From positions 1-64,000 of the forward strand of contig NZ_PXYA01000002.1 of NCBI RefSeq assembly GCF_003841405.1: DNA of 64,000 bases, given 5' to 3'. The notes below the pieces were generated by a model that saw nothing but the letters and a program-made list of their open reading frames with translations, made no database searches and was not told the DNA's origin. A program made the position numbers and the translations under genes. Shown here piece after piece: positions 1 through 64,000 of the stretch. The DNA comes from Tetragenococcus halophilus subsp. halophilus DSM 20339 (GTDB lineage Bacteria > Bacillota > Bacilli > Lactobacillales > Enterococcaceae). Position 1 is the stretch's first letter; each line of letters starts with the position of its first letter.

Positions 1-415
1 TGTTCATTCACGATTTTATGGGCAACTTGCGGTGAATTTTCTAAAAGGGTGCGCAATTCACGACCCGCTTGATGACTGGCATAGTCTTCTAAACTGTCTC
101 CGCCTGTAAGCATTACCAATACTACTAAGCTTGCCCAATACTCACCAACCAACAAGGTGGCGACAATAGCCGTAATCGCTAAGATATCTACCCCGTATTT
201 CCCAGATTTAAGGTCTGAATCATGCCAATAAACATAGAAATTGCCATGACGCTCCTGCAATAGCGATAATCCAAAAGGCAACTTGCGGTTTGATTAAACA
301 TAAATTCCATAATTAAAGCAATAATGCCAATAAAAATCGTTAGGACAAATTTTTTAAAATTACTCACTTCATCACCTCCAACTTTCCATCCCAGCTTAGC
401 ACTTATTTTTTCCAA
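1..415 (-). pseudogene. Heavy-metal P-type ATPase, N-terminal part, frameshifted and cut by window edge
   Basis: Partial gene running off the left edge. Reading from the ATG at 415, a membrane segment follows a short basic N-terminus (MEKISAKLGWK), and further down the reading frame gives DILAITAIVATLLVGEYWAS followed by LTGGDSLEDYASHQAGREL, the conserved N-terminal transmembrane and actuator region of P1B-type metal ATPases. No N-terminal HMA metal-binding domain is present, as in ZosA/PmtA-like pumps. The frame is interrupted about three times: near 278-286, near 247-251 and near 206-211, where one base is missing before the KSGKYGVDIL stretch. In the uncorrected frame translation ends at 188. 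A Fur-family palindrome lies 19 bp upstream. Family assignment is firm; metal specificity (Zn, Fe or Mn) cannot be told from this fragment. The indels may be real or sequencing errors. Confidence 0.8.
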
Positions 416-433
416 TTGATACTAGAAACCGTA

Positions 434-458
434 ATTGAGAACGATAATCATTGGCAAT
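434..458. promoter_or_regulatory. Fur/PerR/Zur-type operator
   Basis: A 25-bp imperfect palindrome beginning ATTGAGAACGATAATCATT and ending GGCAAT; most arm positions mirror each other around the central A at 446. The core GATAATCATT resembles Fur-family boxes (7-1-7 type). It lies just upstream of the P-type ATPase start at 415, so it probably controls that gene in response to metal or peroxide. Which member (Fur, PerR or Zur) binds is not decided by the sequence. Confidence 0.6.
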
Positions 459-512
459 AGCTTATATGTTTTTTTCTATTAGAATAGTTCTAAAAAAATA
501 ATTAATAAAAAT

Positions 513-548
513 CCCCTTATCTAAAAAGTTATTTTCTTAGATAAGAGG
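513..548 (-). terminator. Rho-independent terminator of the ABC transporter operon
   Basis: Inverted repeat CTTATCTAA (516-524) / TTAGATAAG (537-545). Read on the minus strand it is followed by GGGGATTTTTAT, giving a hairpin plus T-run just after the permease stop at 585. Confidence 0.7.
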
Positions 549-584
549 ATAAGAGAATCTATTTTTCATCCAAGTTATTTTTTA

Positions 585-2022
585 TTAAAGCGGCAAATCT
601 TTACGGGTAAAGATAAATCCGCTAACTGTATACAAGACAACAGGTATTACGGCAAGTACACCCATTTGAATTAAGAAATCACCATCAGCAATGATTTCGC
701 TTGTATTGTATAAAGTAGTTATCGTAATATACTTCAAATCTTCTAGATTATCATTTTGTTCAATCACTATGCTGACAATGTAAAATGCCAGTGGCAAGCC
801 ACCACCTACGGCATTGCCGCATTGGTCCGATTGAATAACGTGCTTGCAAAAAAAGAAATACTTCCCATAGCTAATGTCAATAAGCATGAGCCTAAAATCA
901 ACCAGCCAAAGGTTTCAAGGTCAAATTCAGTGCCTTCATCAGAATCAATCGCAGAAGAGACCATGGATTCATCTATCATATCAGACAATTGATCTTCTGG
1001 AACATCGGTAGCTTCAGAAGTGGCTTCTAGCGCATTGTCATTTTTCATCAGATTCATATTGTCATCTACCGTAGCTGAACTTACGTCTAGCTCACTTTCA
1101 GTGACTTCTTTAGCTGTGGATAAAACAGCGGATGGGTTCATTTGACCGTTTGTATCTTCATCTTCTTCATTTTCATTTTCGTCCACTAAATCATTAACAT
1201 AATTACGATATTCATTCACGTTCATACCTAGAGGTTTACTACCTTCTTGCAAGGCATCGCTATCGTTTAAAATCATGCCTGGATCATCAGCTAACTCGTC
1301 TGTGGTAATTTCGATGTCATCTTTATCCATATCGTCGTCATCATCGTATTCATCTTTACGACTGTCTGTAATCTCATCAGAAGCTTTATCCAAACTATCA
1401 CGTTTCATCGCTTCATCTAGATATTTGCCATAGGCCGTTTCATCCATACCTCGCGCATCTGCTCCAGATTGTAGCGCATAATCGTCATCTTTAATCATAT
1501 AAAGATTATCGCGCACATAAGAAGGATCGCGATCAAGAGCGGCCGCAGCTTCTTCCACATCTTCTGTAATGGCATTGCCCGAAAGGTTATTATGAACAAT
1601 TTCTGTGACGCCCATACCAACGCCTGCTGTGACAGCAAACATCAAGATAATGGAACCAATCATATAAACCATTTTGGTAAAAATGACCGTGCCTCTTTTG
1701 ATCGGTGTGGATAAGGTATAAGCCATCGAACCACTATCGATTTCACTTACCACTAAATTATTGGCGCAAAATACGCCATAGATTAAACCAAGTAAAATGG
1801 CGACCATCTTAAAAAACATTTCTAACGTTCCCATTAAGGTACCTAGATCAGAAACTTGATCACCAAAGGACGTATCTTCTGCTGCACTGACGATCTGACC
1901 GATATCATCCGCATCAAAACTCACAATAAAATAGTAATAAGTATACTTAAAACAGCAGTGATGACTAACCATAAGGGCCCATTACTGCGTACACTTTGTT
2001 TAAAAATTGGTTTACTAAACAT
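585..2022 (-). pseudogene. ABC-2 type permease with large acidic insert, two frameshifts
   Basis: Third gene of the exporter operon; its ATG at 2022 overlaps the stop of the upstream ATPase. The first about 30 residues (MFSKPIFKQSVRSNGPLW...) and the first membrane helix are in one frame up to about 1921. The body (TM helices around IVSEIDSGSMAYTLSTPIKRG, typical of ABC-2 permeases) is in a second frame to about 810, and the C-terminal helices (GGGLPLAFYIVSIV to ISGFIF-like end) are in a third. At about 811-816 one G appears missing (ATGCC where ATGGCC restores the frame). Total length about 480 residues. Between the N- and C-terminal helices lies an acidic, probably extracytoplasmic insert of about 200 residues with three imperfect repeats. 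If the indels are assembly errors the operon would be intact; otherwise the exporter is dead. Confidence 0.8.
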
Positions 2023-2917
2023 TGGCGACTTCCTCCTTGAATACATTGGTAAAGTAATCTTCAAAATTCGTTTTGATTTCTTTAAAGAATAAAACATCGT
2101 AATATTGAAGGTCATTCATCAAGTCATTGATATCTTTATCATTGATGTTGACATTTAACTGCAGATCCTCTTCTTTGACATTTGACAACTCATAACCCAA
2201 CGCTTGGAATTGTTGGAAGCTTTCCTTCGTTTTAAATTCTAATTTATAGGTTTTGTTTTTATTATGAAGGAGATCCTTCATGACGAGTTGATCAATAATA
2301 CGACCATCTTTGATCATGGCCACGCGATCACAAGTTTGTTCGATTTCTTCAAAAATATGGCTCGACAAGAATATCGTATGCCCCATTTCTTTTTCTTCTT
2401 TGATCAAATCAATAAAGACATCACGCATTAAAGGGTCTAACCCTGTGGAAGGTTCATCTAAAATCAATACATCAGAGTCTAAAGAGAACGCCGCAGCCAA
2501 GGCTGTTTTTTGTTTCATACCTTTACTCATCGTTTTAAGTCCTGCGGTATAATCCAACTGCAGTCTTTCACAGATTTGTTTACAGCGTTGCCAACTACCG
2601 CGACCGGCTTTTTCCATCTGCCGTTTTAAGAAGGTTTCACCTGTTTTGTCTGCTGGAAAATTGATTTCTCCAGGAACATAGCTGACAAAACGTTTGATTT
2701 GAGCACTACTTTTTTGCGTATCCATACCATTAATAAAAGCTTGTCCACTATCAGGCTTGATAAAACCCATCAATTGGCGAATAGTAGTCGTCTTCCCGGC
2801 ACCGTTAATACCTACCAGCCCAAAGGTTTCTCCTTGTTCAATTGAAAGAGAAATATCAAATACGCCGCTGTCTTGTCCATAATCCTTGGTTAAATTTTCT
2901 AAATCAATGTATCCCAT
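2015..2917 (-). CDS. ABC transporter ATP-binding protein (second ATPase)
   Basis: Full-length 300-residue nucleotide-binding subunit that energises the adjacent permease. Walker A GINGAGKTTT lies near residue 38, the signature loop is a degenerate MSKGMKQK, and Walker B is VLILDEPSTGLDP, followed by the H-loop LSSHIFEE. The C-terminal about 90 residues form the extra domain seen in drug/antibiotic-type ABC-2 ATPases. It overlaps the first ATPase by 14 bp at its start and the permease by 8 bp at its end, so the three genes are translationally coupled. It probably forms a heterodimer with the upstream ATPase. Substrate unknown; an exporter for a toxic compound is inferred from the TetR neighbour. 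Confidence 0.9.
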   Translation of the reverse strand: MGYIDLENLTKDYGQDSGVFDISLSIEQGETFGLVGINGAGKTTTIRQLMGFIKPDSGQAFINGMDTQKSSAQIKRFVSYVPGEINFPADKTGETFLKRQMEKAGRGSWQRCKQICERLQLDYTAGLKTMSKGMKQKTALAAAFSLDSDVLILDEPSTGLDPLMRDVFIDLIKEEKEMGHTIFLSSHIFEEIEQTCDRVAMIKDGRIIDQLVMKDLLHNKNKTYKLEFKTKESFQQFQALGYELSNVKEEDLQLNVNINDKDINDLMNDLQYYDVLFFKEIKTNFEDYFTNVFKEEVANV

Positions 2918-3842
2918 GGCTCAACACCTCTTCTCCAGATGAAACACTTTTGTTGGTATCATAGAAGTTCATAAAGTAATCTTCTAATGAGAACTTCTCT
3001 TCGGTAATAAAATTCAATTGATATTGACTCAAATCGGTAAATAGTTCTTTGATATTTTCATCTTTGATTTCAACTTTCACCTGATTTTGTCTTGGTCGTT
3101 TGACTGTCGTATCTAAGGAGGTATTGTCAACAAAACGTTGATATTCATTTTCATCAGCAAATTCGATTTTGTAAGTCTTATTTTCATTTTTCCGAATATC
3201 ATCTGCAACCACCGTCGAAACCACTTCGCCTTCTTTAATAATGGCAATCCGATCACAGGTTGCATCCACTTCGCTGAAAATATGACTCGATAAAAGAATC
3301 GATTTGCCAGCTCTTTTTTCTTCTAATAGAAATTCAATGAAGCGTTCTTGCATGACGGGATCCAAACCACTGGTGGGTTCATCCAACACCAAAATATCTG
3401 GATCATGCATAAAAGCTGTCACAATCGCCACTTTCCGGCGAGTTCCCAAACTCATCGTATCTAATTTAGGAGAAATATCTAATTCAAACATATCGATTAA
3501 ATGATCCGTCTTGGTCATATCTGAAATTTGACGTTCTCTTGCCATAAAATCGATAAAGGCCTTTCCTGTCATATTTTTAGGAAAAGCTAACTCCCCGGGC
3601 AAATAACCGACTTCCCGTTTGATCGCCGCTGCGTCTTTCCATGAATCTTTATTCGATACTTTAATTGCTCCCGATTGTGGCTTCGAAAAGCCCATTAAAT
3701 GACGAATCGTTGTGGTTTTTCCAGCGCCATTTGGACCTAAAAAGCCAAAAACTTCGCCTTCTCCAACCTCAAAAGATACATCAAATACACCACGATGAGA
3801 ACCGTAATCTTTTGTTAGTTGTTCGACTTCAATCACTGACAT
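2904..3842 (-). CDS. ABC transporter ATP-binding protein (first ATPase)
   Basis: First gene of the operon, 312 residues, preceded by a GAGGAGCG-type ribosome binding site. Walker A is GPNGAGKTTT, signature MSLGTRRK, Walker B ILVLDEPTSGLDP, and the switch histidine is in LSSHIFSE. It is a close paralogue of the downstream ATPase (shared order of motifs and a matching C-terminal extension ending in EDYF). Two different ATPases plus one ABC-2 permease is a common arrangement for drug exporters in Lactobacillales. The divergent TetR gene at 4027 and the shared intergenic palindrome suggest repression released by a substrate. Confidence 0.9.
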   Translation of the reverse strand: MSVIEVEQLTKDYGSHRGVFDVSFEVGEGEVFGFLGPNGAGKTTTIRHLMGFSKPQSGAIKVSNKDSWKDAAAIKREVGYLPGELAFPKNMTGKAFIDFMARERQISDMTKTDHLIDMFELDISPKLDTMSLGTRRKVAIVTAFMHDPDILVLDEPTSGLDPVMQERFIEFLLEEKRAGKSILLSSHIFSEVDATCDRIAIIKEGEVVSTVVADDIRKNENKTYKIEFADENEYQRFVDNTSLDTTVKRPRQNQVKVEIKDENIKELFTDLSQYQLNFITEEKFSLEDYFMNFYDTNKSVSSGEEVLSHGIH

Positions 3843-3877
3843 ATCTTTTCGCTCCTCATTTACAAAAGTATGTTAAA

Positions 3878-3908
3878 TGACATATGACCGTTTATTTACA
3901 TATGTTCA
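3878..3908. promoter_or_regulatory. Candidate TetR operator between exporter and regulator
   Basis: Two CATATG hexamers (3881-3886 and 3899-3904) in an inverted arrangement, TGACATATG ... CATATGTTCA. The right half overlaps the -35 of the regulator promoter, and the site lies 40-65 bp upstream of the first ATPase start. Position and symmetry fit autoregulation plus control of the ABC operon. Confidence 0.5.
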
Positions 3909-3923
3909 TTTATTGATTATAAT
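3895..3923 (+). promoter_or_regulatory. Sigma-A promoter of the TetR gene
   Basis: TTTACA (3895-3900), 17-bp spacer, perfect TATAAT (3918-3923). It points at the regulator and overlaps the candidate operator. Confidence 0.65.
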
Positions 3924-4026
3924 AGGCTTGGTAAAAATTACAACAAACAACTTGGCAGAATATGGAACTTAAATGACAGATTTACCAAAATTGTTTATTA
4001 AAATTTTAAGAAAGGAACATCTTTGC

Positions 4027-4608
4027 ATGGAAAGCTCACTCGATCTACGTGTTCAAAAAACATATGATGCACTTATTACTGCCTTATTAGAATTAACAAA
4101 GGAAAAATCCCTCGATAAAATCACAGTCAATGAACTGTGCCAAAAAGCTAGAATCCGTCGTCCAACCTTTTATAAACACTTTAATGATAAGTACGACTTT
4201 TTTCATTTTACTGTCCAATCATTACAAGAACACTATCTAGCTAAAGTAGAAGAAAAAACAGATGATGCACATCCCGTCCGTTATTTCACAACCCTTTTTC
4301 AAACCATGATTGATGCCATCGACGAGTACCAAAAAGTACTTTTACCTTTAAAAATTGATGCCACAAGCTTTTTTATCTTTGAAACAGTAGATGACAAGCT
4401 ACATCAGCAGTTAGAAAAACGGTTACGTCATTTCTATGATATGGGCTATCAACTACCAACCAATATCGACTTTAGTCTACAAGTTTTACTAGGTACCTTT
4501 AAACAAGCGGCTTTTTGGTGGTTAAAAAATCAAGAAAGGATTTCAAAAAAAGAGGTCATAGATGAAATGAATAACACTTTGCGTTGGTTTTTTGACATGC
4601 GACAATAA
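4027..4608 (+). CDS. TetR/AcrR-family transcriptional regulator
   Basis: 193 residues. The N-terminal helix-turn-helix is clear: DKITVNELCQKARIRRPTF then YKHFNDKYDFF near residues 33-60. The C-terminal ligand domain has no recognised signature. The start at 4027 (MESSLDLRV) is chosen because AGAAAGGA lies 11 bp upstream; an in-frame ATG at 3973 lacks a ribosome binding site. It is divergent from the ABC exporter genes, with a palindromic site between them, so it is the likely repressor of that operon. The ligand is unknown. Confidence 0.85.
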   Translation: MESSLDLRVQKTYDALITALLELTKEKSLDKITVNELCQKARIRRPTFYKHFNDKYDFFHFTVQSLQEHYLAKVEEKTDDAHPVRYFTTLFQTMIDAIDEYQKVLLPLKIDATSFFIFETVDDKLHQQLEKRLRHFYDMGYQLPTNIDFSLQVLLGTFKQAAFWWLKNQERISKKEVIDEMNNTLRWFFDMRQ

Positions 4609-4620
4609 AACATAAAAAGA

Positions 4621-4643
4621 CCCGCCAGCGGGTAACTGACGGG
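4621..4643 (+). promoter_or_regulatory. Hairpin directly before a tiny ORF
   Basis: CCCGCCAG (4621-4628) pairs with CTGACGGG (4636-4643), with one mismatch and a 7-nt loop. It ends at the base before the AAAGGAG ribosome binding site of the 20-codon ORF, so it could affect its translation. It may also act as the end structure of the TetR transcript, although no T-run follows. Confidence 0.4.
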
Positions 4644-4657
4644 AAAGGAGTTAAAAA

Positions 4658-4720
4658 ATGAAAAAGTGTTTCAGGGTGTTTCGTTGGTACACTTTTAATG
4701 TAACGATAAAAAGTGAATAA
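4658..4720 (+). CDS. Possible 20-residue peptide with strong ribosome binding site
   Basis: ATG AAA AAG ... encodes MKKCFRVFRWYTFNVTIKSE. It has a consensus AAAGGAG 7 bp upstream, sits between a GC-rich hairpin (4621-4643) and an A/T hairpin (4728-4759), and has a basic N-terminus and aromatic centre. I do not recognise it. It may be a leader peptide, a small membrane-active peptide, or chance; the ribosome binding site and flanking hairpins are the only support. Confidence 0.35.
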   Translation: MKKCFRVFRWYTFNVTIKSE

Positions 4721-4727
4721 ATTATGA

Positions 4728-4759
4728 CATTTCTTTTTTTAAATTCTAAAAAAGAAATG
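4728..4759 (+). terminator. A/T-rich inverted repeat after the tiny ORF
   Basis: CATTTCTTTTTT (4728-4739) and AAAAAAGAAATG (4748-4759) are perfect 12-bp complements around an 8-bp loop. It could end the small transcript, although the stem is weak and the following T-run is short. Confidence 0.35.
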
Positions 4760-4866
4760 AAAAAGAATTTTTGTCAAAGGATCAAAGTGAGCCTCTCCCT
4801 ATTTCGAAACTAACCGTATTAATTACTAACACAAAGACGATTTTGTTATAGCGTTAAAGTTACCTC

Positions 4867-5118
4867 TTAGCTAAAAAGATCTGCGTGCGTGCCTGTATCA
4901 ATAAATCGGACAAATGCTCCATCATACTTATAAATTAATCCCCAGTCCGGCTGACTAAAAAGTGATCATTATATTGAGATTCCAGAGGTTTATCACAAAA
5001 AAGTTTCCAATAAACTCTTTCAAAATCTTCTCTTTCATAACGATCACCTTTAAGCATTTTTATAATACTTTTTAAATTTTCATTCGAACGCAGACTTATA
5101 TTTAGGCCTATTCTTCAT
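4867..5118 (-). pseudogene. YafQ/RelE-family toxin, two compensating frameshifts
   Basis: The ATG at 5118 overlaps the end of the antitoxin gene, the usual coupling of such pairs, and starts MKNRPKYKSAFE. That frame stops at 5080. The next segment (NLKSIIKMLKGDRYEREDFE...) is in another frame, and the end (DWGLIYKYDGAFVRFIDTGT then HADLFS) is back in the first frame after a switch near 4945-4953. The C-terminal D-W-x-L-I-Y-K and T-G-T/S-H-x-D-L-F pattern is the hallmark of YafQ-type mRNA interferases. Overall length (84 codons including stop) is normal, so one insertion and one deletion are implied. If real, the toxin is inactive while its antitoxin survives. Confidence 0.7.
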
Positions 5119-5353
5119 TTAACCAATCCAAACCTTCCTTCCCGTTTTCAAATTCAATATAATCCTGGCTTTTCGTTACTTCTTCTAATTGAGAATTTGG
5201 GACAGAGACTTCAAAGGGAATTCCGCCTACTTCAATTGAACGTTTTACAAAGATACGATAAGCTTCATTAGGCTCTAAACCTATGCTTTGCATTACCTTT
5301 CTGAACTTTTCTTTATCCTCTTCGTTCATTCTAAAATGTACTTGGTTCGTCAT
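5108..5353 (-). CDS. RelB/DinJ-family antitoxin
   Basis: 81 residues. The N-terminal ribbon-helix-helix (TNQVHFRMNEEDKEKFRKVM, then SIGLEPNEAYRIFVKRSI) is typical of RelB/DinJ antitoxins, with an acidic C-terminal tail that would wrap the toxin. GGAGGCGC lies upstream of the ATG. It overlaps the YafQ-like toxin by 11 bp. As the toxin appears broken, this may now act only as a repressor of its own operon or be decaying. Confidence 0.85.
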   Translation of the reverse strand: MTNQVHFRMNEEDKEKFRKVMQSIGLEPNEAYRIFVKRSIEVGGIPFEVSVPNSQLEEVTKSQDYIEFENGKEGLDWLNEE

Positions 5354-5528
5354 AATAAGCGCCTCCTATATCTAGAATACCAATTGCTACCGCTTTAATC
5401 CAATAAGATAACATTTCAGCTTAAAATAAACATGAAATTAGTGAAAAATAACAAAATTTCAGGTAGGATAAGTACTTAGACACATGAGCATTCTATATTG
5501 TGTGAAATTTTTAAAGGAGGGATTTGTT

Positions 5529-6233
5529 TTGGAGTGGATAAAACTCATTGGAATCTTTATTATCTTACTAGGATTTTTATTTAAATTAGATACAATCGCG
5601 GTCGTTGTTTTCGCTGCTTTTGCGACAGCTCTAGTATCTGGCATACCTATAATGGACTTTTTAGAAGCTTTTGGACAAGCATTTGTGGAAAATCGACTCG
5701 TAACGATTTTTCTACTAACTTTACCGATGATTGGTCTTTCAGAACGTTTCGGTTTGCGTCAACAAGCGGTGATTTTGATCCGAAAAATTAAAGGAATGAC
5801 GCCAGGGAAATTTTTAACGCTTTATATGGCAATCCGGGAAATCGCCGGTCTTTTAGGGATTCGTATTTCAGGACATCCACAATTTGTTCGTCCTATCGTT
5901 AATCCTATGACCCAAGCTGCGGCAACTAAATACGGTGATATTTCGGATAAAGATAAAGAAGAACTGAAGGCCCGTGCGGCAGCTAATGAAAATTACGCCA
6001 ACTTTTATGGGCAAAATACTTTTGTCGCAGCTTCTGGTGTTTTGTTAATTGCTGGAACATTGCGAGATTTAAACTATGATGTATCAGAAGCTAGCATTGT
6101 ACAATATTCCCTAATTGTGGCTGTAATTGCTCTTGTACTAGCTGCGATTTCAAATATGTTATATGATCGTAAATTAGCTAAAAGGTATGGCATTACAAAG
6201 GATGGTGACCTAAACAATGACACAGACAATTGA
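5529..6233 (+). CDS. DUF969 family membrane protein
   Basis: 234 residues from a TTG start at 5529, chosen because AAAGGAGG ends 8 bp upstream; the in-frame ATG at 5484 lacks such a site. Predicted membrane helices lie near residues 5-45 (two), 55-75, 105-120 and 190-210, and the conserved loop GIRISGHPQFVRPIVNPMTQ is in the middle. DUF969 and DUF979 are paired membrane proteins found with pyrrolidone-carboxylate peptidase in many Firmicutes. They probably form a two-subunit transporter, perhaps for a substrate linked to pyroglutamyl peptides (inference). The DUF979 gene starts 17 bp inside this one. Confidence 0.85.
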   Translation: MEWIKLIGIFIILLGFLFKLDTIAVVVFAAFATALVSGIPIMDFLEAFGQAFVENRLVTIFLLTLPMIGLSERFGLRQQAVILIRKIKGMTPGKFLTLYMAIREIAGLLGIRISGHPQFVRPIVNPMTQAAATKYGDISDKDKEELKARAAANENYANFYGQNTFVAASGVLLIAGTLRDLNYDVSEASIVQYSLIVAVIALVLAAISNMLYDRKLAKRYGITKDGDLNNDTDN

Positions 6234-7137
6234 TACAATTCTTGAGTTGTTTTATATTTTAATTGGTATTCTAGCTGCGATGACTTCTATTCGTTCTTTT
6301 AGAGATCGTACCAACTCAGCTCGAATCGGTACGGGGTTATTCTGGTTATTTCTAGGAATCATTTTTGCTTTCGGTAATTTCTTGCCTTATGCTGTATCTG
6401 GTATCATGTTAGTTATCATTGGCATCTTGACGTTATTTAAGCAAGTAAAAATTGGTAATATTGCCAAGTTAGATGATAAACAAGGAGAAAAAGCCGCCGA
6501 ACGGATCGGCAGCTGGATTTTCTTTCCTGCCATCGTACTGGCATTAACAGCAGTGGGCGTTTCCTATACCGTATTAGGTGGACAAGTAGGCATCGGCGTG
6601 GCCTCTATCGTCGCTTTAGTTGTCGCAGTGATCATTACTTCTGCTAAACCTAAAACGATCATGGACGATACGGATCGTATGTTCCAATCTGTCGGAACCA
6701 CTGGGATTTTGCCTCAATTATTGGCTGCTTTAGGTGTGATTTTTAATTTAGCTGGCGTTGGTGAAGTCATAGCTGATGCCATCGCCAACCTTATCCCAGT
6801 TGGAAACCAATTTTTCGGCGTTGTTGCTTATTGTCTAGGGATGGTGTTGTTTACCATGGCTATGGGCAACGCTTTTGCGGCGTTTACTGTCATCACAGCT
6901 GGCATTGGTGTTCCTTTTGTTATCGCCCAAGGTGGAGATCCGGTGATTGCTGGTAGTTTAGCCATGACCGCCGGCTTTTGTGGTACTTTGTTAACTCCGA
7001 TGGGTGCCAATTTTAATGCCTTGCCGGTTGCTTTGTTGGAAATGAAAGATGCAAATGGCGTCATCAAAGCGCAAATCCCTATGGCCTTGGTTATGATTGT
7101 AGTTCATATCGTTTTAATGTATGTACTAGCTTTTTAA
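6217..7137 (+). CDS. DUF979 family membrane protein
   Basis: 306 residues with about nine hydrophobic helices spread along its length and a conserved motif region AAFTVITAGIGVPFVIAQGG and LLTPMGANFNALPVALLEM near the C-terminus. It overlaps DUF969 by 17 bp, so the two are translationally coupled and likely form one complex. The pcp gene follows after a 326-bp gap filled by a tandem repeat array. Role inferred from conserved neighbourhood: membrane partner of Pcp, possibly an importer. Biochemical function is not established. Confidence 0.85.
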   Translation: MTQTIDTILELFYILIGILAAMTSIRSFRDRTNSARIGTGLFWLFLGIIFAFGNFLPYAVSGIMLVIIGILTLFKQVKIGNIAKLDDKQGEKAAERIGSWIFFPAIVLALTAVGVSYTVLGGQVGIGVASIVALVVAVIITSAKPKTIMDDTDRMFQSVGTTGILPQLLAALGVIFNLAGVGEVIADAIANLIPVGNQFFGVVAYCLGMVLFTMAMGNAFAAFTVITAGIGVPFVIAQGGDPVIAGSLAMTAGFCGTLLTPMGANFNALPVALLEMKDANGVIKAQIPMALVMIVVHIVLMYVLAF

Positions 7138-7152
7138 CTAAAGCAAACTTGG

Positions 7153-7440
7153 AAATTGAATAAAGAAACGAAGAAACGTTATTCAAAATTGAAATATTGA
7201 ATAATAAAATAAGAAAACATTATCCAATACTGAAATAATGGATAATGAAATGAGAAAACGTTATTCAAAAAAGATAAAAACGAACAAAAAAACAAAGAAA
7301 TGTTACTTATTGTTGAAAAATTGAAGAGTGGAAACAAGAAGCATTATTCAATATTAAAATAATGAATAATGAAACAAGAAAGCGTTATTCAAAAATAAGA
7401 TATTGAATAAGGAAATAAAAAAGTATTATTCATTATTAAA
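7153..7440. repeat. 41-bp tandem array with alternating inverted arms (array 1)
   Basis: Seven units at an exact 41-bp period. Left arms (TTGAATAA or variant) start at 7156, 7197, 7238, 7279 (degenerate), 7321, 7362 and 7403. Right arms (TTATTCAA or variant) start at 7179, 7220, 7261, 7303 (degenerate), 7344, 7385 and 7426. Pairing the right arm of one unit with the left arm of the next gives TTATTCAA/TTGAATAA, and in one case the matched change TTATCCA/TGGATAA. The array fills the gap between the DUF979 gene and pcp. No ORF of note is present inside. Function unknown. Confidence 0.9.
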
Positions 7441-7463
7441 AAATTAAAGAAAGGAAGAGTAAT

Positions 7464-8111
7464 ATGAAAATTTTAATTACAGGATTCGACCCATTTGGCG
7501 GCGAAAAAATAAATCCTGCGTGGGAAGCAGTCAAAAAACTTCCTAACACCATTAAAGGTGCTGAAATTGTTAAAGAAGAAATTCCAACGGTTTATGGTAA
7601 ATCAGCCGATGTTTGTAAAAAAGCGATTCAAAAACACCAACCAGATATCGTTTTAAATATTGGTCAAGCAGGCGGGCGTTTCACTATTACGCCAGAAAGA
7701 GTTGCTATTAACGTTGACGATGCGCGAATCCCTGATAATGAAGACAACCAACCGATTGACCAAACGATTCAAACAGACGGTCAAGCGGCTTATTTCACAC
7801 AGCTACCTGTCAAAGCGATGGTAGAAAATGTGAAAAATAACGGTTTTCCAGCAGCAGTATCTAATTCAGCTGGTACCTTTGTTTGTAATCATATCATGTA
7901 TCAAGTCCAATATATGATTGATAAAGAGTTCCCTAATATGAAAGGCGGCTTTATTCATGTTCCTTTCATCGCTGAACAGGTTGTAAACAAGCCTAACCAA
8001 CCTTTTATGCAAATTTCTGATATTGCTTTTTGTATCGAAAAGACAATTGAAGCAATTGTTAATTTTGGAGATAAAGATGACTTAAAAGCTGTTGGCGGAG
8101 AAACACATTAA
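7464..8111 (+). CDS. pcp: Pyrrolidone-carboxylate (pyroglutamyl) peptidase I
   Basis: 215-residue cytoplasmic cysteine peptidase that removes N-terminal pyroglutamate from peptides. All family signatures are present: start [13 protein letters not shown], glutamate region [17 protein letters not shown], catalytic cysteine in [14 protein letters not shown], and histidine in GGFIHVPFI. The length matches the family. AAAGGAAGAG precedes the ATG. It lies downstream of DUF969-DUF979, its usual partners, but is separated from them by array 1, and a strong terminator follows at 8126. It may share their transcript or use a promoter within the A/T-rich array. Confidence 0.95.
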
Positions 8112-8125
8112 TAGGTAATAAAACT

Positions 8126-8163
8126 ACCGGAAACAAACACCATAAAAAATGTTTGTTTCCGGT
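8126..8163 (+). terminator. Terminator of pcp
   Basis: Perfect 14-bp stem ACCGGAAACAAACA (8126-8139) / TGTTTGTTTCCGGT (8150-8163), 15 bp after the pcp stop. The T-run is short (ATTTGTCTG). Confidence 0.7.
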
Positions 8164-8344
8164 ATTTGTCTGTTATGCCAAAGATTATTAAAAAAAGACT
8201 TAATAATAAGGAATATATAGAACTTCAGTATTTTTTATGTTACTTTATTAAGTAACAGTAAAGTTTATGACGGTGGCTATCTTTTTCGAAAGTGAGGTGG
8301 TGCGTATGTGCGTACTAACTAAAACTAAAGAAAGGAGAAGCCTT

Positions 8345-8449
8345 TTGTCTGCATTTGAGACGATTCAGGTAATTTTAGGTTTTGGTACATTTACCATCGC
8401 CTTAATTGCTTTAGTCGTTGAATTGCTAAAAAATGACAGAAAAAAATAA
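8345..8449 (+). CDS. Holin-like type I toxin (Hol_Tox/TxpA-BsrG type)
   Basis: 34-residue hydrophobic peptide from a TTG start at 8345 with AAAGGAG 7 bp upstream: SAFETIQVILGFGTFTIALI, then a hydrophobic run and a charged tail KNDRKK. One membrane helix and a lysine-rich end are the pattern of putative holin-like toxins and TxpA/BsrG. The reading frame stays open back to 8267, but that extension lacks membrane features. A bidirectional terminator follows the stop, and a convergent promoter at 8559-8587 would make an antisense RNA overlapping the 3' end, as in txpA/ratA. Membrane depolarising activity is inferred from the family. Confidence 0.7.
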   Translation: MSAFETIQVILGFGTFTIALIALVVELLKNDRKK

Positions 8450-8552
8450 CCGTCAACTTTAGCAGGACGACGATTATTTTTTATTAATCAAACTCTGCCA
8501 CCGTCTTAATCGGTGCTGTTATTGAAGAGTTGTTTACACAACTCTTCTTTAC
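8440..8552 (-). ncRNA. Candidate antisense antitoxin RNA
   Basis: Inferred RNA from the minus-strand promoter (TATAAT complement at 8559-8564), starting near 8552. It would begin with a perfect 10-bp hairpin (8524-8533 / 8538-8547) and end at the bidirectional terminator 8441-8482 (AAAAAATAACCGTC / GACGACGATTATTTTTT), which it shares with the toxin mRNA. It also carries GACGGTGGC (complement of 8497-8505), identical to a stretch in the toxin 5' leader (8269-8277). Size (about 110 nt) and layout fit a type I antitoxin. Confidence 0.55.
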
Positions 8553-8558
8553 ACAACA

Positions 8559-8587
8559 ATTATAACAAATTTTCTTACTCTATTCAA
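8559..8587 (-). promoter_or_regulatory. Promoter of the antisense RNA
   Basis: On the minus strand TTGAAT (8587-8582), 17-bp spacer, TATAAT (8564-8559). The elements and spacing are near consensus for sigma A. It points toward the holin-like toxin gene. Confidence 0.65.
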
Positions 8588-8618
8588 CTTTTATGTTACT
8601 TTAAAAAGCAACATAAAA

Positions 8619-10292
8619 CCTGAATGATTTATAAAAATTTGTGGATAACGCATTCGACTGTTCAACGAGGTGACTTTTATGTTATTTTCCCTTTTTATCG
8701 CCGCTTTTGAATAAAGAATAGAAAGGGATGATCGAACGACGCTAAAAAAAGATAAAATTCTTCCTAGAGAATGAAAGCCAAGCCTTTTTTATCAAGAGGA
8801 AAAGGGGAAAAGTAAACTAGAGATTCAATCGCTGAATTCGTGTAAGGACTTCCCAAAAAAGCGTGTTGTAAACATTCGTACTTGATAAGTGAATTTGCAC
8901 TTGACGCGCGTGTTCTGTGACTTTTCCAGCAATATGAAATAGTTGAAAACGGATCGTGTCAATCACCGTCGTCTTTTTCTCTTGCGGAAAAGTCAGCTGT
9001 TTCATCAAGTGGATGATATTATAGGCGATAAAACTTAGGGCTAAGCGAACCTTATTCGCTAAAAAGGAAGGACTGTCCGTTTTATCAGCGAAAAATCCGG
9101 TCTTCATTTCTTTAATGAAGTTTTCCATATTCCCTCGTTTTTGATAGAGCTGAAAAATGGTTTGGGGCGAAAGATGAGCGAAATCGGTCACCACAAATTG
9201 AAATTCGGAAAAAAGTAAAGTTTCGGCTTTTCGAGTAGCCTTGATGGCTACTGTTCGAGATCGGTCCCAAGAATCTGCTTGATAAGCCATCTTAAAATAT
9301 TGATGTTCGGACTTTGTGTAGTCCGTACCGTTGGTATATTGGACAAGATGTTGCGCATAATGAATCAACCGTACGTTATTTTTCAATTTAATCACATAAT
9401 GGGCGCCTCGACACTCACATTGTTTATAAATTTCCGGTTTGGCAAAGCCACTATCCCGCGTACAAGCATTGTGGGATCACTCGAACGTTGTTGGTAATGC
9501 GCCAACATTTCTACGAGATAATCTTCGGCGTGGGTGGAGGTATAAGATTTGCCATGACGATGGCGAACATCTAATGCCAATCCGGTTAAACCTTCAAATG
9601 CCACAAATGAATGATACCCATTGAGGCCATAGTGGTAAATATATTCCCCTGCTTCTTGCTTTCCGTAAGTGGGACAACAGGTGGAATCCAGATCAAGCAC
9701 GAGTTGTTGGCTGTTTTGCTGGTCCATGCCTAAATCGCCAAGTTTTTTCGCCACTTGTAATAGTTGATTAACATTTTCTTCTGTCAAGGTATGAAGCAAA
9801 GTAGACATCATAAATTGCGAACTAAGGCGTTCTTGTTTCAATGCTTCCTTAAAAAGGCGATCATATTGTAAGGTGTTGGCGTCTCGGTCTCGAGAATAAC
9901 CAGCGATCAATTGATATAGCCATTGTTTTACGACATCCAGCCATTCATGTTGGGCGAAGGCACGATACTCTGGAATATGAACGTATTGCGCTAACAGGGA
10001 ATCAAAACGAATTTGATTTAGAAACTCCGAAAGTAAGACGAGCCCCGCGTCATTGGTTAAGGTGCCACCGTCATTGGCGATCAAGATGGCTTTTTGCTTA
10101 TTGAATGTAAGAGAATTTTGTTGTAAAGTGAAAGACATAAGAACGCACTCCTTATTGTTATGTTTCGTTGACTTTACAATAACACGAAGTGCGTTCTTTT
10201 TGTACACCCAGAAGGTGAAGCAACTCAACCTTTAGAAAAAAGCACATGCCAAGGATTGAATGATCCTGGGAAAAATTTATAAATCATTCAGG
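8619..10292 (-). mobile_element. IS1380-family insertion sequence, complete ends
   Basis: 1674-bp element. Terminal inverted repeats share CCTGAATGATTTATAAA (8619-8635, and its complement ending at 10292). The flanks are TAAAA on both sides (8614-8618 and 10293-10297), a 5-bp target duplication as made by IS1380 elements. It carries one transposase gene on the minus strand, interrupted by a 1-base deletion. The intact ends and duplication suggest recent insertion. Confidence 0.85.
8817..10138 (-). pseudogene. IS1380-family transposase, one frameshift
   Basis: Starts at 10138 (MSFTLQQNSLTFNKQKAILI) and would be about 440 residues. The N-terminal part contains the first DDE aspartate in LVLDLDSTCCPTYGKQ. 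The frame breaks at 9455-9457, where GGG should be GGGG to read LVRGDSGFAKPEIY (second aspartate), and the rest (VIKLKNNVRLIHYAQ through QLYQKRGNMENFIKEMK, with the final acidic residue) is in the next frame. Programmed frameshifting is not typical of IS1380, so this is a mutation or a homopolymer error. The ends of the element look intact, so the copy could still be moved in trans. Confidence 0.85.
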
Positions 10293-10340
10293 TAAAAAGT
10301 TCTAGTAATAACTTTTTAAGATAATCTTATCTGTCCTTTT

Positions 10341-10607
10341 TCAATTATAAACATTTTTTTCATGACCAACTTGAACAGCTAGTACAACCAATTGGCTATC
10401 TTCTATTTCAACGATAACACGATATTTGCCAATTCTATAACGCCATTGACCAGACCGATTTGTAGTTAGTTCTTTGCCAAATTTGCGAGGGTCGTCAATT
10501 CCATCAATATGCTGATACAGCCAACGAGTAATTAAAGTCGCCTGATATTTATCCATTTTTCTAAATTGTTTTTGTATTTCAGAAGTGAAGACTAAGCGGT
10601 AGCTCAT
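10341..10607 (-). CDS. relE: RelE/ParE-family toxin
   Basis: 88 residues, normal length. Pattern YRLVFTSEIQKQFRKMDKYQ at the N-terminus and GQWRYRIGKYRVIVEIEDSQ then VVLAVQVGHEKNVY at the C-terminus matches the RelE/StbE mRNA interferase fold, with the basic R-x-R-x-G-x-Y-R catalytic region. Its ATG overlaps the antitoxin stop by 4 bp. It probably cleaves mRNA at the ribosome unless bound by the antitoxin. Intact, unlike the YafQ-type pair at 4867. Confidence 0.85.
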   Translation of the reverse strand: MSYRLVFTSEIQKQFRKMDKYQATLITRWLYQHIDGIDDPRKFGKELTTNRSGQWRYRIGKYRVIVEIEDSQLVVLAVQVGHEKNVYN

Positions 10608-10834
10608 TCTAAACCTCCAAATTCAGAAAGAATTTCATCCATTGATACTGTTTGCTTACCATTTTCGAGCCAATGTTTATATGCAATCTCAGCTGTTTGG
10701 CGGTCATATTCATCTTCTAATTGTTCCATCGAATAGGTTTTTAAAAGGTCAGACAAAGAGATTCCGTAGAAATCAGCCATATAATTCAACCATTCTTTTT
10801 CCGCGTCACTTACACGTACTGTAATCATAGCCAT
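10604..10834 (-). CDS. relB: RelB-family antitoxin
   Basis: 76 residues with an N-terminal ribbon-helix-helix (MITVRVSDAEKEWLNYMADF then YGISLSDLLK) and an acidic tail ending EILSEFGGLE. GGAGGTGC precedes the start. Co-translated with the RelE-type toxin (4-bp ATGA-type overlap). A perfect palindrome 19 bp upstream of the start is the likely autoregulatory operator. Confidence 0.85.
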   Translation of the reverse strand: MAMITVRVSDAEKEWLNYMADFYGISLSDLLKTYSMEQLEDEYDRQTAEIAYKHWLENGKQTVSMDEILSEFGGLE

Positions 10835-10852
10835 AACAATGCACCTCCACTC

Positions 10853-10869
10853 GTATTACATTGTAATAC
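10853..10869. promoter_or_regulatory. Operator of the relBE operon
   Basis: GTATTACA-T-TGTAATAC, a perfect 8+1+8 palindrome immediately upstream of the antitoxin ribosome binding site, where ribbon-helix-helix antitoxins bind. Confidence 0.65.
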
Positions 10870-11000
10870 AAACAAAGGCCTTCGTCAATTAAACTTCATA
10901 GTTGAGTTAAAGTAACCGTATAAGGACACATACTTGTTTGCGTAAATATTTGTCATTTTACTCAAGAGAATATATAAGATATATATTAGGAGTGATTATC

Positions 11001-11237
11001 ATGTCCGTTAAACTTCGTAAAGTGGGTTCTTCTCATGTTCTAACTGTACCCAATAAATTTAAAGTACCAGAAAATACCGAATTCGATGTTTTTCATGGCC
11101 ACGATGGAAGTATCATTTATACGCCTAAACGGAACAATCCATTCGAAGGAGATTGGTATAACCACGATCTCCAACAAGAAAGTGAATTTGAAAACGTAGA
11201 TGATTTAAATATCGAAATGGTTAGAAAAAGTGGGTGA
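11001..11237 (+). CDS. Orphan MazE/AbrB-fold antitoxin-like protein
   Basis: 78 residues from 11001 (AGGAG 10 bp upstream; the upstream extension to 10938 lacks one). The N-terminus SVKLRKVGSSHVLTVPNKFK is a SpoVT/AbrB swapped-hairpin DNA-binding motif as in MazE/PemI, and the acidic C-terminus resembles a toxin-binding tail. No toxin gene follows: a terminator begins 20 bp after the stop. It is therefore a solitary antitoxin-like regulator or the survivor of a lost pair. Confidence 0.75.
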   Translation: MSVKLRKVGSSHVLTVPNKFKVPENTEFDVFHGHDGSIIYTPKRNNPFEGDWYNHDLQQESEFENVDDLNIEMVRKSG

Positions 11238-11257
11238 TAACAAACTGCACTGTGTAT

Positions 11258-11301
11258 AAACCGACGCTTAACGTAACTCTCTTAAGTATCGGTTTATTTT
11301 T
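11258..11301 (+). terminator. Terminator after the MazE-like gene
   Basis: AAACCGA...CTTAA pairs with TTAAG...TCGGTTT (11258-11295), then ATTTTTTT. Confidence 0.75.
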
Positions 11302-11337
11302 TTGTTAAAAGAAACTTGGCAACCACTTCCCTGTCAT

Positions 11338-11366
11338 TTGAGCCAACTTCCCCACTGTGCTAAACT
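11338..11366 (+). promoter_or_regulatory. Promoter of the Ldh_2-type dehydrogenase
   Basis: TTGAGC (11338-11343), 17-bp spacer, TAAACT (11361-11366) with a TG one base before the -10 (extended -10). Confidence 0.6.
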
Positions 11367-11378
11367 ATAGATAAATAA

Positions 11379-11392
11379 AGCAAGCGCTTACT
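11379..11392. promoter_or_regulatory. Catabolite-responsive element (cre)
   Basis: AGCAAGCGCTTACT matches 12 of 14 positions of the CcpA consensus TGWAARCGYTWNCW. It lies about 12 bp downstream of the -10 at 11361, a repressing position. Confidence 0.6.
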
Positions 11393-11447
11393 TCTTTATT
11401 TTTGCTTTACTTACATAATTAAAAACTTAATTTAGGAGGAATTTTGC

Positions 11448-12554
11448 ATGACAAGCTTCATAGAATGGGATTTTTTGACGGACTTTATCGAAAAGGCTTT
11501 CGCTGCTTATGGAGTACCTCAAGAAGATGCTAAGATTTGTACGGATATTTTGTTGCAGGCGGATAAAAAAGGAATTGAAAGTCATGGTGTGAACCGTTTT
11601 AAGCCTATTTATATCGATCGAATTAAAGCAGGTATTCAAAATCCAATTACAAAATTCGATATTGTACGTGAAACGCCTACCACTGCTGTTGTTGATGGTC
11701 ATGACGGCATGGGACAAGTCATTGGTCATCAATCAATGCAGCTGGCAATTGATAAAGCCAAAGAATATGGCATGGGCATGGTCGCAGTGAGAAACTCCAC
11801 GCATTATGGTATAGCTGGCTATTATACGGATATGGCAGCTGAGGCTGGCTGTATCGGAATGTCGGGTACAAACGCTCGTCCTTCTATCGCCCCTACTTTC
11901 AGTGTAGAAAATAAATTAGGAACCAATCCTTTAACGGTCAGCTTCCCAACTGATGAAGAATTTCCATTTTCATTAGATTGTGCGACTTCTATTATTCAAA
12001 GAGGAAAAATCGAACTATATGAAAGACAAGGTACAGATACGCCAGCAGGTGCAGTCATCGGACGTGATGGTTCAGCAATGACTGATTCTCCTGAAATTTT
12101 AAAAGCACTACAAACCGGAAATGCTGCCTTAGCGCCTCTAGGTGGGATTGGCGAAAAACTTTCCGGCTATAAAGGATACGGTTATGCCACAATTGTTGAA
12201 GTTCTCTCTGCTGCTTTACAACAAGGAAACTTCTTAAGTATGTTATCAGGAATCGGTGAAAATGGCGAAAAAGCAAAATATCATCTAGGTCATTTCTTCA
12301 TTGCTATTGATACCGAAGCTTTTATGGGATTAGAAAGCTTTAAGAAAACTGCTGGTGATATTCTACGAGAACTACGTGCCGCAGAAAAAGCTCCTGATGC
12401 AGATCGAATCTACACACCTGGTGAAAAAGAATATCTTGTTTGGCAAGAACGGCAAAAAACTGGCTTACCTGTGAATGAATCTGTTCAAAAAGAATTAATT
12501 GAAATTCGCAATGAAGCAGGACTAACAGATTATTATTTCCCGTTTGAAGAATAA
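11448..12554 (+). CDS. Ldh_2 family malate/L-lactate/ureidoglycolate dehydrogenase
   Basis: 368 residues, family length. It is an NAD(P)-dependent oxidoreductase of the Ldh_2 (MDH/LDH type 2) family, which acts on 2-hydroxy acids such as malate, L-lactate, sulfolactate or ureidoglycolate. The family signatures are ADKKGIESHGVNRFKP (conserved Ser-His-Gly) near residue 40 and MVAVRNSTHYGIAGYYTDMA with its catalytic-region histidine near 120. AGGAGG is 8 bp upstream. It stands alone with its own promoter and a cre site, so carbon-catabolite repression is likely. Substrate cannot be decided. Confidence 0.85.
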   Translation: MTSFIEWDFLTDFIEKAFAAYGVPQEDAKICTDILLQADKKGIESHGVNRFKPIYIDRIKAGIQNPITKFDIVRETPTTAVVDGHDGMGQVIGHQSMQLAIDKAKEYGMGMVAVRNSTHYGIAGYYTDMAAEAGCIGMSGTNARPSIAPTFSVENKLGTNPLTVSFPTDEEFPFSLDCATSIIQRGKIELYERQGTDTPAGAVIGRDGSAMTDSPEILKALQTGNAALAPLGGIGEKLSGYKGYGYATIVEVLSAALQQGNFLSMLSGIGENGEKAKYHLGHFFIAIDTEAFMGLESFKKTAGDILRELRAAEKAPDADRIYTPGEKEYLVWQERQKTGLPVNESVQKELIEIRNEAGLTDYYFPFEE

Positions 12555-12721
12555 AATGACTTATAATTTATTTAGTTGTTATATTATATTTTTTCTAAAC
12601 TAAAAGTTGAAAATTAGTAAGCAACTGAAAAATAAAGTTCATTATTAAACTACGGCTTTATTTTAAGCTTATTAAAAGCAAATATTTAACTATCAAAATT
12701 CCTTGAATTAGGTTAAAATAT

Positions 12722-12824
12722 ACTCACCCCAAAAAGGGGAAATGTATGGTAACTGTTATAGAAAACTAATTTTTTCAAAATGTTGAAAAGTAGGCAGACA
12801 AGTATATAACTTTTAGGGGTGGGT
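12722..12824 (+). promoter_or_regulatory. Candidate leader switch of the NRAMP-related gene
   Basis: ACTCACCCC (12722-12730) can form a small local hairpin with GGGG (12736-12739). Alternatively it can form a 9-bp helix (one U-G pair) with GGGGTGGGT (12816-12824), which is the ribosome binding site of the gene at 12829. The two pairings exclude each other. No known riboswitch consensus was recognised. The rest of the 274-bp gap (12555-12828) is A/T-rich without an ORF. Confidence 0.35.
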
Positions 12825-12828
12825 AAAA

Positions 12829-14072
12829 ATGGGTCAAAAGAAAAAGCACAAGAAAAGTTTGGCAGAAAAGTTGAAAGGTATGGGACCAGCAGCCATAGTA
12901 ACCAGCGCCTTTGTTGGCCCTGGTACTATTACAACAACAACACTGGCCGGTGTTAATTTTAAATATTCATTATTATGGGCAATCCTTTTTTCTGGCTTGT
13001 CTCTGGTAGTTTTAATGGAAATGGCTGGAAGAATTGGTATTATTTCAAATCATGATATAGCTGAAGCAGCAACTGCGAGTTTTTCAAATAAAAAGCTAGC
13101 AGGAATCATCATCAAAAGTGTCATTGTTGTTACCTTATTTGCTACAGCTTTTGGACTTGAAGCAGGAAATCTTATCGCGGATCATTAGGAATAGCTGATA
13201 GCGCGAATTTTCCACAATGGCTCTCAGCTCTTATTCTTGGAGTAGCTGCATTTTATGCCGTGGCTGTTGGAACTGCCAAAACGCTTGAAAAATTGATGTC
13301 TTTCTTCGTTAGTCTGATGGGCTTTATCTTTATACTTACTATGATACTGGTTGGCCCCAACTACATTGAAGTGTTCAATGGTTTTATTCCAACAAATATC
13401 CCAGAAGGTTCAGGCGTAAACATTATTGCACTGATTGGTACGACTTTGATTGGTATTAATATATTGATGCATGCCACAACCACTGCAGAAAAGTGGCAAG
13501 GCTCTGAGCATTTAGAAGATGCTAATTTCGATATTTATTTTAATGTTGGCATAGGTACAATTATTACATTTGCTATTGTTATTACAAGCGGAACGGTTTT
13601 ATACGGGAGTGGAACCACTGTAGATACACCACTTGTATTTTCACAAATGTTGGAACCCGTATTAGGAAGTTATGCTAAAATCATTGGAAATGTAGGAATT
13701 GCAGCCGCTGGGTTATCATCGGCGATCGCTACACCGCTTATTTTAAAGACCGTTCTGGCTCGACTGTTTCGTTGGGAAGCTAATGGCACGAAAGCACGAA
13801 TAACAGGAGGCTCAGCTGTTATTTTCGGCTCGATATTTGCGGCGATCGGCACAAATCCAACCCAAATGATTGTATTTGCTTCTGCAATTAGCGGTCTATT
13901 TTTACCTATCGTAGCTATTTTGATTATGATTGCCGCAAATAATAAGAAACTGTTACAAGAGTATAGAAATAACATATTTCAAAACATTCTTGGTGGAATC
14001 GCAACGCTGATTACACTTGCTCTTGGTATTAATAGCTTGCTTAATTTCTTTGAAAATTTAACTAGCTTATAG
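12829..14072 (+). pseudogene. NRAMP-related divalent metal transporter, one frameshift
   Basis: About 414 residues with 10-11 helices, the NRAMP (SLC11) fold. The first 118 residues read to 13179-13180, where one G seems missing: GCGGATCA instead of GCGGGATCA. The continuing frame, SLGIADSANFPQWLSALILG, then runs to the end. TM1 carries VGPGT in place of the canonical DPGN, and TM6 carries LMHATTT in place of the MPHN-type motif, so the usual manganese/iron ligands are absent. Such replacement is known in NRAMP-related magnesium transporters and other distant branches; substrate is therefore open. It has its own leader and terminator. Confidence 0.75.
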
Positions 14073-14154
14073 TGCTTAACAAGCGCATGTTTGCTGACAT
14101 CTACCAATGAACTGTAAAATAAAGTAGAGCTTTTCTATTGTTTATAAATTGTTT

Positions 14155-14192
14155 AAAAGAAGGGCGTTTAAACAAAAGCACCCTTCTTTTTA
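14155..14192 (+). terminator. Terminator after the NRAMP-related gene
   Basis: AAAAGAAGGG (14155-14164) / CCCTTCTTTT (14181-14190), ending in a T-run. The rest of the 14073-14315 gap shows no ORF. Confidence 0.7.
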
Positions 14193-14315
14193 CATGCGCT
14201 AAACAAACAACTGTTAAAAGAATATTTAAAAATAAGTCCTACTTTTTTGTTAAAAATACAAAAAAGCATTACGATAATATTGTAGTAAGAAACTTTAAAA
14301 AAGGAGACAAATAAT

Positions 14316-16535
14316 ATGAACCAGGATCCAGAAAAATTACTAGAACAATTATCCTTGGAAGAAAAAGCTTCTCTTGTATCCGGGACTGATTTTTGGTATA
14401 CCACAGCTATTGAATGCTTGGATATTCCATCTCTCAATTTAACTGATGGCCCTGCCGGGTTGAGAAAACAAGCAGGCGACAGCGACGCCCTTGGTTTAAA
14501 TAAAAGTGTAGAAGCCATCAATTTTCCGGCAGCCAACTTAATCGCTTGCTCTTTTGACCGGAAGGCGTTACAAGAATTAGGGGAACGCTTAGGTAATGCA
14601 GCCCAATCAGAAGATGTATCCATCCTGCTAGGTCCAGGAATCAACATTAAGCGTAGCCCTCTGGCTGGACGCAATTTTGAGTTTTTTTCTGAAGACCCTT
14701 ATTTAACAGGTGAATTAGGCGCAGCTTATGTCAAAGGGGTTCAAAATAAAGGGGTTGGCGTGAGTCTGAAACATTTTGTGGCAAATAACCGAGAAAATCA
14801 ACGTTTTACCGTTTCATCAAATATCGAAGAACGACCTCTGCGTGAAATTTATCTACATGCTTTTGAAACAATCGTTAAAGATGCTCATCCTTATACCATT
14901 ATGTGTTCTTATAATCCTTTAAATGGCGTTTTAAATGCCCAGAACCGTACGTTATTGACAGATATTTTGCGAAATGAATGGGGCTTTGATGGTATAGTTT
15001 TATCTGATTGGGGTGCAGTCGCAGATTCAGCCGCCTCCGTGCAAGCAGGTATGGATCTAGAAATGCCAGGAAAAGGAAAAGCATCACAACAAGCAGTAGT
15101 TGAAGCCGTTCAAAACAATCAACTTGCTGTTGAAGATCTAGATAACTCTGTCTTACGTATACTAAAGCTTATTCAACAGCTGACAGATAACGCGCAGACG
15201 GATCCCTCTTATGACAAAGAAAAACAACATGAGCTAGCACGTGTATTGGCATCTAACAGCATGGTTTTATTGAAAAATGACGAACAAGTATTGCCGATAA
15301 AAGAGGACGATTCACTATTAGTTGTCGGAGAACTAGCCGATAACCCTCGCTCACAAGGCGGTGGCAGTTCACATGTCAATGCTTATAAAGTTTCTTCTCC
15401 CTTAGAAAATATCCAAAGCGGTCATAGCAACGTTCATTTTGAACAGGGCTATCACTTAGACCAAACAGCGGATAAAAATTTATCAAGCAAAGCTTTGGAA
15501 GCTGCCAAAAAAGCAGACAAAGTAGTATTATTCGCAGGTTTTCCTGAATCCCTTGAATCTGAAGGCTTTGACAAAGATTCTCTCTTGTTGCCAGAAAACC
15601 AAAATCGCTTAATTCAAGAAATCAGCCAAGTCAATGACAATGTCGTTGTCGTTTTACAAAATGGCTCTGTAGTTGCAATGCCTTGGATTCATCAGGTAAA
15701 AGCCATTTTAGAAACTTATTTAGCAGGTGAAACAGTAGGCGAAGCCACTTGGGATGTGCTTAAAGGTACTGTTAATCCTTCAGGCAAATTGGCCGAAACT
15801 TTTCCACAACGCGTGGAAGATAATCCGACAGCCTTGACTTTCAATGCAAGCACGATTGATGAAAACTACCGTGAAGGACTTTTTGTAGGTTATCGTTATT
15901 ATGACAAGAAAAAATTAGCACCATTATTCCCATTTGGTCACGGCTTAAGTTATACGACATTTGCTTACCAAGATTTAACTGTTGAAGAAAAAGAAAATAA
16001 CTTTATCTTAACTGTAACATTATCTAACACCGGTAAAGTAGCCGGAAGCGAAGTTGTACAAGTGTATATTTCAAACCAAACAAGTAATATCGAAAAACCA
16101 GAAAAAGAATTGAAGCAATTTGAAAAAGTTTATCTAGAACCCAACGAAACAAAAAAAGTTAAGATAGTATTAGATGATAGTGCCTTTATGTGGTATAACG
16201 TCGACAAAAAAGACTGGCAAATCGATGATGGCTCTTATCTTGTCCAAGTGGGTTCCTCTTCTGCAGATATCCGGCTCACACAAGAAGTAACCATTCAAAA
16301 AGGAACAAAAACGCATCCTGAAGTAACCTCAGATACTTATATCGCTGATATTATGAAACGTGATGATTTAAAAGATTTGATCGCTACAACAGAGTTTGGA
16401 AAAACACTGAATAATTTAATTGGCGATGATTCCAATAGCAAAATGTTAGAAAACATACCGTTGCGCGCAGCCGAAATGATGGGCTTTTCGCCAGCACAAG
16501 TGAAAGCATTTATTGATAAAGCAAATGAGAAATAG
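14316..16535 (+). CDS. Glycoside hydrolase family 3 beta-glucosidase
   Basis: 739 residues. Domain order is GH3 N-terminal barrel (about 10-290), GH3 C-terminal alpha/beta domain (about 315-560), and a fibronectin type III-like domain (about 590-660), as in BglX-like enzymes. The nucleophile is Asp231 in GIVLSDWGAV; substrate-binding KHFVANNRENQR is near 150 and the DGPAGLR motif is near 44. There is no signal peptide, so it is cytoplasmic and would split beta-glucosides or gluco-oligosaccharides that enter unphosphorylated. AAAGGAGA lies upstream, and it is a single gene with a strong terminator. Unlike the PTS/GH1 pair at 39-43 kb it has no dedicated transporter nearby. Confidence 0.9.
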   Translation: MNQDPEKLLEQLSLEEKASLVSGTDFWYTTAIECLDIPSLNLTDGPAGLRKQAGDSDALGLNKSVEAINFPAANLIACSFDRKALQELGERLGNAAQSEDVSILLGPGINIKRSPLAGRNFEFFSEDPYLTGELGAAYVKGVQNKGVGVSLKHFVANNRENQRFTVSSNIEERPLREIYLHAFETIVKDAHPYTIMCSYNPLNGVLNAQNRTLLTDILRNEWGFDGIVLSDWGAVADSAASVQAGMDLEMPGKGKASQQAVVEAVQNNQLAVEDLDNSVLRILKLIQQLTDNAQTDPSYDKEKQHELARVLASNSMVLLKNDEQVLPIKEDDSLLVVGELADNPRSQGGGSSHVNAYKVSSPLENIQSGHSNVHFEQGYHLDQTADKNLSSKALEAAKKADKVVLFAGFPESLESEGFDKDSLLLPENQNRLIQEISQVNDNVVVVLQNGSVVAMPWIHQVKAILETYLAGETVGEATWDVLKGTVNPSGKLAETFPQRVEDNPTALTFNASTIDENYREGLFVGYRYYDKKKLAPLFPFGHGLSYTTFAYQDLTVEEKENNFILTVTLSNTGKVAGSEVVQVYISNQTSNIEKPEKELKQFEKVYLEPNETKKVKIVLDDSAFMWYNVDKKDWQIDDGSYLVQVGSSSADIRLTQEVTIQKGTKTHPEVTSDTYIADIMKRDDLKDLIATTEFGKTLNNLIGDDSNSKMLENIPLRAAEMMGFSPAQVKAFIDKANEK

Positions 16536-16562
16536 AGTTTTGAGAATCATCTGTGTATAAAT

Positions 16563-16602
16563 AACCCCGTCGATTGGCTAGTTTAGTCAATCGACGGGGT
16601 TT
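16563..16602 (+). terminator. Terminator of the GH3 gene
   Basis: AACCCCGTCGATTG / CAATCGACGGGGTT, a 14-bp perfect stem followed by TATTTG. Confidence 0.85.
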
Positions 16603-16637
16603 ATTTGTAAACAAGTCTTTTTTGAACAAAATTACTC

Positions 16638-16758
16638 TTAATCGTCTAAAACGAATTTTTCCACTGATCCCGACCCGGCGATGAATACATCATAACCAGC
16701 GGCTACTGCTAAACGTGCCAATGTTGTACCCAATTTCCCTTCGCCTAAAATTTCTATT
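16638..16758 (-). pseudogene. Remnant of an F420/NADP-binding oxidoreductase-like gene
   Basis: On the minus strand about 40 codons read [20 protein letters not shown] then DVFIAGSG and end VEKFVLDD-stop. This is the N-terminal Rossmann GxGxxG segment of NADPH-dependent F420-reductase-like proteins. There is no start codon or ribosome binding site and nothing of the remaining about 150 residues, so it is a fragment. It lies beside the truncated transketolase, and both point to deletion in this region. Confidence 0.5.
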
Positions 16759-16765
16759 GAAAAAT

Positions 16766-16810
16766 AAAAACAGATTCCTAGCACTAAAATTTGCTAGAAA
16801 ACTGTTTTTA
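16766..16810. terminator. Bidirectional terminator by the transketolase end
   Basis: AAAAACAG.TT.CTAGCA pairs with TGCTAG.AA.CTGTTTTT. It stops transcription out of the minus-strand transketolase remnant and has A/T runs on both sides. Confidence 0.6.
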
Positions 16811-16834
16811 TTCACACTACCATTATTTTATATA

Positions 16835-18535
16835 CTATTTTCCCTTATTTCTTTCCACCATTTTCAACACTTCATCTACAATATAATCAACTGTAAAACC
16901 ATAATCATTTAATAAATCATCTGCTGGTGCTGATTTTCCAAATTTATTTACGCCAAGTGAGATACCATCTGTACCAACGTATTGTGACCAGCCAATTGTA
17001 GAACCTAGTTCAATAGATGCTTTATTAACAATACTTGAAGGAACCACTGATTCTTTATACTCCTTCGTTTGTTTGTCAAACAGTTCCCAACTTGGTAAAG
17101 ATACAACATTTACTTTAAAATCCGATAATTTTTCTTTAGCCTTAAGTGCCATTTCCACTTCAGAACCAGTAGCAATCAAAATAACGTCTGGTTTATCTGA
17201 AGCTTTTGATAAAACATATCCACCCTTTTCAGCACCTTTAAAATCAACATTATCTAAAACAGGTACATCATGTCTACCTAACGATAAAAGGTAAGGATTG
17301 TCTTTTGACTCTATTGCTAATTTCCAACCAACCAGGGTTTCGTTTGCATCTGCAGGTCGATAAACAACCAAATTAGGCATTGCCCTTAAAGAAATGAGGT
17401 GTTCAACTGGTTGGTGCGTTGGTCCGTCTTGTCCAACATGTAAGCTATCATGTGTCATCAAATACGTTGCCGGAATATTCATAACAGAGGATAAACGAAT
17501 CGCTGGTCTCATATAATCAGAAAAAATTAAAAACGTACCACAATAACCCCTTACTCCACCGTGTAATGTAATTCCATTTGTTATTGCAGCCATAGAAAAT
17601 TCTCGTATACCAAAATGAAGGTTAGGACCTATATGTTCTTTTTCATTCATAAATGGATAGTTATCAATAGTCGTTTTATTTGAAGAAGCCAGGTCAGCAG
17701 ATCCCCCAATAAGTTTAGGAAATTCGTGATATAACCTATTTAATACTTTTCCTGAGGCAGCTCTTGTAGCCATCTTATCATCTTCAAAAGGCTTCCAAAC
17801 TTCTTTACTGATAGAAATTTCATTAGAGATAAATCCTTCTAGCTCTTTTCCTAAATCTGGATATGCTTCTTTATATTCTTCAAAAAGTTTATGCCAGTTC
17901 TTTTCAGTTTCTTCTCCTTTTTCGATCACTTCATTAAAATCAGTTTTTATTTCTTTTGGAACAAAAAAGTCATCATAATCCCAAGTAAACGATTCTTTTA
18001 TATGTTGAGCTTCTTTTGCACCCACTGGATTACTATGAATCTTTTCTGTCCCTTGTAAGGTCGAACCAAAACCAATAATCGTTTTTACTTCAATTAACGT
18101 TGGCTTATTTTCCTTTTCTTGCGCTTTTTTTATTGCTCGGGATATCTCTTCTAAATTATTTCCATCTTCTACCAAAATCGTTTGCCAATTCATAGCGCTA
18201 AATTTTTCTTGTTTATTTTCTCGTGATGATTCCTCTAACGGACCATCTGAAGTAATATCATTCGAATCATATAGTACAATTAGTTTTCCTAACCCCAGAT
18301 TTCCAGCAATCGCTGCAGCTTCCATAGCAACGCCTTCTTCTAAGTCCCCATCTCCACAAATCGTATAAGTATAATGGTCAACAACATTAAAGCGATCTCG
18401 ATTGAACCGTTCTCTCAAGTGTGTTTCAGCTATAGCGAAGCCAACCGTCATTGCGAAGCCTTGTCCTAAGGGTCCAGTGGTAGCTTCTACTCCTTCAGTT
18501 TGGAATACTTCTGGATGGCCTGGCGAAAAATTCAT
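16835..18535 (-). pseudogene. tkt: Transketolase lacking its N-terminal ~100 residues
   Basis: The 566-residue frame begins MNFSPGHPEVFQTEGVEATT and continues through the thiamine diphosphate motif (CGDGDLEEGVAMEAAAIAGN), the pyrimidine domain (GIREFSMAAITNGI, HDSLHVGQDGPTHQPVEHL) and the C-terminal domain. Full transketolases have about 660 residues, and those missing from the front include the first cofactor- and substrate-binding histidines. Similarity starts abruptly at PGHPEVF, and the DNA immediately upstream belongs to the divergent channel gene promoter. No ribosome binding site fits the ATG at 18535. Probably a dead second copy; the functional gene should be elsewhere. Confidence 0.85.
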
Positions 18536-18540
18536 AAGAT

Positions 18541-18569
18541 TTGTGCATTTTTACTCGGTACGTTATGAT
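18541..18569 (+). promoter_or_regulatory. Promoter of the CmpX-like channel gene
   Basis: TTGTGC (18541-18546), 17-bp spacer, TATGAT (18564-18569). It starts 6 bp from the truncated transketolase end point. Confidence 0.55.
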
Positions 18570-18613
18570 AAAAAGGTATAGTAATTTAATTATTTTGAAA
18601 GAGGAGTGAAGTT

Positions 18614-19846
18614 ATGGATACTGGTATTACTGCTTTAGACAATTTACTAGCATCATTACCAGCAATCGTCGCTGGAATTGTATTACTGATAGTCGCATGG
18701 ATTGTTGCTTCTATCTTAAAAAACATCCTAGCAAAAGGACTTAAAAAAGTTGGTTTTAGTCGTTTGCTTACAAAATGGGGAATGGCCAAATCAGAAGAAA
18801 ATGCCAATTCTGCCATTGATAGCTTAGCCAAAGTGGTTTATTACATTGTTTGGCTAGTCTTCTTGCCGGGTATATTTGAAAGTTTTGGTGTCCCTGCAAT
18901 TGGACGTCCAATTCAAACAATGTTAGACACAGCACTGGCTTACTTACCTAATATCTTTGGTGCTATTATTATCTTAGTTATTGGTACAATAGTTGCACGT
19001 TTTGTAAGAAGCGTAGTTTACAACTTATCTGTTGCTGCAAACATCGATTCTTATGTAGCTAAATTCTTAGGTACTAATGAAGAAGATCAAGAAGTTGAAG
19101 AAAAGAAAGATACATTAGCTTCTGCTTTAGGCGGAATTACTTATTTCTTGATTATTATTCCAATTGCGTTGATTGCACTAGAAACATTGAACATCAACAC
19201 AATTGCTGAACCGATTAGTTCAGTTCTAAATACCATTTTAGCTGCTATTCCGCATATCGTGGTAGCTGCAGTATTACTTGGCGTTGGTTTAGTTCTTGCA
19301 AAATTCTCTGGTCAAGTTGTTGGAGACTTGCTTAAAGGTACTGGAATTAACAAATATTCTAAGACCATCGAAGACAACACAAATATGTCATTTGACTTAG
19401 CTAAATTATCTGGTCAAATCGTTTCATTTGTTGTTGGTTTACTATTCTTTGTTGAAGCGTTGAATGCACTACAATTGGATATCTTAAACATGGTAGGTTC
19501 AGCAATCATCGCTTATATTCCTAACCTAATCATTGCTGCAATTATCCTAGTTGCCGTATTTGTCGGTGGCGATTTTGTTGGCAATGCAATCAGCAAAGCA
19601 ACAAAAAGTGGCTTAGCTGGTGCAATCTTTAAATTTGCCCTAATTATCTTTGGTATCTTTATGGCATTAGAACAATTAGACTTTGCAACTGCTATTGTAC
19701 AACAAGCATTTGTATTGATCTTAGGTGCCGCAGCTGTCGCATTTGCCATTGCATTTGGTATCGGCGGACGTGATTTTGCGAAAAGACAATTAGACAAAGC
19801 AGACCAAAAAATTGATTCTGAAAAAGATAATTCAGACAACGAATAA
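18614..19846 (+). CDS. CmpX/TM_helix-repeat mechanosensitive channel-like protein
   Basis: 410 residues with repeated hydrophobic segments each in the form of the conserved TM-helix repeat: LASLPAIVAGIVLLIVAWIV near 12, ALAYLPNIFGAIIILVIGTI near 115, LAAIPHIVVAAVLLGVGLVL near 215, and IAYIPNLIIAAIILVAVFVG near 300. The charged C-terminus is KADQKIDSEKDN. Members are MscS-superfamily-like membrane proteins linked to osmotic or envelope stress. GAGGAG precedes the ATG and the gene is monocistronic. A channel role is inferred from the family; no MscS beta-domain is seen. Confidence 0.8.
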   Translation: MDTGITALDNLLASLPAIVAGIVLLIVAWIVASILKNILAKGLKKVGFSRLLTKWGMAKSEENANSAIDSLAKVVYYIVWLVFLPGIFESFGVPAIGRPIQTMLDTALAYLPNIFGAIIILVIGTIVARFVRSVVYNLSVAANIDSYVAKFLGTNEEDQEVEEKKDTLASALGGITYFLIIIPIALIALETLNINTIAEPISSVLNTILAAIPHIVVAAVLLGVGLVLAKFSGQVVGDLLKGTGINKYSKTIEDNTNMSFDLAKLSGQIVSFVVGLLFFVEALNALQLDILNMVGSAIIAYIPNLIIAAIILVAVFVGGDFVGNAISKATKSGLAGAIFKFALIIFGIFMALEQLDFATAIVQQAFVLILGAAAVAFAIAFGIGGRDFAKRQLDKADQKIDSEKDNSDNE

Positions 19847-19885
19847 AACTCGTCTTAAGAGTTTTAAATTGGTTGATTAAAAGTT

Positions 19886-19936
19886 AACCACAAATGTTAA
19901 GTAGTTATTTACTTAATGTTTGTGGTTTTTTATTGA
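19886..19936 (+). terminator. Terminator of the channel gene
   Basis: AACCACAAA.TTAAGTA pairs with TACTTAA.TTTGTGGTT, then TTTTTATT. Confidence 0.85.
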
Positions 19937-20022
19937 GAAAAAGCTAGTCAACAATAACTCATTACATTATTGAGGAAGCTTCGTCTTCTTACTCAACATT
20001 ACAGATAAAAATCTTTTATTAT

Positions 20023-20070
20023 AAAAAGTTGTAGATACTCACAGTTTCAGAGAGCATCTACAACTTTTTT
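20023..20070. terminator. Terminator of the hydantoinase operon
   Basis: AAAAAGTTGTAGAT (20023 on) and ATCTACAACTTTTTT (to 20070) form a strong hairpin with A/T runs on both sides. It abuts the stop of the minus-strand gene at 20069. Confidence 0.75.
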
Positions 20071-21634
20071 ACCTATTCTGTACTAGATCTCCTACAACTT
20101 TCACCCGCAAGCGTGTCGCGTTATCTGGATGATAAGCAAGTGGAATTTCTTCGACTTCTACCAGTTCAATGGTACCTTCAATAGCTCCTGCTTTCATCGC
20201 TTGGTCATCTGCTTTTTCTCGAGCATCTTGCATGGCTTGTTCTCTTGCAATTTGCGAATAAATATAAATTTGTTCATATTGGCCCCCAATTTGCGAGATC
20301 GAAGCTCCGATCGCATTAGCAACCGCTCCTTTTTCATCACGAATGATCTCTTTTACGCCATTTAATTCTTGTGGGATAATTACACTTCCTCCACCTACAA
20401 GGATTAAGGTTACATCACCAGCGCTGGTTTTCATTCGATCAATAGCTTCTTCTGTTATCGCGCCGATTTTTGCGTAAGCTTTTTCAGCAAAAACAGTATC
20501 GATATGTGCAACATTTGCCGGTTCTCCAATTTCAATTTTTCCTAAGCGAACCGCAATATCGGTAGCAGTTAAAGTATCACCACCAAAAACCATCGCTTTA
20601 TCTACTAATTGATAACCCACGCTATCTGGTCCCACAGTCACATCATCATCTGCTGTTTGACGTACAATAGAGCCTCCTCCCAAGCCAATCGATACGATAT
20701 CAGGCATCCGAAAATTGGTACGTACACCTCCCACATCGACCGCAACAGAAGATTCGCGAGGAAATCCATCGGTAATTACACCAATATCAGAAGTTGTTCC
20801 GCCAACGTCTAATACAATAGCATTTTCTAAATCTGCTAAATAAGAGGCCCCACGAATACTGTTGGTCGGACCACAGGCAATAGTCAAAATGGGAAATTCC
20901 CGTGCATAATCAATGGACATTAATGTTCCATCATTTTGACAGAGGTAAACTTCGGCATCTGAAACGCCTTCTTGTAGCAAAGCTTTTTCAAAGCCATCAC
21001 TTGTTGTACGCATCACTTTAAATAAAGCGGCGTTTAAAATAGTTGCATTCTCTCTTTCAATCAATCCCACAGAGCCAATCGTAGAAGATAGAGAAACTGG
21101 AATACTTTCTCCTAAAATCTCTTGGGCTAATTCTCTTACGTAGAATTCTTGCTCATTTTTTAAAGAAGAGAATACTCCTATAACAGCAATTGATTCAACT
21201 TTTCCTTTCCAACTTGTTAAAATATCACGTATTTCTTGTTCGTCAAAACTTGAAAGATTTCTTCCGTCAAATTCATAACCACCTTTAGCAAAAGCGTAAG
21301 TTTTAGATAGTTGCTGCACGATTGTATCAGGCCAAGCAGTAAAAGGAGCAACAGAAGCAGTTGCTGGATAACCTAAGCGGAGCACACCTACTTTAGCTAA
21401 TTTTTTTCGTTCTACAATGGCATTTGTACACTGAGTTGTTCCTAACATCGCATGAGTTACCGCTGCTTTATTAATTTTTGATTCTTTAAGTACTAAATGT
21501 AATGCTTGAAAAATACCACTTTCGATGTCTTCGGTTGTAGGATATTTGACACTATGAATCAGCTTTAAGTTTTCATCTAAAATAACAGCGTCTGTATTTG
21601 TTCCACCAACATCAATACCGATTTTATATTCCAT
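20069..21634 (-). CDS. Hydantoinase/oxoprolinase family protein (HyuA-like)
   Basis: 521 residues. The N-terminus YKIGIDVGGTNTDAVILDEN is the ASKHA phosphate-binding loop, and a second phosphate motif is ENAIVLDVGGTTSDIGVITD near residue 265. The pattern is that of the HyuA half of hydantoinase/5-oxoprolinase (ATP-dependent opening of cyclic amides such as hydantoins or 5-oxoproline), though at 521 residues it is shorter than typical HyuA and probably of the group that pairs with DUF917. Its ATG overlaps the DUF917 stop. With the NCS1 permease and PucR regulator it suggests uptake and breakdown of a cyclic nitrogen compound. Confidence 0.85.
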   Translation of the reverse strand: MEYKIGIDVGGTNTDAVILDENLKLIHSVKYPTTEDIESGIFQALHLVLKESKINKAAVTHAMLGTTQCTNAIVERKKLAKVGVLRLGYPATASVAPFTAWPDTIVQQLSKTYAFAKGGYEFDGRNLSSFDEQEIRDILTSWKGKVESIAVIGVFSSLKNEQEFYVRELAQEILGESIPVSLSSTIGSVGLIERENATILNAALFKVMRTTSDGFEKALLQEGVSDAEVYLCQNDGTLMSIDYAREFPILTIACGPTNSIRGASYLADLENAIVLDVGGTTSDIGVITDGFPRESSVAVDVGGVRTNFRMPDIVSIGLGGGSIVRQTADDDVTVGPDSVGYQLVDKAMVFGGDTLTATDIAVRLGKIEIGEPANVAHIDTVFAEKAYAKIGAITEEAIDRMKTSAGDVTLILVGGGSVIIPQELNGVKEIIRDEKGAVANAIGASISQIGGQYEQIYIYSQIAREQAMQDAREKADDQAMKAGAIEGTIELVEVEEIPLAYHPDNATRLRVKVVGDLVQNR

Positions 21635-22728
21635 TATTGACCTCGCTCCTTTCTTACTAATTCTTCAACAGGGTCATAGTCATAATCATAACCAAAATAA
21701 CGGGGCCCTACTGTTTCAATCCCTTTTGCACTACGCCACTGCTTGTTACATGGTAAAGCTAGTAGTCGCACACGTTTTCCGTATTTTAGACTTTCTGTAG
21801 TTACTGGAGTCAAAGTTTCCAAATCTACTAAACAAATAAGATCTGGCGTTAATACCAAAGGATGTCCATTTTTTAAGGCAATCAAATTTTCATTTTGGAT
21901 ATATACATTAACTTCTTCATCTGTATATTCAGCTAGACCTTCAATAATCACTTTTCCTCGGTTAAAGCCTCCTTCAGTTCCTCTTAATACATCGACTATT
22001 TTTCCAGTAAACAAATCATAGCCACCCGTAATGTCTAACACCTTTTGTAATTTAACTTGATTATCTTTTTCTTTAGAACGAATGATGCGACCTAGTTTCT
22101 CTGAAAGAGAAACAATATTAGCTATTCCAGAACGTTTGAGTTCAGTTCCTGAAGAAGGATAATTACTAATCAAGGTACTTGCACCCATTTCCACCGTAGC
22201 TGTTCGCGCTAGGCGTTCAGCCCAAACATTATCTACTGTTTCAATAATGCCAATATTTCCCTTCTCATCTGTTATTGCCATAGGTGTAGAAGAAACACCG
22301 TTTAAATGAAAAGTGACCATTTGTAGTTCTGGAAAAGCTCGTCCCATACCATCACAATCAATCAAAGGTAAACCTAATTGAGCGGCTACAATGATAGGAA
22401 TCATGGAATTTACTCCACCAGCTTCCATTGGAAATACTCCTTTAATTTCACTTCCTAAGTACTTCTCCAATTTTTGAAATACACGGACAAATTCATCTCC
22501 TTTAGGAAATTTTTCCACTAAAACACTAGGCGCTCCCATCATAGCAGCTGGTGCGTACATTGCGTTTTCGTCAATTTCATCAGGAGAAACTAGATGAGCC
22601 GGACCGTATTCATTAATCGCTGAAAGAGCCATCATTTTACCAATATACGGATCGCCGCCACCACCAGTTCCTAACAAAGCTGCCCCCACCGCAATGTTTT
22701 CAATGGCTTCTTCATCAATTTTGTACAT
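21634..22728 (-). CDS. DUF917 family protein
   Basis: 364 residues from the ATG at 22728, which has GGAGG 8 bp upstream; an alternative TTG at 22743 overlaps that site and is rejected. The N-terminal glycine motif AALLGTGGGGDPYIGK and MPIIVAAQLGLPLIDCDGMG-like region (here MIPIIVAAQLGLPLIDCDGM) are diagnostic for DUF917, the partner of HyuA-like proteins. It overlaps the downstream HyuA gene by a TAATG junction, so the two are translated together and probably form one enzyme. Biochemical activity is not established for this subgroup. Confidence 0.85.
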   Translation of the reverse strand: MYKIDEEAIENIAVGAALLGTGGGGDPYIGKMMALSAINEYGPAHLVSPDEIDENAMYAPAAMMGAPSVLVEKFPKGDEFVRVFQKLEKYLGSEIKGVFPMEAGGVNSMIPIIVAAQLGLPLIDCDGMGRAFPELQMVTFHLNGVSSTPMAITDEKGNIGIIETVDNVWAERLARTATVEMGASTLISNYPSSGTELKRSGIANIVSLSEKLGRIIRSKEKDNQVKLQKVLDITGGYDLFTGKIVDVLRGTEGGFNRGKVIIEGLAEYTDEEVNVYIQNENLIALKNGHPLVLTPDLICLVDLETLTPVTTESLKYGKRVRLLALPCNKQWRSAKGIETVGPRYFGYDYDYDPVEELVRKERGQ

Positions 22729-22763
22729 AATTTTTTCCTCCAATGTTTCTAAAATTCTATTGT

Positions 22764-24033
22764 TTAATCATCAAGATTTCTTTTCACAGCTTTTTTCTCT
22801 ATAAATTGGTAACCCACATAATAAATAACAAATGAGATAACAACACCAATCAAAGGTTGATTAAGTAATTGCGGTGCATTAGGGAAAAATTCCAAAATAA
22901 CCGGTAATGCCGCCACTGAAGCACCAATAAACCAAGAAATTACGCCTAACCAATGAATCTTAGAGATCTCATACCAACTTGCAGGATCTCCTTTTTGAAT
23001 AATCCAATACGAAGCAATCATCACACCAGCAACAGGCGGAATCATCGCAGATAACACATTCATAATAGGAACAAAATAGTCCAGAATACCTATCGCAGCA
23101 AGGATAGTTCCCATACCCCCCCGCAGCTGCGACAGCAATCGTTTGTTTTTCTTTAGCTACGTTAAACACATTTACAATAGCAATTCCACCAGAAAATGCA
23201 TTCACAGCATTCGTTGTCCAAGTAGCCAAAAGCATAGCGATCACTCCGATTACAGGCAACCCTAATTGAGTAAATACTGAGATAATATCTGCAGTCTCAG
23301 AAGTTACACCAAAAATCGCACCTGCCGCAATCATCAAAATTCCTGCGGGCAGAACACCGATAATTGAAGCTTTAGCTACACCTGAACGTTTACGAACATA
23401 TTGCGAATAATCCCCTGCAATAATAGCTCCTAAAGCAAATGAACCAATTGTCACCGAGACGCCTGTTAGAAAAGGCATATGTGTTTCAGGTTGATAGTTT
23501 ACAATCGCTGTCCAGCCACCGCCAGTCACCGAAATAACGATAGCATAAAGAATAACAACTAATAAAAAAGGTACTGCAATATAATTTAACCAACTAAGTA
23601 ATTTAATACCAAAGATCGCAGATAATAACATTACGATCCCCCAAAATAAACTCGAAATCCACACAGGCAATCCAATATCATATAATGCCAAAAATTGTGA
23701 AAACGCCACACCTGCGACATTGGCTTGTAACCCGAACCAACCCAAACAAGAAATGGCTAAGATAATAGCAATAATTTTTTGAGCACCCTGTTCACCAAAA
23801 ACTTGGGAAGCCACTTGAACAGTTGGCTTTCTTAAATCTGAACTTTGAATACCTTGGAAAATCATTCCAATAACAATAACACCGTAACCTACCAAAGCTG
23901 TTAAAATTGCTCTCCAAAAAGACATTCCAGCAATTAAAGTACCACCAAGTAATAACCCTGGCACACTAATCATAGAACCAATCCAAATAAAAGCTAAACT
24001 TTGCCAAGTCTGTTCTTCTTTGTTGTCTTGCAT
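22764..24033 (-). pseudogene. NCS1 cytosine/purine permease (CodB-like), frameshift in a C7 tract
   Basis: About 422 residues with about 12 helices, from MQDNKEEQTWQSLAFIWIGS. The frame breaks in a run of seven C (23116-23122). Six would read AVAAAGGMGTILAAIGILDY and continue to the natural end (IEKKAVKRNLDD). A +1 slip in a homopolymer suggests either phase-variable slippage or an assembly error rather than old decay, since the rest is intact. It belongs to the NCS1 family that imports cytosine, purines, allantoin or hydantoins, and it is the transporter of the DUF917/HyuA operon. Confidence 0.85.
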
Positions 24034-24125
24034 AAAAAGCCCCCCATTTCCCTCAATTTTTTTGAGAATACCTGCTATTATACGTAAAAAGGGGAGCTTT
24101 GTATTTATCTTAAACTAAAAATAAA

Positions 24126-24165
24126 CAAGAGATGTTTTGTCAATATCGACAAAAATCATCTCTTG
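24126..24165 (-). terminator. Terminator of pucR
   Basis: CAAGAGATG (24126-24134) / CATCTCTTG (24157-24165) with a second inner stem TTTTGTC/GACAAAA. Read on the minus strand it is followed by TTTATTTTTAG, directly after the pucR stop at 24168. Confidence 0.75.
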
Positions 24166-24167
24166 AT

Positions 24168-25739
24168 CTATCTTTTTTCTGTATTTTTTAATAAACGCCA
24201 GATGGCAATAGCACGGTAATAAGTTAAACTCTCAGGTAATTTAGTTACGGAATAATGCACCAACTCGTTGATTCTTTTGATTCGATATTTGATTGTATTC
24301 ATGTGTACATATAGTAATTTACCCGCTTTAGCATAGTGACTTTGTGCATCTAGTAAGAAAACAGCTAAGGTATCTAGCAATTCGGGCTGTTTTATTAATG
24401 GCTGCAACGGCCCTAGTGCTTGATGAATGGATTTTTCTCCTTCAGCGATCCTCTTTTCGCACTCTGCTACAAACTGAAAGTGTAGCTGCGTAAACATCCT
24501 TTGTTTAGGATACAAAAATTTCGCCTGCTCAAAGTATTCTTTCATTTTGCTATAAGCAGCCTGTACATCACTGGTTGTACCCATGCCTAAATATTGCACA
24601 ATGGTATGACAAATCCCTTCTTGCTGTAGCTTTTTAGATACTTCAAAGGCAATCATATCAAAACCTTCATTGGTTTTTCCTTCATCCATAAATACCGCAA
24701 TTATCTGTTCAAACAATTCTACGAGTAAAACGTTAAAGTGTGAAGTCATTTCTTCTTTTAATTGCCGCATTACTATTGCTTGTAAAGTAGGCTCTTCTAC
24801 ATGAACAAACCACACGTTGGAAATATTTCCCACGTCTATATGTAAAACAGCGCCTAATCGACGCATCTTGACACTTTCGTCATTCAAAATCGCTTTGACC
24901 AGTTCTTGTGTGTTGACTGCTTCATAATTTTGACCCCATAAGTTCATAAAGATTTGCACCACTTCCGCGGCTTGTTCCACCATATTTTCAGTTAATGGTT
25001 GATTTTCCTTAAACATATAAAACTGGATAGCTTCCATCCCACTATGAAAAATCGTTCGCTTCACAGCAGAAACAGTTTCTATCGATTGAATGTTAGTACC
25101 TGTTGTTTGTTTAACCATATAAGACAGATCCAAAGTACTAATACTTGGCCAAGTACCTGCATTAATAATTTGGCCTCGCATATCCGTTAATACAATAGAA
25201 CTATGTGTTCGATCGGTTAACATTTTTAACATCGTATCTGCGTTACGCTGGTTGGCAGGAAGTTTAGAAATTTGTTCCACCATTTGATTAGAAAAACTTG
25301 TTTCGACCATTTCTTGTTTGACAATAGCTTCTACCACTTCATAAATAACTTCACTATAACGTAAAGAAGGCTCTCCTTCTGGCATCACAATCAGTGGAAA
25401 GTTTAATTTATTACACGTATCCAGTAAACGTTGGTCTATTTCTGGAATAAAAACACCTACATAATAAAGAATTAAGCCTATTTCTCCTTCACGTTGCAAA
25501 TGTTGGATCATTTCTACTTGAGCATCAATGTCATGAGAAATTGTCATTAGCCCACTAATAACAATCTCACTTCCGTATTTATCTTCTTGATTAAATAATT
25601 CTTCCCTTAATTTGGCAACATTTGATTGCTCTAATACTGTAATAGAAGATACTTGCCTTTTTAGACCGTCTACACCTGCAACTACTTCTGCTTCTCTTAA
25701 AGAAGGTAAGTTTAAGAGACTTTTAAACTCCACACTCAT
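24168..25739 (-). CDS. PucR-family transcriptional regulator
   Basis: 523 residues. An N-terminal PucR sensory domain (SLLNLPSLREAEVVAGVDGL to about 120) is followed by a central linker and a C-terminal helix-turn-helix (AKAGKLLYVHMNTIKYRIKR, about 475-505). PucR proteins activate purine and related nitrogen catabolism. It lies immediately upstream of, and on the same strand as, the NCS1 permease, DUF917 and HyuA genes, from which it is separated by its own terminator. It therefore likely activates that operon in response to its substrate. Confidence 0.85.
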   Translation of the reverse strand: MSVEFKSLLNLPSLREAEVVAGVDGLKRQVSSITVLEQSNVAKLREELFNQEDKYGSEIVISGLMTISHDIDAQVEMIQHLQREGEIGLILYYVGVFIPEIDQRLLDTCNKLNFPLIVMPEGEPSLRYSEVIYEVVEAIVKQEMVETSFSNQMVEQISKLPANQRNADTMLKMLTDRTHSSIVLTDMRGQIINAGTWPSISTLDLSYMVKQTTGTNIQSIETVSAVKRTIFHSGMEAIQFYMFKENQPLTENMVEQAAEVVQIFMNLWGQNYEAVNTQELVKAILNDESVKMRRLGAVLHIDVGNISNVWFVHVEEPTLQAIVMRQLKEEMTSHFNVLLVELFEQIIAVFMDEGKTNEGFDMIAFEVSKKLQQEGICHTIVQYLGMGTTSDVQAAYSKMKEYFEQAKFLYPKQRMFTQLHFQFVAECEKRIAEGEKSIHQALGPLQPLIKQPELLDTLAVFLLDAQSHYAKAGKLLYVHMNTIKYRIKRINELVHYSVTKLPESLTYYRAIAIWRLLKNTEKR

Positions 25740-25773
25740 CTATTTCCCCTCCCTTTTGCTTGCTTTGTCCGTT

Positions 25774-25802
25774 ATTGTAGCATTAGCTTAAGATAAAGTC
25801 AT
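25774..25802 (-). promoter_or_regulatory. Promoter of pucR
   Basis: Minus strand ATGACT (25802-25797), 17-bp spacer, TACAAT (25779-25774), 35 bp before the start codon. Confidence 0.5.
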
Positions 25803-25841
25803 GAATAAATTGTCTAACAATTCAAAATTTTTTCAATAGAA

Positions 25842-26117
25842 CAGGGAGTAAAATACGAATTTGCTCCCTGTGATTGAAAAGACAGGGAGTGTTTTTTCAT
25901 TTTTTTCCCTGAGATTGCAAAGATAGGGAGCGTTTCGTTTATACACTCCCTGTTATTAAGGATAAAATGGAAATAAGTAAAAAAATCAAACAAAAATCAG
26001 AAAAGATAGGGAATGAAATGCTAATTCACTCCCCATGATTGCAAAGATAGGGGGTACTTTTTCGTTTTGCTCCCTGAGATTGTAAAGATAGGGAGCGTTT
26101 TTCCATTTCTCTACCTG
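25842..26117. repeat. 41-bp tandem array with alternating inverted arms (array 2)
   Basis: About seven periods. AGGGAG-type arms start at 25843, 25884, 25925, 26008, 26049 and 26090. TCCCTG-type arms start at 25865, 25906, 25947, 26030, 26071 and about 26112. All steps are 41 bp except across one degenerate unit (83 bp for two). The spacers are also conserved (GATTGCAAAGA after the C-rich arm, GTTTTT after the G-rich arm). One unit shows a matched change, with the G-C pair flanking the arm replaced by A-T. It lies between dusB (end) and pucR (start). No ORF. Confidence 0.9.
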
Positions 26118-26127
26118 TCTTTTAGAT

Positions 26128-26158
26128 AAAAAAAGACGCTCCTAAATAGAAGCGTCTC
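26128..26158 (-). terminator. Terminator of dusB
   Basis: AGACGCT (26134-26140) / AGCGTCT (26151-26157). On the minus strand it is followed by TTTTTTTATC, but the hairpin lies just downstream of the stop at 26160. Confidence 0.75.
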
Positions 26159-26159
26159 A

Positions 26160-27134
26160 TTAACTTGCGATAGAAGTATTTTGAAAAAAGTTAGCCAAAG
26201 TTTCGCGTATTTCATCCGTTGTTTCTGTTTGCATCAATTCAGCTCGCAAATCGCTAGCGCCCGGAAAGCCTTTAATATAAATTTTAAAGAAACGACGTAA
26301 GCCAGCAACAGGGCGAGGAACAGTTTCACTATAATAGTCTTGTAAATCAAGTTGCAAGCGCAACAAATCAATATATTCTTGCACACTGTGTTCTTTAGGC
26401 TGTGTTTCGAAAGCAAAAGGATTGTTAAAAACGCCACGACCTATCATAACGCCGTCCACGCCATATTTTTCCACGAGTTCTAACCCTGTTTGGCGATCAG
26501 GGATATCTCCATTAATTGTAATCAAAGTTTGCGGCGCAATCCGATCACGAATCGCTACAATCTGTGGAATCATATCCCAATGAGCATCTGCCTTACTCAT
26601 CTCTTTACGTGTTCGCAGATGAATCGATAAATTCACGATATCTTGTTCTAATAAATGGGTGATCCATTCTTCCATTTCATCCATTTGCTCATAGCCGATC
26701 CGTGTTTTCACACTAACCGGTAAGCCGCCAGCTTTGGCTGCATCAATCAACTCAGTAGCGACTTCTGGTCGTAAAATCAGACCACTACCTTTCCCGCGTC
26801 TTACCACATTACGAACCGGACACCCCATGTTAATATCAACACCACTAAAGCCCATTTCGGCTAAACCAAGACTCATCTCACGGAAATATTCAGGTTTATC
26901 TCCCCAAATATGTGCCACGATCGGTTTTTCATCTTCAGTAAAAGTCAGGCGACCTTGGACACTTTGCCTACCATCCGGGTGACAATAGCTATCCGAGTTG
27001 GTAAACTCAGTAAAATAAACATCCGGCGCACCAGCTTCTTTTATCACATGACGAAAAGCGACATCTGTCACATCTTCCATCGGCGCTAAAATAAAAAAGG
27101 GCTTCGGTAATTCTGCCCAAAAATTCTTAGTCAT
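26160..27134 (-). CDS. dus: tRNA-dihydrouridine synthase
   Basis: 324-residue FMN enzyme that reduces uridines in tRNA. Features: [17 protein letters not shown] at the N-terminus, catalytic cysteine loop [20 protein letters not shown] near residue 100, catalytic-region VKTRIGY near 140, and [16 protein letters not shown] near 230 for FMN phosphate binding. The C-terminal helical domain binds tRNA. Single gene with its own terminator. The exact uridine position modified is not clear from sequence, so no letter is added to the symbol. Confidence 0.9.
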
Positions 27135-27324
27135 TTATAAACTCTCCTAATTTATGTATTCCATTTCTATTCAAAACAAAGTTATTATACTAGTAATGAC
27201 AAAATGGTGCAAAAAGTAAGTTTGTTCTCTTTTAGAATTTTTAAATTGCCCAGAACTTGTATCCTTAGCAATAGAATGTGATAAAATGACTATATAATAA
27301 TTAAAACAAAAAGAGGTATGAACT

Positions 27325-29856
27325 GTGGCACAAGCAATTTTTACAAAGACAGGTTTTTCTATTGAACAACCTACAACGCCATTTGAATATCGTTTAAAAA
27401 ATGAACCCTTTCGCACACTTTACGAACAAGGCTTTGCAGAGAGAATAAGCAAAACCGATCCTTCCATCGACTACTTATTACAAGTGGCGCAAAGCTTTGT
27501 CCACCAATTAAAAAAAGACGGAGAAATCGAAATTACCCGTAAGTTCCGTTTCCCAGCGAAACATTTTTACCAAACCTTAGTAAATGAGGTCCCTTTTGTT
27601 ATCGGTTATGAATTTGTCACCATTTCATGGCTTCAGGCCATTCACCAAGAATTGGCGAACATTTTTGCTGAGGAAATGAAAAATTTCCAAGGAAGTGTAG
27701 CAGATTATGTTCAGTCAAAAAATCAAAATTTAACAACCGCCGGAAGAGTCTATTTCCACTTGATTGAGCGTAAGCAAGGCCCCACTCCTTTCGCTTTTTT
27801 AGCTACTTATGCCACACTGCAAAATGGAAAAGTGAATCATAGACCGCTAAAAAACGCTCTTTCAGAATTTGAAAATTCAACTGAAATTTTCTCATTACTT
27901 TCTGCAGTGGGCCGAGTTGCTGATGAGTCCACTTTTATCTCCCAGTTAGTTGAATCCGGTGAGTTATTTTCTCCTTTAGGATTTAATGAACAAGAAGCAT
28001 ATCAATTTTTAAAAGAAACGCCTATTTATGAAGAAAGCGGAGTTATTTGTCGCATTCCTGACTTTTGGAAAAAAGAATATCAAGCTTCTGTCAAGGTAAC
28101 TCTAGGAGATCAACAGCCAAGTTATCTCGGCATGGATTCTCTTCTCTCAAGTCAACCAGAACTGTATCTAGGCCAAGATCGCTATTCAAAAGCCGAGATC
28201 GAATCACTTTTACAACAAGACGAAGGACTCGCTTTTTTAAAAGGAAAATGGATTGAAATTAATCATGAAAAATTACAAGATTTGCTCGATACTTTTGAAG
28301 AACAAGAAAATACGCAATGGACGCTATTCGAAGCCTTACGAAACCAGCAAATAAATACAGATTCTGAAGAGAACCAACCTATCGAAATAAATAACGGACA
28401 ATGGTTAAATCAGGTATTTACTCAAATGACAATGCCAAGGAAAATCGACCAGGCAGAACCCGCAACTACATTCCAAGCTGAACTACGACCTTATCAGCGT
28501 GTCGGCTATAATTGGTTGAAGTTTATGCAAAACCAATCTTTCGGAGCTTTGCTCGCTGATGATATGGGCTTAGGAAAAACTGTACAAATTTTAGCTTTAT
28601 TAGATGCTTTAAAAAATCAAGGTACTCGTGCGCTTCTAATCATTCCAGCTTCTCTCATCGAAAATTGGAGAAAAGAAGCAGCTAGATTTGCGCCTAATTT
28701 AAACGTGCAAATCTTACACGGAAAACAAACTGATATGCAGGATGCCACAGCTGATCTGTTCATTACGACTTATGGCATGGTAAGTAAAATCGCGGCTCTT
28801 TATGAAAAGACTTTTGACTTACTCATTTTAGATGAAGCTCAAGCCATTAAAAACCCCGGAACAAAACAAACGAAAAACGTGAAAGCTTTGCACGCACGTG
28901 CTAAAATCGCCATGACAGGAACGCCTATTGAAAATCGATTATCGGACTTGTGGAGTGTCTTTGACTTTTTAAACCAGGGATTGTTAGGCACAAAAAAAGA
29001 ATTTAGCTCTCAAATCAAAAAAGGCATGGATTACGGCGCTTTAAGAAAAATGATTTCACCATTTATTTTACGACGTTTGAAAACCGACCAACAGATCATT
29101 TCTGATTTACCAGCAAAAAATGAGCAAAAAGAATACATTGGACTTTCAAAAAAACAAGTAGCTCTATATAAAGGCGTACAGCGTGAGATTGAAAAATCCT
29201 TGGAAGACTCTGAAGGGATTCAACGAAAGGGAATGATTCTATCTGCTATTTCCAAGTTTAAACAAATTTGTAACCATCCTGACCAATATCTAGGCAACCA
29301 AGAGTTTCGACCGAACCTCAGTGGAAAATTTGAAAACTTACGTGCCCTATGCGAAACGATCCGGGATAAACATGAACAGGTACTAATTTTTACGCAGTTT
29401 AAAGAAATGTGTGAACCTTTAAATGAATTTCTAGCGGAAGTTTTTGGCAAATCAGGCCTTGTCTTACACGGAAGCGTGCCAGCAAAAAAAAGAGCGCAAT
29501 ATGTCCAAGAGTTTAACTCATCAGAATCCTACACCCCTTATATGGTATTATCAATCAAAGCAGGCGGTGTAGGTGTTAACTTAACCGCCGCCAACCATGT
29601 GATTCACTTTGATCGTTGGTGGAACCCGGCAGTTGAAAATCAAGCAACAGACCGAGCTTTTCGAATTGGCCAGGAAAAAAATGTTTTTGTTTATAAATTT
29701 GTCACAACAGGAACCATCGAAGAAAAGATTGATGAAATGTTATCCGAAAAAACACAACTCTCTAATGATCTTATTTCTGAAACAAGCGGTGAAAATTGGC
29801 TAACGGAAATGAGTAACCAAGAATTGAAACAATTATTCACTTTGGAGGCGAACTGA
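27325..29856 (+). CDS. SNF2-family helicase (DEAD/DEAH-box ATPase)
   Basis: 843 residues from a GTG start with AAGAGG upstream. The N-terminal about 380 residues are a bacterial SNF2-associated region. The ATPase core follows: motif I ADDMGLGKTVQ near 411, motif II DEAQ at 503, motif III MTGTPIENRLSDLWS, motif V IKAGGVGVNLTAA, and motif VI ENQATDRAFRIGQ. These proteins are DNA translocases that remodel nucleoprotein; in Firmicutes their role is not settled. Many relatives carry an N-terminal SWIM zinc finger. This one does not, but a SWIM protein is encoded 2 bp downstream, so the two probably work as a pair. Confidence 0.9.
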   Translation: MAQAIFTKTGFSIEQPTTPFEYRLKNEPFRTLYEQGFAERISKTDPSIDYLLQVAQSFVHQLKKDGEIEITRKFRFPAKHFYQTLVNEVPFVIGYEFVTISWLQAIHQELANIFAEEMKNFQGSVADYVQSKNQNLTTAGRVYFHLIERKQGPTPFAFLATYATLQNGKVNHRPLKNALSEFENSTEIFSLLSAVGRVADESTFISQLVESGELFSPLGFNEQEAYQFLKETPIYEESGVICRIPDFWKKEYQASVKVTLGDQQPSYLGMDSLLSSQPELYLGQDRYSKAEIESLLQQDEGLAFLKGKWIEINHEKLQDLLDTFEEQENTQWTLFEALRNQQINTDSEENQPIEINNGQWLNQVFTQMTMPRKIDQAEPATTFQAELRPYQRVGYNWLKFMQNQSFGALLADDMGLGKTVQILALLDALKNQGTRALLIIPASLIENWRKEAARFAPNLNVQILHGKQTDMQDATADLFITTYGMVSKIAALYEKTFDLLILDEAQAIKNPGTKQTKNVKALHARAKIAMTGTPIENRLSDLWSVFDFLNQGLLGTKKEFSSQIKKGMDYGALRKMISPFILRRLKTDQQIISDLPAKNEQKEYIGLSKKQVALYKGVQREIEKSLEDSEGIQRKGMILSAISKFKQICNHPDQYLGNQEFRPNLSGKFENLRALCETIRDKHEQVLIFTQFKEMCEPLNEFLAEVFGKSGLVLHGSVPAKKRAQYVQEFNSSESYTPYMVLSIKAGGVGVNLTAANHVIHFDRWWNPAVENQATDRAFRIGQEKNVFVYKFVTTGTIEEKIDEMLSEKTQLSNDLISETSGENWLTEMSNQELKQLFTLEAN

Positions 29857-29858
29857 TC

Positions 29859-30572
29859 ATGTCTAGCTACGACTTTTATGAATATGAAAGTATCGCAGAA
29901 AAAAGGGACAGAGCAACAACAAAAAGAAGAAGCTATCAAAAAAAGCATCCAAATGCCGTTCCTATTACTATAAATGGTAATAAAATCGCTAAGTCCTTTT
30001 GGGGAAAAGCGTGGTGTAATCATTTAAAATATTATGCAGACCATGATAACCGCGTTTCTCGAGGTCGTTCTTATATCAAAAATGGCTTTGTTTTTGATTT
30101 AGCTATTAAGGAAGGACTGATCACTGGAACCGTGAGTGGTAGCGGCAATAATCTTTATCAAGTTATCATTACCATAGACCCTATTGCCGATCAACGCTTG
30201 GAAGAACAAATCAACGGCCATGTTGAAAGCTTAGAAGATTTAGCCTATGGAAAATTCCCTAAAGCATTAGAGAAAGTGTTTCTAACAAGTGAGAATGGCC
30301 TCTTTCCAAAGATGAATGAAATTCAATTTAGTTGTAGTTGCCCCGACAGTGCTTATATGTGCAAACACGTCTCGGCCATACTGTATGCGGTAGGCGCTAA
30401 ATTAGACTCAGAGCCCTTGCTCTTATTTGAATTACGGGGGGTGGATACCTCTGCTTTAGTGAAAAGATCAGTAGAAGAAAAGATGTCCTCCCTCTTGGAA
30501 AACGCTTCTTCTGTAAAGTCTGATCGTATCATTGAGGATGATTCGATTATCGATCTTTTTGATTTAGAATAG
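29859..30572 (+). CDS. SWIM zinc-finger protein
   Basis: 237 residues. The SWIM motif C-x-C-x6-C-x-H is formed by Cys159, Cys161, Cys168 and His170 (FSCSCPDSAYMCKHVSAILY). The N-terminal about 100 residues contain the SFWGKAWCNHLKYYADHDNR and RGRSYIKNG segments usual for this family. GGAGGCGAAC overlaps the helicase end and the start follows its stop by 2 bp, so it is co-translated with the SNF2 protein. It likely supplies the zinc-finger module that other SNF2 proteins have fused. Confidence 0.9.
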   Translation: MSSYDFYEYESIAEKRDRATTKRRSYQKKHPNAVPITINGNKIAKSFWGKAWCNHLKYYADHDNRVSRGRSYIKNGFVFDLAIKEGLITGTVSGSGNNLYQVIITIDPIADQRLEEQINGHVESLEDLAYGKFPKALEKVFLTSENGLFPKMNEIQFSCSCPDSAYMCKHVSAILYAVGAKLDSEPLLLFELRGVDTSALVKRSVEEKMSSLLENASSVKSDRIIEDDSIIDLFDLE

Positions 30573-30626
30573 AACAGATTACTTTAGGTTAATTTTATAA
30601 CTTATCTCAAAAAATATGTAATAAAA

Positions 30627-30702
30627 AGGCGCTTGATTCTCTCACTGTGATAAAAGTCATAAACGAAACTATACTATCACAAATGAGCGGTTCAAGCGTC
30701 TT
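30627..30702 (-). terminator. Long nested hairpin, terminator of the dha operon
   Basis: Outer arms AAGGCGCTTGA / TCAAGCGTCTT (one mismatch), then CTC/GAG, then TGTGATA (30646-30652) / TATCACA (30675-30681). On the minus strand the right end reads into CCTTTTTATT, so it can terminate dhaL transcripts. The size (about 75 nt) and nested perfect arms also resemble a small palindromic mobile remnant. Confidence 0.55.
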
Positions 30703-30731
30703 AAATATATTGCTCCTATTTGCTTGCTTTT

Positions 30732-31331
30732 TTATTTAATGGCATCAACCAAAGCATCAAAAAATAATGCACTAGACGCGGCCCCCGGATCAATGTGTCC
30801 TTTCGAACGTCCTGCTAGGTAGGAAGCTCTACCCTTTTTAGCCACCAATGTTTGAGTATATTCCTCAGCCCTTTCGACTTGTTCTTTTGCAAGGCTTCCT
30901 TCTTTTAAGGCTTGGACCACTGGTTCCCAAACATCAACCATGGTTTTATCCTCAAATTCGGTTTTCCCTCGTTTTTTGATGCCAGCTAATCCTTGTTCAA
31001 TGATGTTTCCTAATTGTTCATAAGAATCAATCGTTTCGGTCCCTTTGGTTTCTTTGACCATATTCATAAGGGCTGAGCCATACAATGGTCCTGAGGCACC
31101 GCCAACCTTAGAAATCATCGCCATGGAAAAGACTTGTAAAATATCACTAATAGATTCTGGTTGTTTTTGCTCAAAAGATGCTTCATAAGCGTTCACTCCA
31201 CGGGCCATATTGTTCCCATGGTCGCCATCGCCAATAGGGGTATCTAAATCACTCAAATACTGCTTATTTTCTTTGATTTTATCGGTAAATTCTGCCAACC
31301 AAGCTTGTACATCTTGCGCCGTTAATTGCAT
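30732..31331 (-). CDS. dhaL: Dihydroxyacetone kinase subunit DhaL
   Basis: 199 residues from the ATG at 31331 (AGGAGGAAGG upstream; a longer frame to 31370 overlaps dhaK). It is the ADP-binding subunit of the PTS-dependent dihydroxyacetone kinase, with the Asp-rich metal site LDTPIGDGDHGNNMARGVNA near residue 30 and the nucleotide loop SKVGGASGPLYGSA near 75. DhaM phosphorylates the bound ADP, and DhaL passes the phosphate to dihydroxyacetone on DhaK. Last gene of gldA-dhaM-dhaK-dhaL. Confidence 0.95.
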   Translation of the reverse strand: MQLTAQDVQAWLAEFTDKIKENKQYLSDLDTPIGDGDHGNNMARGVNAYEASFEQKQPESISDILQVFSMAMISKVGGASGPLYGSALMNMVKETKGTETIDSYEQLGNIIEQGLAGIKKRGKTEFEDKTMVDVWEPVVQALKEGSLAKEQVERAEEYTQTLVAKKGRASYLAGRSKGHIDPGAASSALFFDALVDAIK

Positions 31332-31344
31332 TAAACCTTCCTCC

Positions 31345-32328
31345 TTACCAAGAAATCGTCGTAACATCACTTTCTAAAGCTTCTTTGATCGTTTCATCTT
31401 CTAGATCAATCAAAGTCAAAGAAACACCTTCCATATCAAGCGAAGTCATGTAGTTGCCCACTTTATGGAAAGTGACTTCAACATTTTGTTCTTTTAACAA
31501 ATTCAACACATCATTCATGAAAATAAACTGTTCCATTAAAGGTGTGCCGCCCATACCGTTCACTAAAACGCCCACTTTTTGGGGTTGCTTGTCATAATCC
31601 GACAAAATTTTAGTCACTAGCTCTTGGGCTAAGTCTTTTGACGGCTGTAATTTTTCGCGACGGTAACCTGCTTCTCCGTGAATCCCCACGCCGTATTCCA
31701 GTTCATCTTCGGCTAGTTCGAAACCGGGTTTGCCCACTTCGGGAACGGTAGCTGCGTGTAAAGCCAAGCCAATCGTCTTGATTTTTTTCACCACTTCGTC
31801 CCCTAGTTGTTTCAATTCATCCAAAGAAGCACCTCTTCGAGCTGCGTTGCCCAGAATTTTATGCACCAGAACGGTTCCTGCGACCCCGCGTTTGCCGGCG
31901 GTAAATTCACTGTCTTCCACGGCGATGTCGTCATCCACTACTACGATTTCAGATTGAATATCGTCCATTTCTGCCATTTCTTGGGCCATTTCAAAGTTTA
32001 AATTATCACCTGTATAATTTTTAACGATTAACAACACTCCTTGACCTTGGTCGGCGTCTTGCATAGCGATTTGAATTTGATCGGGGGTAGGTGAAGTAAA
32101 GACATCCCCCGCCACAGCAGCGCTCAACATGCCATCGCCTACAAAGCCCGCGTGTGAAGGTTCATGACCACTGCCCCCACCAGAAACCAAGGCTACTTGT
32201 GGTTTCGTATCATTTTTTACAATAACACGAGAATCTTCGATGCGATGAATAAGGCCAGGATAACTAGCCGATAATCCTCGTAACATTTCTTCAATAACAT
32301 CTTCTGTTTGATTGATAATTTTTTTCAT
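31345..32328 (-). CDS. dhaK: Dihydroxyacetone kinase subunit DhaK
   Basis: 327 residues, family length. It binds dihydroxyacetone covalently on a histidine (GVGIHGEAGYRREK). The N-terminal substrate loop is ALVSGGGSGHEPSHAGFVGD, and LVNGMGGTPLMEQFIF lies near 255. Product is dihydroxyacetone phosphate, which enters glycolysis. It sits 13 bp upstream of dhaL and 21 bp downstream of dhaM, in one operon with glycerol dehydrogenase. Confidence 0.95.
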   Translation of the reverse strand: MKKIINQTEDVIEEMLRGLSASYPGLIHRIEDSRVIVKNDTKPQVALVSGGGSGHEPSHAGFVGDGMLSAAVAGDVFTSPTPDQIQIAMQDADQGQGVLLIVKNYTGDNLNFEMAQEMAEMDDIQSEIVVVDDDIAVEDSEFTAGKRGVAGTVLVHKILGNAARRGASLDELKQLGDEVVKKIKTIGLALHAATVPEVGKPGFELAEDELEYGVGIHGEAGYRREKLQPSKDLAQELVTKILSDYDKQPQKVGVLVNGMGGTPLMEQFIFMNDVLNLLKEQNVEVTFHKVGNYMTSLDMEGVSLTLIDLEDETIKEALESDVTTISW

Positions 32329-32349
32329 CTTATACCCTCCGTTTATTTT

Positions 32350-32748
32350 TTATGACCACTCTTTTTTCCCAGCGTTTTGTGCTTCAGATAGTACTTGTTG
32401 CACATCACTTGTCGTACTAGCTGTGATTGCCGCAGCAAAGGCGCCTTCCACTAAAGGAGCTTCTACCAGATAGTAACGTTCTTGTTGGTCTTCTTCTAAC
32501 ATGTCTTGAGCCATTTCTGCATTGAGGATCGCACTGCCAATATCAGCAAAAACCAAGAACCAATCTTCTTGTCCCGCCTCATTGACGGCATCCACAACTT
32601 TGGTCGGGTCCGAACCGATTTCATTATCTACCGTGCCTCCTAAAGAATAAATAGATACGTCATTTGATGTTTGCATTTGTTCAATCATCTTCTTAAGGCC
32701 ATCGGTAATTTCTTTACTATGAGAAAGTAACAAAAGGCTAGTTTTCAT
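32350..32748 (-). CDS. dhaM: PTS-dependent dihydroxyacetone kinase phosphotransferase DhaM
   Basis: 132 residues, a single EIIA-Man-type domain: start KTSLLLLSHSKEITDGLKKM with the phosphorylated histidine at residue 10 in SHSKEI, and DIGSAILNAEMAQDML near 75. It receives phosphate from HPr and loads DhaL-ADP. No fused HPr or EI domains, the usual short form in Firmicutes. Confidence 0.93.
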   Translation of the reverse strand: MKTSLLLLSHSKEITDGLKKMIEQMQTSNDVSIYSLGGTVDNEIGSDPTKVVDAVNEAGQEDWFLVFADIGSAILNAEMAQDMLEEDQQERYYLVEAPLVEGAFAAAITASTTSDVQQVLSEAQNAGKKEWS

Positions 32749-32776
32749 CTAATCATTCTCCTAACAGTATAAGATT

Positions 32777-32825
32777 AACAGTAATAAGCTGCAATCTAAC
32801 AAACTATGATTGCAGCTTAACTGTT
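32777..32825 (-). promoter_or_regulatory. Intercistronic hairpin between gldA and dhaM
   Basis: AACAGT...AAGCTGCAATC pairs with GATTGCAGCTT.ACTGTT (17 pairs in all). There is no T-run after it on the minus strand, so it more likely acts as an RNA processing or stability element that sets the ratio of gldA to dha products. Confidence 0.5.
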
Positions 32826-32836
32826 CAAGGATGATA

Positions 32837-33979
32837 TTATAACGGACCGTTTTGCTTGTATTCTTCTCCTACTTGATTTGCGACGATAAGCGCGTTAGCT
32901 ACTTGTTCTTCGTCAATTGGAAATGGCATAGAATGAATCGATTCTTCTGGAATACAAGCTTTTTTAGCTACCTCTAGTGCTTGTTCATAAGTAACTTCAT
33001 TTGCTCCGATATCTGCCAAAGTCATCGGCAATCCAACAGAGTGATAAAAGCCAAGTACAGTATTGATTTCTTTTTTTTCTGCGTCTTCTAAAACTAGTTG
33101 AATTAACGTAGTAAAGGCTACTTGTTCACCGTGAAGATAGTCATGTGTCCCTGGTAACACAGTCAAGCCATTATAAATCGCATGAGCAGCTGCTAAACCA
33201 CCACTTTCAAAACCTAAACCAGAAAGCAAAATATTGGTTTCTACAATTTTACTCAACGATTCGGTCACTCGGTTATTGTCAGCCGATAATTTTGCTTTCA
33301 ACCCGTCTTCTTGTAGATTGTCAAAACATAATTTAGCAAGTTGTAATGCTGCATAAGTACCTACTGCTGAAGGTGTGTAACCTTCTCTGGTTCCCATTGG
33401 CAAGCTTGCGTTGACTCTTGAATAAGAGTTGTGCGTTGCACGTGCTTCAAAATACGTTGACATTGCATCACCCATGCCCGCTAGTAAGAAACGAGTTGGT
33501 GCTTGCGCAATGACTGTTGTATCTGCCAACACAACGCCAGGACTTTTCTTGCAATAATAATAATCATCAAAATTATGTTCTTCTGTATATAAAACAGCAG
33601 AATGAGAAGTTGGTGCATCTTGCGCTGCAATCGTTGGAGCAATAATGACTTCTAAGCCTTCACTGTCTGCAACAACTTTTGCCGTATCTAAAGCTTTTCC
33701 TCCGCCTAAACCAACAACACAGTCAGCTGGTTGTTCGTTTAACATGTTTTGCAACCGCTGTACCTCATTTCGCGTAGCTTCTCCATTAAAGCCTGCTTCA
33801 AAAAATTCAACACCATATTTATCAGCCGTTTGGTTCAATTTTGTTCGTACCCGTTCAATGTCTTCATTTTTTCCGATTAATAAAGCACTTTTTCCAAACG
33901 TCGAAACAAAATAACCTAAGTTTAGTAATTCATCTTCGCCTTGAACGTATTTGGTTGGCAAAATCAATGCTTTCCTCAT
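32837..33979 (-). CDS. gldA: Glycerol dehydrogenase
   Basis: 380-residue iron/zinc-type alcohol dehydrogenase that oxidises glycerol to dihydroxyacetone with NAD. The nucleotide loop is VVGLGGGKALDTAKVVAD near 88. Metal ligands are in LAGMGDAMSTYFEARAT (Asp near 173) and the two histidines are in AAHAIYNGLTVLPGTHDYLH then GEQVAF. First gene of the dha operon, so glycerol is oxidised and then phosphorylated. A cre site lies 36 bp upstream and the PocR/AraC regulator is divergent. Confidence 0.95.
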   Translation of the reverse strand: MRKALILPTKYVQGEDELLNLGYFVSTFGKSALLIGKNEDIERVRTKLNQTADKYGVEFFEAGFNGEATRNEVQRLQNMLNEQPADCVVGLGGGKALDTAKVVADSEGLEVIIAPTIAAQDAPTSHSAVLYTEEHNFDDYYYCKKSPGVVLADTTVIAQAPTRFLLAGMGDAMSTYFEARATHNSYSRVNASLPMGTREGYTPSAVGTYAALQLAKLCFDNLQEDGLKAKLSADNNRVTESLSKIVETNILLSGLGFESGGLAAAHAIYNGLTVLPGTHDYLHGEQVAFTTLIQLVLEDAEKKEINTVLGFYHSVGLPMTLADIGANEVTYEQALEVAKKACIPEESIHSMPFPIDEEQVANALIVANQVGEEYKQNGPL

Positions 33980-34014
33980 GTTGATTCCTCCTTAATTTTT
34001 GTTACAATGTTATT

Positions 34015-34028
34015 GTAAAGCGTTATCA
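34015..34028. promoter_or_regulatory. cre site upstream of gldA
   Basis: GTAAAGCGTTATCA matches 12 of 14 positions of the CcpA consensus. It sits between gldA and the divergent regulator, so glucose repression of glycerol use is likely. Confidence 0.65.
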
Positions 34029-34156
34029 TAAAAAAATCATTGAAATTTCATGCTTAATTTTTGTTTATTTTTATTGAACAAACCAACAAAATAGAACTTT
34101 TTTATTATTAATTGACGACATAGATTGAAGAGGTAAGGGATCGGGGGGATACAGAT

Positions 34157-35125
34157 ATGCAACAAATGGATTTAGAAGGTATCTTGGATTTAAGTGAGTG
34201 GGAAAAATTACAAGACGCTATCGCTATAGAAACTCAATTAGCAATTATTTTAGTTGACTATCGTGGCAAACCTGTTAGTACACATAACCAGATTCAACCA
34301 TTTTGTCAACTTGTTCGGCAACACCCTAAATTGAGCAAATACTGCGAAAAGTGTGACGCAAGAGGCGCATTAGAAGCTGTTCGTAAAGGGACTCCTTTCA
34401 TTTACCGTTGCCATTTTGATATTGTTGATATTGCAATTCCAATTATGGTTGAGGGCCATTACATGGGAGCGATCATGGCCGGAGAAGTTCAAATGGAAGA
34501 AAACCAAGATCAGTTAGAGCAAGTCTTAAACGCAGACGACCAAGAACTCATCCAATGGTTCAAAAAAGAACACCAAAAAGCTTATGAACAATTGCCCAAA
34601 TTATCTTTCCAAGACATGGATAAAGCAGCATACATGATTGGTCAGCTGAGTAAATATATTTTGACAGAAATCGTAAAAAAGGGATACTCTGTTCAAAAAC
34701 ATGAAGGTAACAGTATACAGATTTCTTCTAAAGAATTTCAACCAACAAATTCCGCCACATTAGAACTTGTTTCGGAAGAACAAGAAAAAATTAATCTCTC
34801 TTATCAAGCAAAAAATTCACAATTGCAACCCGCTATCGATGCGATGTATGATTCTAATAGAACAGTTGATCTACAATACCTAGCTGAACTAACCAACCTA
34901 AGTCCCAATTATCTCAGTCGTTTAATAAAAGAAGAATTTGGCGAGCCATTTACGCAAGTATACAATAAACTAAAAGTTCGTAGAGCTAAACAACAATTGC
35001 GTGATACTAACAAAACGATTAATGAAATTTCAGATGATTTGGGTTATGTAGATGCAAGTTATTTTGTCCGTACCTTTAAAAAATATGTAGGCACCACCCC
35101 ACTAAACTTTCGAAAAAGTGCTTAA
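34157..35125 (+). CDS. PocR-domain AraC-family regulator of glycerol genes
   Basis: 322 residues. The N-terminal PocR ligand domain carries the cysteine pattern PKLSKYCEKCDARGALEAV and FIYRCHFDIVDIAIPIMVEG (about 20-110). The C-terminal AraC domain has two helix-turn-helices, DLQYLAELTNLSPNYLSRLI and KTINEISDDLGYVDASYFVR. PocR domains are known to respond to propanediol/glycerol-type compounds. Divergent from gldA, so it likely activates the gldA-dhaMKL operon. GGGGGGAT precedes the ATG. Confidence 0.85.
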   Translation: MQQMDLEGILDLSEWEKLQDAIAIETQLAIILVDYRGKPVSTHNQIQPFCQLVRQHPKLSKYCEKCDARGALEAVRKGTPFIYRCHFDIVDIAIPIMVEGHYMGAIMAGEVQMEENQDQLEQVLNADDQELIQWFKKEHQKAYEQLPKLSFQDMDKAAYMIGQLSKYILTEIVKKGYSVQKHEGNSIQISSKEFQPTNSATLELVSEEQEKINLSYQAKNSQLQPAIDAMYDSNRTVDLQYLAELTNLSPNYLSRLIKEEFGEPFTQVYNKLKVRRAKQQLRDTNKTINEISDDLGYVDASYFVRTFKKYVGTTPLNFRKSA

Positions 35126-35152
35126 TGAAAGCTTTAAGTCGAACCATTTTAT

Positions 35153-35212
35153 TTTATATTGGAAGTTACTTCCAATATAAAAAACCGAAGAAAGAAATTG
35201 TTTCCCTCTTCG
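35153..35212. terminator. Convergent terminator structures between regulator and ggt
   Basis: TTTATATTGGAAGT / ACTTCCAATATAAA (35153-35181) is an almost perfect palindrome with a 1-base centre. A second stem CGAAGA / TCTTCG follows (35186-35212). They lie between the convergent ends of the AraC gene (35125) and ggt (35258). Confidence 0.55.
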
Positions 35213-35257
35213 ATTTCTGCATATGTTAATTACTAATTCAAGCTTTCTGCAACGCAA

Positions 35258-36871
35258 TCACCACACAGCAATATACCCATCGGTACGTCCTTCAGTGGCG
35301 GCAACATAGACACCGTCGTCTTGTTGTAAGATGATTTGCCCTCGTCCAATCATAATTGTTTCATTGAGTAATTGAATATTATGTCCTCGTCGTTTTAACG
35401 CTTCGGCAATATGGAAAGGAAAAGAAGGTTCGAGCTGAACAGATTTTCCACTTGTCCATTGCCAACGCGGCGCATCTATGGCTTCTTGTGGATTGAGATG
35501 AAAATCAACCATACTACTTACCACTTGCATATGAGCTTGCGGCTGCAGTGGTCCACCCATCACACCAAAGGGTCCGACGGCTTTGCCATCTTGTGATAAG
35601 AAACCTGGAATAATCGTATGATAAGGACGTTTTCCTGGTTTGATTTCATTCGGATGATCTTTCTTTAAAGAAAACTGATTGCCACGATTGTGCAAGCTGA
35701 TGCCGTAATCGGGAACAACAGCACCAGAGCCAAAACCTGTATAACAACTTTGGATGAAAGAAACCATATTGCCATCTTTGTCAGCAACATTAAAATAAAC
35801 CGTACCACTTGAAGGTATCTTTCCAGGTTTTGGATCCATAGCTTCTTCTGTAATTTGAGACGTACGTTCTTTCGCCCATTTTTTTGAAAGCAACTGCTCT
35901 AAATCAACATTGAGCCCTTCAACTAATGGATCGCCGATAAATTCTAATCCATCCTCAAAAGCTAATTTTAAAGCTTCAATTTGTGCATGATAGGTTTCCA
36001 CATCATCTTTTCCTTGCAACTCCATTTGTTCAAGGTTATTTAGTGCCATCAAAACAATCACACCGATACCATTAGGCGGCAATTGCCATACATCATAACC
36101 TTTATAATTTGTCGACAGAGGTTTCACCCACTCGGGTTGGTATTTCGCTAGGTCTTCTTTGCGTAAATAGCCTCCATTTTCTCTGGAAAAAGCATCGATA
36201 GCCTCCGCAATTTCTCCTTTATAAAAACTTTCGGCGTTTGTTCTGCCAATCTCACGAAGGGTTTTGGCGTGATTGGGGGCTTTAAACAGCTCTCCTGCTT
36301 TTAACGGACGTCCATCAGGACAATAAGTATCAAACCAAGTTTTTAAAACAGGATATTTTTCTAATTGAGCCGAATAAATGCCATAATATCTTTTCCATAA
36401 AGCAGCGACATTCGCCGCTACAGGAAATCCTTCTTCTGCTATCGTCGCAGCAGGTTCAACCGTTTCACTTAAAGATAAATTTCCAAAACGCTCTGATAAA
36501 GCAGCCCAACCACCGGGCGCTCCTGGAACGGTGACAGAGTCTAAGCCGTATAAAGAGATTTCTTCTCCTTTTTCTAATAATTCTTCGCGAGAAATATTTT
36601 CTGGAGCAAAACCGCTGGCGTTTATTCCATAAATCTTCCCCTCATACCAAATGATAGCAAAACAATCGCCGCCAATACCATTTCCTGAAGGTTCGACAAC
36701 CGTTAACGCGGTCGCTGTTGCCACGGCTGCATCAATGGCATTGCCTCCTTTTTTCAGAATATCTAAACCTGCTTGTGAGGCTAAAGGACTTGCACTTGCG
36801 ACAACGCCATTTTTTCCAAACACTAAGTTACGTCGTGACGGATAACGATACATATATGGATCAAATTTCAT
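35258..36871 (-). CDS. ggt: Gamma-glutamyltransferase family protein
   Basis: 537 residues. It splits gamma-glutamyl bonds (glutathione, gamma-glutamyl peptides). The proenzyme layout is visible: large-subunit region KGGNAIDAAVATATALTVVE near 38, the self-cleavage point at the threonine in PSSGTVYFNVADKDGNMVSF near 353, and the small-subunit motif GVMGGPLQPQAHMQVVSSMV near 430. No signal peptide is seen, so it appears cytoplasmic (YwrD-like). It follows a membrane transporter gene 27 bp upstream in the same direction; the pair may import and hydrolyse gamma-glutamyl compounds. Confidence 0.88.
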   Translation of the reverse strand: MKFDPYMYRYPSRRNLVFGKNGVVASASPLASQAGLDILKKGGNAIDAAVATATALTVVEPSGNGIGGDCFAIIWYEGKIYGINASGFAPENISREELLEKGEEISLYGLDSVTVPGAPGGWAALSERFGNLSLSETVEPAATIAEEGFPVAANVAALWKRYYGIYSAQLEKYPVLKTWFDTYCPDGRPLKAGELFKAPNHAKTLREIGRTNAESFYKGEIAEAIDAFSRENGGYLRKEDLAKYQPEWVKPLSTNYKGYDVWQLPPNGIGVIVLMALNNLEQMELQGKDDVETYHAQIEALKLAFEDGLEFIGDPLVEGLNVDLEQLLSKKWAKERTSQITEEAMDPKPGKIPSSGTVYFNVADKDGNMVSFIQSCYTGFGSGAVVPDYGISLHNRGNQFSLKKDHPNEIKPGKRPYHTIIPGFLSQDGKAVGPFGVMGGPLQPQAHMQVVSSMVDFHLNPQEAIDAPRWQWTSGKSVQLEPSFPFHIAEALKRRGHNIQLLNETIMIGRGQIILQQDDGVYVAATEGRTDGYIAVW

Positions 36872-36898
36872 AAAGTTAAATTCCTTTCTACAGTTATA

Positions 36899-38086
36899 TT
36901 AAATAAAGTTGACCATGATTCCCGCAATTACAATCGAAAATACGGTCACAGTGGTCATACTACCCACCACATAACTAGGCATAATGCGATTTAAGACAAT
37001 TTCTTGTTCGTCAGGATCTTCTGTTACGGCTTTAGCTACTTCTTTTGAAATAAGATAAGTGGCTGGAAAGCCGAGATATTGTGCCAAACTAACCCCTGTA
37101 GCTAGAGGTTTTGAACCAATAATTTTGTATCCCGGTAGAATGTAGAAACAAATGATTAAAGCGATAATAGTAACTGCTAAGATGACAATAATTTGGAAAG
37201 CTAAAGATGACAACTGTGCAAAATCAATGTTCGCTAAGGAAGGAATAATCACGGCATAGGTTAACATGGAAATAATTCCTGAAGCTCTCCCTTTATCTAA
37301 AATTCGAGCGGGAACAAGATTATAATAGCCCATAATCGCACCTAAAATAAGGGCCCAAATAGACATATTTACTTGTGGGATCAAGGTTTCCAATGTTACT
37401 GCTACCCAGGAAAAAAAGGTTGCGACCATAATACATACGAAATCGGTAAAATATTTTTGCTTTTGAATCGCAAATCCTTTATTATCTTTTTCTGTTTCGT
37501 TACTTATCATTGAAAACATTGGATCTTCAGGATTCGAGCGGTATTTTTCTAAAATGTTGTTCGCTTCTTTTACACCAAACATCGAAGCAGGATAAGAGCC
37601 AGCAAATTTTTTCACCGCATAAAGAATTGCTGCTAACGCGGCTGGAACAGCTAAGTTAGCATTACTTGCTGCTTCGCTCATAATTTGTGTGGAAATAATT
37701 CCTCCGTTTAACACAGGGATCGTAACAATGGCATTTTCATATCCAATGAATGGGATCAGTACAAATACTGCCAGAGCAACAACCACCATGGATATTAACG
37801 CGGTTACTACGGTGCGCCATTCGCTGATCAATTGTTTTAAATTAATTGTCGTCCCCATATGAAAAATCAACATACCCACAGCCATATCTGCCATAGATGA
37901 TAAACCTGCTTGATCAATAATATCGGCCGGAAAAACGTCTGTCATAAACAGAATCAAAAAAGTAAGCATCACAACAAAAACTGAAGACACTTTCGCTTTT
38001 GTTAAAACACCGAGAACGTCGCCAATCCCGTAAACCAACATAACAAGAAAAAAGTAAAAATAACTGTTTTGGAAAATCTCTTCCAT
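36899..38086 (-). CDS. Integral membrane transporter, GltS-like
   Basis: 395 residues with about 10-11 hydrophobic helices in two halves, and a hydrophilic loop near residues 175-205. Glycine-rich re-entrant-like segments such as IPVLNGGIISTQIMSEAASN and LATGVSLAQYLGFPATYLIS occupy equivalent places in the two halves, as in GltS/CitS-type carriers. I cannot name a substrate from sequence. The tight linkage to ggt (27 bp) suggests glutamate or a gamma-glutamyl compound. AGGAGG precedes the ATG. Array 3 lies in its upstream region. Confidence 0.6.
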   Translation of the reverse strand: MEEIFQNSYFYFFLVMLVYGIGDVLGVLTKAKVSSVFVVMLTFLILFMTDVFPADIIDQAGLSSMADMAVGMLIFHMGTTINLKQLISEWRTVVTALISMVVVALAVFVLIPFIGYENAIVTIPVLNGGIISTQIMSEAASNANLAVPAALAAILYAVKKFAGSYPASMFGVKEANNILEKYRSNPEDPMFSMISNETEKDNKGFAIQKQKYFTDFVCIMVATFFSWVAVTLETLIPQVNMSIWALILGAIMGYYNLVPARILDKGRASGIISMLTYAVIIPSLANIDFAQLSSLAFQIIVILAVTIIALIICFYILPGYKIIGSKPLATGVSLAQYLGFPATYLISKEVAKAVTEDPDEQEIVLNRIMPSYVVGSMTTVTVFSIVIAGIMVNFI

Positions 38087-38402
38087 AAAGCCCCCTCCTA
38101 GGATGTAACTTATTATTTGTCATTTTTTAATTGCTATCATAGCTTAAATTAAAAAATGAGTTATAACGATGAGTATAACTGCTTTTTAATTTTCTGACAA
38201 TAGTCAATTTGCTGAAAATTAACAAAAATATGAAAAAGCATTAACAACAGCATCATTTGCGCAACAACAGGATGTACAATTACCTCTTAAAACAAAAAAT
38301 AAGTCTATTTTTGACGACTTAATCACAAATAGACTCTTACTTAATTTTAATATTTCTATCTAGCTAATTTTCACTTTCTTCTAATAAAAAATTTTGCGCG
38401 TT

Positions 38403-38560
38403 ATACTCAATTCGCAATTATTGGAGGTAACTTCTCTGATGTCCCTCCAATCTGCGAATTATTGGTGGTATCTTTTTCGAGATGCCTCCAATTTAAAAAC
38501 TATTGGAGGTATCTCCTTTGAGGTGCCTCCAATTCATAAACTATCAGTGGCATCTCGAAA
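38403..38560. repeat. 41-bp tandem array with alternating inverted arms (array 3)
   Basis: ATTGGAGG-type arms start at 38420, 38461, 38502 and 38543, and CCTCCAAT arms start at 38444, 38485 and 38526, all at exact 41-bp steps. In the third hairpin the stem extends to 14 pairs (ATTGGAGGTATCTC / GAGGTGCCTCCAAT) using T-G pairs, where the second unit uses T-A at one of the same positions. It lies in the 569-bp gap 38087-38655 between gntR (end) and the transporter gene (start). The rest of the gap holds a weak hairpin around AGTCTATTT/AAATAGACT (38300-38337) and no ORF. Confidence 0.9.
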
Positions 38561-38655
38561 ATAAAACAAACCACTTCTAAGGAAATTTGAAGTAAACTTC
38601 AAATTTTTAGCCATTTTTCTTTTTTTTAAGTTAGTTTCAAAAAAATTCAATTAAC

Positions 38656-39369
38656 TCAAAACTCCGTATTGCTTGCCCCTTGTATGAAAAACTGCGCTTC
38701 TTCATAGTGATAAAGGATTTTCGAATAATCAAAAGGTCGCCCATTTTCCAAATAATAGATAGACTCTAAAAAGGCAGCAGGGTCGCCTATTTTCAAGTTT
38801 AATAATGCTGCGTTTTCTTTGTTTAATTTCCCTACGCGAAAGAAATGATCCGTAAAACCTGGCTTAAGTTTTAAATCCTCTATAAGGTAACGAAAGATAG
38901 AATCTTCTACGATTTCTTGATTTAAATAAGGGACAATATCTTTTACATAAAAAGATTTCTCAATAGCGAACTTCCTTCCTTCGATTGAACGTAATCGCTT
39001 CACATAATAGACATCTTCATCTTCTGAGATATCCAAATTAGCCATCACTTCTGTTGTGGGCTTGATCACTTTTAAATCTAGCATTTCGGAACCTAAACGA
39101 AAGCCTTGCAACGTACTTTTAAAACCATTGGCTTCTAAAAGATTGATATAACCGTGTCGGCGGTGTTTTCTTACAAAGTTGCCACTACCTCTTACCTGAT
39201 AAATATACCCTTGTCTTTCCAATAGCGTTAACACTTGAATGATAGTATTTTTTCCTACATCAAAATATTTCATTAATTCTTCAATACTTGCTAATTTGTC
39301 TCCTTGCTTCATATCATCGGAGTCAATTTTTCGAATCAACTTTCGAGCAATGTCTTTATACTTTGGCAT
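38656..39369 (-). CDS. GntR-family regulator of the beta-glucoside PTS
   Basis: 237-238 residues from the ATG at 39369 (AAAGGGA 10 bp upstream; the frame to 39417 lacks a site). The N-terminal winged helix is MPKYKDIARKLIRKIDSDDM, then KYFDVGKNTIIQVLTLLERQ and the wing GYIYQVRGSGNFV. The C-terminal UTRA effector domain (about 85-235) usually senses a phosphorylated sugar. Divergent from the PTS and 6-phospho-beta-glucosidase genes, with a palindromic operator on their promoter, so it probably represses them until a phospho-beta-glucoside appears. Confidence 0.88.
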   Translation of the reverse strand: MPKYKDIARKLIRKIDSDDMKQGDKLASIEELMKYFDVGKNTIIQVLTLLERQGYIYQVRGSGNFVRKHRRHGYINLLEANGFKSTLQGFRLGSEMLDLKVIKPTTEVMANLDISEDEDVYYVKRLRSIEGRKFAIEKSFYVKDIVPYLNQEIVEDSIFRYLIEDLKLKPGFTDHFFRVGKLNKENAALLNLKIGDPAAFLESIYYLENGRPFDYSKILYHYEEAQFFIQGASNTEF

Positions 39370-39432
39370 CTCAGGGTCCCTTTCCCGTATTTTTTTATAT
39401 TGTATCATAATTTTCAAAGGCTTTCTATACTA

Positions 39433-39459
39433 TATGGGCATTGACAAATTATACCCATA
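39433..39459. promoter_or_regulatory. GntR operator on the bgl promoter
   Basis: TATGGG (39433-39438) and CCCATA (39454-39459) are inverted around the -35 TTGACA. Confidence 0.55.
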
Positions 39460-39469
39460 CGGTTAAACT
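39441..39469 (+). promoter_or_regulatory. Promoter of the beta-glucoside PTS operon
   Basis: TTGACA (39441-39446), 17-bp spacer, TAAACT (39464-39469). Perfect -35; overlapped by the GntR operator. Confidence 0.7.
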
Positions 39470-39481
39470 CGATTATGTTAA

Positions 39482-42898
<3,417 letters not shown>

Positions 42899-42903
42899 TA
42901 TTC

Positions 42904-42948
42904 AAAAAAACTTCGATAAAATCTAATTGATTTTATCGAAGTTTTTTT
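42904..42948 (+). terminator. Terminator of the bgl operon
   Basis: A 20-bp stem of AAAAAAACTTCGATAAAATC and its complement, with a T7 run; symmetrical, so it also serves the minus-strand DeoR-type gene. Confidence 0.9.
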
Positions 42949-43033
42949 CTTTAATCCAATCGAACTTGCAAAATGTGCAAAATTATAAGTAACTTTTGAA
43001 AAGACAGTTATGATGATCAATTAGAAAAGTTTC

Positions 43034-43768
43034 TTAAACAATAACAGTCATCTGCTCTTCTAATTGATCATCACCCTTATCAGAAATTAGCGTAACAGCA
43101 TCCAGGTCAAAAGATTTCACATTAGCTACTTGATGAAACTTCGAACTATCACATAGTAAAAAGCTCTGTTTAGCATGTTTAATAATCGTACTTTTCTTTA
43201 CTGCTTCTTTTAGGTCAGGCGTTGTCACACCATACGCCACATCTATACCATTTCCTCCTAAAAAAGCTTTATCAAAGATAAAATGGCCTATATTCATTTC
43301 CGTTAAGTTCCCACTTAAAGAAGAAATGGCTGGATTATATTCTCCTCCTAGGACCGTAACCCTAGCGGTTGCTTGACTGAAGACATTAAAAATACTCGTA
43401 TTTGAAGTAACGATATGCACATTTTTATGAATCATTTTTTCTAATAAAATCGTACAAGTTGAGCCGGAATCAATATATATCATATCCTCGTCATTGACCT
43501 GTGCTACAGCTAAATCAGCGATATGATTTTTTTCTTCTACATAAAAAGTAGACTTCATTTGTATAGGCAACTCGCTAATGCTTGAATTTAATTTAACGGC
43601 GCCTCCGGTAAGTAACTGTACTTTATTTTCTTTTTCTAATTCCTTTAAGTCTCTTCTTAAAGTGGAAATAGAAACACCCGTTAGTTTTTCTTTCAAGTCT
43701 TCGATTTTAAGCAGTGTGTTGGTCTCTAATAGTTTCATTATTTTGGCTTGTCTTTCATAAGGAATCAT
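43034..43768 (-). CDS. DeoR-family transcriptional regulator
   Basis: 244 residues. N-terminal helix-turn-helix LKEKLTGVSISTLRRDLKEL (about 25-45) with the start MIPYERQAKIMKLLETN. The C-terminal DeoR sensor domain has DMIYIDSGSTCTILLEKMI near 98 and FDKAFLGGNGIDVAYGVTTP near 170. Such proteins repress sugar or pentitol genes and respond to sugar phosphates. Its target is not obvious: the genes to its right are cut off by the IS256 element, beyond which a PTS operon lies on the same strand. Confidence 0.87.
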   Translation of the reverse strand: MIPYERQAKIMKLLETNTLLKIEDLKEKLTGVSISTLRRDLKELEKENKVQLLTGGAVKLNSSISELPIQMKSTFYVEEKNHIADLAVAQVNDEDMIYIDSGSTCTILLEKMIHKNVHIVTSNTSIFNVFSQATARVTVLGGEYNPAISSLSGNLTEMNIGHFIFDKAFLGGNGIDVAYGVTTPDLKEAVKKSTIIKHAKQSFLLCDSSKFHQVANVKSFDLDAVTLISDKGDDQLEEQMTVIV

Positions 43769-43861
43769 CTTATTACCCCCGTAACTATCTGCTTATAGTA
43801 TACCGAATTGCTCAATAAATTCAAAATAAAGCAAGTAACTTTCTTATTGAACAATAAAAAA

Positions 43862-43946
43862 CAATGAACAGATTTATAAAGCTTCCCCCAAAATATTAGA
43901 ACCAATATCTAACTTCCAGGGGTTAGCTCACTGTTCATTGCTTTTT
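43862..43946 (+). ncRNA. Long nested hairpin upstream of the IS256 element
   Basis: CAATGAACAG (43862-43871) pairs with CTGTTCATTG (43931-43940), followed by CTTTTTCC. Inner elements AGCT.CCCC / GGGG..AGCT and TTAG/CTAA also pair. Could be the terminator of a transcript cut by the IS, or a small structured RNA on the plus strand. The rest of the gap 43769-43980 is A/T-rich without an ORF. Confidence 0.4.
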
Positions 43947-44062
43947 CCTTTCTAAAAAGGTTATTATGAGTTGTTTCCATATAATTGTGTAAAAAGAAAA
44001 GAGATCATATCCATCTCTGTTACAATGTTATTTAGCCGAAAACATTAGAAAGGAAGATGGAT

Positions 44063-45268
44063 ATGACCCAACTTAATATTAATATAAATTTCGAAGAATT
44101 AACAGAGGCAATCATGCAAAGTGACATGAATATGATGATGAAATCTTTAGCTGTCACTGTTCTTAATGCTTATATGGAAGTAGAAAGAGACGAATTTATT
44201 CAAGCGCAAAATTACGAACGTAATGACCAGCGTTTGGATTATCGTAACGGCTACTATGAACGTAACTTTACCTTAGCTGTAGGAAAGCTTCGTTTGAAAA
44301 TTCCGCGTACACGATCAGGAGAGTTTTCCACGCAAGTTTTTGAACAATATCAACGTAAAGATCAAGCCTTCGTCTTAAGTTTAATGGAAGCTGTCATCAA
44401 TGGTGTGTCCACAAAAAAAGTCACGCGTATTGTCGAAGAGTTATGTGGCGAATCGGTTTCCAAATCGTTTGTTTCCAATACAATGAAACGACTAGATCCG
44501 GAAATTGAAGCTTTTAAATCACGTTCTTTAACCTATAGTTCCTTTCGCTATGTCTATGTCGATGCGATGTATATCAAAGTTCGAGAAAATCATCACGTGG
44601 TCAGTAAGGGCGTGTATATTGCCCAAGGAGTGAACCAGAAAAATCGACGAGAAATTCTAGGGTTTAAAGTAAGTGAGGAAGAATCCTACGCGAGCTGGAA
44701 ACAATTTTTTCAAGAATTGCGGGAACGTGGTTTAACGCAACCTCGTTTGATCATCTCTGACGCCCACGCTGGTCTAAAAAAGGCGGTTCAAGAAATTTTT
44801 ACAGGAACTGCTTGGCAACGCTGTACGGTCCATTTCTTACGAAATATGATCGACCAAATGCCCAAGAAAAACAGTGCTGGTACGCGACAATATTTGAAGA
44901 AAATCTTTCGATCCAGTACGTTACAAGAAGCTAAGGAAGCTCGCCAGAAGTTTGAGGAATACGTTCAAGAAGATACTCGTTATGAAGCGGTATTGGCTCA
45001 ATTAGACCAAGGCTTTTGGGATGGCCTCCAATATTTAAGTGAACCCGAAGATTATCACATCTCTTTACGGACAACCAATTCTCTGGAACGCTTAAATCGT
45101 GAAATTCGACGTCGAGAAAAGGTCGTTTCTATTTTCCCTAATAGCGTTTCTGCGGAACGTTTGATTGGCGCCGTTTTAATGGACATTCAAGAAGAATGGC
45201 AAAAAGGGCCCAAGCCCTTTTTGAAAGGACCTATTGTAGATGAAGAAGAAACATCTTTCACTGACTGA
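44063..45268 (+). CDS. IS256-family (Mutator-like) transposase
   Basis: 401 residues from 44063; the ATG at 44057 is too near the AAAGGAAG site. DDE residues are visible: Asp in RYVYVDAMYIKVREN, Asp in RLIISDAHAGLKKAV, and Glu in RTTNSLERLNREIRRREKVV, the IS256 signature. The C-x2-H pattern is in QRCTVHFLRNM. Full length without frameshift, so it may be active. Confidence 0.93.
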   Translation: MTQLNININFEELTEAIMQSDMNMMMKSLAVTVLNAYMEVERDEFIQAQNYERNDQRLDYRNGYYERNFTLAVGKLRLKIPRTRSGEFSTQVFEQYQRKDQAFVLSLMEAVINGVSTKKVTRIVEELCGESVSKSFVSNTMKRLDPEIEAFKSRSLTYSSFRYVYVDAMYIKVRENHHVVSKGVYIAQGVNQKNRREILGFKVSEEESYASWKQFFQELRERGLTQPRLIISDAHAGLKKAVQEIFTGTAWQRCTVHFLRNMIDQMPKKNSAGTRQYLKKIFRSSTLQEAKEARQKFEEYVQEDTRYEAVLAQLDQGFWDGLQYLSEPEDYHISLRTTNSLERLNREIRRREKVVSIFPNSVSAERLIGAVLMDIQEEWQKGPKPFLKGPIVDEEETSFTD

Positions 45269-45289
45269 TCCTGGAAAGAAACGAGAAAC

Positions 45290-45409
45290 GATTTGACAAT
45301 GAATGAAGGCATGGTATTCGCGATAAGCGAAATGGGCGCCTGTTCTTAGGTTGAAGAACCGGAGAAGCCGCCCAAGATCACCATGCCTGAATAGATTCGT
45401 TGTCAAATC
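45290..45409 (+). ncRNA. Branched structured RNA candidate inside the IS256 element
   Basis: Nested arms: GATTTGACAA (45290-45299) / TTGTCAAATC (45400-45409); GGCATGGT (45308-45315) / ACCATGCC (45380-45387); GGGCG (45334-45338) / CGCCC (45369-45373); inner hairpins TTCGC/GCGAA (45317-45331) and GTTCTT/AAGAAC (45342-45359). All are perfect. It begins 21 bp after the transposase stop and lies within the element. It could be a terminator-like end structure, a protector against outside transcription, or a functional RNA. No ORF of interest overlaps it. Confidence 0.6.
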
Positions 45410-45550
45410 TGCTTCACTGCCTGATCTTTCAAATAGTCTCGTGAAGGATTTAAACCATAAATCAAAAGAGCTTTTTCCATCGATTCAGCTCTCTACAATC
45501 AAGGTATAAATGACATTGATATTTTACACAAGATTTTGGACTTGACCTTG

Positions 45551-46924
45551 TTATGCTAATTTTTCTTCTCTACTAGTAAAAATAAAGCCTAATATAGCTG
45601 AAACAACAAGAGAAATTGCCAGACCAATCATCGCATGGACAAAATTTGAGGTTTGGTCACTGACAAAAGCTGGAAAAGTTGTAACACTACCAAAAACAAA
45701 TGCAGTAGTAACGACATTCATAAGGCCTAAGTAAGCACCACCTACAGCCCCTCCAATAATTTGTGCTAAAAATAGCTTTTTATTTTTAACTAGCATACCA
45801 AAAAGGGTAGGTTCGATAATTGCAGATAATGCAATCGTTACTACGCCGGTAAGAGAAAAGCCTCTAATTTTTTTATCTTTAGCTTTGAAATAAACACCAA
45901 AAGCTGTTCCTATCACTGCAAAGTTACAAGCAAAAGTAAAAGGCACAATATAGTCAAAACCATAGGTTGAAATATTATTAATCATAATCGGATTGACTGC
46001 CCAGTGAATTCCCAGACTCACTAGAACACTCCAACCGCCTCCTACAAGTACGCCTGTTAAAATACTACTTCTTTCAATCAACCAGTTAACAACGTTGGCG
46101 ATAAATTCACCGCTATACACACCGATGGGACCAATAACAATGACTGTCAAGGGCACCATAATCGCAATAGAAACCAAAGGAATAACAACTAACTTTAAGT
46201 TTTCTGTCACATGATTATCCAAGAATTTGTACAGATAAGAAAACGCCCAGATAGATAAAATGATCGGAACTACGGTTGAATTATAGTTCATCAATACTAC
46301 AGGAATGTTAAAAAACTCTGTGGTAGCGCCATTTCCGATATCTCCCATCAAGTCAATAAATTCAGGGTGAATTAATGAAGCCCCGATAATTGCTGAAATA
46401 TATGGACTTGCACCAAATCTTCTAGCAGAGGTAAACGCTAACAAAACAGGCAAGAAATAAAATACCGTCATCGAAGCGACATTCAAGATCGCATAGGTCC
46501 CACTTTCTTCACTTAAAAGACCTAACTGTACACATAAAATAACTAAGCCACGTAAAACCCCAGATCCTGCTAATGCTGGTAGCAAAGGTGCAAATATCGC
46601 TGAAATAGCTGAAAAAATACTATTTATAATACCATTGGATTGCTCGCTAGAGTCATTTTCTACTTTAGCGCCAGGATCCCCTTTGACAAGGTCCTCGAAT
46701 TCATCATATAACTTTGGTACTTCAGTACCAATTAACAGCTGGTATTGCCCTGCCTTATTGACAACATTGACGACCCCTTCAATATTTTTTACCTTTTCGT
46801 CATCTACTATCGTTTGATCTTTTAACTTTAAGCGCAAACGAGTTGCACAATAAGTCATATTTGAAATATTTTCCGCTCCTCCCACCTCTTGAAGTATTTC
46901 TTTGGCCATTATTTTGTAATCCAT
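45551..46924 (-). CDS. PTS transporter EIIBC, glucose/sucrose superfamily
   Basis: 457 residues from the ATG at 46924 (AAAGGAGTGG upstream). The EIIB domain (1-85) has the phosphocysteine in MTYCATRLRLKLKD, and the EIIC domain (about 100-455) has ten or so helices. There is no EIIA domain, so it must borrow a EIIA from elsewhere. It shares an operon with a TIM-barrel isomerase 31 bp upstream. The IS256 element inserted 15 bp beyond its stop, so any further operon genes have been cut off. Substrate unknown. Confidence 0.88.
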   Translation of the reverse strand: MDYKIMAKEILQEVGGAENISNMTYCATRLRLKLKDQTIVDDEKVKNIEGVVNVVNKAGQYQLLIGTEVPKLYDEFEDLVKGDPGAKVENDSSEQSNGIINSIFSAISAIFAPLLPALAGSGVLRGLVILCVQLGLLSEESGTYAILNVASMTVFYFLPVLLAFTSARRFGASPYISAIIGASLIHPEFIDLMGDIGNGATTEFFNIPVVLMNYNSTVVPIILSIWAFSYLYKFLDNHVTENLKLVVIPLVSIAIMVPLTVIVIGPIGVYSGEFIANVVNWLIERSSILTGVLVGGGWSVLVSLGIHWAVNPIMINNISTYGFDYIVPFTFACNFAVIGTAFGVYFKAKDKKIRGFSLTGVVTIALSAIIEPTLFGMLVKNKKLFLAQIIGGAVGGAYLGLMNVVTTAFVFGSVTTFPAFVSDQTSNFVHAMIGLAISLVVSAILGFIFTSREEKLA

Positions 46925-46955
46925 GTTTTCCACTCCTTTATTTTCGTGTATATTT

Positions 46956-47882
46956 TTACGCAATAAATTTCATAATCAACTCACTTACAGCAATTGCATC
47001 ATTTTGTTCAATTACTTTTCGAATTTCGTCCATTCCTATTTTTTCTATAACAGCGTCTAATTTTTTGATCATATCCATATTTTTCTGACATTCTTTATCG
47101 GGATCTTCGATCACCGGGAAAGTGTCAAAATAAATGGCATGTTGGTAATGATGAAGCTTAGCATAATATAAAAATTCAACCGTTTTTACCAGACTATTCG
47201 ACCCAATCATCAGTCCATCGTCATTTAAACCATAGCCATCATTTAAGTGGATCCCGAAAAGTTTTCCTCTACTACCTAAAATACTAGCACCATAAGCTGG
47301 ATTTTCATGTTTCATCAACATATGACAATAATCTAAAGTAATACCTAGATTGGCTTTATTGATATCATTAACCATTGTCAAGGCTAACCCTAAACTATCG
47401 ATAAATGCATAAGCACGAGGTTGGAAGGGTTTATATTCAACGCTCACTTGGATATCTACAGCGTATTCCGCAATAATACTTAAATAATGCTGTATTTGTT
47501 GCCAAACTTGCTCATAATTAATCTGAAAAGAATAATCAAAACCGTCAAATCCTAACCAGATTGTAACGACTTCTCCTCCGATTTCTCGACAGTAATCCAC
47601 TGCTTCTTTGCACAAGATTAACGCTTGTTCGGAAATCTCTTGATTGTGATTTCCTAATTCTCCACTAATGAACTCTTCTCTAAATCTTAAGGCAACACCA
47701 TTAGCACATAAATCATTTTCTTCTAATAACGCCTTCATTTCTTTTGCAGTATAGCCTTTCGTGTGTTCTGGAAAATTTAGATCGACGTGTGTTAATCCTA
47801 ATTTATGGAATTGCTTGAAAACACGACTGAGATCATGATCGTATTTGGGTAAAAATGAATTGATTCGTGTCGCTAGTTTCAT
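46956..47882 (-). CDS. Sugar phosphate isomerase/epimerase (TIM barrel)
   Basis: 308 residues from the ATG at 47882 (GAGGTGAAATT upstream). It is an AP-endonuclease-2-type TIM barrel: metal-binding residues are suggested by SVEYKPFQPRAYAFIDSLGL (Glu near 145), LGITLDYCHMLMKHENP (Asp/His near 178) and FGIHLNDGYGLND (His/Asp near 205). Relatives isomerise or epimerise keto-sugars (xylose isomerase-like, tagatose/psicose epimerase-like). First gene of an operon with the EIIBC gene. A LacI-type operator like those of the LacI gene at 49354 lies upstream at 48008. Confidence 0.8.
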   Translation of the reverse strand: MKLATRINSFLPKYDHDLSRVFKQFHKLGLTHVDLNFPEHTKGYTAKEMKALLEENDLCANGVALRFREEFISGELGNHNQEISEQALILCKEAVDYCREIGGEVVTIWLGFDGFDYSFQINYEQVWQQIQHYLSIIAEYAVDIQVSVEYKPFQPRAYAFIDSLGLALTMVNDINKANLGITLDYCHMLMKHENPAYGASILGSRGKLFGIHLNDGYGLNDDGLMIGSNSLVKTVEFLYYAKLHHYQHAIYFDTFPVIEDPDKECQKNMDMIKKLDAVIEKIGMDEIRKVIEQNDAIAVSELIMKFIA

Positions 47883-48007
47883 AATAATTTCACCTCTGTT
47901 AATTGTTGAGCTAAGCATACCATCAAACCAAATCATTTACAACCATTAAATTTCATTTTATTTCAAATAAAATCATAAAAAAATCAAATCCTTATCTTCC
48001 GGCACTT

Positions 48008-48023
48008 GAGTAATCGTTTACTC
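48008..48023. promoter_or_regulatory. LacI-type operator of the isomerase/PTS operon
   Basis: GAGTAATCGTTTACTC, near-perfect palindrome matching the AGTAATCGATTACT site at 49214 in 12 of 14 positions. Confidence 0.65.
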
Positions 48024-48058
48024 GAATGACACAAAAATAAATGAAACATTCCTTCCAA

Positions 48059-48502
48059 TTATTCTTTGCTTGCTATTTCGTCAATCATATCTACACGTTT
48101 TGCATGTCGCCCGCCTTCATAACTTGCTTCCAGCCATTCTTTGACAATCATTTTAGCCAAATCAACACCTACTACACGTGAGCCAAAAGCAACAATATTT
48201 GTATTATTATGTTGCTTTGAAAGTTTAGCGGTGTAAGGTTCACTACAAACGACAGCACGAATACCTTTGACTTTATTTGCAGAAATAGAAATTCCTACGC
48301 CAGTACCACAAATTAATACACCCCCGTCAAACTGACCCGAAGCAACTTCTTCAGCAACTTTTTTCCCATATTTCGGATAGTCTGTTCTTTCTGAAGAATA
48401 AGCACCAAAATCGACCGTTTCATGTCCTAATGATTGAATATAATCGCTGATTTCTTGTTTTAGTTCCCAACCTACATGATCGCTACCTATTGCTAACTTC
48501 AT
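48059..48502 (-). CDS. rpiB: Ribose-5-phosphate isomerase B / allose-6-phosphate isomerase
   Basis: 147 residues. RpiB/LacAB family: start KLAIGSDHVGWELKQEI, catalytic cysteine in GGVLICGTGVGISISANKVK near 66, and a conserved histidine in LSKQHNNTNIVAFGSRVVG near 100. It interconverts ribose-5- and ribulose-5-phosphate, or allose-6- and allulose-6-phosphate. The pairing with an Rpe-like epimerase 13 bp upstream leaves both options open. Confidence 0.9.
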   Translation of the reverse strand: MKLAIGSDHVGWELKQEISDYIQSLGHETVDFGAYSSERTDYPKYGKKVAEEVASGQFDGGVLICGTGVGISISANKVKGIRAVVCSEPYTAKLSKQHNNTNIVAFGSRVVGVDLAKMIVKEWLEASYEGGRHAKRVDMIDEIASKE

Positions 48503-48515
48503 AAAAAAATTTCTC

Positions 48516-49166
48516 CTAATTATTTCTTAGATTTTCAATGATTGTGGCATATGTTTCATCTTTTCCAAAAATAGCTGAAGTCCCTAAGATAAAACCTGAT
48601 ACACCTTTTTTACTTAAAGTTTGCACTTTGGATGGAGAGATTGCACCATCTACCATGACTTGAAAATGAAGTGATTGACCCAAATTTACTAATTTTTCAA
48701 TCTTAGAATTCACATGATCAAGGTAACTCTGTCCGGAAAATCCTGGATTAACGGTCATCACCATGACATAATCAACAAGTGGTAAAAGTTCTTCTATGGC
48801 AGCTATTGAAGTCCCCGGGTTTATTGCTAAGCCGACTTTTTTTCCATATTTTTTGATTGTATCTAAAGTACGGGCAATCTGTTGATCTGCTTCCGGATGT
48901 ACATAAATAATATCTGCACCCATGTTAGCGAATAATTCTATATATTTGCTTGGTTCTTGTATCATCAAATGAACATCTACAAGCTTGTTTGTAGACTTAC
49001 GTATCACTTCAAAATCTTGCAGTCCCATCGCAAAACTTGGAACAAAACGTCCATCCATAAAATCCATATGAAAAATATCAATACCTGCTGTATCAAGCGC
49101 TTTTGTCTCTTTTTCCAGATGGCCAAAATTAGCACACATCATCGAGGGACAAAGTAGTTTTTCCAA
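48516..49166 (-). CDS. rpe: Ribulose-phosphate 3-epimerase / allulose-6-phosphate epimerase
   Basis: 216 residues, TIM barrel. Motifs: PSMMCANFGHLEKE, metal site IDIFHMDFMDGRFVPSFAMG near 30, DVHLMIQEPSKYIELFANMG near 68, MTVNPGFSGQSYL near 138, and phosphate-binding DGAISPSKV and GFILGTSAIFG. It epimerises at C3 of a ketose phosphate (Rpe or AlsE-like). First gene of the rpe-rpiB pair, with two LacI operators upstream; GGAGGAATCG precedes the start. Confidence 0.88.
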   Translation of the reverse strand: MEKLLCPSMMCANFGHLEKETKALDTAGIDIFHMDFMDGRFVPSFAMGLQDFEVIRKSTNKLVDVHLMIQEPSKYIELFANMGADIIYVHPEADQQIARTLDTIKKYGKKVGLAINPGTSIAAIEELLPLVDYVMVMTVNPGFSGQSYLDHVNSKIEKLVNLGQSLHFQVMVDGAISPSKVQTLSKKGVSGFILGTSAIFGKDETYATIIENLRNN

Positions 49167-49183
49167 AACGATTCCTCCTTTGC

Positions 49184-49227
49184 GTTATCGATTACCCAAT
49201 CAACATACTGATGAGTAATCGATTACT
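49184..49227. promoter_or_regulatory. Two LacI operators, three helical turns apart
   Basis: GTTATCGATTACC (49184-49196) and the perfect palindrome AGTAATCGATTACT (49214-49227). The two ATCGAT centres are 31 bp apart, the right phase for binding on one DNA face. They lie between the rpe-rpiB operon and the divergent LacI gene. Confidence 0.75.
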
Positions 49228-49353
49228 TCTTTTATAAGAATCAATTTAGCATGCTTCTTTCCCTTTGTCAACGTTTTCTTTTAACTATTGCTATCTATTT
49301 CATTCTGTGGGAAAATTAAAATATTATTATATGAATGTAAAGGAAAGAATTTG

Positions 49354-50358
49354 ATGAAAAAAGTTTCGGTCAAAGATATTGCAGAGCTAAGTGGTGTTTC
49401 GGTAGCCACAGTTTCTCGAGTGATTAACAACAACGGACGATTTTCTGAAGAGACCAGAAAAAAAGTCTTAAAAGTCATTGAAGAAACAGGTTACGAAATG
49501 AATTATAGTGCTAAAACATTACGAACAAATAAATCTTATACAATAGGTATCTTAGTGCCTGATATAAGCAATTACTTTTTCGCCGATGTTGTGCAAAAAA
49601 TTGAATTTATTCTGTTTGAAAAGGGATATTCTACGATTATTTGCAATACAGGACGTGATGAAAAAAAAGAAATGGACTATCTGAAAGTCTTACAAGGCAA
49701 GGGCGTGGATGGCTTAATTGTCATATCCGGCGCGGAAGAATTTTCATTTGATTACACAGAGGCAAAAAAAGAAATACCTTATATATGTATTGATCGAGAA
49801 CCCAAAGACAAAAGTCAAACGACTTTTATTTCTTCCAACCACTATCAAGGGGCTTTTGAGGCAACGGAACAATTAATCAAGCTTGGCTGTACTCAACCTA
49901 TCTTTGCTGTTTTAAATCGCAAATCTACTTCTGCAAAAACACGCTTAGCAGGATTTAAAGATGCATTGAATAAACATAGCTTTACTTTCAATGAGGCCAA
50001 TGTACTCTACTTGGATAATCCACCCGCTAAAATGAAAGAACAAACGCAAACATTCTTTACAACTTATCCTGAAACAAATGGAATACTTGCTACAAATGAT
50101 ACTATCGCATTAGAACTGCTAAATATCCTTCATGCTATGAATTATAAAGTACCTGAACAAATAAAAGTGATCGGTTTTGACGATAGCCCTATAACAAACT
50201 ATTCATCACCTCCGCTATCTTCTGTACAACAAGACACAAGCAAAATTGCAGATACAGCAGCCAACCACTTATTACATTTGATACAGTATCCCAATGAAAC
50301 CGGCCAAACACTGATGATACCTGTTCATTTGATATTACGGCAATCTAGCGCTGTATAA
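49354..50358 (+). CDS. LacI-family transcriptional regulator
   Basis: 334 residues from 49354 (AAGGAAAG upstream; the frame from 49288 is not supported). The N-terminal helix-turn-helix with hinge is VSVKDIAELSGVSVATVSRV then INNNGRFS; the periplasmic-binding-like domain has IGILVPDISNYFFADVV and ends with SSPPLSSVQQDTSKIADTAA. It likely represses rpe-rpiB (two operators) and the isomerase/EIIBC operon (one operator), and possibly itself. Confidence 0.9.
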   Translation: MKKVSVKDIAELSGVSVATVSRVINNNGRFSEETRKKVLKVIEETGYEMNYSAKTLRTNKSYTIGILVPDISNYFFADVVQKIEFILFEKGYSTIICNTGRDEKKEMDYLKVLQGKGVDGLIVISGAEEFSFDYTEAKKEIPYICIDREPKDKSQTTFISSNHYQGAFEATEQLIKLGCTQPIFAVLNRKSTSAKTRLAGFKDALNKHSFTFNEANVLYLDNPPAKMKEQTQTFFTTYPETNGILATNDTIALELLNILHAMNYKVPEQIKVIGFDDSPITNYSSPPLSSVQQDTSKIADTAANHLLHLIQYPNETGQTLMIPVHLILRQSSAV

Positions 50359-50392
50359 AAAGGTGCGATCTTTATTGCGATCGCACCTTTTT
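50357..50392. terminator. Bidirectional terminator between LacI gene and aldolase
   Basis: AAAAAGGTGCGATC / GATCGCACCTTTTT, a 14-bp perfect stem with A and T runs on both sides. Confidence 0.9.
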
Positions 50393-50394
50393 CA

Positions 50395-51108
50395 TCATTC
50401 ATCTAAGATCGTAAATCCTAATGCTTTTGTATCATTATGGAACCCTTGTACTGTTTCTAGTGATAGTTCATCTAAATCCTTTTTATACATCGCAAGTTTT
50501 CCTAAAAGCGCTGGCGTCACGGTAATAATATCTACACCTAACTCTTGTGCTTGTATAATATTATAAACTTCTCTTGAACTAGCCCATAGTAACTTAGTCC
50601 CTTGTTTTTCTCGGCAAATCTCTAATGCTTGTTTCATTAAAGGGACTGGATTAACACCCGTATCCGCTACTCTTCCAGCAAAAACAGAAACAATATTTTC
50701 AGTTCCTTCAGACAATACATCCACTGTTTGTCGTACTTGTTCAATCGTCATAATCGCTGTAATATTTAATTTTAATTTTTTCTCTGATAGCTTTTTAATT
50801 AAGGAAATAGAAGACTCACCTAATGAATTTGTAATTGGTATTTTTACATACACATTTTCAGCTAAGCTAGCCAATTTTTCCGCTTCTTTTTCCATAGTCT
50901 CAAAATCGTCTGCAAAAACTTCAAAGCTAATAGGTAAATTTTCTACCTCTTGTAAAGCTTGTTTAGCAAAAGAAAGATAATTGGTAATTCCAGCTAATTT
51001 CATTAAACTAGGATTTGTAGTAAAACCTGTGACAATTCCTTTTTCTTTCATACTCACCATATCTTCAACGACAGCGCCATCAGAGTAAATATCAATTGCA
51101 AACGTCAT
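50395..51108 (-). CDS. Transaldolase / fructose-6-phosphate aldolase-like protein
   Basis: 237 residues, the small transaldolase type. MTFAIDIYSDGAVVEDMVSM, TGFTTNPSLMKLAGI near 28, the Schiff-base lysine in NVYVKIPITNSLGE near 90, and NITAIMTIEQV near 115 match TalA/FSA-like enzymes. Its start overlaps the EIIC gene by 4 bp. It would cut or transfer three-carbon units from the sugar phosphate delivered by the Ula-type PTS. Confidence 0.87.
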   Translation of the reverse strand: MTFAIDIYSDGAVVEDMVSMKEKGIVTGFTTNPSLMKLAGITNYLSFAKQALQEVENLPISFEVFADDFETMEKEAEKLASLAENVYVKIPITNSLGESSISLIKKLSEKKLKLNITAIMTIEQVRQTVDVLSEGTENIVSVFAGRVADTGVNPVPLMKQALEICREKQGTKLLWASSREVYNIIQAQELGVDIITVTPALLGKLAMYKKDLDELSLETVQGFHNDTKALGFTILDE

Positions 51109-52478
51109 TTTTCTTCCTCCAATTCAATATTGTTTAATGCAGTTTTAGAAGGCTTGATTATACTAGGTAAGAATAAAACGACTAAAACAATAATCATAAT
51201 CGCATAGATGCCAAAAGTCCCAAATTGTCCGCCGACTTTTCCTAGTAAAATACCAATCCAACCAAAATCTAGATCGCCAAATGTTGCATTAGAAAAACCT
51301 AAGTCGCCTAACACCGGTAACAATAACGCTGGAAGAAATGCTAGTAGCAATCCATTTACAAATGATCCTACAATAGCACCTCTCCTGCCTCCCGTAGAAT
51401 TGCCGTAGACACCAGAAGTTGCACCACAGAAGAAATGAGGAACTAGGCCAGGAATAATTAGCACACCACCCACAGCACCTAGAATTAACATCCCAATAAT
51501 CCCGCCTACAAAACTTGAGATGAAGCCGATAATAACAGCAGTTTGTGCATATGGGAAAAATACTGCACAGTCAACGGCTGGTACTGCGTTAGGGATAATT
51601 TTGTCAGCAATTCCCTGAAAGGCCGGTAACAAGTCGGCTAAAATCATTCGTACGCCAGCATAGACAATATTTACACCAACCGCAAATTTTAGTCCACTAA
51701 GAATAGCAAACAGATAAGGAGACTGGCCATCTGCTAGGGTAGAAACAAAATCAGGACCAGCAGCAATCGCAGAACCAAGATAAAAGACAATCATAGTTAA
51801 TGCTGTAGAAATTGTCGTATTTCTTAAAAAACCAAATTTCTCAGGTACTTCAATATCTTCAGTTGATGGCGAGCCTTTGCCCACCCATTTACCGACTAAA
51901 GCAGAAAGATAATAACCAACAGAGCCAAAATGTCCCATGGCTACTTCATCTCCATCTGTGACTTGTAAAGTAAATTTCTGCCCAATTGCTGGTGAAATTG
52001 CACTCCAAGCACCCAGAAAGAAGCCACCTACAAGAATTAGTAGAATCCCATCAAATCCCATTACGCCTAATACCGCTGATAATAAACAAGCCATAAAAAA
52101 TGAATGATGCCCTGTTAAAAATACATATTTATAGCGAGTAAGACGAGCAATAAGCAGATTAACAACTAAACCGACTATTAAAATTGTCATGGTTTCTACA
52201 CCTAAAACTTCTTGTGCAACTGAAGTTACTGCCTCGTTATTCGGAACAACACCGGTAATATTAAACCCTTCTTCAATCATTAAAGAAAGAGGATCTAAGT
52301 TGCCACTGATCACATCAGCACCAGCAGATAACATCAAATAACCTAAGATAGGTCCCAGTGTACCTGTTAATACTTTATGACCTGGGGCGCGCATTGCAAC
52401 TAAACCAACAAACGAAACAAGACCCATTAATATAGCAGGCTCGCTAAACATATCTTTTATAAATTCTAAAAAACCCAT
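51105..52478 (-). CDS. PTS EIIC component, UlaA/SgaT (ascorbate-type) family
   Basis: 457 residues with about eleven helices. The signature regions KVLTGTLGPILGYLMLSAGA near 34, TGHHSFFMACLLSAVLG, GHFGSVGYYLSALVGKWVGK and FFCGATSGVYGNSTGGRRGA are those of UlaA/SgaT. The real substrate may be a pentitol, hexitol or other sugar acid, because none of the ascorbate-specific enzymes (UlaG, UlaD, UlaE) is nearby. Coupled to EIIA and EIIB upstream and the aldolase downstream. Confidence 0.88.
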   Translation of the reverse strand: MGFLEFIKDMFSEPAILMGLVSFVGLVAMRAPGHKVLTGTLGPILGYLMLSAGADVISGNLDPLSLMIEEGFNITGVVPNNEAVTSVAQEVLGVETMTILIVGLVVNLLIARLTRYKYVFLTGHHSFFMACLLSAVLGVMGFDGILLILVGGFFLGAWSAISPAIGQKFTLQVTDGDEVAMGHFGSVGYYLSALVGKWVGKGSPSTEDIEVPEKFGFLRNTTISTALTMIVFYLGSAIAAGPDFVSTLADGQSPYLFAILSGLKFAVGVNIVYAGVRMILADLLPAFQGIADKIIPNAVPAVDCAVFFPYAQTAVIIGFISSFVGGIIGMLILGAVGGVLIIPGLVPHFFCGATSGVYGNSTGGRRGAIVGSFVNGLLLAFLPALLLPVLGDLGFSNATFGDLDFGWIGILLGKVGGQFGTFGIYAIMIIVLVVLFLPSIIKPSKTALNNIELEEEK

Positions 52479-52529
52479 TTCTTCAACCCCTTACCTTTCT
52501 AAATTTTTTTATTTAAAACAAATAAACGA

Positions 52530-52811
52530 TTATTCCTCATTTAACTCTTGTAACACCGGCAAAATATCTTCAGTAATTTTCTTTTTATCTGCATAACTAC
52601 GTACAGTCGTAATTCTTTTATCTTGCGGTAATTGTTTTGCAAATTCAGCTACTGTAACAAAAAGATCCGGATTTTCTCCTGAAGCAGCGTTAAGATCACA
52701 TGATTTTGCATCTACCTCAATGCCATTTTTCTTTGCCACTTGATTAATTTTCATCGCCAATAAATTACTACTACCAATACCATTTCCACATACAGTTAAT
52801 ATACGTATCAT
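52530..52811 (-). CDS. PTS EIIB component (lactose/ascorbate type)
   Basis: 93 residues. Start MIRILTVCGNGIGSSNLLAM with the phosphocysteine at residue 8. It passes phosphate from EIIA to the sugar bound by the EIIC. Its ATG overlaps the EIIA stop by 4 bp. Confidence 0.9.
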   Translation of the reverse strand: MIRILTVCGNGIGSSNLLAMKINQVAKKNGIEVDAKSCDLNAASGENPDLFVTVAEFAKQLPQDKRITTVRSYADKKKITEDILPVLQELNEE

Positions 52812-53275
52812 TCTTCTTCCTCCTCTTGTATGTATTGATTTGCCAAAGTAAGAAACGCCGTTTTATCTCGTAAATGAAGTAATTTTTCCACTTTTTCTTC
52901 TTCGTCAATAATTGCTGAAACTTTTTGTAAAAGTCGTAAATGATGGGAATTATCTTTTGTTGCTAAACACAAAATAAGAAAAACTTCTTCTCCATGCTTA
53001 AATTGAACAGGTTTTTCTAACTTTAAAATGCTCACCCCATTATCCAAAGTTCCTGCTTCAGGACGCGCATGTGGCATAGCCACCTTAGGAACTAAAATAA
53101 TATAATCTCCCATATCCAAAACGTTTTGAATCATAGCATCAATATAAGAATTTTCTATAATTTTTTCTTCAAGCAGTGGTTGTGCCGCTAATCTGATGGC
53201 CTCTTGCCAATCATCTACTTCAGAAACAAATTGAAGAAATCGTTCTGAAAAATAGGCTTCGCCAGTTTCTCCCAT
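52808..53275 (-). CDS. PTS EIIA component (fructose/mannitol type)
   Basis: 155 residues with the active histidine in VPKVAMPHARPEAGTLDNGV near 75, typical EIIA-Ntr/Fru domain as used in Ula systems. First gene of EIIA-EIIB-EIIC-aldolase. AGGAGGTG precedes the ATG. A hairpin with T-run and a perfect cre lie upstream. Confidence 0.9.
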   Translation of the reverse strand: MGETGEAYFSERFLQFVSEVDDWQEAIRLAAQPLLEEKIIENSYIDAMIQNVLDMGDYIILVPKVAMPHARPEAGTLDNGVSILKLEKPVQFKHGEEVFLILCLATKDNSHHLRLLQKVSAIIDEEEKVEKLLHLRDKTAFLTLANQYIQEEEEE

Positions 53276-53344
53276 TTACACACCTCCTTATCTGCCTTTA
53301 CTATATACAAAAGCGATTTCAATTTATACTGTTACAATTGCCAA

Positions 53345-53389
53345 TAAAAAATGGCAAGTAATGAACTATTTAGTTCACCTGTTGCCATT
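53345..53389 (-). terminator. Hairpin plus T-run in the leader of the Ula-type PTS operon
   Basis: AATGGCAA / TTGCCATT with inner TGAACTA/TAGTTCA. On the minus strand it is followed by TTTTTTATT, 70 bp before the EIIA start. It could be a leader terminator (attenuator), or the end of an unseen short transcript. Confidence 0.5.
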
Positions 53390-53438
53390 TCGAATTTGCA
53401 AATAATTATTTAATTTTGTAAAAATTATTCTCTTTGTT

Positions 53439-53452
53439 TGAAAACGTTATCA
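53439..53452. promoter_or_regulatory. Perfect cre site
   Basis: TGAAAACGTTATCA fits all 14 positions of the CcpA consensus. It lies between the PTS operon and its divergent PRD regulator, so both may be glucose-repressed. Nothing else coding was seen in 53276-53580. Confidence 0.8.
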
Positions 53453-53580
53453 AATCAAGTGAGAACAAATTAACTCTCTTTTTAAAATAACATTTTTATA
53501 AAAAATAAAAATTATTTACTTGGTTTAATTTCTTAGTTCCTCTATACTTAGTGCTAAGAAAATACAATAAGGAGGAAAAA

Positions 53581-55503
53581 ATGTTTGCTTATAAACGATT
53601 AGAACAGCTTTTTCTTCGTTTTAATACAGAAAGCATCTGTACTATGAATGAATTAACCAAATACTTCGCTGTTTCAGAACGTACCATAAGAAGTGATATT
53701 AAAGAATTAAATAACGAGTTAGTTGATTATAATGCAGAAATCGTTACGTTACGAGGCCTAGGTTATCAATTACAAAATAAAGAAAATGTTCGAATATTAT
53801 TCAAACAGATGACCAACATAGCATCATCAACTGCTATTTTTTCTTTAGAAAATACAGAGGATCGAATAAAACAACTTTTATATTTGTTACTTACTGCAGA
53901 GAAGTTTCTGTCAATAGATGAGCTCTGTGACATTATTTTTGTAGGAAGAACCACCTTATTAGGCTATCTTAAAGAGCTAAAAGTACTACTTGCATCCTAC
54001 GAACTTGTGATCACTTCTAAGACAAATATCGGATATAAACTAACAGGACAAGAAATAAATGTACGACAATGTTTCGCTGAACAAATGATTGAACGAAACC
54101 TCAATAGTTATATTTCACAATTTTCTATAATAGAGCAGCGAATTTTTGCAGGCATTGATCTAAAAGAAATTTTTCAAAAGACCATTGAACTCTTCCCACC
54201 GTACGAGTATAAAATTACAGATTATAATCGAAAGAATTTTGTTGTGCATATTGCCATCGCTATTTTGCGAATTAAAAAGCACCATGAAGTGGAAGAATTA
54301 ACGCAAGTAACTTTATTTGACCCAAAAATTCAGCAAGCGATGGATCAACTGATCACATGGGTAGAAAGCAAGCATCAACTTACATTTTCTCAAAACGATA
54401 AAAATTGGATTTACGCACATTTTTTTACTGAGTTACAGCAACAGTCATCTTCAAAGCAATATAAAAAAGAAATTGAAAAATTAGTTCAGGAATTACTAAA
54501 AGAAATTAGACAAACATTTGGTGAAAACTTACAAGAAGATGAGATATTAAGAAAAGACTTGATCGTCCACTTTTCCAACTACTTACCTTTAAAAAATATT
54601 TTAACAATTAAAAGTAATCCATTATTACCGGCAATCAAAAGAAATTACTCCTATGCTTTTGAGTTAACCGTTATGGCAATCTCAAAAAATGAATTTTTAC
54701 ATTATTATCAGTTTACAGAAGATGATATTGGATATATTGCTTTGCATATAGCAGCGGCTATTGAACGTAGTAATAAAAAAGAATTGAAAACAAAAAAAGT
54801 GTTAATTGTTTGTGGTCAAGGAATTTCGAGCAGTCGTCTGTTAGAAGCTATCGTGCATAAAAACTTTCCCGAGCAGATCGAAATTATTGATACTGTTTCT
54901 TTTGCAACATTTCAATTACAGGAACGTACGACAGTAGATTTTATCATTTCCACAATTCCTCTTGCTAAAACTGAAGTACCTATTGTTCAAGTTGATTTTA
55001 TGGAAATAAAAAAAGGGCTACAAGAAATCCAACAACTTTTAGATCAGGATAAAAAACGTTCAGAACTATATACATTATTTGACCCGTCACTCTTTTTTAT
55101 TAACACAGAGATAGACAAAAGAGAGCAATTAATCCATGCACTGGGAAATATCTTAGAAAAAAAACATGTCATTACAAAGAATTTTATTGAAAAAGTCATT
55201 ACAAGAGAACGGGTCGTTCCAACAAGCATAACACCCTTTATCGCGATACCTCACGCTATTGATAGTCAGGTAAAAGAAACGAAAATTGTAGTTTGCATCT
55301 CTAAAGTAGCTATCAAATGGGATAAAGAAAACAGAGTAAAGATTATTTTTTTAATCATAGGAAAAGATAGTGACAAAGAAGGCTTACAAACATTTTTTGA
55401 TTATTTATCGGATTTAGTAGAAAATGAAAAGTTACAAAAGAAAATGACTCAAGTTAACCAATTTTCAGAACCCATTGATTGCCTTTCAAATATAAGTAAA
55501 TAA
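53581..55503 (+). CDS. PRD-containing PTS-regulated transcriptional activator (BglG/MtlR family)
   Basis: 640 residues from 53581 (AAGGAGG upstream). Domain order: helix-turn-helix NELTKYFAVSERTIRSDIKE (about 25-45), second winged helix, two PRD domains (about 185-390), an EIIB-like domain VLIVCGQGISSSRLLEAIVH (Cys near 417), and an EIIA domain with TPFIAIPHAIDSQVKE (His near 560). Such proteins are switched by phosphorylation from HPr and the cognate EII. Divergent from the Ula-type PTS operon, which it likely activates. Confidence 0.9.
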   Translation: MFAYKRLEQLFLRFNTESICTMNELTKYFAVSERTIRSDIKELNNELVDYNAEIVTLRGLGYQLQNKENVRILFKQMTNIASSTAIFSLENTEDRIKQLLYLLLTAEKFLSIDELCDIIFVGRTTLLGYLKELKVLLASYELVITSKTNIGYKLTGQEINVRQCFAEQMIERNLNSYISQFSIIEQRIFAGIDLKEIFQKTIELFPPYEYKITDYNRKNFVVHIAIAILRIKKHHEVEELTQVTLFDPKIQQAMDQLITWVESKHQLTFSQNDKNWIYAHFFTELQQQSSSKQYKKEIEKLVQELLKEIRQTFGENLQEDEILRKDLIVHFSNYLPLKNILTIKSNPLLPAIKRNYSYAFELTVMAISKNEFLHYYQFTEDDIGYIALHIAAAIERSNKKELKTKKVLIVCGQGISSSRLLEAIVHKNFPEQIEIIDTVSFATFQLQERTTVDFIISTIPLAKTEVPIVQVDFMEIKKGLQEIQQLLDQDKKRSELYTLFDPSLFFINTEIDKREQLIHALGNILEKKHVITKNFIEKVITRERVVPTSITPFIAIPHAIDSQVKETKIVVCISKVAIKWDKENRVKIIFLIIGKDSDKEGLQTFFDYLSDLVENEKLQKKMTQVNQFSEPIDCLSNISK

Positions 55504-55517
55504 AAGTTTAAATTCAT

Positions 55518-55564
55518 AAAAAATGCCATAGACATCTTTTTTAGGATGTTTATGGCATTTTTTT
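55518..55564. terminator. Bidirectional terminator
   Basis: AAAAAATGCCATA..ACATC pairs with GATGT..TATGGCATTTTTT between convergent genes ending at 55503 and 55573. Confidence 0.88.
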
Positions 55565-55572
55565 CATCACTG

Positions 55573-56163
55573 CTATTTAAAGGCAGGTTTTGTTAAAAAT
55601 TTTCTTATTAGCAAACAACTACTATAACCCACTAGGCAACCTAAAAAGTTCAATAAAATATCACTAACTGAAAAAGTCCCGATATAAAAGACATACTGGA
55701 TTGTTTCAATACCGGTAATTGTTAGTAATGAAATTAAAATAAACTCAAGCCAATTGGCTCTTAAACCATAAAGTCCTCCCAATGGAATAAAGTAGGCTAA
55801 ATTTAAGAATGCTTCAATCAGAGTCCCTCTATCCCAGACCAAAAAATCAAATAAATCGCCATTAAAGGTATGATACTCCGGTGCCTTGGTAAATAGCACA
55901 ACAAAAAGTAAAAAGAGATAGACACTATAAAACAAATAAAGATAGAGCATAGAAAAATGGCGAAATTCAATTTGTAAGTACAAGAACCAACAACTTAACA
56001 CCACAAACACAATGAGCGTTTCTTTCGTATAGCCAAAACGGTTCATAACATTTTCAAAGCGTTCATATTGTAATAAGGTTGGATAAACAAGATAGTGTAC
56101 GACTCCTACACCTAGAATTGTAGAAATAATAAATGCAATAACACAGCGGATGCTACGCGCCAT
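55573..56163 (-). CDS. VanZ-like membrane protein
   Basis: 196 residues, about six helices. The VanZ pattern is seen in LNLAYFIPLGGLYGLRANWL near 118 and ILLNFLGCLVGYSSCLLIRK near 168. VanZ relatives affect the cell envelope; one gives low teicoplanin resistance, but most have no known function. AGGAGGTGC precedes the start; single gene. Confidence 0.8.
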   Translation of the reverse strand: MARSIRCVIAFIISTILGVGVVHYLVYPTLLQYERFENVMNRFGYTKETLIVFVVLSCWFLYLQIEFRHFSMLYLYLFYSVYLFLLFVVLFTKAPEYHTFNGDLFDFLVWDRGTLIEAFLNLAYFIPLGGLYGLRANWLEFILISLLTITGIETIQYVFYIGTFSVSDILLNFLGCLVGYSSCLLIRKFLTKPAFK

Positions 56164-56290
56164 AAAGCACCTCCTTTTAGTGATTCAAGAAGTATTGTAG
56201 CAGAATATTGAAAAATTACGTCATTTGTAGATGAAATTTAAAATTTTTTGATCATTTTATTTAAAAGAAAACCTTATCTAAAATAAAAAA

Positions 56291-56328
56291 AGCAGCTGAC
56301 CGTCTAGATCAACTGCTAAAAACTTTGC
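56291..56328 (-). terminator. Terminator of the MFS exporter gene
   Basis: On the minus strand AGCAGTTGA / TCAGCTGCT, then TTTTTTATTTT, just after the stop at 56331. Confidence 0.7.
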
Positions 56329-56330
56329 TT

Positions 56331-57743
56331 TTAAGTAGATGACTTCATAGAAGTATATCTTCTTTTTAAACGTTGGCTGATAAATACTGTCAATAAGCCA
56401 ATACCCGCTAAAATGACCAAAAGTACGAAATCAATTTGACTACCTTGTGCTGTTAATAAACCAGAAGCAGCATCTTGCCGTAACTGAACGGAAGAAATGA
56501 TCGCAGACAAGACACTAGTACCAATTGAACCTGCATATTGTTGAAAAGTATTAAACAAAGAGTTAATATCTGCCTTTTCTTCTATAGTTACTTGTCTACT
56601 AGCATCAGATAATGTATTGCCAAAACCAAAATTAAATCCAACACGCAAAAAGACGTAAATTAAGACCATAGAACTTATACTTAAAATTGGGGTACCAAAA
56701 TAAAAAAGCCAGCAACCTAAAAACATAGATACATTTGCTATCGTTAAAGGTAAAAATATGCCGCGCCGATCATACAAACGCCCTGCTAAAGGAGCAATTG
56801 CAGCGCCTAACAACGAACCTGGTAGTAAAATTAAACCAGCGATAAATGGTTCAGTATTTAAATAATCTTGTGCAAGAATCGGTAAGACAAAAGAAATACC
56901 TATATTAATAAACTGCAAAATAAAAAAGTTCAACCAACGTAAACCAATAATTGGTCGTAATAGCAGGGAAAAATTTAGTATCTTTTTTTCAGAAAAATGA
57001 TAATGAACAAACAAAGCAATAATTCCTACAATAAAAATAGCTAAAAGACTAAAAAAAGATAAACTATAAAATCCATTATTACCAGCATTTGCAAATGCCA
57101 CACTAAGGCTTACAAATACCCAGGATAAAAGAACAAGCCCTATCCAATCAAAGCGCTGTTTGGTCCCAACAGCTTCTAATTGAATGTTTCTTCCACCGAG
57201 CCATATACTCACTAAAATAATAGGGATTGCTATAAAAAAAATAGCACGCCATGATAAAAAGGAGGTAAAAAGACCACCATAGGTTGGACCTAGTGCAGGT
57301 GCAAAGGAGTTTACCATACTACCAATTCCCATATAAACACCCATCTTACTTTGAGGAACTAAGGATAAAATGATCTGAAACATCAAGGGCGTTGACAATC
57401 CTGTCGAAACTGCTTGAAGTAAGCGCCCGGTCATCAACATCGGAAATGAAACAGCGCTTGCGCATAATATTGTCCCTGTAATGAAAAATAATACGGCTAT
57501 ACGAAATAAGTGCTGTGCTTTAAACTTTTTAATCAGGTGACCCGATGCGCTCATAACGACCGTTACCATCAATAAGTAACCAGAAGTCGCCCATTGCATA
57601 GTTCCTAGTGACACATTAAATTCTTCCGTTAATGTTGGAAATGTTACATTTAATGAAGTCTCTACTAAAATTCCTAAAAAAGAAAGTAGAGCAACAGCCA
57701 ATATTGCTAATTTTGTCTGCTTAGTAACAATTTCATTTTCCAT
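56331..57743 (-). CDS. MFS drug exporter, DHA2/EmrB type
   Basis: 470 residues, 13-14 helices. The N-terminal half has the motif-A-like SASGHLIKKFKAQHLFRIAV and TGRLLQAVSTGLSTPLMFQI; motif C appears as SFAPALGPTYGGLFTSFLSW near 150. Second-half loop is LAGRLYDRRGIFLPLTIANV. Family members export drugs or lipophilic compounds by proton antiport. No regulator is adjacent. GGAAAGAC precedes the ATG. Confidence 0.87.
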   Translation of the reverse strand: MENEIVTKQTKLAILAVALLSFLGILVETSLNVTFPTLTEEFNVSLGTMQWATSGYLLMVTVVMSASGHLIKKFKAQHLFRIAVLFFITGTILCASAVSFPMLMTGRLLQAVSTGLSTPLMFQIILSLVPQSKMGVYMGIGSMVNSFAPALGPTYGGLFTSFLSWRAIFFIAIPIILVSIWLGGRNIQLEAVGTKQRFDWIGLVLLSWVFVSLSVAFANAGNNGFYSLSFFSLLAIFIVGIIALFVHYHFSEKKILNFSLLLRPIIGLRWLNFFILQFINIGISFVLPILAQDYLNTEPFIAGLILLPGSLLGAAIAPLAGRLYDRRGIFLPLTIANVSMFLGCWLFYFGTPILSISSMVLIYVFLRVGFNFGFGNTLSDASRQVTIEEKADINSLFNTFQQYAGSIGTSVLSAIISSVQLRQDAASGLLTAQGSQIDFVLLVILAGIGLLTVFISQRLKRRYTSMKSST

Positions 57744-58204
57744 AATGTCTTTCCTTCTTTCGTTCTTATGTATCTTTTTATCTTTGAAAAACGTTATTGA
57801 TTTTTGACGAATGCTTTATCAATCTCACTGCTCTTTATTACAATAAAAGAATAGATCGGATTGAGAATCGCCAAGCCCAAATCATTTCAATACATTGCTC
57901 AAAAAAAACGACGCGGAAAATGCACGCCGCTATATATCATATTTTTTAATAACATTTTCGCAGTTTCCTATAACTCTTTATCATAAGTGTACTACAGATA
58001 ATAATAATAAAAACCGTTGTTGCCCCTCATTCCAAAATTGATATGCAAGAAAATTTGATAAGTATTAGTATCTTTAATGGTAACAATGCAGATATTGTTG
58101 AAAAGGGTCATTTATATATAGAAAAAACAGTAGCGCTAATGAAATAGGACATACCACATTATATCCAATATCTTTGCGGTAATCATGTTAAGTAAAATAC
58201 ACTC
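57744..58204. other. 461-bp gap between MFS gene and galM
   Basis: A/T-rich. It holds a small GC hairpin (GCG..CGC near 57909-57931) and, on the plus strand at 58043-58147, a 34-codon frame (MQENLISISIFNGNNADIVE ...) that stays open a few codons upstream of its ATG and ends TAG. It lacks a ribosome binding site and looks like the 3' remnant of a lost gene that I do not recognise. Confidence 0.35.
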
Positions 58205-59248
58205 TTAATTAACAGTCATAAATTGATAAGTGGTTTTAAGGATTTTTTCTTCATCTTTTTTAAGAATGGGCGTTGCAAAGTTCGGTTCATTAACCGCATT
58301 GGGAAAAGCTTGTGTTTCAAAACATACGCCCCCTCGTGGTGGATAAAAAGCATTATTTTTCCCTGGCGTATCGTTTAAAAAGTTTCCAGAGTAAACTTGA
58401 ACACCTGGGAGTTGGGTAGACACTTCCATTAAAATCCCCGACTGATCTCCTTCTAGTCTCGCTGTTATGTCAGCATTTTGATCAATTACAAAATTATGAT
58501 CATATCCTTGAGCATAATTTAATTGAGAAAAATTTTTCTGAATGTCCTTTCCAATTCTTTTACTACTTCTAAAGTCCATAGGTGTATCTTCAACTGTTAA
58601 GATTTCTCCTGTTGGTATTGAACTTTCAGCCTTAATTGGCGTATATTTTGATGCATTAAGCTGAAGAACATGGTCTAATACATCACCATTTTGGTGTCCA
58701 TTCAAATTAAAATAACTATGGTTTGTTGGATTAAAAATGGTGTCTTGGTCAGCATTTCCCCTATAAGTTATAGAAATTGCATCTTCTTGAAGCTGATATG
58801 TTACTTCCAAATTTAACTCACCGGAAAACCTCTGATCTCCATCTACACTATCTAGCGCAAAGGTAATTGAATGCTCCAATTCATTTACCGCCCTTACTTC
58901 CCAAATCCTTAGTTGATAGCCATCAGGTCCACTATGTAAATTATTATTGCCTTCGTTTTTATTCAATTTATACCTAACGCCATTTAATTCAAATGCAGCA
59001 TTTTCTACCCGGTTCGCATTACGCCCAACCGTAGCACCAAAAAAGAATTCATTGTTTATTTCATAACCTTTCAGTGAAGGAAAGCCTAAAACAATGTCTC
59101 TTGCTTTACCATCCTTATCAGTCACCCAAAGATTGGTCAATGTTGCACCGAAATCACTAACTGTCATTTCCATACCCTGCTCATTTTTAAAAGTATACAA
59201 AAATACTGTCTTTCCATTCTCGGTATTGCCAAATATTGTTTTTTCCAT
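58205..59248 (-). CDS. galM: Aldose 1-epimerase (mutarotase)
   Basis: 347 residues. It interconverts alpha and beta anomers of aldoses. Motifs: GATVGRNANRVENAAFELNG near 70, HSGPDGYQLRIWEV near 102, the catalytic histidine in TIFNPTNHSYFNLNGHQNGD near 175, and the catalytic glutamate in RGGVCFETQAFPNAVNEPNF near 310. AGGAAGTG precedes the ATG. Divergent from rbsK, next to a ribose cluster rather than galactose genes. Confidence 0.93.
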   Translation of the reverse strand: MEKTIFGNTENGKTVFLYTFKNEQGMEMTVSDFGATLTNLWVTDKDGKARDIVLGFPSLKGYEINNEFFFGATVGRNANRVENAAFELNGVRYKLNKNEGNNNLHSGPDGYQLRIWEVRAVNELEHSITFALDSVDGDQRFSGELNLEVTYQLQEDAISITYRGNADQDTIFNPTNHSYFNLNGHQNGDVLDHVLQLNASKYTPIKAESSIPTGEILTVEDTPMDFRSSKRIGKDIQKNFSQLNYAQGYDHNFVIDQNADITARLEGDQSGILMEVSTQLPGVQVYSGNFLNDTPGKNNAFYPPRGGVCFETQAFPNAVNEPNFATPILKKDEEKILKTTYQFMTVN

Positions 59249-59347
59249 TTAATCACTTCCTTATATATCCTTATTATAATGTGCTCACATTTAACTTGCC
59301 AGTTATCTTTTACGTTAGAATAATTTTATCATGTATTTCCATAAGGA

Positions 59348-59491
59348 TCAGAAATAGGCATTTGTTTCATGCATATTGACTGGCATTTCGTAATTCACTT
59401 GAACGTAATCAGCCGTCAAACGATGTTTTGGCAAATAAATATCAATACTTTTTAGAATAAATAACGCCGTCTTTATTTCTCTCAAAAAACC
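59348..59491 (-). pseudogene. Unrecognised 3' gene remnant
   Basis: On the minus strand 47 codons without a start read REIKTALFILKSIDIYLPKH then RLTADYVQVNYEMPV and end TGA. The composition looks like real protein, but there is no start codon or ribosome binding site. Lies between galM and rbsK. I do not recognise the family. Confidence 0.3.
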
Positions 59492-59505
59492 TCAATAAAT
59501 ACATA

Positions 59506-59515
59506 AAACCGGTTT
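59506..59515. promoter_or_regulatory. LacI-type operator upstream of rbsK
   Basis: AAACCGGTTT, a perfect palindrome 85 bp before the rbsK start, similar in form to RbsR/LacI-family sites. No rbsR gene is present in the window. Confidence 0.4.
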
Positions 59516-59599
59516 ACTTTTTAAATAAAAAGGTTTAAGCTATTTTGTGGATTTATTCAAAGCAAAATTCACATAATTAATGAAAGTAGGAGATCTGAA

Positions 59600-60505
59600 A
59601 TGAATAAAGCGACAATTGTAGGAAGCATTAATTTAGATACCAACTTACGAGTTCATCGAATGGTAAAACCAGGTGAAACAATTCATGGAAAAGAGCACTA
59701 TACTGCAGCTGGTGGTAAAGGAGCTAATCAAGCTGTTGCCACTGCAAGAGCCGGAACAAATACAAGTTTTATTGGTGCCGTAGGTAATGATGGTCCTGGA
59801 GAACAGATGCTTGATTTATTAAAAGAAGAAAAAATTGATGTTTCTGGCATTGAGATCATCCAAAACGAACCAACTGGTCAAGCTTTCATCCCCATTGACG
59901 ATAACGGAGAAAATTCTATTATGTTCTATGCTGGTGCAAACTATGCTTTTGGCACAGAAGAAGTTGCAAAAAATAGTTCACTAATTGAAACGAATGATTT
60001 TGTTATCGCCCAGTTGGAAACTCCGATTGAAGCTACGATAAAAGCTTTTGAAATTGCTCGCAGTAAAAATGTCAAAACTATTTTGAATCCAGCTCCTGGT
60101 GAAAGTGATCTACCGGAAAAACTATTAAAATTAACGGATATGATTATTCCCAACGAAACTGAAGCAGAAACAATCACTGGGATTGAAGTAAACGATGAAA
60201 CTTCAGCTAAAAAAGCTGCGGCGAAATTGCACGAATTAGGCGTTGAAGCTGTAATTATCACTTTTGGAGCAAAAGGCGCCTTTTATGATTTTAATGGGTA
60301 TAGCGAATTAGTTCCTGCTTTTAAAGTAAAGGCCGTAGACACAACAGCTGCTGGAGACACCTTTATTGGTTATATGATTGCGACCTTGGAAAAGGATTTT
60401 TCTAACCTAAGAGAAGCGATTTTACATGGCAATAAAGCCTCTTCTGCCACCGTCCAACGTTTTGGCGCACAACCATCGATCCCTTACAAAAATGAAATAA
60501 TATAA
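59600..60505 (+). CDS. rbsK: Ribokinase
   Basis: 301 residues, PfkB family. The first signature is [20 protein letters not shown] near 38 and the second is [20 protein letters not shown] near 245, with the catalytic Asp in TAAGD. Start [18 protein letters not shown]. It phosphorylates D-ribose to ribose-5-phosphate. First gene of rbsK-rbsD-rbsU; GTAGGAGATC upstream. Confidence 0.95.
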
Positions 60506-60528
60506 TATTGAAAGGAATGTTTAAAGAC

Positions 60529-60924
60529 ATGAAAAAGACAAAAGTCATTAATTCCAATTTATCGCGAGTTATCGCACAAATGGGTCACTTTGATAAATTA
60601 GCCATCGGCGACGCAGGTACACCTGTACCGGATGAAACCGAAAAGATTGATTTGGCCGTTACCCAAGATATCCCTAAATTTATGGATGTCTTAAATAACG
60701 TACTAGAAGAACTAGAAATTCAAAAAATTTATTTAGCAGAAGAAATTAAGACGAAAAATCCAGAGATGCTAAAACAAATCCAAAAACAATTACCAGACAC
60801 AACAATAAAATACATTTCCCACGAAGAATTAAAAAGAGAGCTCAAAGATTGTAAAGTATTCGTGCGAACAGGTGAAATGTCACCCTTTGCTAATATCATG
60901 TTAGAAAGTAATGTCGTTTTTTAA
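60529..60924 (+). CDS. rbsD: D-ribose pyranase
   Basis: 131 residues from 60529 (GAAAGGAATG upstream; the frame from 60508 is not supported). Motif [20 protein letters not shown] near 15 contains the catalytic histidine; the end [14 protein letters not shown] is typical. It converts ribopyranose to the form used by ribokinase. Follows rbsK by 23 bp. Confidence 0.95.
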
Positions 60925-60954
60925 AAGAAAATTATAGTAGAAAAGAGGATAAAA

Positions 60955-61845
60955 ATGGATACTGTGGCACTTCTTGTTGGTTTAGGGCCTTTGATCGGTT
61001 GGGGATTATTTCCAACTATCGCATCTAAATTCGGTGGACGTCCATCGAACCAAATCTTAGGAACAACCATCGGAACATTTATTTTGGCGTTAATTTTTAT
61101 GTGGGTTCGTGGTCTTGCCTTCCCTAGCGGGTCTGACTTGCTTTTATCCATCGTTTCTGGTATTGGCTGGGCGTGCGCACAAATTGTTACTTTCTTATCA
61201 TTTCGTTTAGTTGGATCCTCAAGAGCTATGCCTATCACCACAGCTTTTCAATTGCTCGGAGCCTCACTATGGGGCGTGTTTTATCTAGGAGACTGGCCTG
61301 GAGTTACCGCTAAAATTTGGGGTGGGATTGCTTTAATTGCCATTATTATTGGAGCCTACTTCACTGTCTGGTCTGAAAACAAAACTCAGGAAAATTCTAG
61401 TTTGCTAAAAAAAGCTGTCATTTGGTTACTCTTCGGCGAAATTGGCTACTGGCTTTATTCAGCGGCTCCTCAAGCAACTTCGATCAGCGGGATGGAAGCT
61501 TTTTTACCACAAGCGATCGGCATGTTAATCGTAGGGATGTTTTATGCTGCTATAGAAACAGTGGGAAATAATACCGCCGCTTCTCCATTTAAAGAAACTG
61601 TTTCTTATAAACAAATCTGGGCGGGTTTCTTCTTTGCTTTTGGAGCATTGACTTACTTGATCTCAGCACAGCCTGACATGAACGGTTTAGCTACGGGCTT
61701 TGTTTTATCACAAACGAATGTTGCCTTAGCTACCCTAACAGGTATTTGGTTTTTAGGACAAGAGAAAACGAAAAAAGAAATGACTGTTACAGTCATTGGT
61801 CTTGTATTAATCATTGCTGGTGCAGCGGTGACGCAATTTATTTAG
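60955..61845 (+). CDS. rbsU: Ribose uptake protein RbsU (GRP family)
   Basis: 296 residues with ten helices of the glucose/ribose porter (GRP) family: GLGPLIGWGLFPTIASKFGG near 10, SGIGWACAQIVTFLSFRLVG near 68, PITTAFQLLGASLWGVFYLG near 92, and ALATLTGIWFLGQEKTKKEM near 262. It imports ribose without an ABC system, the usual arrangement in Lactobacillales. Last gene of the operon, followed by a terminator. Confidence 0.92.
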   Translation: MDTVALLVGLGPLIGWGLFPTIASKFGGRPSNQILGTTIGTFILALIFMWVRGLAFPSGSDLLLSIVSGIGWACAQIVTFLSFRLVGSSRAMPITTAFQLLGASLWGVFYLGDWPGVTAKIWGGIALIAIIIGAYFTVWSENKTQENSSLLKKAVIWLLFGEIGYWLYSAAPQATSISGMEAFLPQAIGMLIVGMFYAAIETVGNNTAASPFKETVSYKQIWAGFFFAFGALTYLISAQPDMNGLATGFVLSQTNVALATLTGIWFLGQEKTKKEMTVTVIGLVLIIAGAAVTQFI

Positions 61846-61870
61846 CCATATTAATTGGTTTTTCAACAAA

Positions 61871-61919
61871 ACAACTCTCTTTTTGGTATTGAGTCGGACT
61901 ATCTATCAAAAAGAGAGTC
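61871..61919 (+). terminator. Terminator of the rbs operon
   Basis: ACTCTCTTTTTG.TA pairs with TA.CAAAAAGAGAGT. Symmetrical; also suits the minus-strand GNAT gene. Confidence 0.7.
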
Positions 61920-61977
61920 ATTATTTATCATTTATACAATTCTCCTACTAAAATCCCCTCAATTAATAGCAATGAAC

Positions 61978-62529
61978 CTAACCTTTTCTTTTTGCAAGGT
62001 CTTTTAAAATACGCATTCCTTTTTCGAAATCTTTCGTACCGGGAACAAATGTATAGCCTAACTTTTCGTATATTGCAATTGCAGGATAGTTCCATGTTTG
62101 AGTGTGCAGCATTGCGGGTTGATCTGGATACAGCTCTTCTAAAAGTGCAGTCACCTTCACTGCCAGAAAGCTTGCTATTCCTTGTCTTTGTGCTTCTGGC
62201 ATCACAGCTAGCCAATGAAACTAAGGACCGCCCTCTTTTGCCCACCAAGCCGTACATGTTGCAATTTTTTTACCCGAAGGATCTGTGACAAAAGTCATTC
62301 TTTTTGTCAATTCATCTGGATAAGGGGAAAAGTTCTTTTGGAAATAGGTTTCTGCTTCTGACAAGTGATCAAATTCTCCCGCAGAAGTTTCAATAGCTTG
62401 CCAATCCCTTTCATCCCCAGGAGTATAAAAACTAAATTGATAACCTTCTGGCAGTTGTCTATCTGGTAATGCTTGGGAAGTGCTTTTTTCCATTTGAAGT
62501 TTAACATAAGGAATTGTTTTATCTATCAT
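61978..62529 (-). pseudogene. GNAT acetyltransferase split by an in-frame amber stop
   Basis: 183 codons with a single TAG at 62221-62223. Before it: the N-terminal half to CTAWWAKEGGP. After it in the same frame: FHWLAVMPEAQRQGIASFLA, the acetyl-CoA-binding Q-x-x-G-x-A motif, then LHTQTWNYPAIAIYEKLGYT, the C-terminal GNAT signature. A single base change from a serine (TCG) or glutamine (CAG) codon would explain it. The two halves are otherwise intact, so the loss is recent or the base call is wrong. Confidence 0.8.
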
Positions 62530-62603
62530 TTTTCCTCTCTAACCCTCCTTGTTAATATAGTAACAAATACTTTTGATACTTCATACCTTGATTGAATAAA
62601 CCA

Positions 62604-62612
62604 TGTTATAAT
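62604..62612 (+). promoter_or_regulatory. Extended -10 promoter of the fst-like toxin
   Basis: TG-T-TATAAT, a perfect -10 with TG extension; no good -35. It would start an RNA near 62619, about 30 nt before the toxin start. Confidence 0.55.
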
Positions 62613-62648
62613 ATTTTATGGCAACTGCCTCGAAAGGGGGTGACTCAG

Positions 62649-62732
62649 TTGTACGAAATTGTCTCATTAATCATTGCCCCACTTTTTGTGGGTCTAGTAA
62701 TCGCGCTAGTTAATCACTGGCTAGATGATTAG
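62649..62732 (+). CDS. fst: Fst-family type I toxin
   Basis: 27 residues from a TTG start with AAAGGGGG 8 bp upstream: YEIVSLIIAPLFVGLVIALV then NHWLDD. The I-x-A-P-x-F-V-G-L-V pattern and W-L-D end are those of Fst (pAD1 par toxin) and its chromosomal relatives. It is a membrane peptide whose translation is blocked by a small antisense RNA. Direct repeat a (GGTGACTCAGTTG, 62639-62651) overlaps the start codon, and repeat b (GTCTCATT, 62661-62668) lies in the coding region. The matching antisense RNA is not adjacent but at 63290-63356. Confidence 0.85.
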   Translation: MYEIVSLIIAPLFVGLVIALVNHWLDD

Positions 62733-62790
62733 CAATGATTGAAACAGTTGCTTTTCTAGCTCCAACGCTGGAGTCACAACAGTGAAAAGA

Positions 62791-62822
62791 AAAACTACCC
62801 TATTGCCGTAGGGTAGTTTTTT
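62791..62822. terminator. Terminator of the fst-like locus
   Basis: AAAACTACCCTA (62791-62802) / TAGGGTAGTTTT (62809-62820) with loop TTGCCG. A near copy is at 63290-63320. Between 62823 and 62999 there is also a possible minus-strand promoter (TGTACA, 16 bp, TATTAT, near 62860-62890) but no repeats a/b. Confidence 0.8.
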
Positions 62823-62999
62823 GGTTTTAAAAGTTTAACTAATTACATAACGACACTCTAGCATAATACACTCGTTTTAAAATATGTACACAGCCACTTT
62901 TTCTTAAGAATTTGAATCAGTACTTAAAACATAATACTATCTTTAAAAAAATATTTGTTTTTGAAAGCGGTCCTACTGATATATAAAACAAAAACTATT

Positions 63000-63248
63000 A
63001 TGAAGGAGAAAACACATAAAAAAATCTTCTTAACTTCATACTTTGCCGGAACACTAAAACAATTTCAATTATTTATTAAAGATAACGCAATTACAGATAA
63101 AGAGATCGTATATATTCACGTTGAAGAATATACGGACTATATTGATGAAGGCAAAGAAGCTTTAAAAGAACGAAACTTCATGCTGGATTCCATAAGTAAC
63201 AGCGAAGCTATTATCATAAATGATACAGTCTATGAAATTCTTAAATAA
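63000..63248 (+). pseudogene. Truncated peptidase E-like (type 1 glutamine amidotransferase-like) gene
   Basis: The readable part HKKIFLTSYFAGTLKQFQLF, then VEEYTDYIDEGKEALKERNF and IINDTVYEIL, follows the N-terminal half of peptidase E/S51-like proteins (about 200 residues); the catalytic half is missing and the segment with the conserved PTAS-like motif is lost. AAGGAG at 63003 is followed by CACAT and AAAAAAATC; one missing G would remove the natural ATG there. The in-frame ATG at 63000 has no ribosome binding site. It sits between the fst-like toxin and its antisense RNA. Confidence 0.55.
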
Positions 63249-63289
63249 ATATCTAACATTCAAATTTTAAAGTTAAAAATATACTACCT

Positions 63290-63356
63290 AAAAAAACCAC
63301 CCTATTGCCGTAGGGTGGCTTCCTGGTGACTCAGTTGCACATCAGTCTCATTTCGC
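63290..63356 (-). ncRNA. RNA II-type antisense antitoxin of the Fst system
   Basis: The promoter on the minus strand is TGTACA (63391-63386), 17-bp spacer, TATAAT (63368-63363). The RNA of about 67 nt carries complements of repeat b (63346-63353) and repeat a (63326-63338), then ends in the terminator CCACCCTA/TAGGGTGG with T-run. Its 13-nt and 8-nt stretches are perfectly complementary to the fst-like mRNA at 62639-62651 and 62661-62668. This is the layout of pAD1 RNA II. Confidence 0.75.
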
Positions 63357-63417
63357 AAACTTATTATAGCATATAGATTAAAAAATGTACATATTTTGTA
63401 CGCTTTCACCTACGTAT

Positions 63418-63519
63418 TTACTTTGCCTTAAAAATTTGAGCTATTTTCTCATTGGTTGGAAGAAAAGGATAAAGACGATTGATAACAAGTTGCCGTCCAA
63501 CTGCACACGTTAGCCCATA
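63418..63519 (-). pseudogene. Unrecognised 3' gene remnant
   Basis: Minus-strand codons without a start read YGLTCAVGRQLVINRLYPFL then PTNEKIAQIFKAK-stop. Protein-like, no start codon, family not recognised. The rest of the gap 63249-63562 holds the antisense RNA and nothing else coding. Confidence 0.3.
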
Positions 63520-63562
63520 TCAACAGTTAACCCGATCTTTATTCCCCTTGTTAACAAACTTT

Positions 63563-64000
63563 TTAGTGCACTTCAACAATATCGGAGGTAGTATAAGCTT
63601 CTTTCCGTAAAGCTGGAATACTCATCATCGCAATAAAACTCATGATATACAAACTCGCGATAAACAGCATGACTTGAGATACACCTGCGTTATCTAAGAT
63701 AAAGCCGATCACAACCGATGAGAAGCCGCCCACAGCACGGCCAACATTTAAAATGGTGTTATTAGCAATCGTACGAATATGATGAGGATACAGTTTTGTA
63801 CAGATAGCACCGTATCCTGAAAACATGCCATTGACAAAAAATCCCATCATTGCACCACCCAGTAGTAAGGTAGTCATTGAATTCACATAAGTAAAGGCAT
63901 AAACTGACAACATTGAACAGATCAAAAAGATACCATAAGCAAGTCGTGGTCCGAAATAGTCCAAGATATTCCCAAAGACCAACATACCCACACACATCCC
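63563..64000 (-). CDS. MFS transporter, C-terminal part (cut by window edge)
   Basis: At least 145 residues, the last four to five helices of a major facilitator: the loop NILDYFGPRLAYGIFLICSM, then GYGAICTKLYPHHIRTIANN and VGRAVGGFSSVVIGFILDNA. The YP-x-H-x-R-T-x-A-N pattern after the tenth helix resembles AAHS/SHS-type carriers of aromatic acids, sialic acid or other organic acids. The start lies beyond 64000. Substrate unknown. Confidence 0.8.
   Translation of the reverse strand, partial: GMCVGMLVFGNILDYFGPRLAYGIFLICSMLSVYAFTYVNSMTTLLLGGAMMGFFVNGMFSGYGAICTKLYPHHIRTIANNTILNVGRAVGGFSSVVIGFILDNAGVSQVMLFIASLYIMSFIAMMSIPALRKEAYTTSDIVEVH

Follow-up and report, generated by a model that had tools for sequence, protein, structure and literature searches.

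The window, which here means the whole 64,000-nucleotide stretch of Tetragenococcus halophilus subsp. halophilus DSM 20339, a halophilic lactic acid bacterium, that was analysed, carries three intergenic arrays in which short inverted arms alternate (Table 1). Their positions and arms were found in the sequence as the initial annotation had given them, and the exact repeat of 41 bp stated there was recovered as well, with lag 41 ranking as the best self-match within each of the three arrays. The period of 41 was also reported by TRF in arrays 1 and 3, while array 2 was missed at score 40. Dyad symmetry, scored in 3-unit segments against 400 column permutations, is significant in the first block of array 1 (p 0.007), in each of the two blocks of array 2 (p 0.002) and in array 3 (p 0.005). 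These permutations on the window arrays, together with the lag scan and shuffles described below, rule out chance as the origin of the pattern. The two mutually exclusive folding registers proposed for each array are a mathematical consequence of one dyad and a period, the second symmetry axis lying 20.5 bp from the first in most arrays. Other parts of the assembly (2,595,756 bases in five contigs) hold near-identical versions of array 1, which come from contig overlap and not from dispersal.

Table 1. Repeat arrays of the window, their units and the genes on both sides of array 1 (window positions).
Feature	Position	Strand	Description
Array 1	7156..7433	.	Family F1, arms TTGAATAA/TTATTCAA; flanked by two + strand genes
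Array 1, dyad units of block one	7156-7186, 7197-7227, 7238-7268		Read by eye
Array 1, middle unit	7280-7311		Degenerate; read by eye
Array 1, dyad units of block two	7321-7351, 7362-7392, 7403-7433		Read by eye
Array 2	25842..26117	.	Family F2, arms CAGGGAG/CTCCCTG; flanked by two - strand genes
Array 2, half-site starts	25842, 25883, 25924; armless middle unit; 26007, 26048, 26089		Eye and script agree
Array 3	38420..38550	.	Family F3, arms ATTGGAGG/CCTCCAAT; flanked by two - strand genes
Array 3, units	38420-38451, 38461-38492, 38502-38533; lone left half-site 38543-38550		Read by eye
pcp-like gene, right of array 1	7464..8111	+	ORF, 215 aa, presumably pcp; used to find the orthologous slot in sister species
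Gene left of array 1	6217..7137	+	ORF; stop 18 bp ahead of the first half-site

Arrays 1 and 2 are both laid out as three units, a middle unit and three further units, the middle one being degenerate or armless, respectively. In both, the successive half-site steps are 41, 41, 83, 41 and 41 bp, and the same series is found with array-2-type arms in Tetragenococcus solitarius, in the slot of array 1. Among the seven block pairs scored, the lag series is either 124/165/206 or 114/155/196. The block distance is accordingly 165 or 155 bp, two values which lie 10 bp, or about one helical turn, apart, and family F1 has both classes (loci L264 and L267). Such block-spacing classes may stem from few events. 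The automatic unit finder was used for array 2, the T. solitarius slot, L267, L150 and L255, and array 1 was read by eye; the results of the finder were left out for L030, L031, L032, L038, array 1, G002, G003, L264 and L266.

A sequence-blind lag scan (lags 20-120, threshold of at least 54/82) covered 863,967 bp, that is, the window and 40 further stretches, or about a third of the genome. It gave 45 matches, with 19 at lag 41, eight at lag 82 and at most two at any other lag; a duplicated contig end accounts for four matches at lag 41 and one at lag 82. Block-shuffled sequence yielded no match in the same scan (lags 20-120). At the looser threshold of at least 46/82, applied to 844 kb of the genome after removal of the stretch duplicating the window, lag 41 was found in 27 segments and lag 42 in seven, and each of the remaining lags from 26 to 60 in at most four. 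A second Tetragenococcus genome (G003) behaved alike over 400 kb at this threshold, with 15 segments at lag 41, one at lag 42 and at most two at the others. The stretches were evenly spaced in 39 of 40 cases in DSM 20339, C1:945001-965000 being chosen over known matches, and one of the 20 stretches of G003 (380001-400000) was set over a known array. The initial annotation had reasoned that periods spread widely around 41 would make the likeness of the arrays coincidental. Across the third of the genome that was sampled, 41 is sharply dominant, so the idea that arrays of different arms follow a single architecture with a step of 41 bp stands. This step is compatible with about four helical turns.

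The period of 41 is the dominant tandem period common to seven arm families (F1-F7). The 41-bp step was read directly in the four families beyond those of the window, namely F4 with CTAGAG-type arms, F5 with CGGACAA/TTATCTG, F6 with AAGAAGG/CCTTCTTT and F7 with AGCACAT-type arms. The arms had been considered array-specific, which does not apply to arrays 2 and 3, since both belong to dispersed families: F2 has six further matches at five loci (E<2e-3), with relatives of array 2 located at C1:760359, C1:117803 and C1:145088, and F3 has 12 further matches at nine loci (E<1e-3). The absence of base-level homology between arrays has likewise to be given up as a general rule. Among 15 valid pairs of family profiles (F2 was left out, and p values are uncorrected), similarity in register was found for F1 and F5 (p 0.004) and for F5 and F7 (p 0.002), as well as for F3 (p 0.014) and F4 (p 0.044) with a family from Ligilactobacillus described below; arrays 1 and 2, moreover, have the same layout. 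Common descent may thus account for some of the shared period.

The slot upstream of the pcp-like gene allows the contents of one place to be compared between species. The gene was found in five of the nine Tetragenococcus genomes sampled (G000-G008). The named relatives closest by this gene are T. solitarius (93%) and T. halophilus subsp. flandriensis (91%), in a listing that may omit records of the DSM 20339 genome itself; by their identical slots, G007 was taken as the former and G002 as the latter. The slot carries TTGAATAA arms in DSM 20339, CAGGGAG arms in T. solitarius, TTGAGTAA arms in G002 and seven units with TTGAGGAA/ACGAGTAA arms in G003, and in G005 it is a gap of about 46 nt without an array. 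Sister species bear different arms or nothing at one slot, and no array was seen in the 16 loci from other genera with the same slot that were viewed. As for gene orientation, 34 array loci of DSM 20339 and G003 were collected, of which four overlap an ORF and two are without a neighbour. The 28 scored loci comprise 17 tandem, nine convergent and two divergent gaps, compared with 281, 99 and 127 among 507 background intergenic gaps of at least 100 bp (no statistical test). The tail-to-head placement noticed earlier is true of all three window arrays but is not general, as only these 17 scored loci are tandem.

The F3 family occurs in eight of nine Tetragenococcus genomes versus none of 96 other Enterococcaceae genomes. 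Among 78 other loci carrying a pcp-like gene, a lag-41 array was found in one, L088 of Ligilactobacillus acidipiscis DSM 15836, and in none of the remaining 77, the signal at L108 being runs of N. Tetragenococcus and Ligilactobacillus belong to different families. The Ligilactobacillus family of arrays has 20 matches in the DSM 15836 genome and is present in three of 26 genomes of the genus (G105, G440 and G448). In 248 kb from G448 and G440, ten segments at lag 41 and none at another lag were detected; these stretches lie on contigs with known matches, which biases the density but not the lag. Nothing was found at lag 41 in 89 kb from six other species. A lag-41 array was likewise absent from 400 kb of 16 other Enterococcaceae genomes and from 358 kb of 20 genomes taken across the order Lactobacillales, where lags from 39 to 60 other than 41 gave 12 matches; these samples are shallow, mostly of 20 kb or less per genome. 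Lag-41 arrays as a general property of the order can be rejected on their absence in these 36 shallowly sampled genomes. An array of the Ligilactobacillus type was found in none of 395 genomes drawn from the order, a weak result given that no known carrier is named among them. Carriage by plasmids or phages was rejected as well, as F3 had no match at E≤1e-5 in either, and F2 and the Ligilactobacillus family had none at this level in plasmids. The titles and abstract openings of the open-licence literature, among the matches listed, describe no such arrays for Tetragenococcus or Ligilactobacillus. The shared 41-bp architecture is real; it extends across Tetragenococcus and into a second genus, Ligilactobacillus.

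The features kept within a unit were determined in two families. The F3 consensus, from 158 distinct units, is dyad-symmetric and reads ATTGGnGGyAnnT, six bases, AnnTrCCnCCAAT. Its steps, counted in 36 arrays of which one (L182) entered on both strands, equal 41 in 113 of 126 cases, 42 in 12 and 40 in one. The Ligilactobacillus family (149 units in 24 arrays) has a step of 41 in 125 of 125 cases, in a scan that permitted 20-60. Between neighbouring units of this family there are 1,232 substitutions in the 33-bp core versus no length change, and in F3 731 substitutions versus 13 length changes. Single arrays are dyad-symmetric at p<0.05 in 17 of 25 cases in DSM 20339, 13 of 15 in G003 and five of ten in Ligilactobacillus, where the 25 include three likely false positives of the lag scan (L154:4080, L160:3235 and L164:9299, two of which overlap ORFs). 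Dyad-symmetric conservation with fixed spacing, as expected of an array of protein-binding dyads, is seen here, with 35 of 50 arrays in total symmetric at p<0.05. The symmetry is weak in F5, where two of three arrays fail (p 0.38 and 0.30). The arms match at 7.86 of 13 positions within units versus 7.51 between units (Wilcoxon p 0.005), with the within-unit axis picked to maximise the arm match.

Array-specific RNAs had been offered as one explanation, with covariation as the check. In distinct units of the Ligilactobacillus family, 15 arm column pairs hold 1,226 Watson-Crick pairs versus 1,227 expected, and G-U is found 218 times versus 222 for A-C, i.e., without a G-U preference. In F3, one arm position varies freely; it is paired in 39 of the 158 units versus 52 expected, with T-T as the commonest combination. 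The remaining arm positions are too conserved for judging. With no arm covariation and no G-U preference, the kept feature is not pairing in RNA or in single-stranded DNA, and the RNA reading finds no basis in F3 or the Ligilactobacillus family. In these two families, spacing and dyad sequence are kept and base pairing is not.

The 41-bp template-switch step suggested in the initial annotation is hypothetical; what the arrays show is that whole 41-bp units are gained and lost. The locus pairs L185/L205 and L188/L229 have nearly identical flanks and arrays differing by exactly one unit, and in Ligilactobacillus, six pairs of loci whose flanks are 87-96% alike have unit counts of 12/12, 8/6, 5/4, 6/5, 5/6 and 6/4. 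Where both loci have 12, the outermost units seem to correspond, whereas local amplification seems to have replaced the inner ones. Some arrays are also associated with an insertion sequence. An ISLre2-type end has 20 matching places, and of the 18 viewed, seven are F5 elements, one is an F3 element, seven are copies of the insertion sequence, among them a truncated one, and three are neither; the window contains neither end pattern. The F5 elements start with such an end and have three units each by eye, with no gene noticed inside. A transposase piece matches PF06782 with E 2.2e-4 and 20.6 bits, under the cut-off of 24.3. The far end of the insertion sequence reads TTTATTGAGGTTGAATAA and appears to include F1-like half-sites. 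The left end of F3 seems similar to AAATTAGCTCTTTATGTTT, which lies close to one end of a different repeated element. An F3 flank resembles another F3 flank in 19 of 36 cases on the left and 16 of 36 on the right, orthologous loci included, and an array is present in one species and absent from another at L181 versus L259. By eye, F1, F2 and F7 have no shared flank. The PF06782 family had no match in G105 and G448, two of the three array-bearing Ligilactobacillus genomes. A set of 24 repeat boundaries, some of which belong to paralogous genes, was inspected, and no other one looked like half-sites. No clean target duplication was seen in nine aligned locus pairs, whose flanks have diverged; two of these pairs differ in copy number, and in one both loci are filled. 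ISLre2 as a general driver finds no support in Ligilactobacillus; since the transposase family is missing in two of three carriers there, this type of insertion sequence would carry some families and not be the general cause.

BOX elements of Streptococcus pneumoniae and S. suis are intergenic repeats in which a variable-number middle module lies between end modules, and different ends share middle modules in S. suis; they are reported to be overrepresented between convergent genes, with no avoidance of divergent ones reported (PMC3049150). By this description, the arrays resemble BOX in being short intergenic tandem modules, with convergent gaps at nine of 28 loci versus 99 of 507 (no statistical test), and differ in having a 41-bp step in several arm families, many arrays without end modules, and an arm pairing that is not conserved in F3 and the Ligilactobacillus family. 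Among the arrays themselves, F5 has a conserved end and some F3 flanks are alike, and arrays 1 and 2 have no end modules by eye. The insertion-sequence end of F5 is a likeness to ISLre2-related MITEs, but such ends were seen only in F5 and part of F3, and no target duplication was seen in the diverged flanks aligned. EFAR repeats of Enterococcus faecalis, from a related genus, are modular palindromic repeats as well, but form variable-length assemblies and are set apart by this description. REP/BIME elements are marked by a GTAG/CGTC foot and an associated RAYT transposase. Minisatellites, or VNTR, share with the arrays the change in whole-unit copy number and homogenisation, but the arrays are scattered across many loci, differ in their letters while holding to one period, and mostly have dyad-symmetric units. 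CRISPR was rejected, as the whole 41-bp unit repeats and there are no unique spacers.

We tentatively interpret the arrays as helically phased inverted half-sites for a putative dimeric protein binding double-stranded DNA, a reading to which we give not quite an even chance; the protein, its binding, its dimeric state, helical phase as the reason for 41 and an effect on genes are all what we infer. In this model, each 41-bp unit would be one dyad of two inverted half-sites of roughly 13 bp each. Opposite half-sites would alternate every 20.5 bp on average, which is about two helical turns and would therefore place all half-sites on one face of the DNA. The dispersed intergenic arrays would be bound by the dimeric, probably cooperative protein, the spacing being maintained by selection or by a turnover mechanism as the letters drift by family. 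Across families, this would require one tolerant protein or several. The sharp period, the spacing held in F3 and the Ligilactobacillus family against many substitutions, the dyad-symmetric F3 consensus, the lack of a pairing constraint in these two families and the two block distances about one helical turn apart speak for this reading; the arrays without significant dyad symmetry and the slight excess of within-unit over between-unit arm match speak against it. Within one family, neutral tandem duplication would equally preserve the period, and the main rival is a drifting minisatellite, selfish or neutral, in which all arrays would descend from a single palindromic ancestor of 41 bp that spread and diverged, whole units would be added, lost and homogenised through slippage and unequal recombination, and the period would be inherited and not selected. 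This scenario is the less probable of the two and somewhat unlikely overall. It agrees with the one-unit differences at the two Tetragenococcus locus pairs, the unequal unit counts in five of six Ligilactobacillus pairs, the four of 15 family pairs similar in register (p<0.05, uncorrected), the single layout of arrays 1 and 2 and the few arrays in divergent gaps (two of 28 versus 127 of 507, no statistical test). It is harder to reconcile with the Ligilactobacillus family, where many substitutions but no change in length were counted, with the retention of 41 by families without recognisable similarity, and with a period that is found in two distant genera and in none of the 36 other genomes sampled shallowly.

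Movement by insertion-sequence transposases, with MITE-like elements whose arrays would be transposase-binding or passenger sequence, is improbable as the overall account. The ISLre2-type end on seven F5 elements and one F3 element among 18 viewed, the transposase piece matching below the cut-off, the apparent likenesses of F1 half-sites and of the F3 left end to sequences of repeated elements, the resembling F3 flanks and the presence/absence pair speak for it, whereas the missing shared flanks in F1, F2 and F7, the lack of a PF06782 match in G105 and G448, the divergent alignments without a target duplication and the other boundaries, among 24 inspected, unlike half-sites speak against it. 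Still less probable are BOX-like arrays of RNA hairpins acting in transcripts on stability or termination. Such arrays would suit the strong predicted RNA folding relative to shuffled sequence (z -7.0, -6.5 and -8.3) and the position of 26 of 28 scored arrays in tandem or convergent gaps, a setting that would permit their transcription. The fold energies, however, cannot discriminate, because any palindromic array folds well, and the almost invariant loop length, the missing covariation in F3 and the Ligilactobacillus family, the latter without G-U excess, and the lack of an Rfam match at gathering score within the arrays argue against hairpins. A structured RNA element was rejected on the absence of compensatory stem changes in both families.

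A wider form of the dimeric-protein reading, which we regard as speculative and unlikely, is a genome-wide spatial code. Dozens of intergenic phased platforms would be read by related proteins, or by one tolerant protein, for spacing and symmetry over sequence, and would organise the nucleoid or intergenic transcription; the letters would be turned over in concert with the geometry kept, and the code would be common to, or passed between, Tetragenococcus and Ligilactobacillus. Tandem repeats normally have a common period because they have a common sequence. Here, the period of 41 persists across families with little recognisable sequence likeness and in two distant genera, and the pattern suggests that conservation acts on the spacing itself more than on the letters. 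If the spacing is selected, the need of a DNA-binding system for helical phase would be directly testable by half-turn shifts; if it is not, the arrays would be a clean natural system in which to study how bacterial repeats turn over by whole units and evolve in concert.

The start of the second contig of the genome (window 1-10300) is present twice at the end of the first contig (G000:C1:1147901-1167867), with an identity of 99.5-99.9%. This doubling is an assembly overlap, and it is because of this overlap that array 1, an intergenic array of inverted repeats with a 41-bp period, is seemingly triplicated. Three further features of the window are collected in the table; the 1.68-kb repeated element is probably an insertion sequence.

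Additional features of the window and the basis of their assignment
Feature	Window position	Basis
RefB11 (Enterococcus sRNA B11)	62620-62789	Rfam match
rli28 (Listeria sRNA)	8231-8415	Rfam match
1.68-kb repeated element, ends CCTGAATGATTTATAAA	8617-10297	repeated sequence

At L255:18334-18762, the units of family F7 (AGCACAT-type arms, 41-bp step) are arranged in three successive blocks of three units each, and 73 bp separate the last half-site of one block from the first half-site of the following one. A second dispersed element, provisionally grouped as one family, was noted at five places (L147:14213, L149:11148, L157:11983, L154:17718 and L133:15009), each with 22-47 self-matches; part of it repeats in tandem at lags of 87-92 bp and carries the palindrome GAATCGTAGTGATTC.

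Over 3.1 kb, the locus of array 3 (window 36903-40060; L178, L179) has an identity of 97.8% to the Tetragenococcus genome G001 and 99.5% to G002, taken as T. halophilus flandriensis. In the comparison with G002, the slot of array 1, upstream of the pcp-like gene, is much more diverged than this locus. A recent transfer between species is possible.
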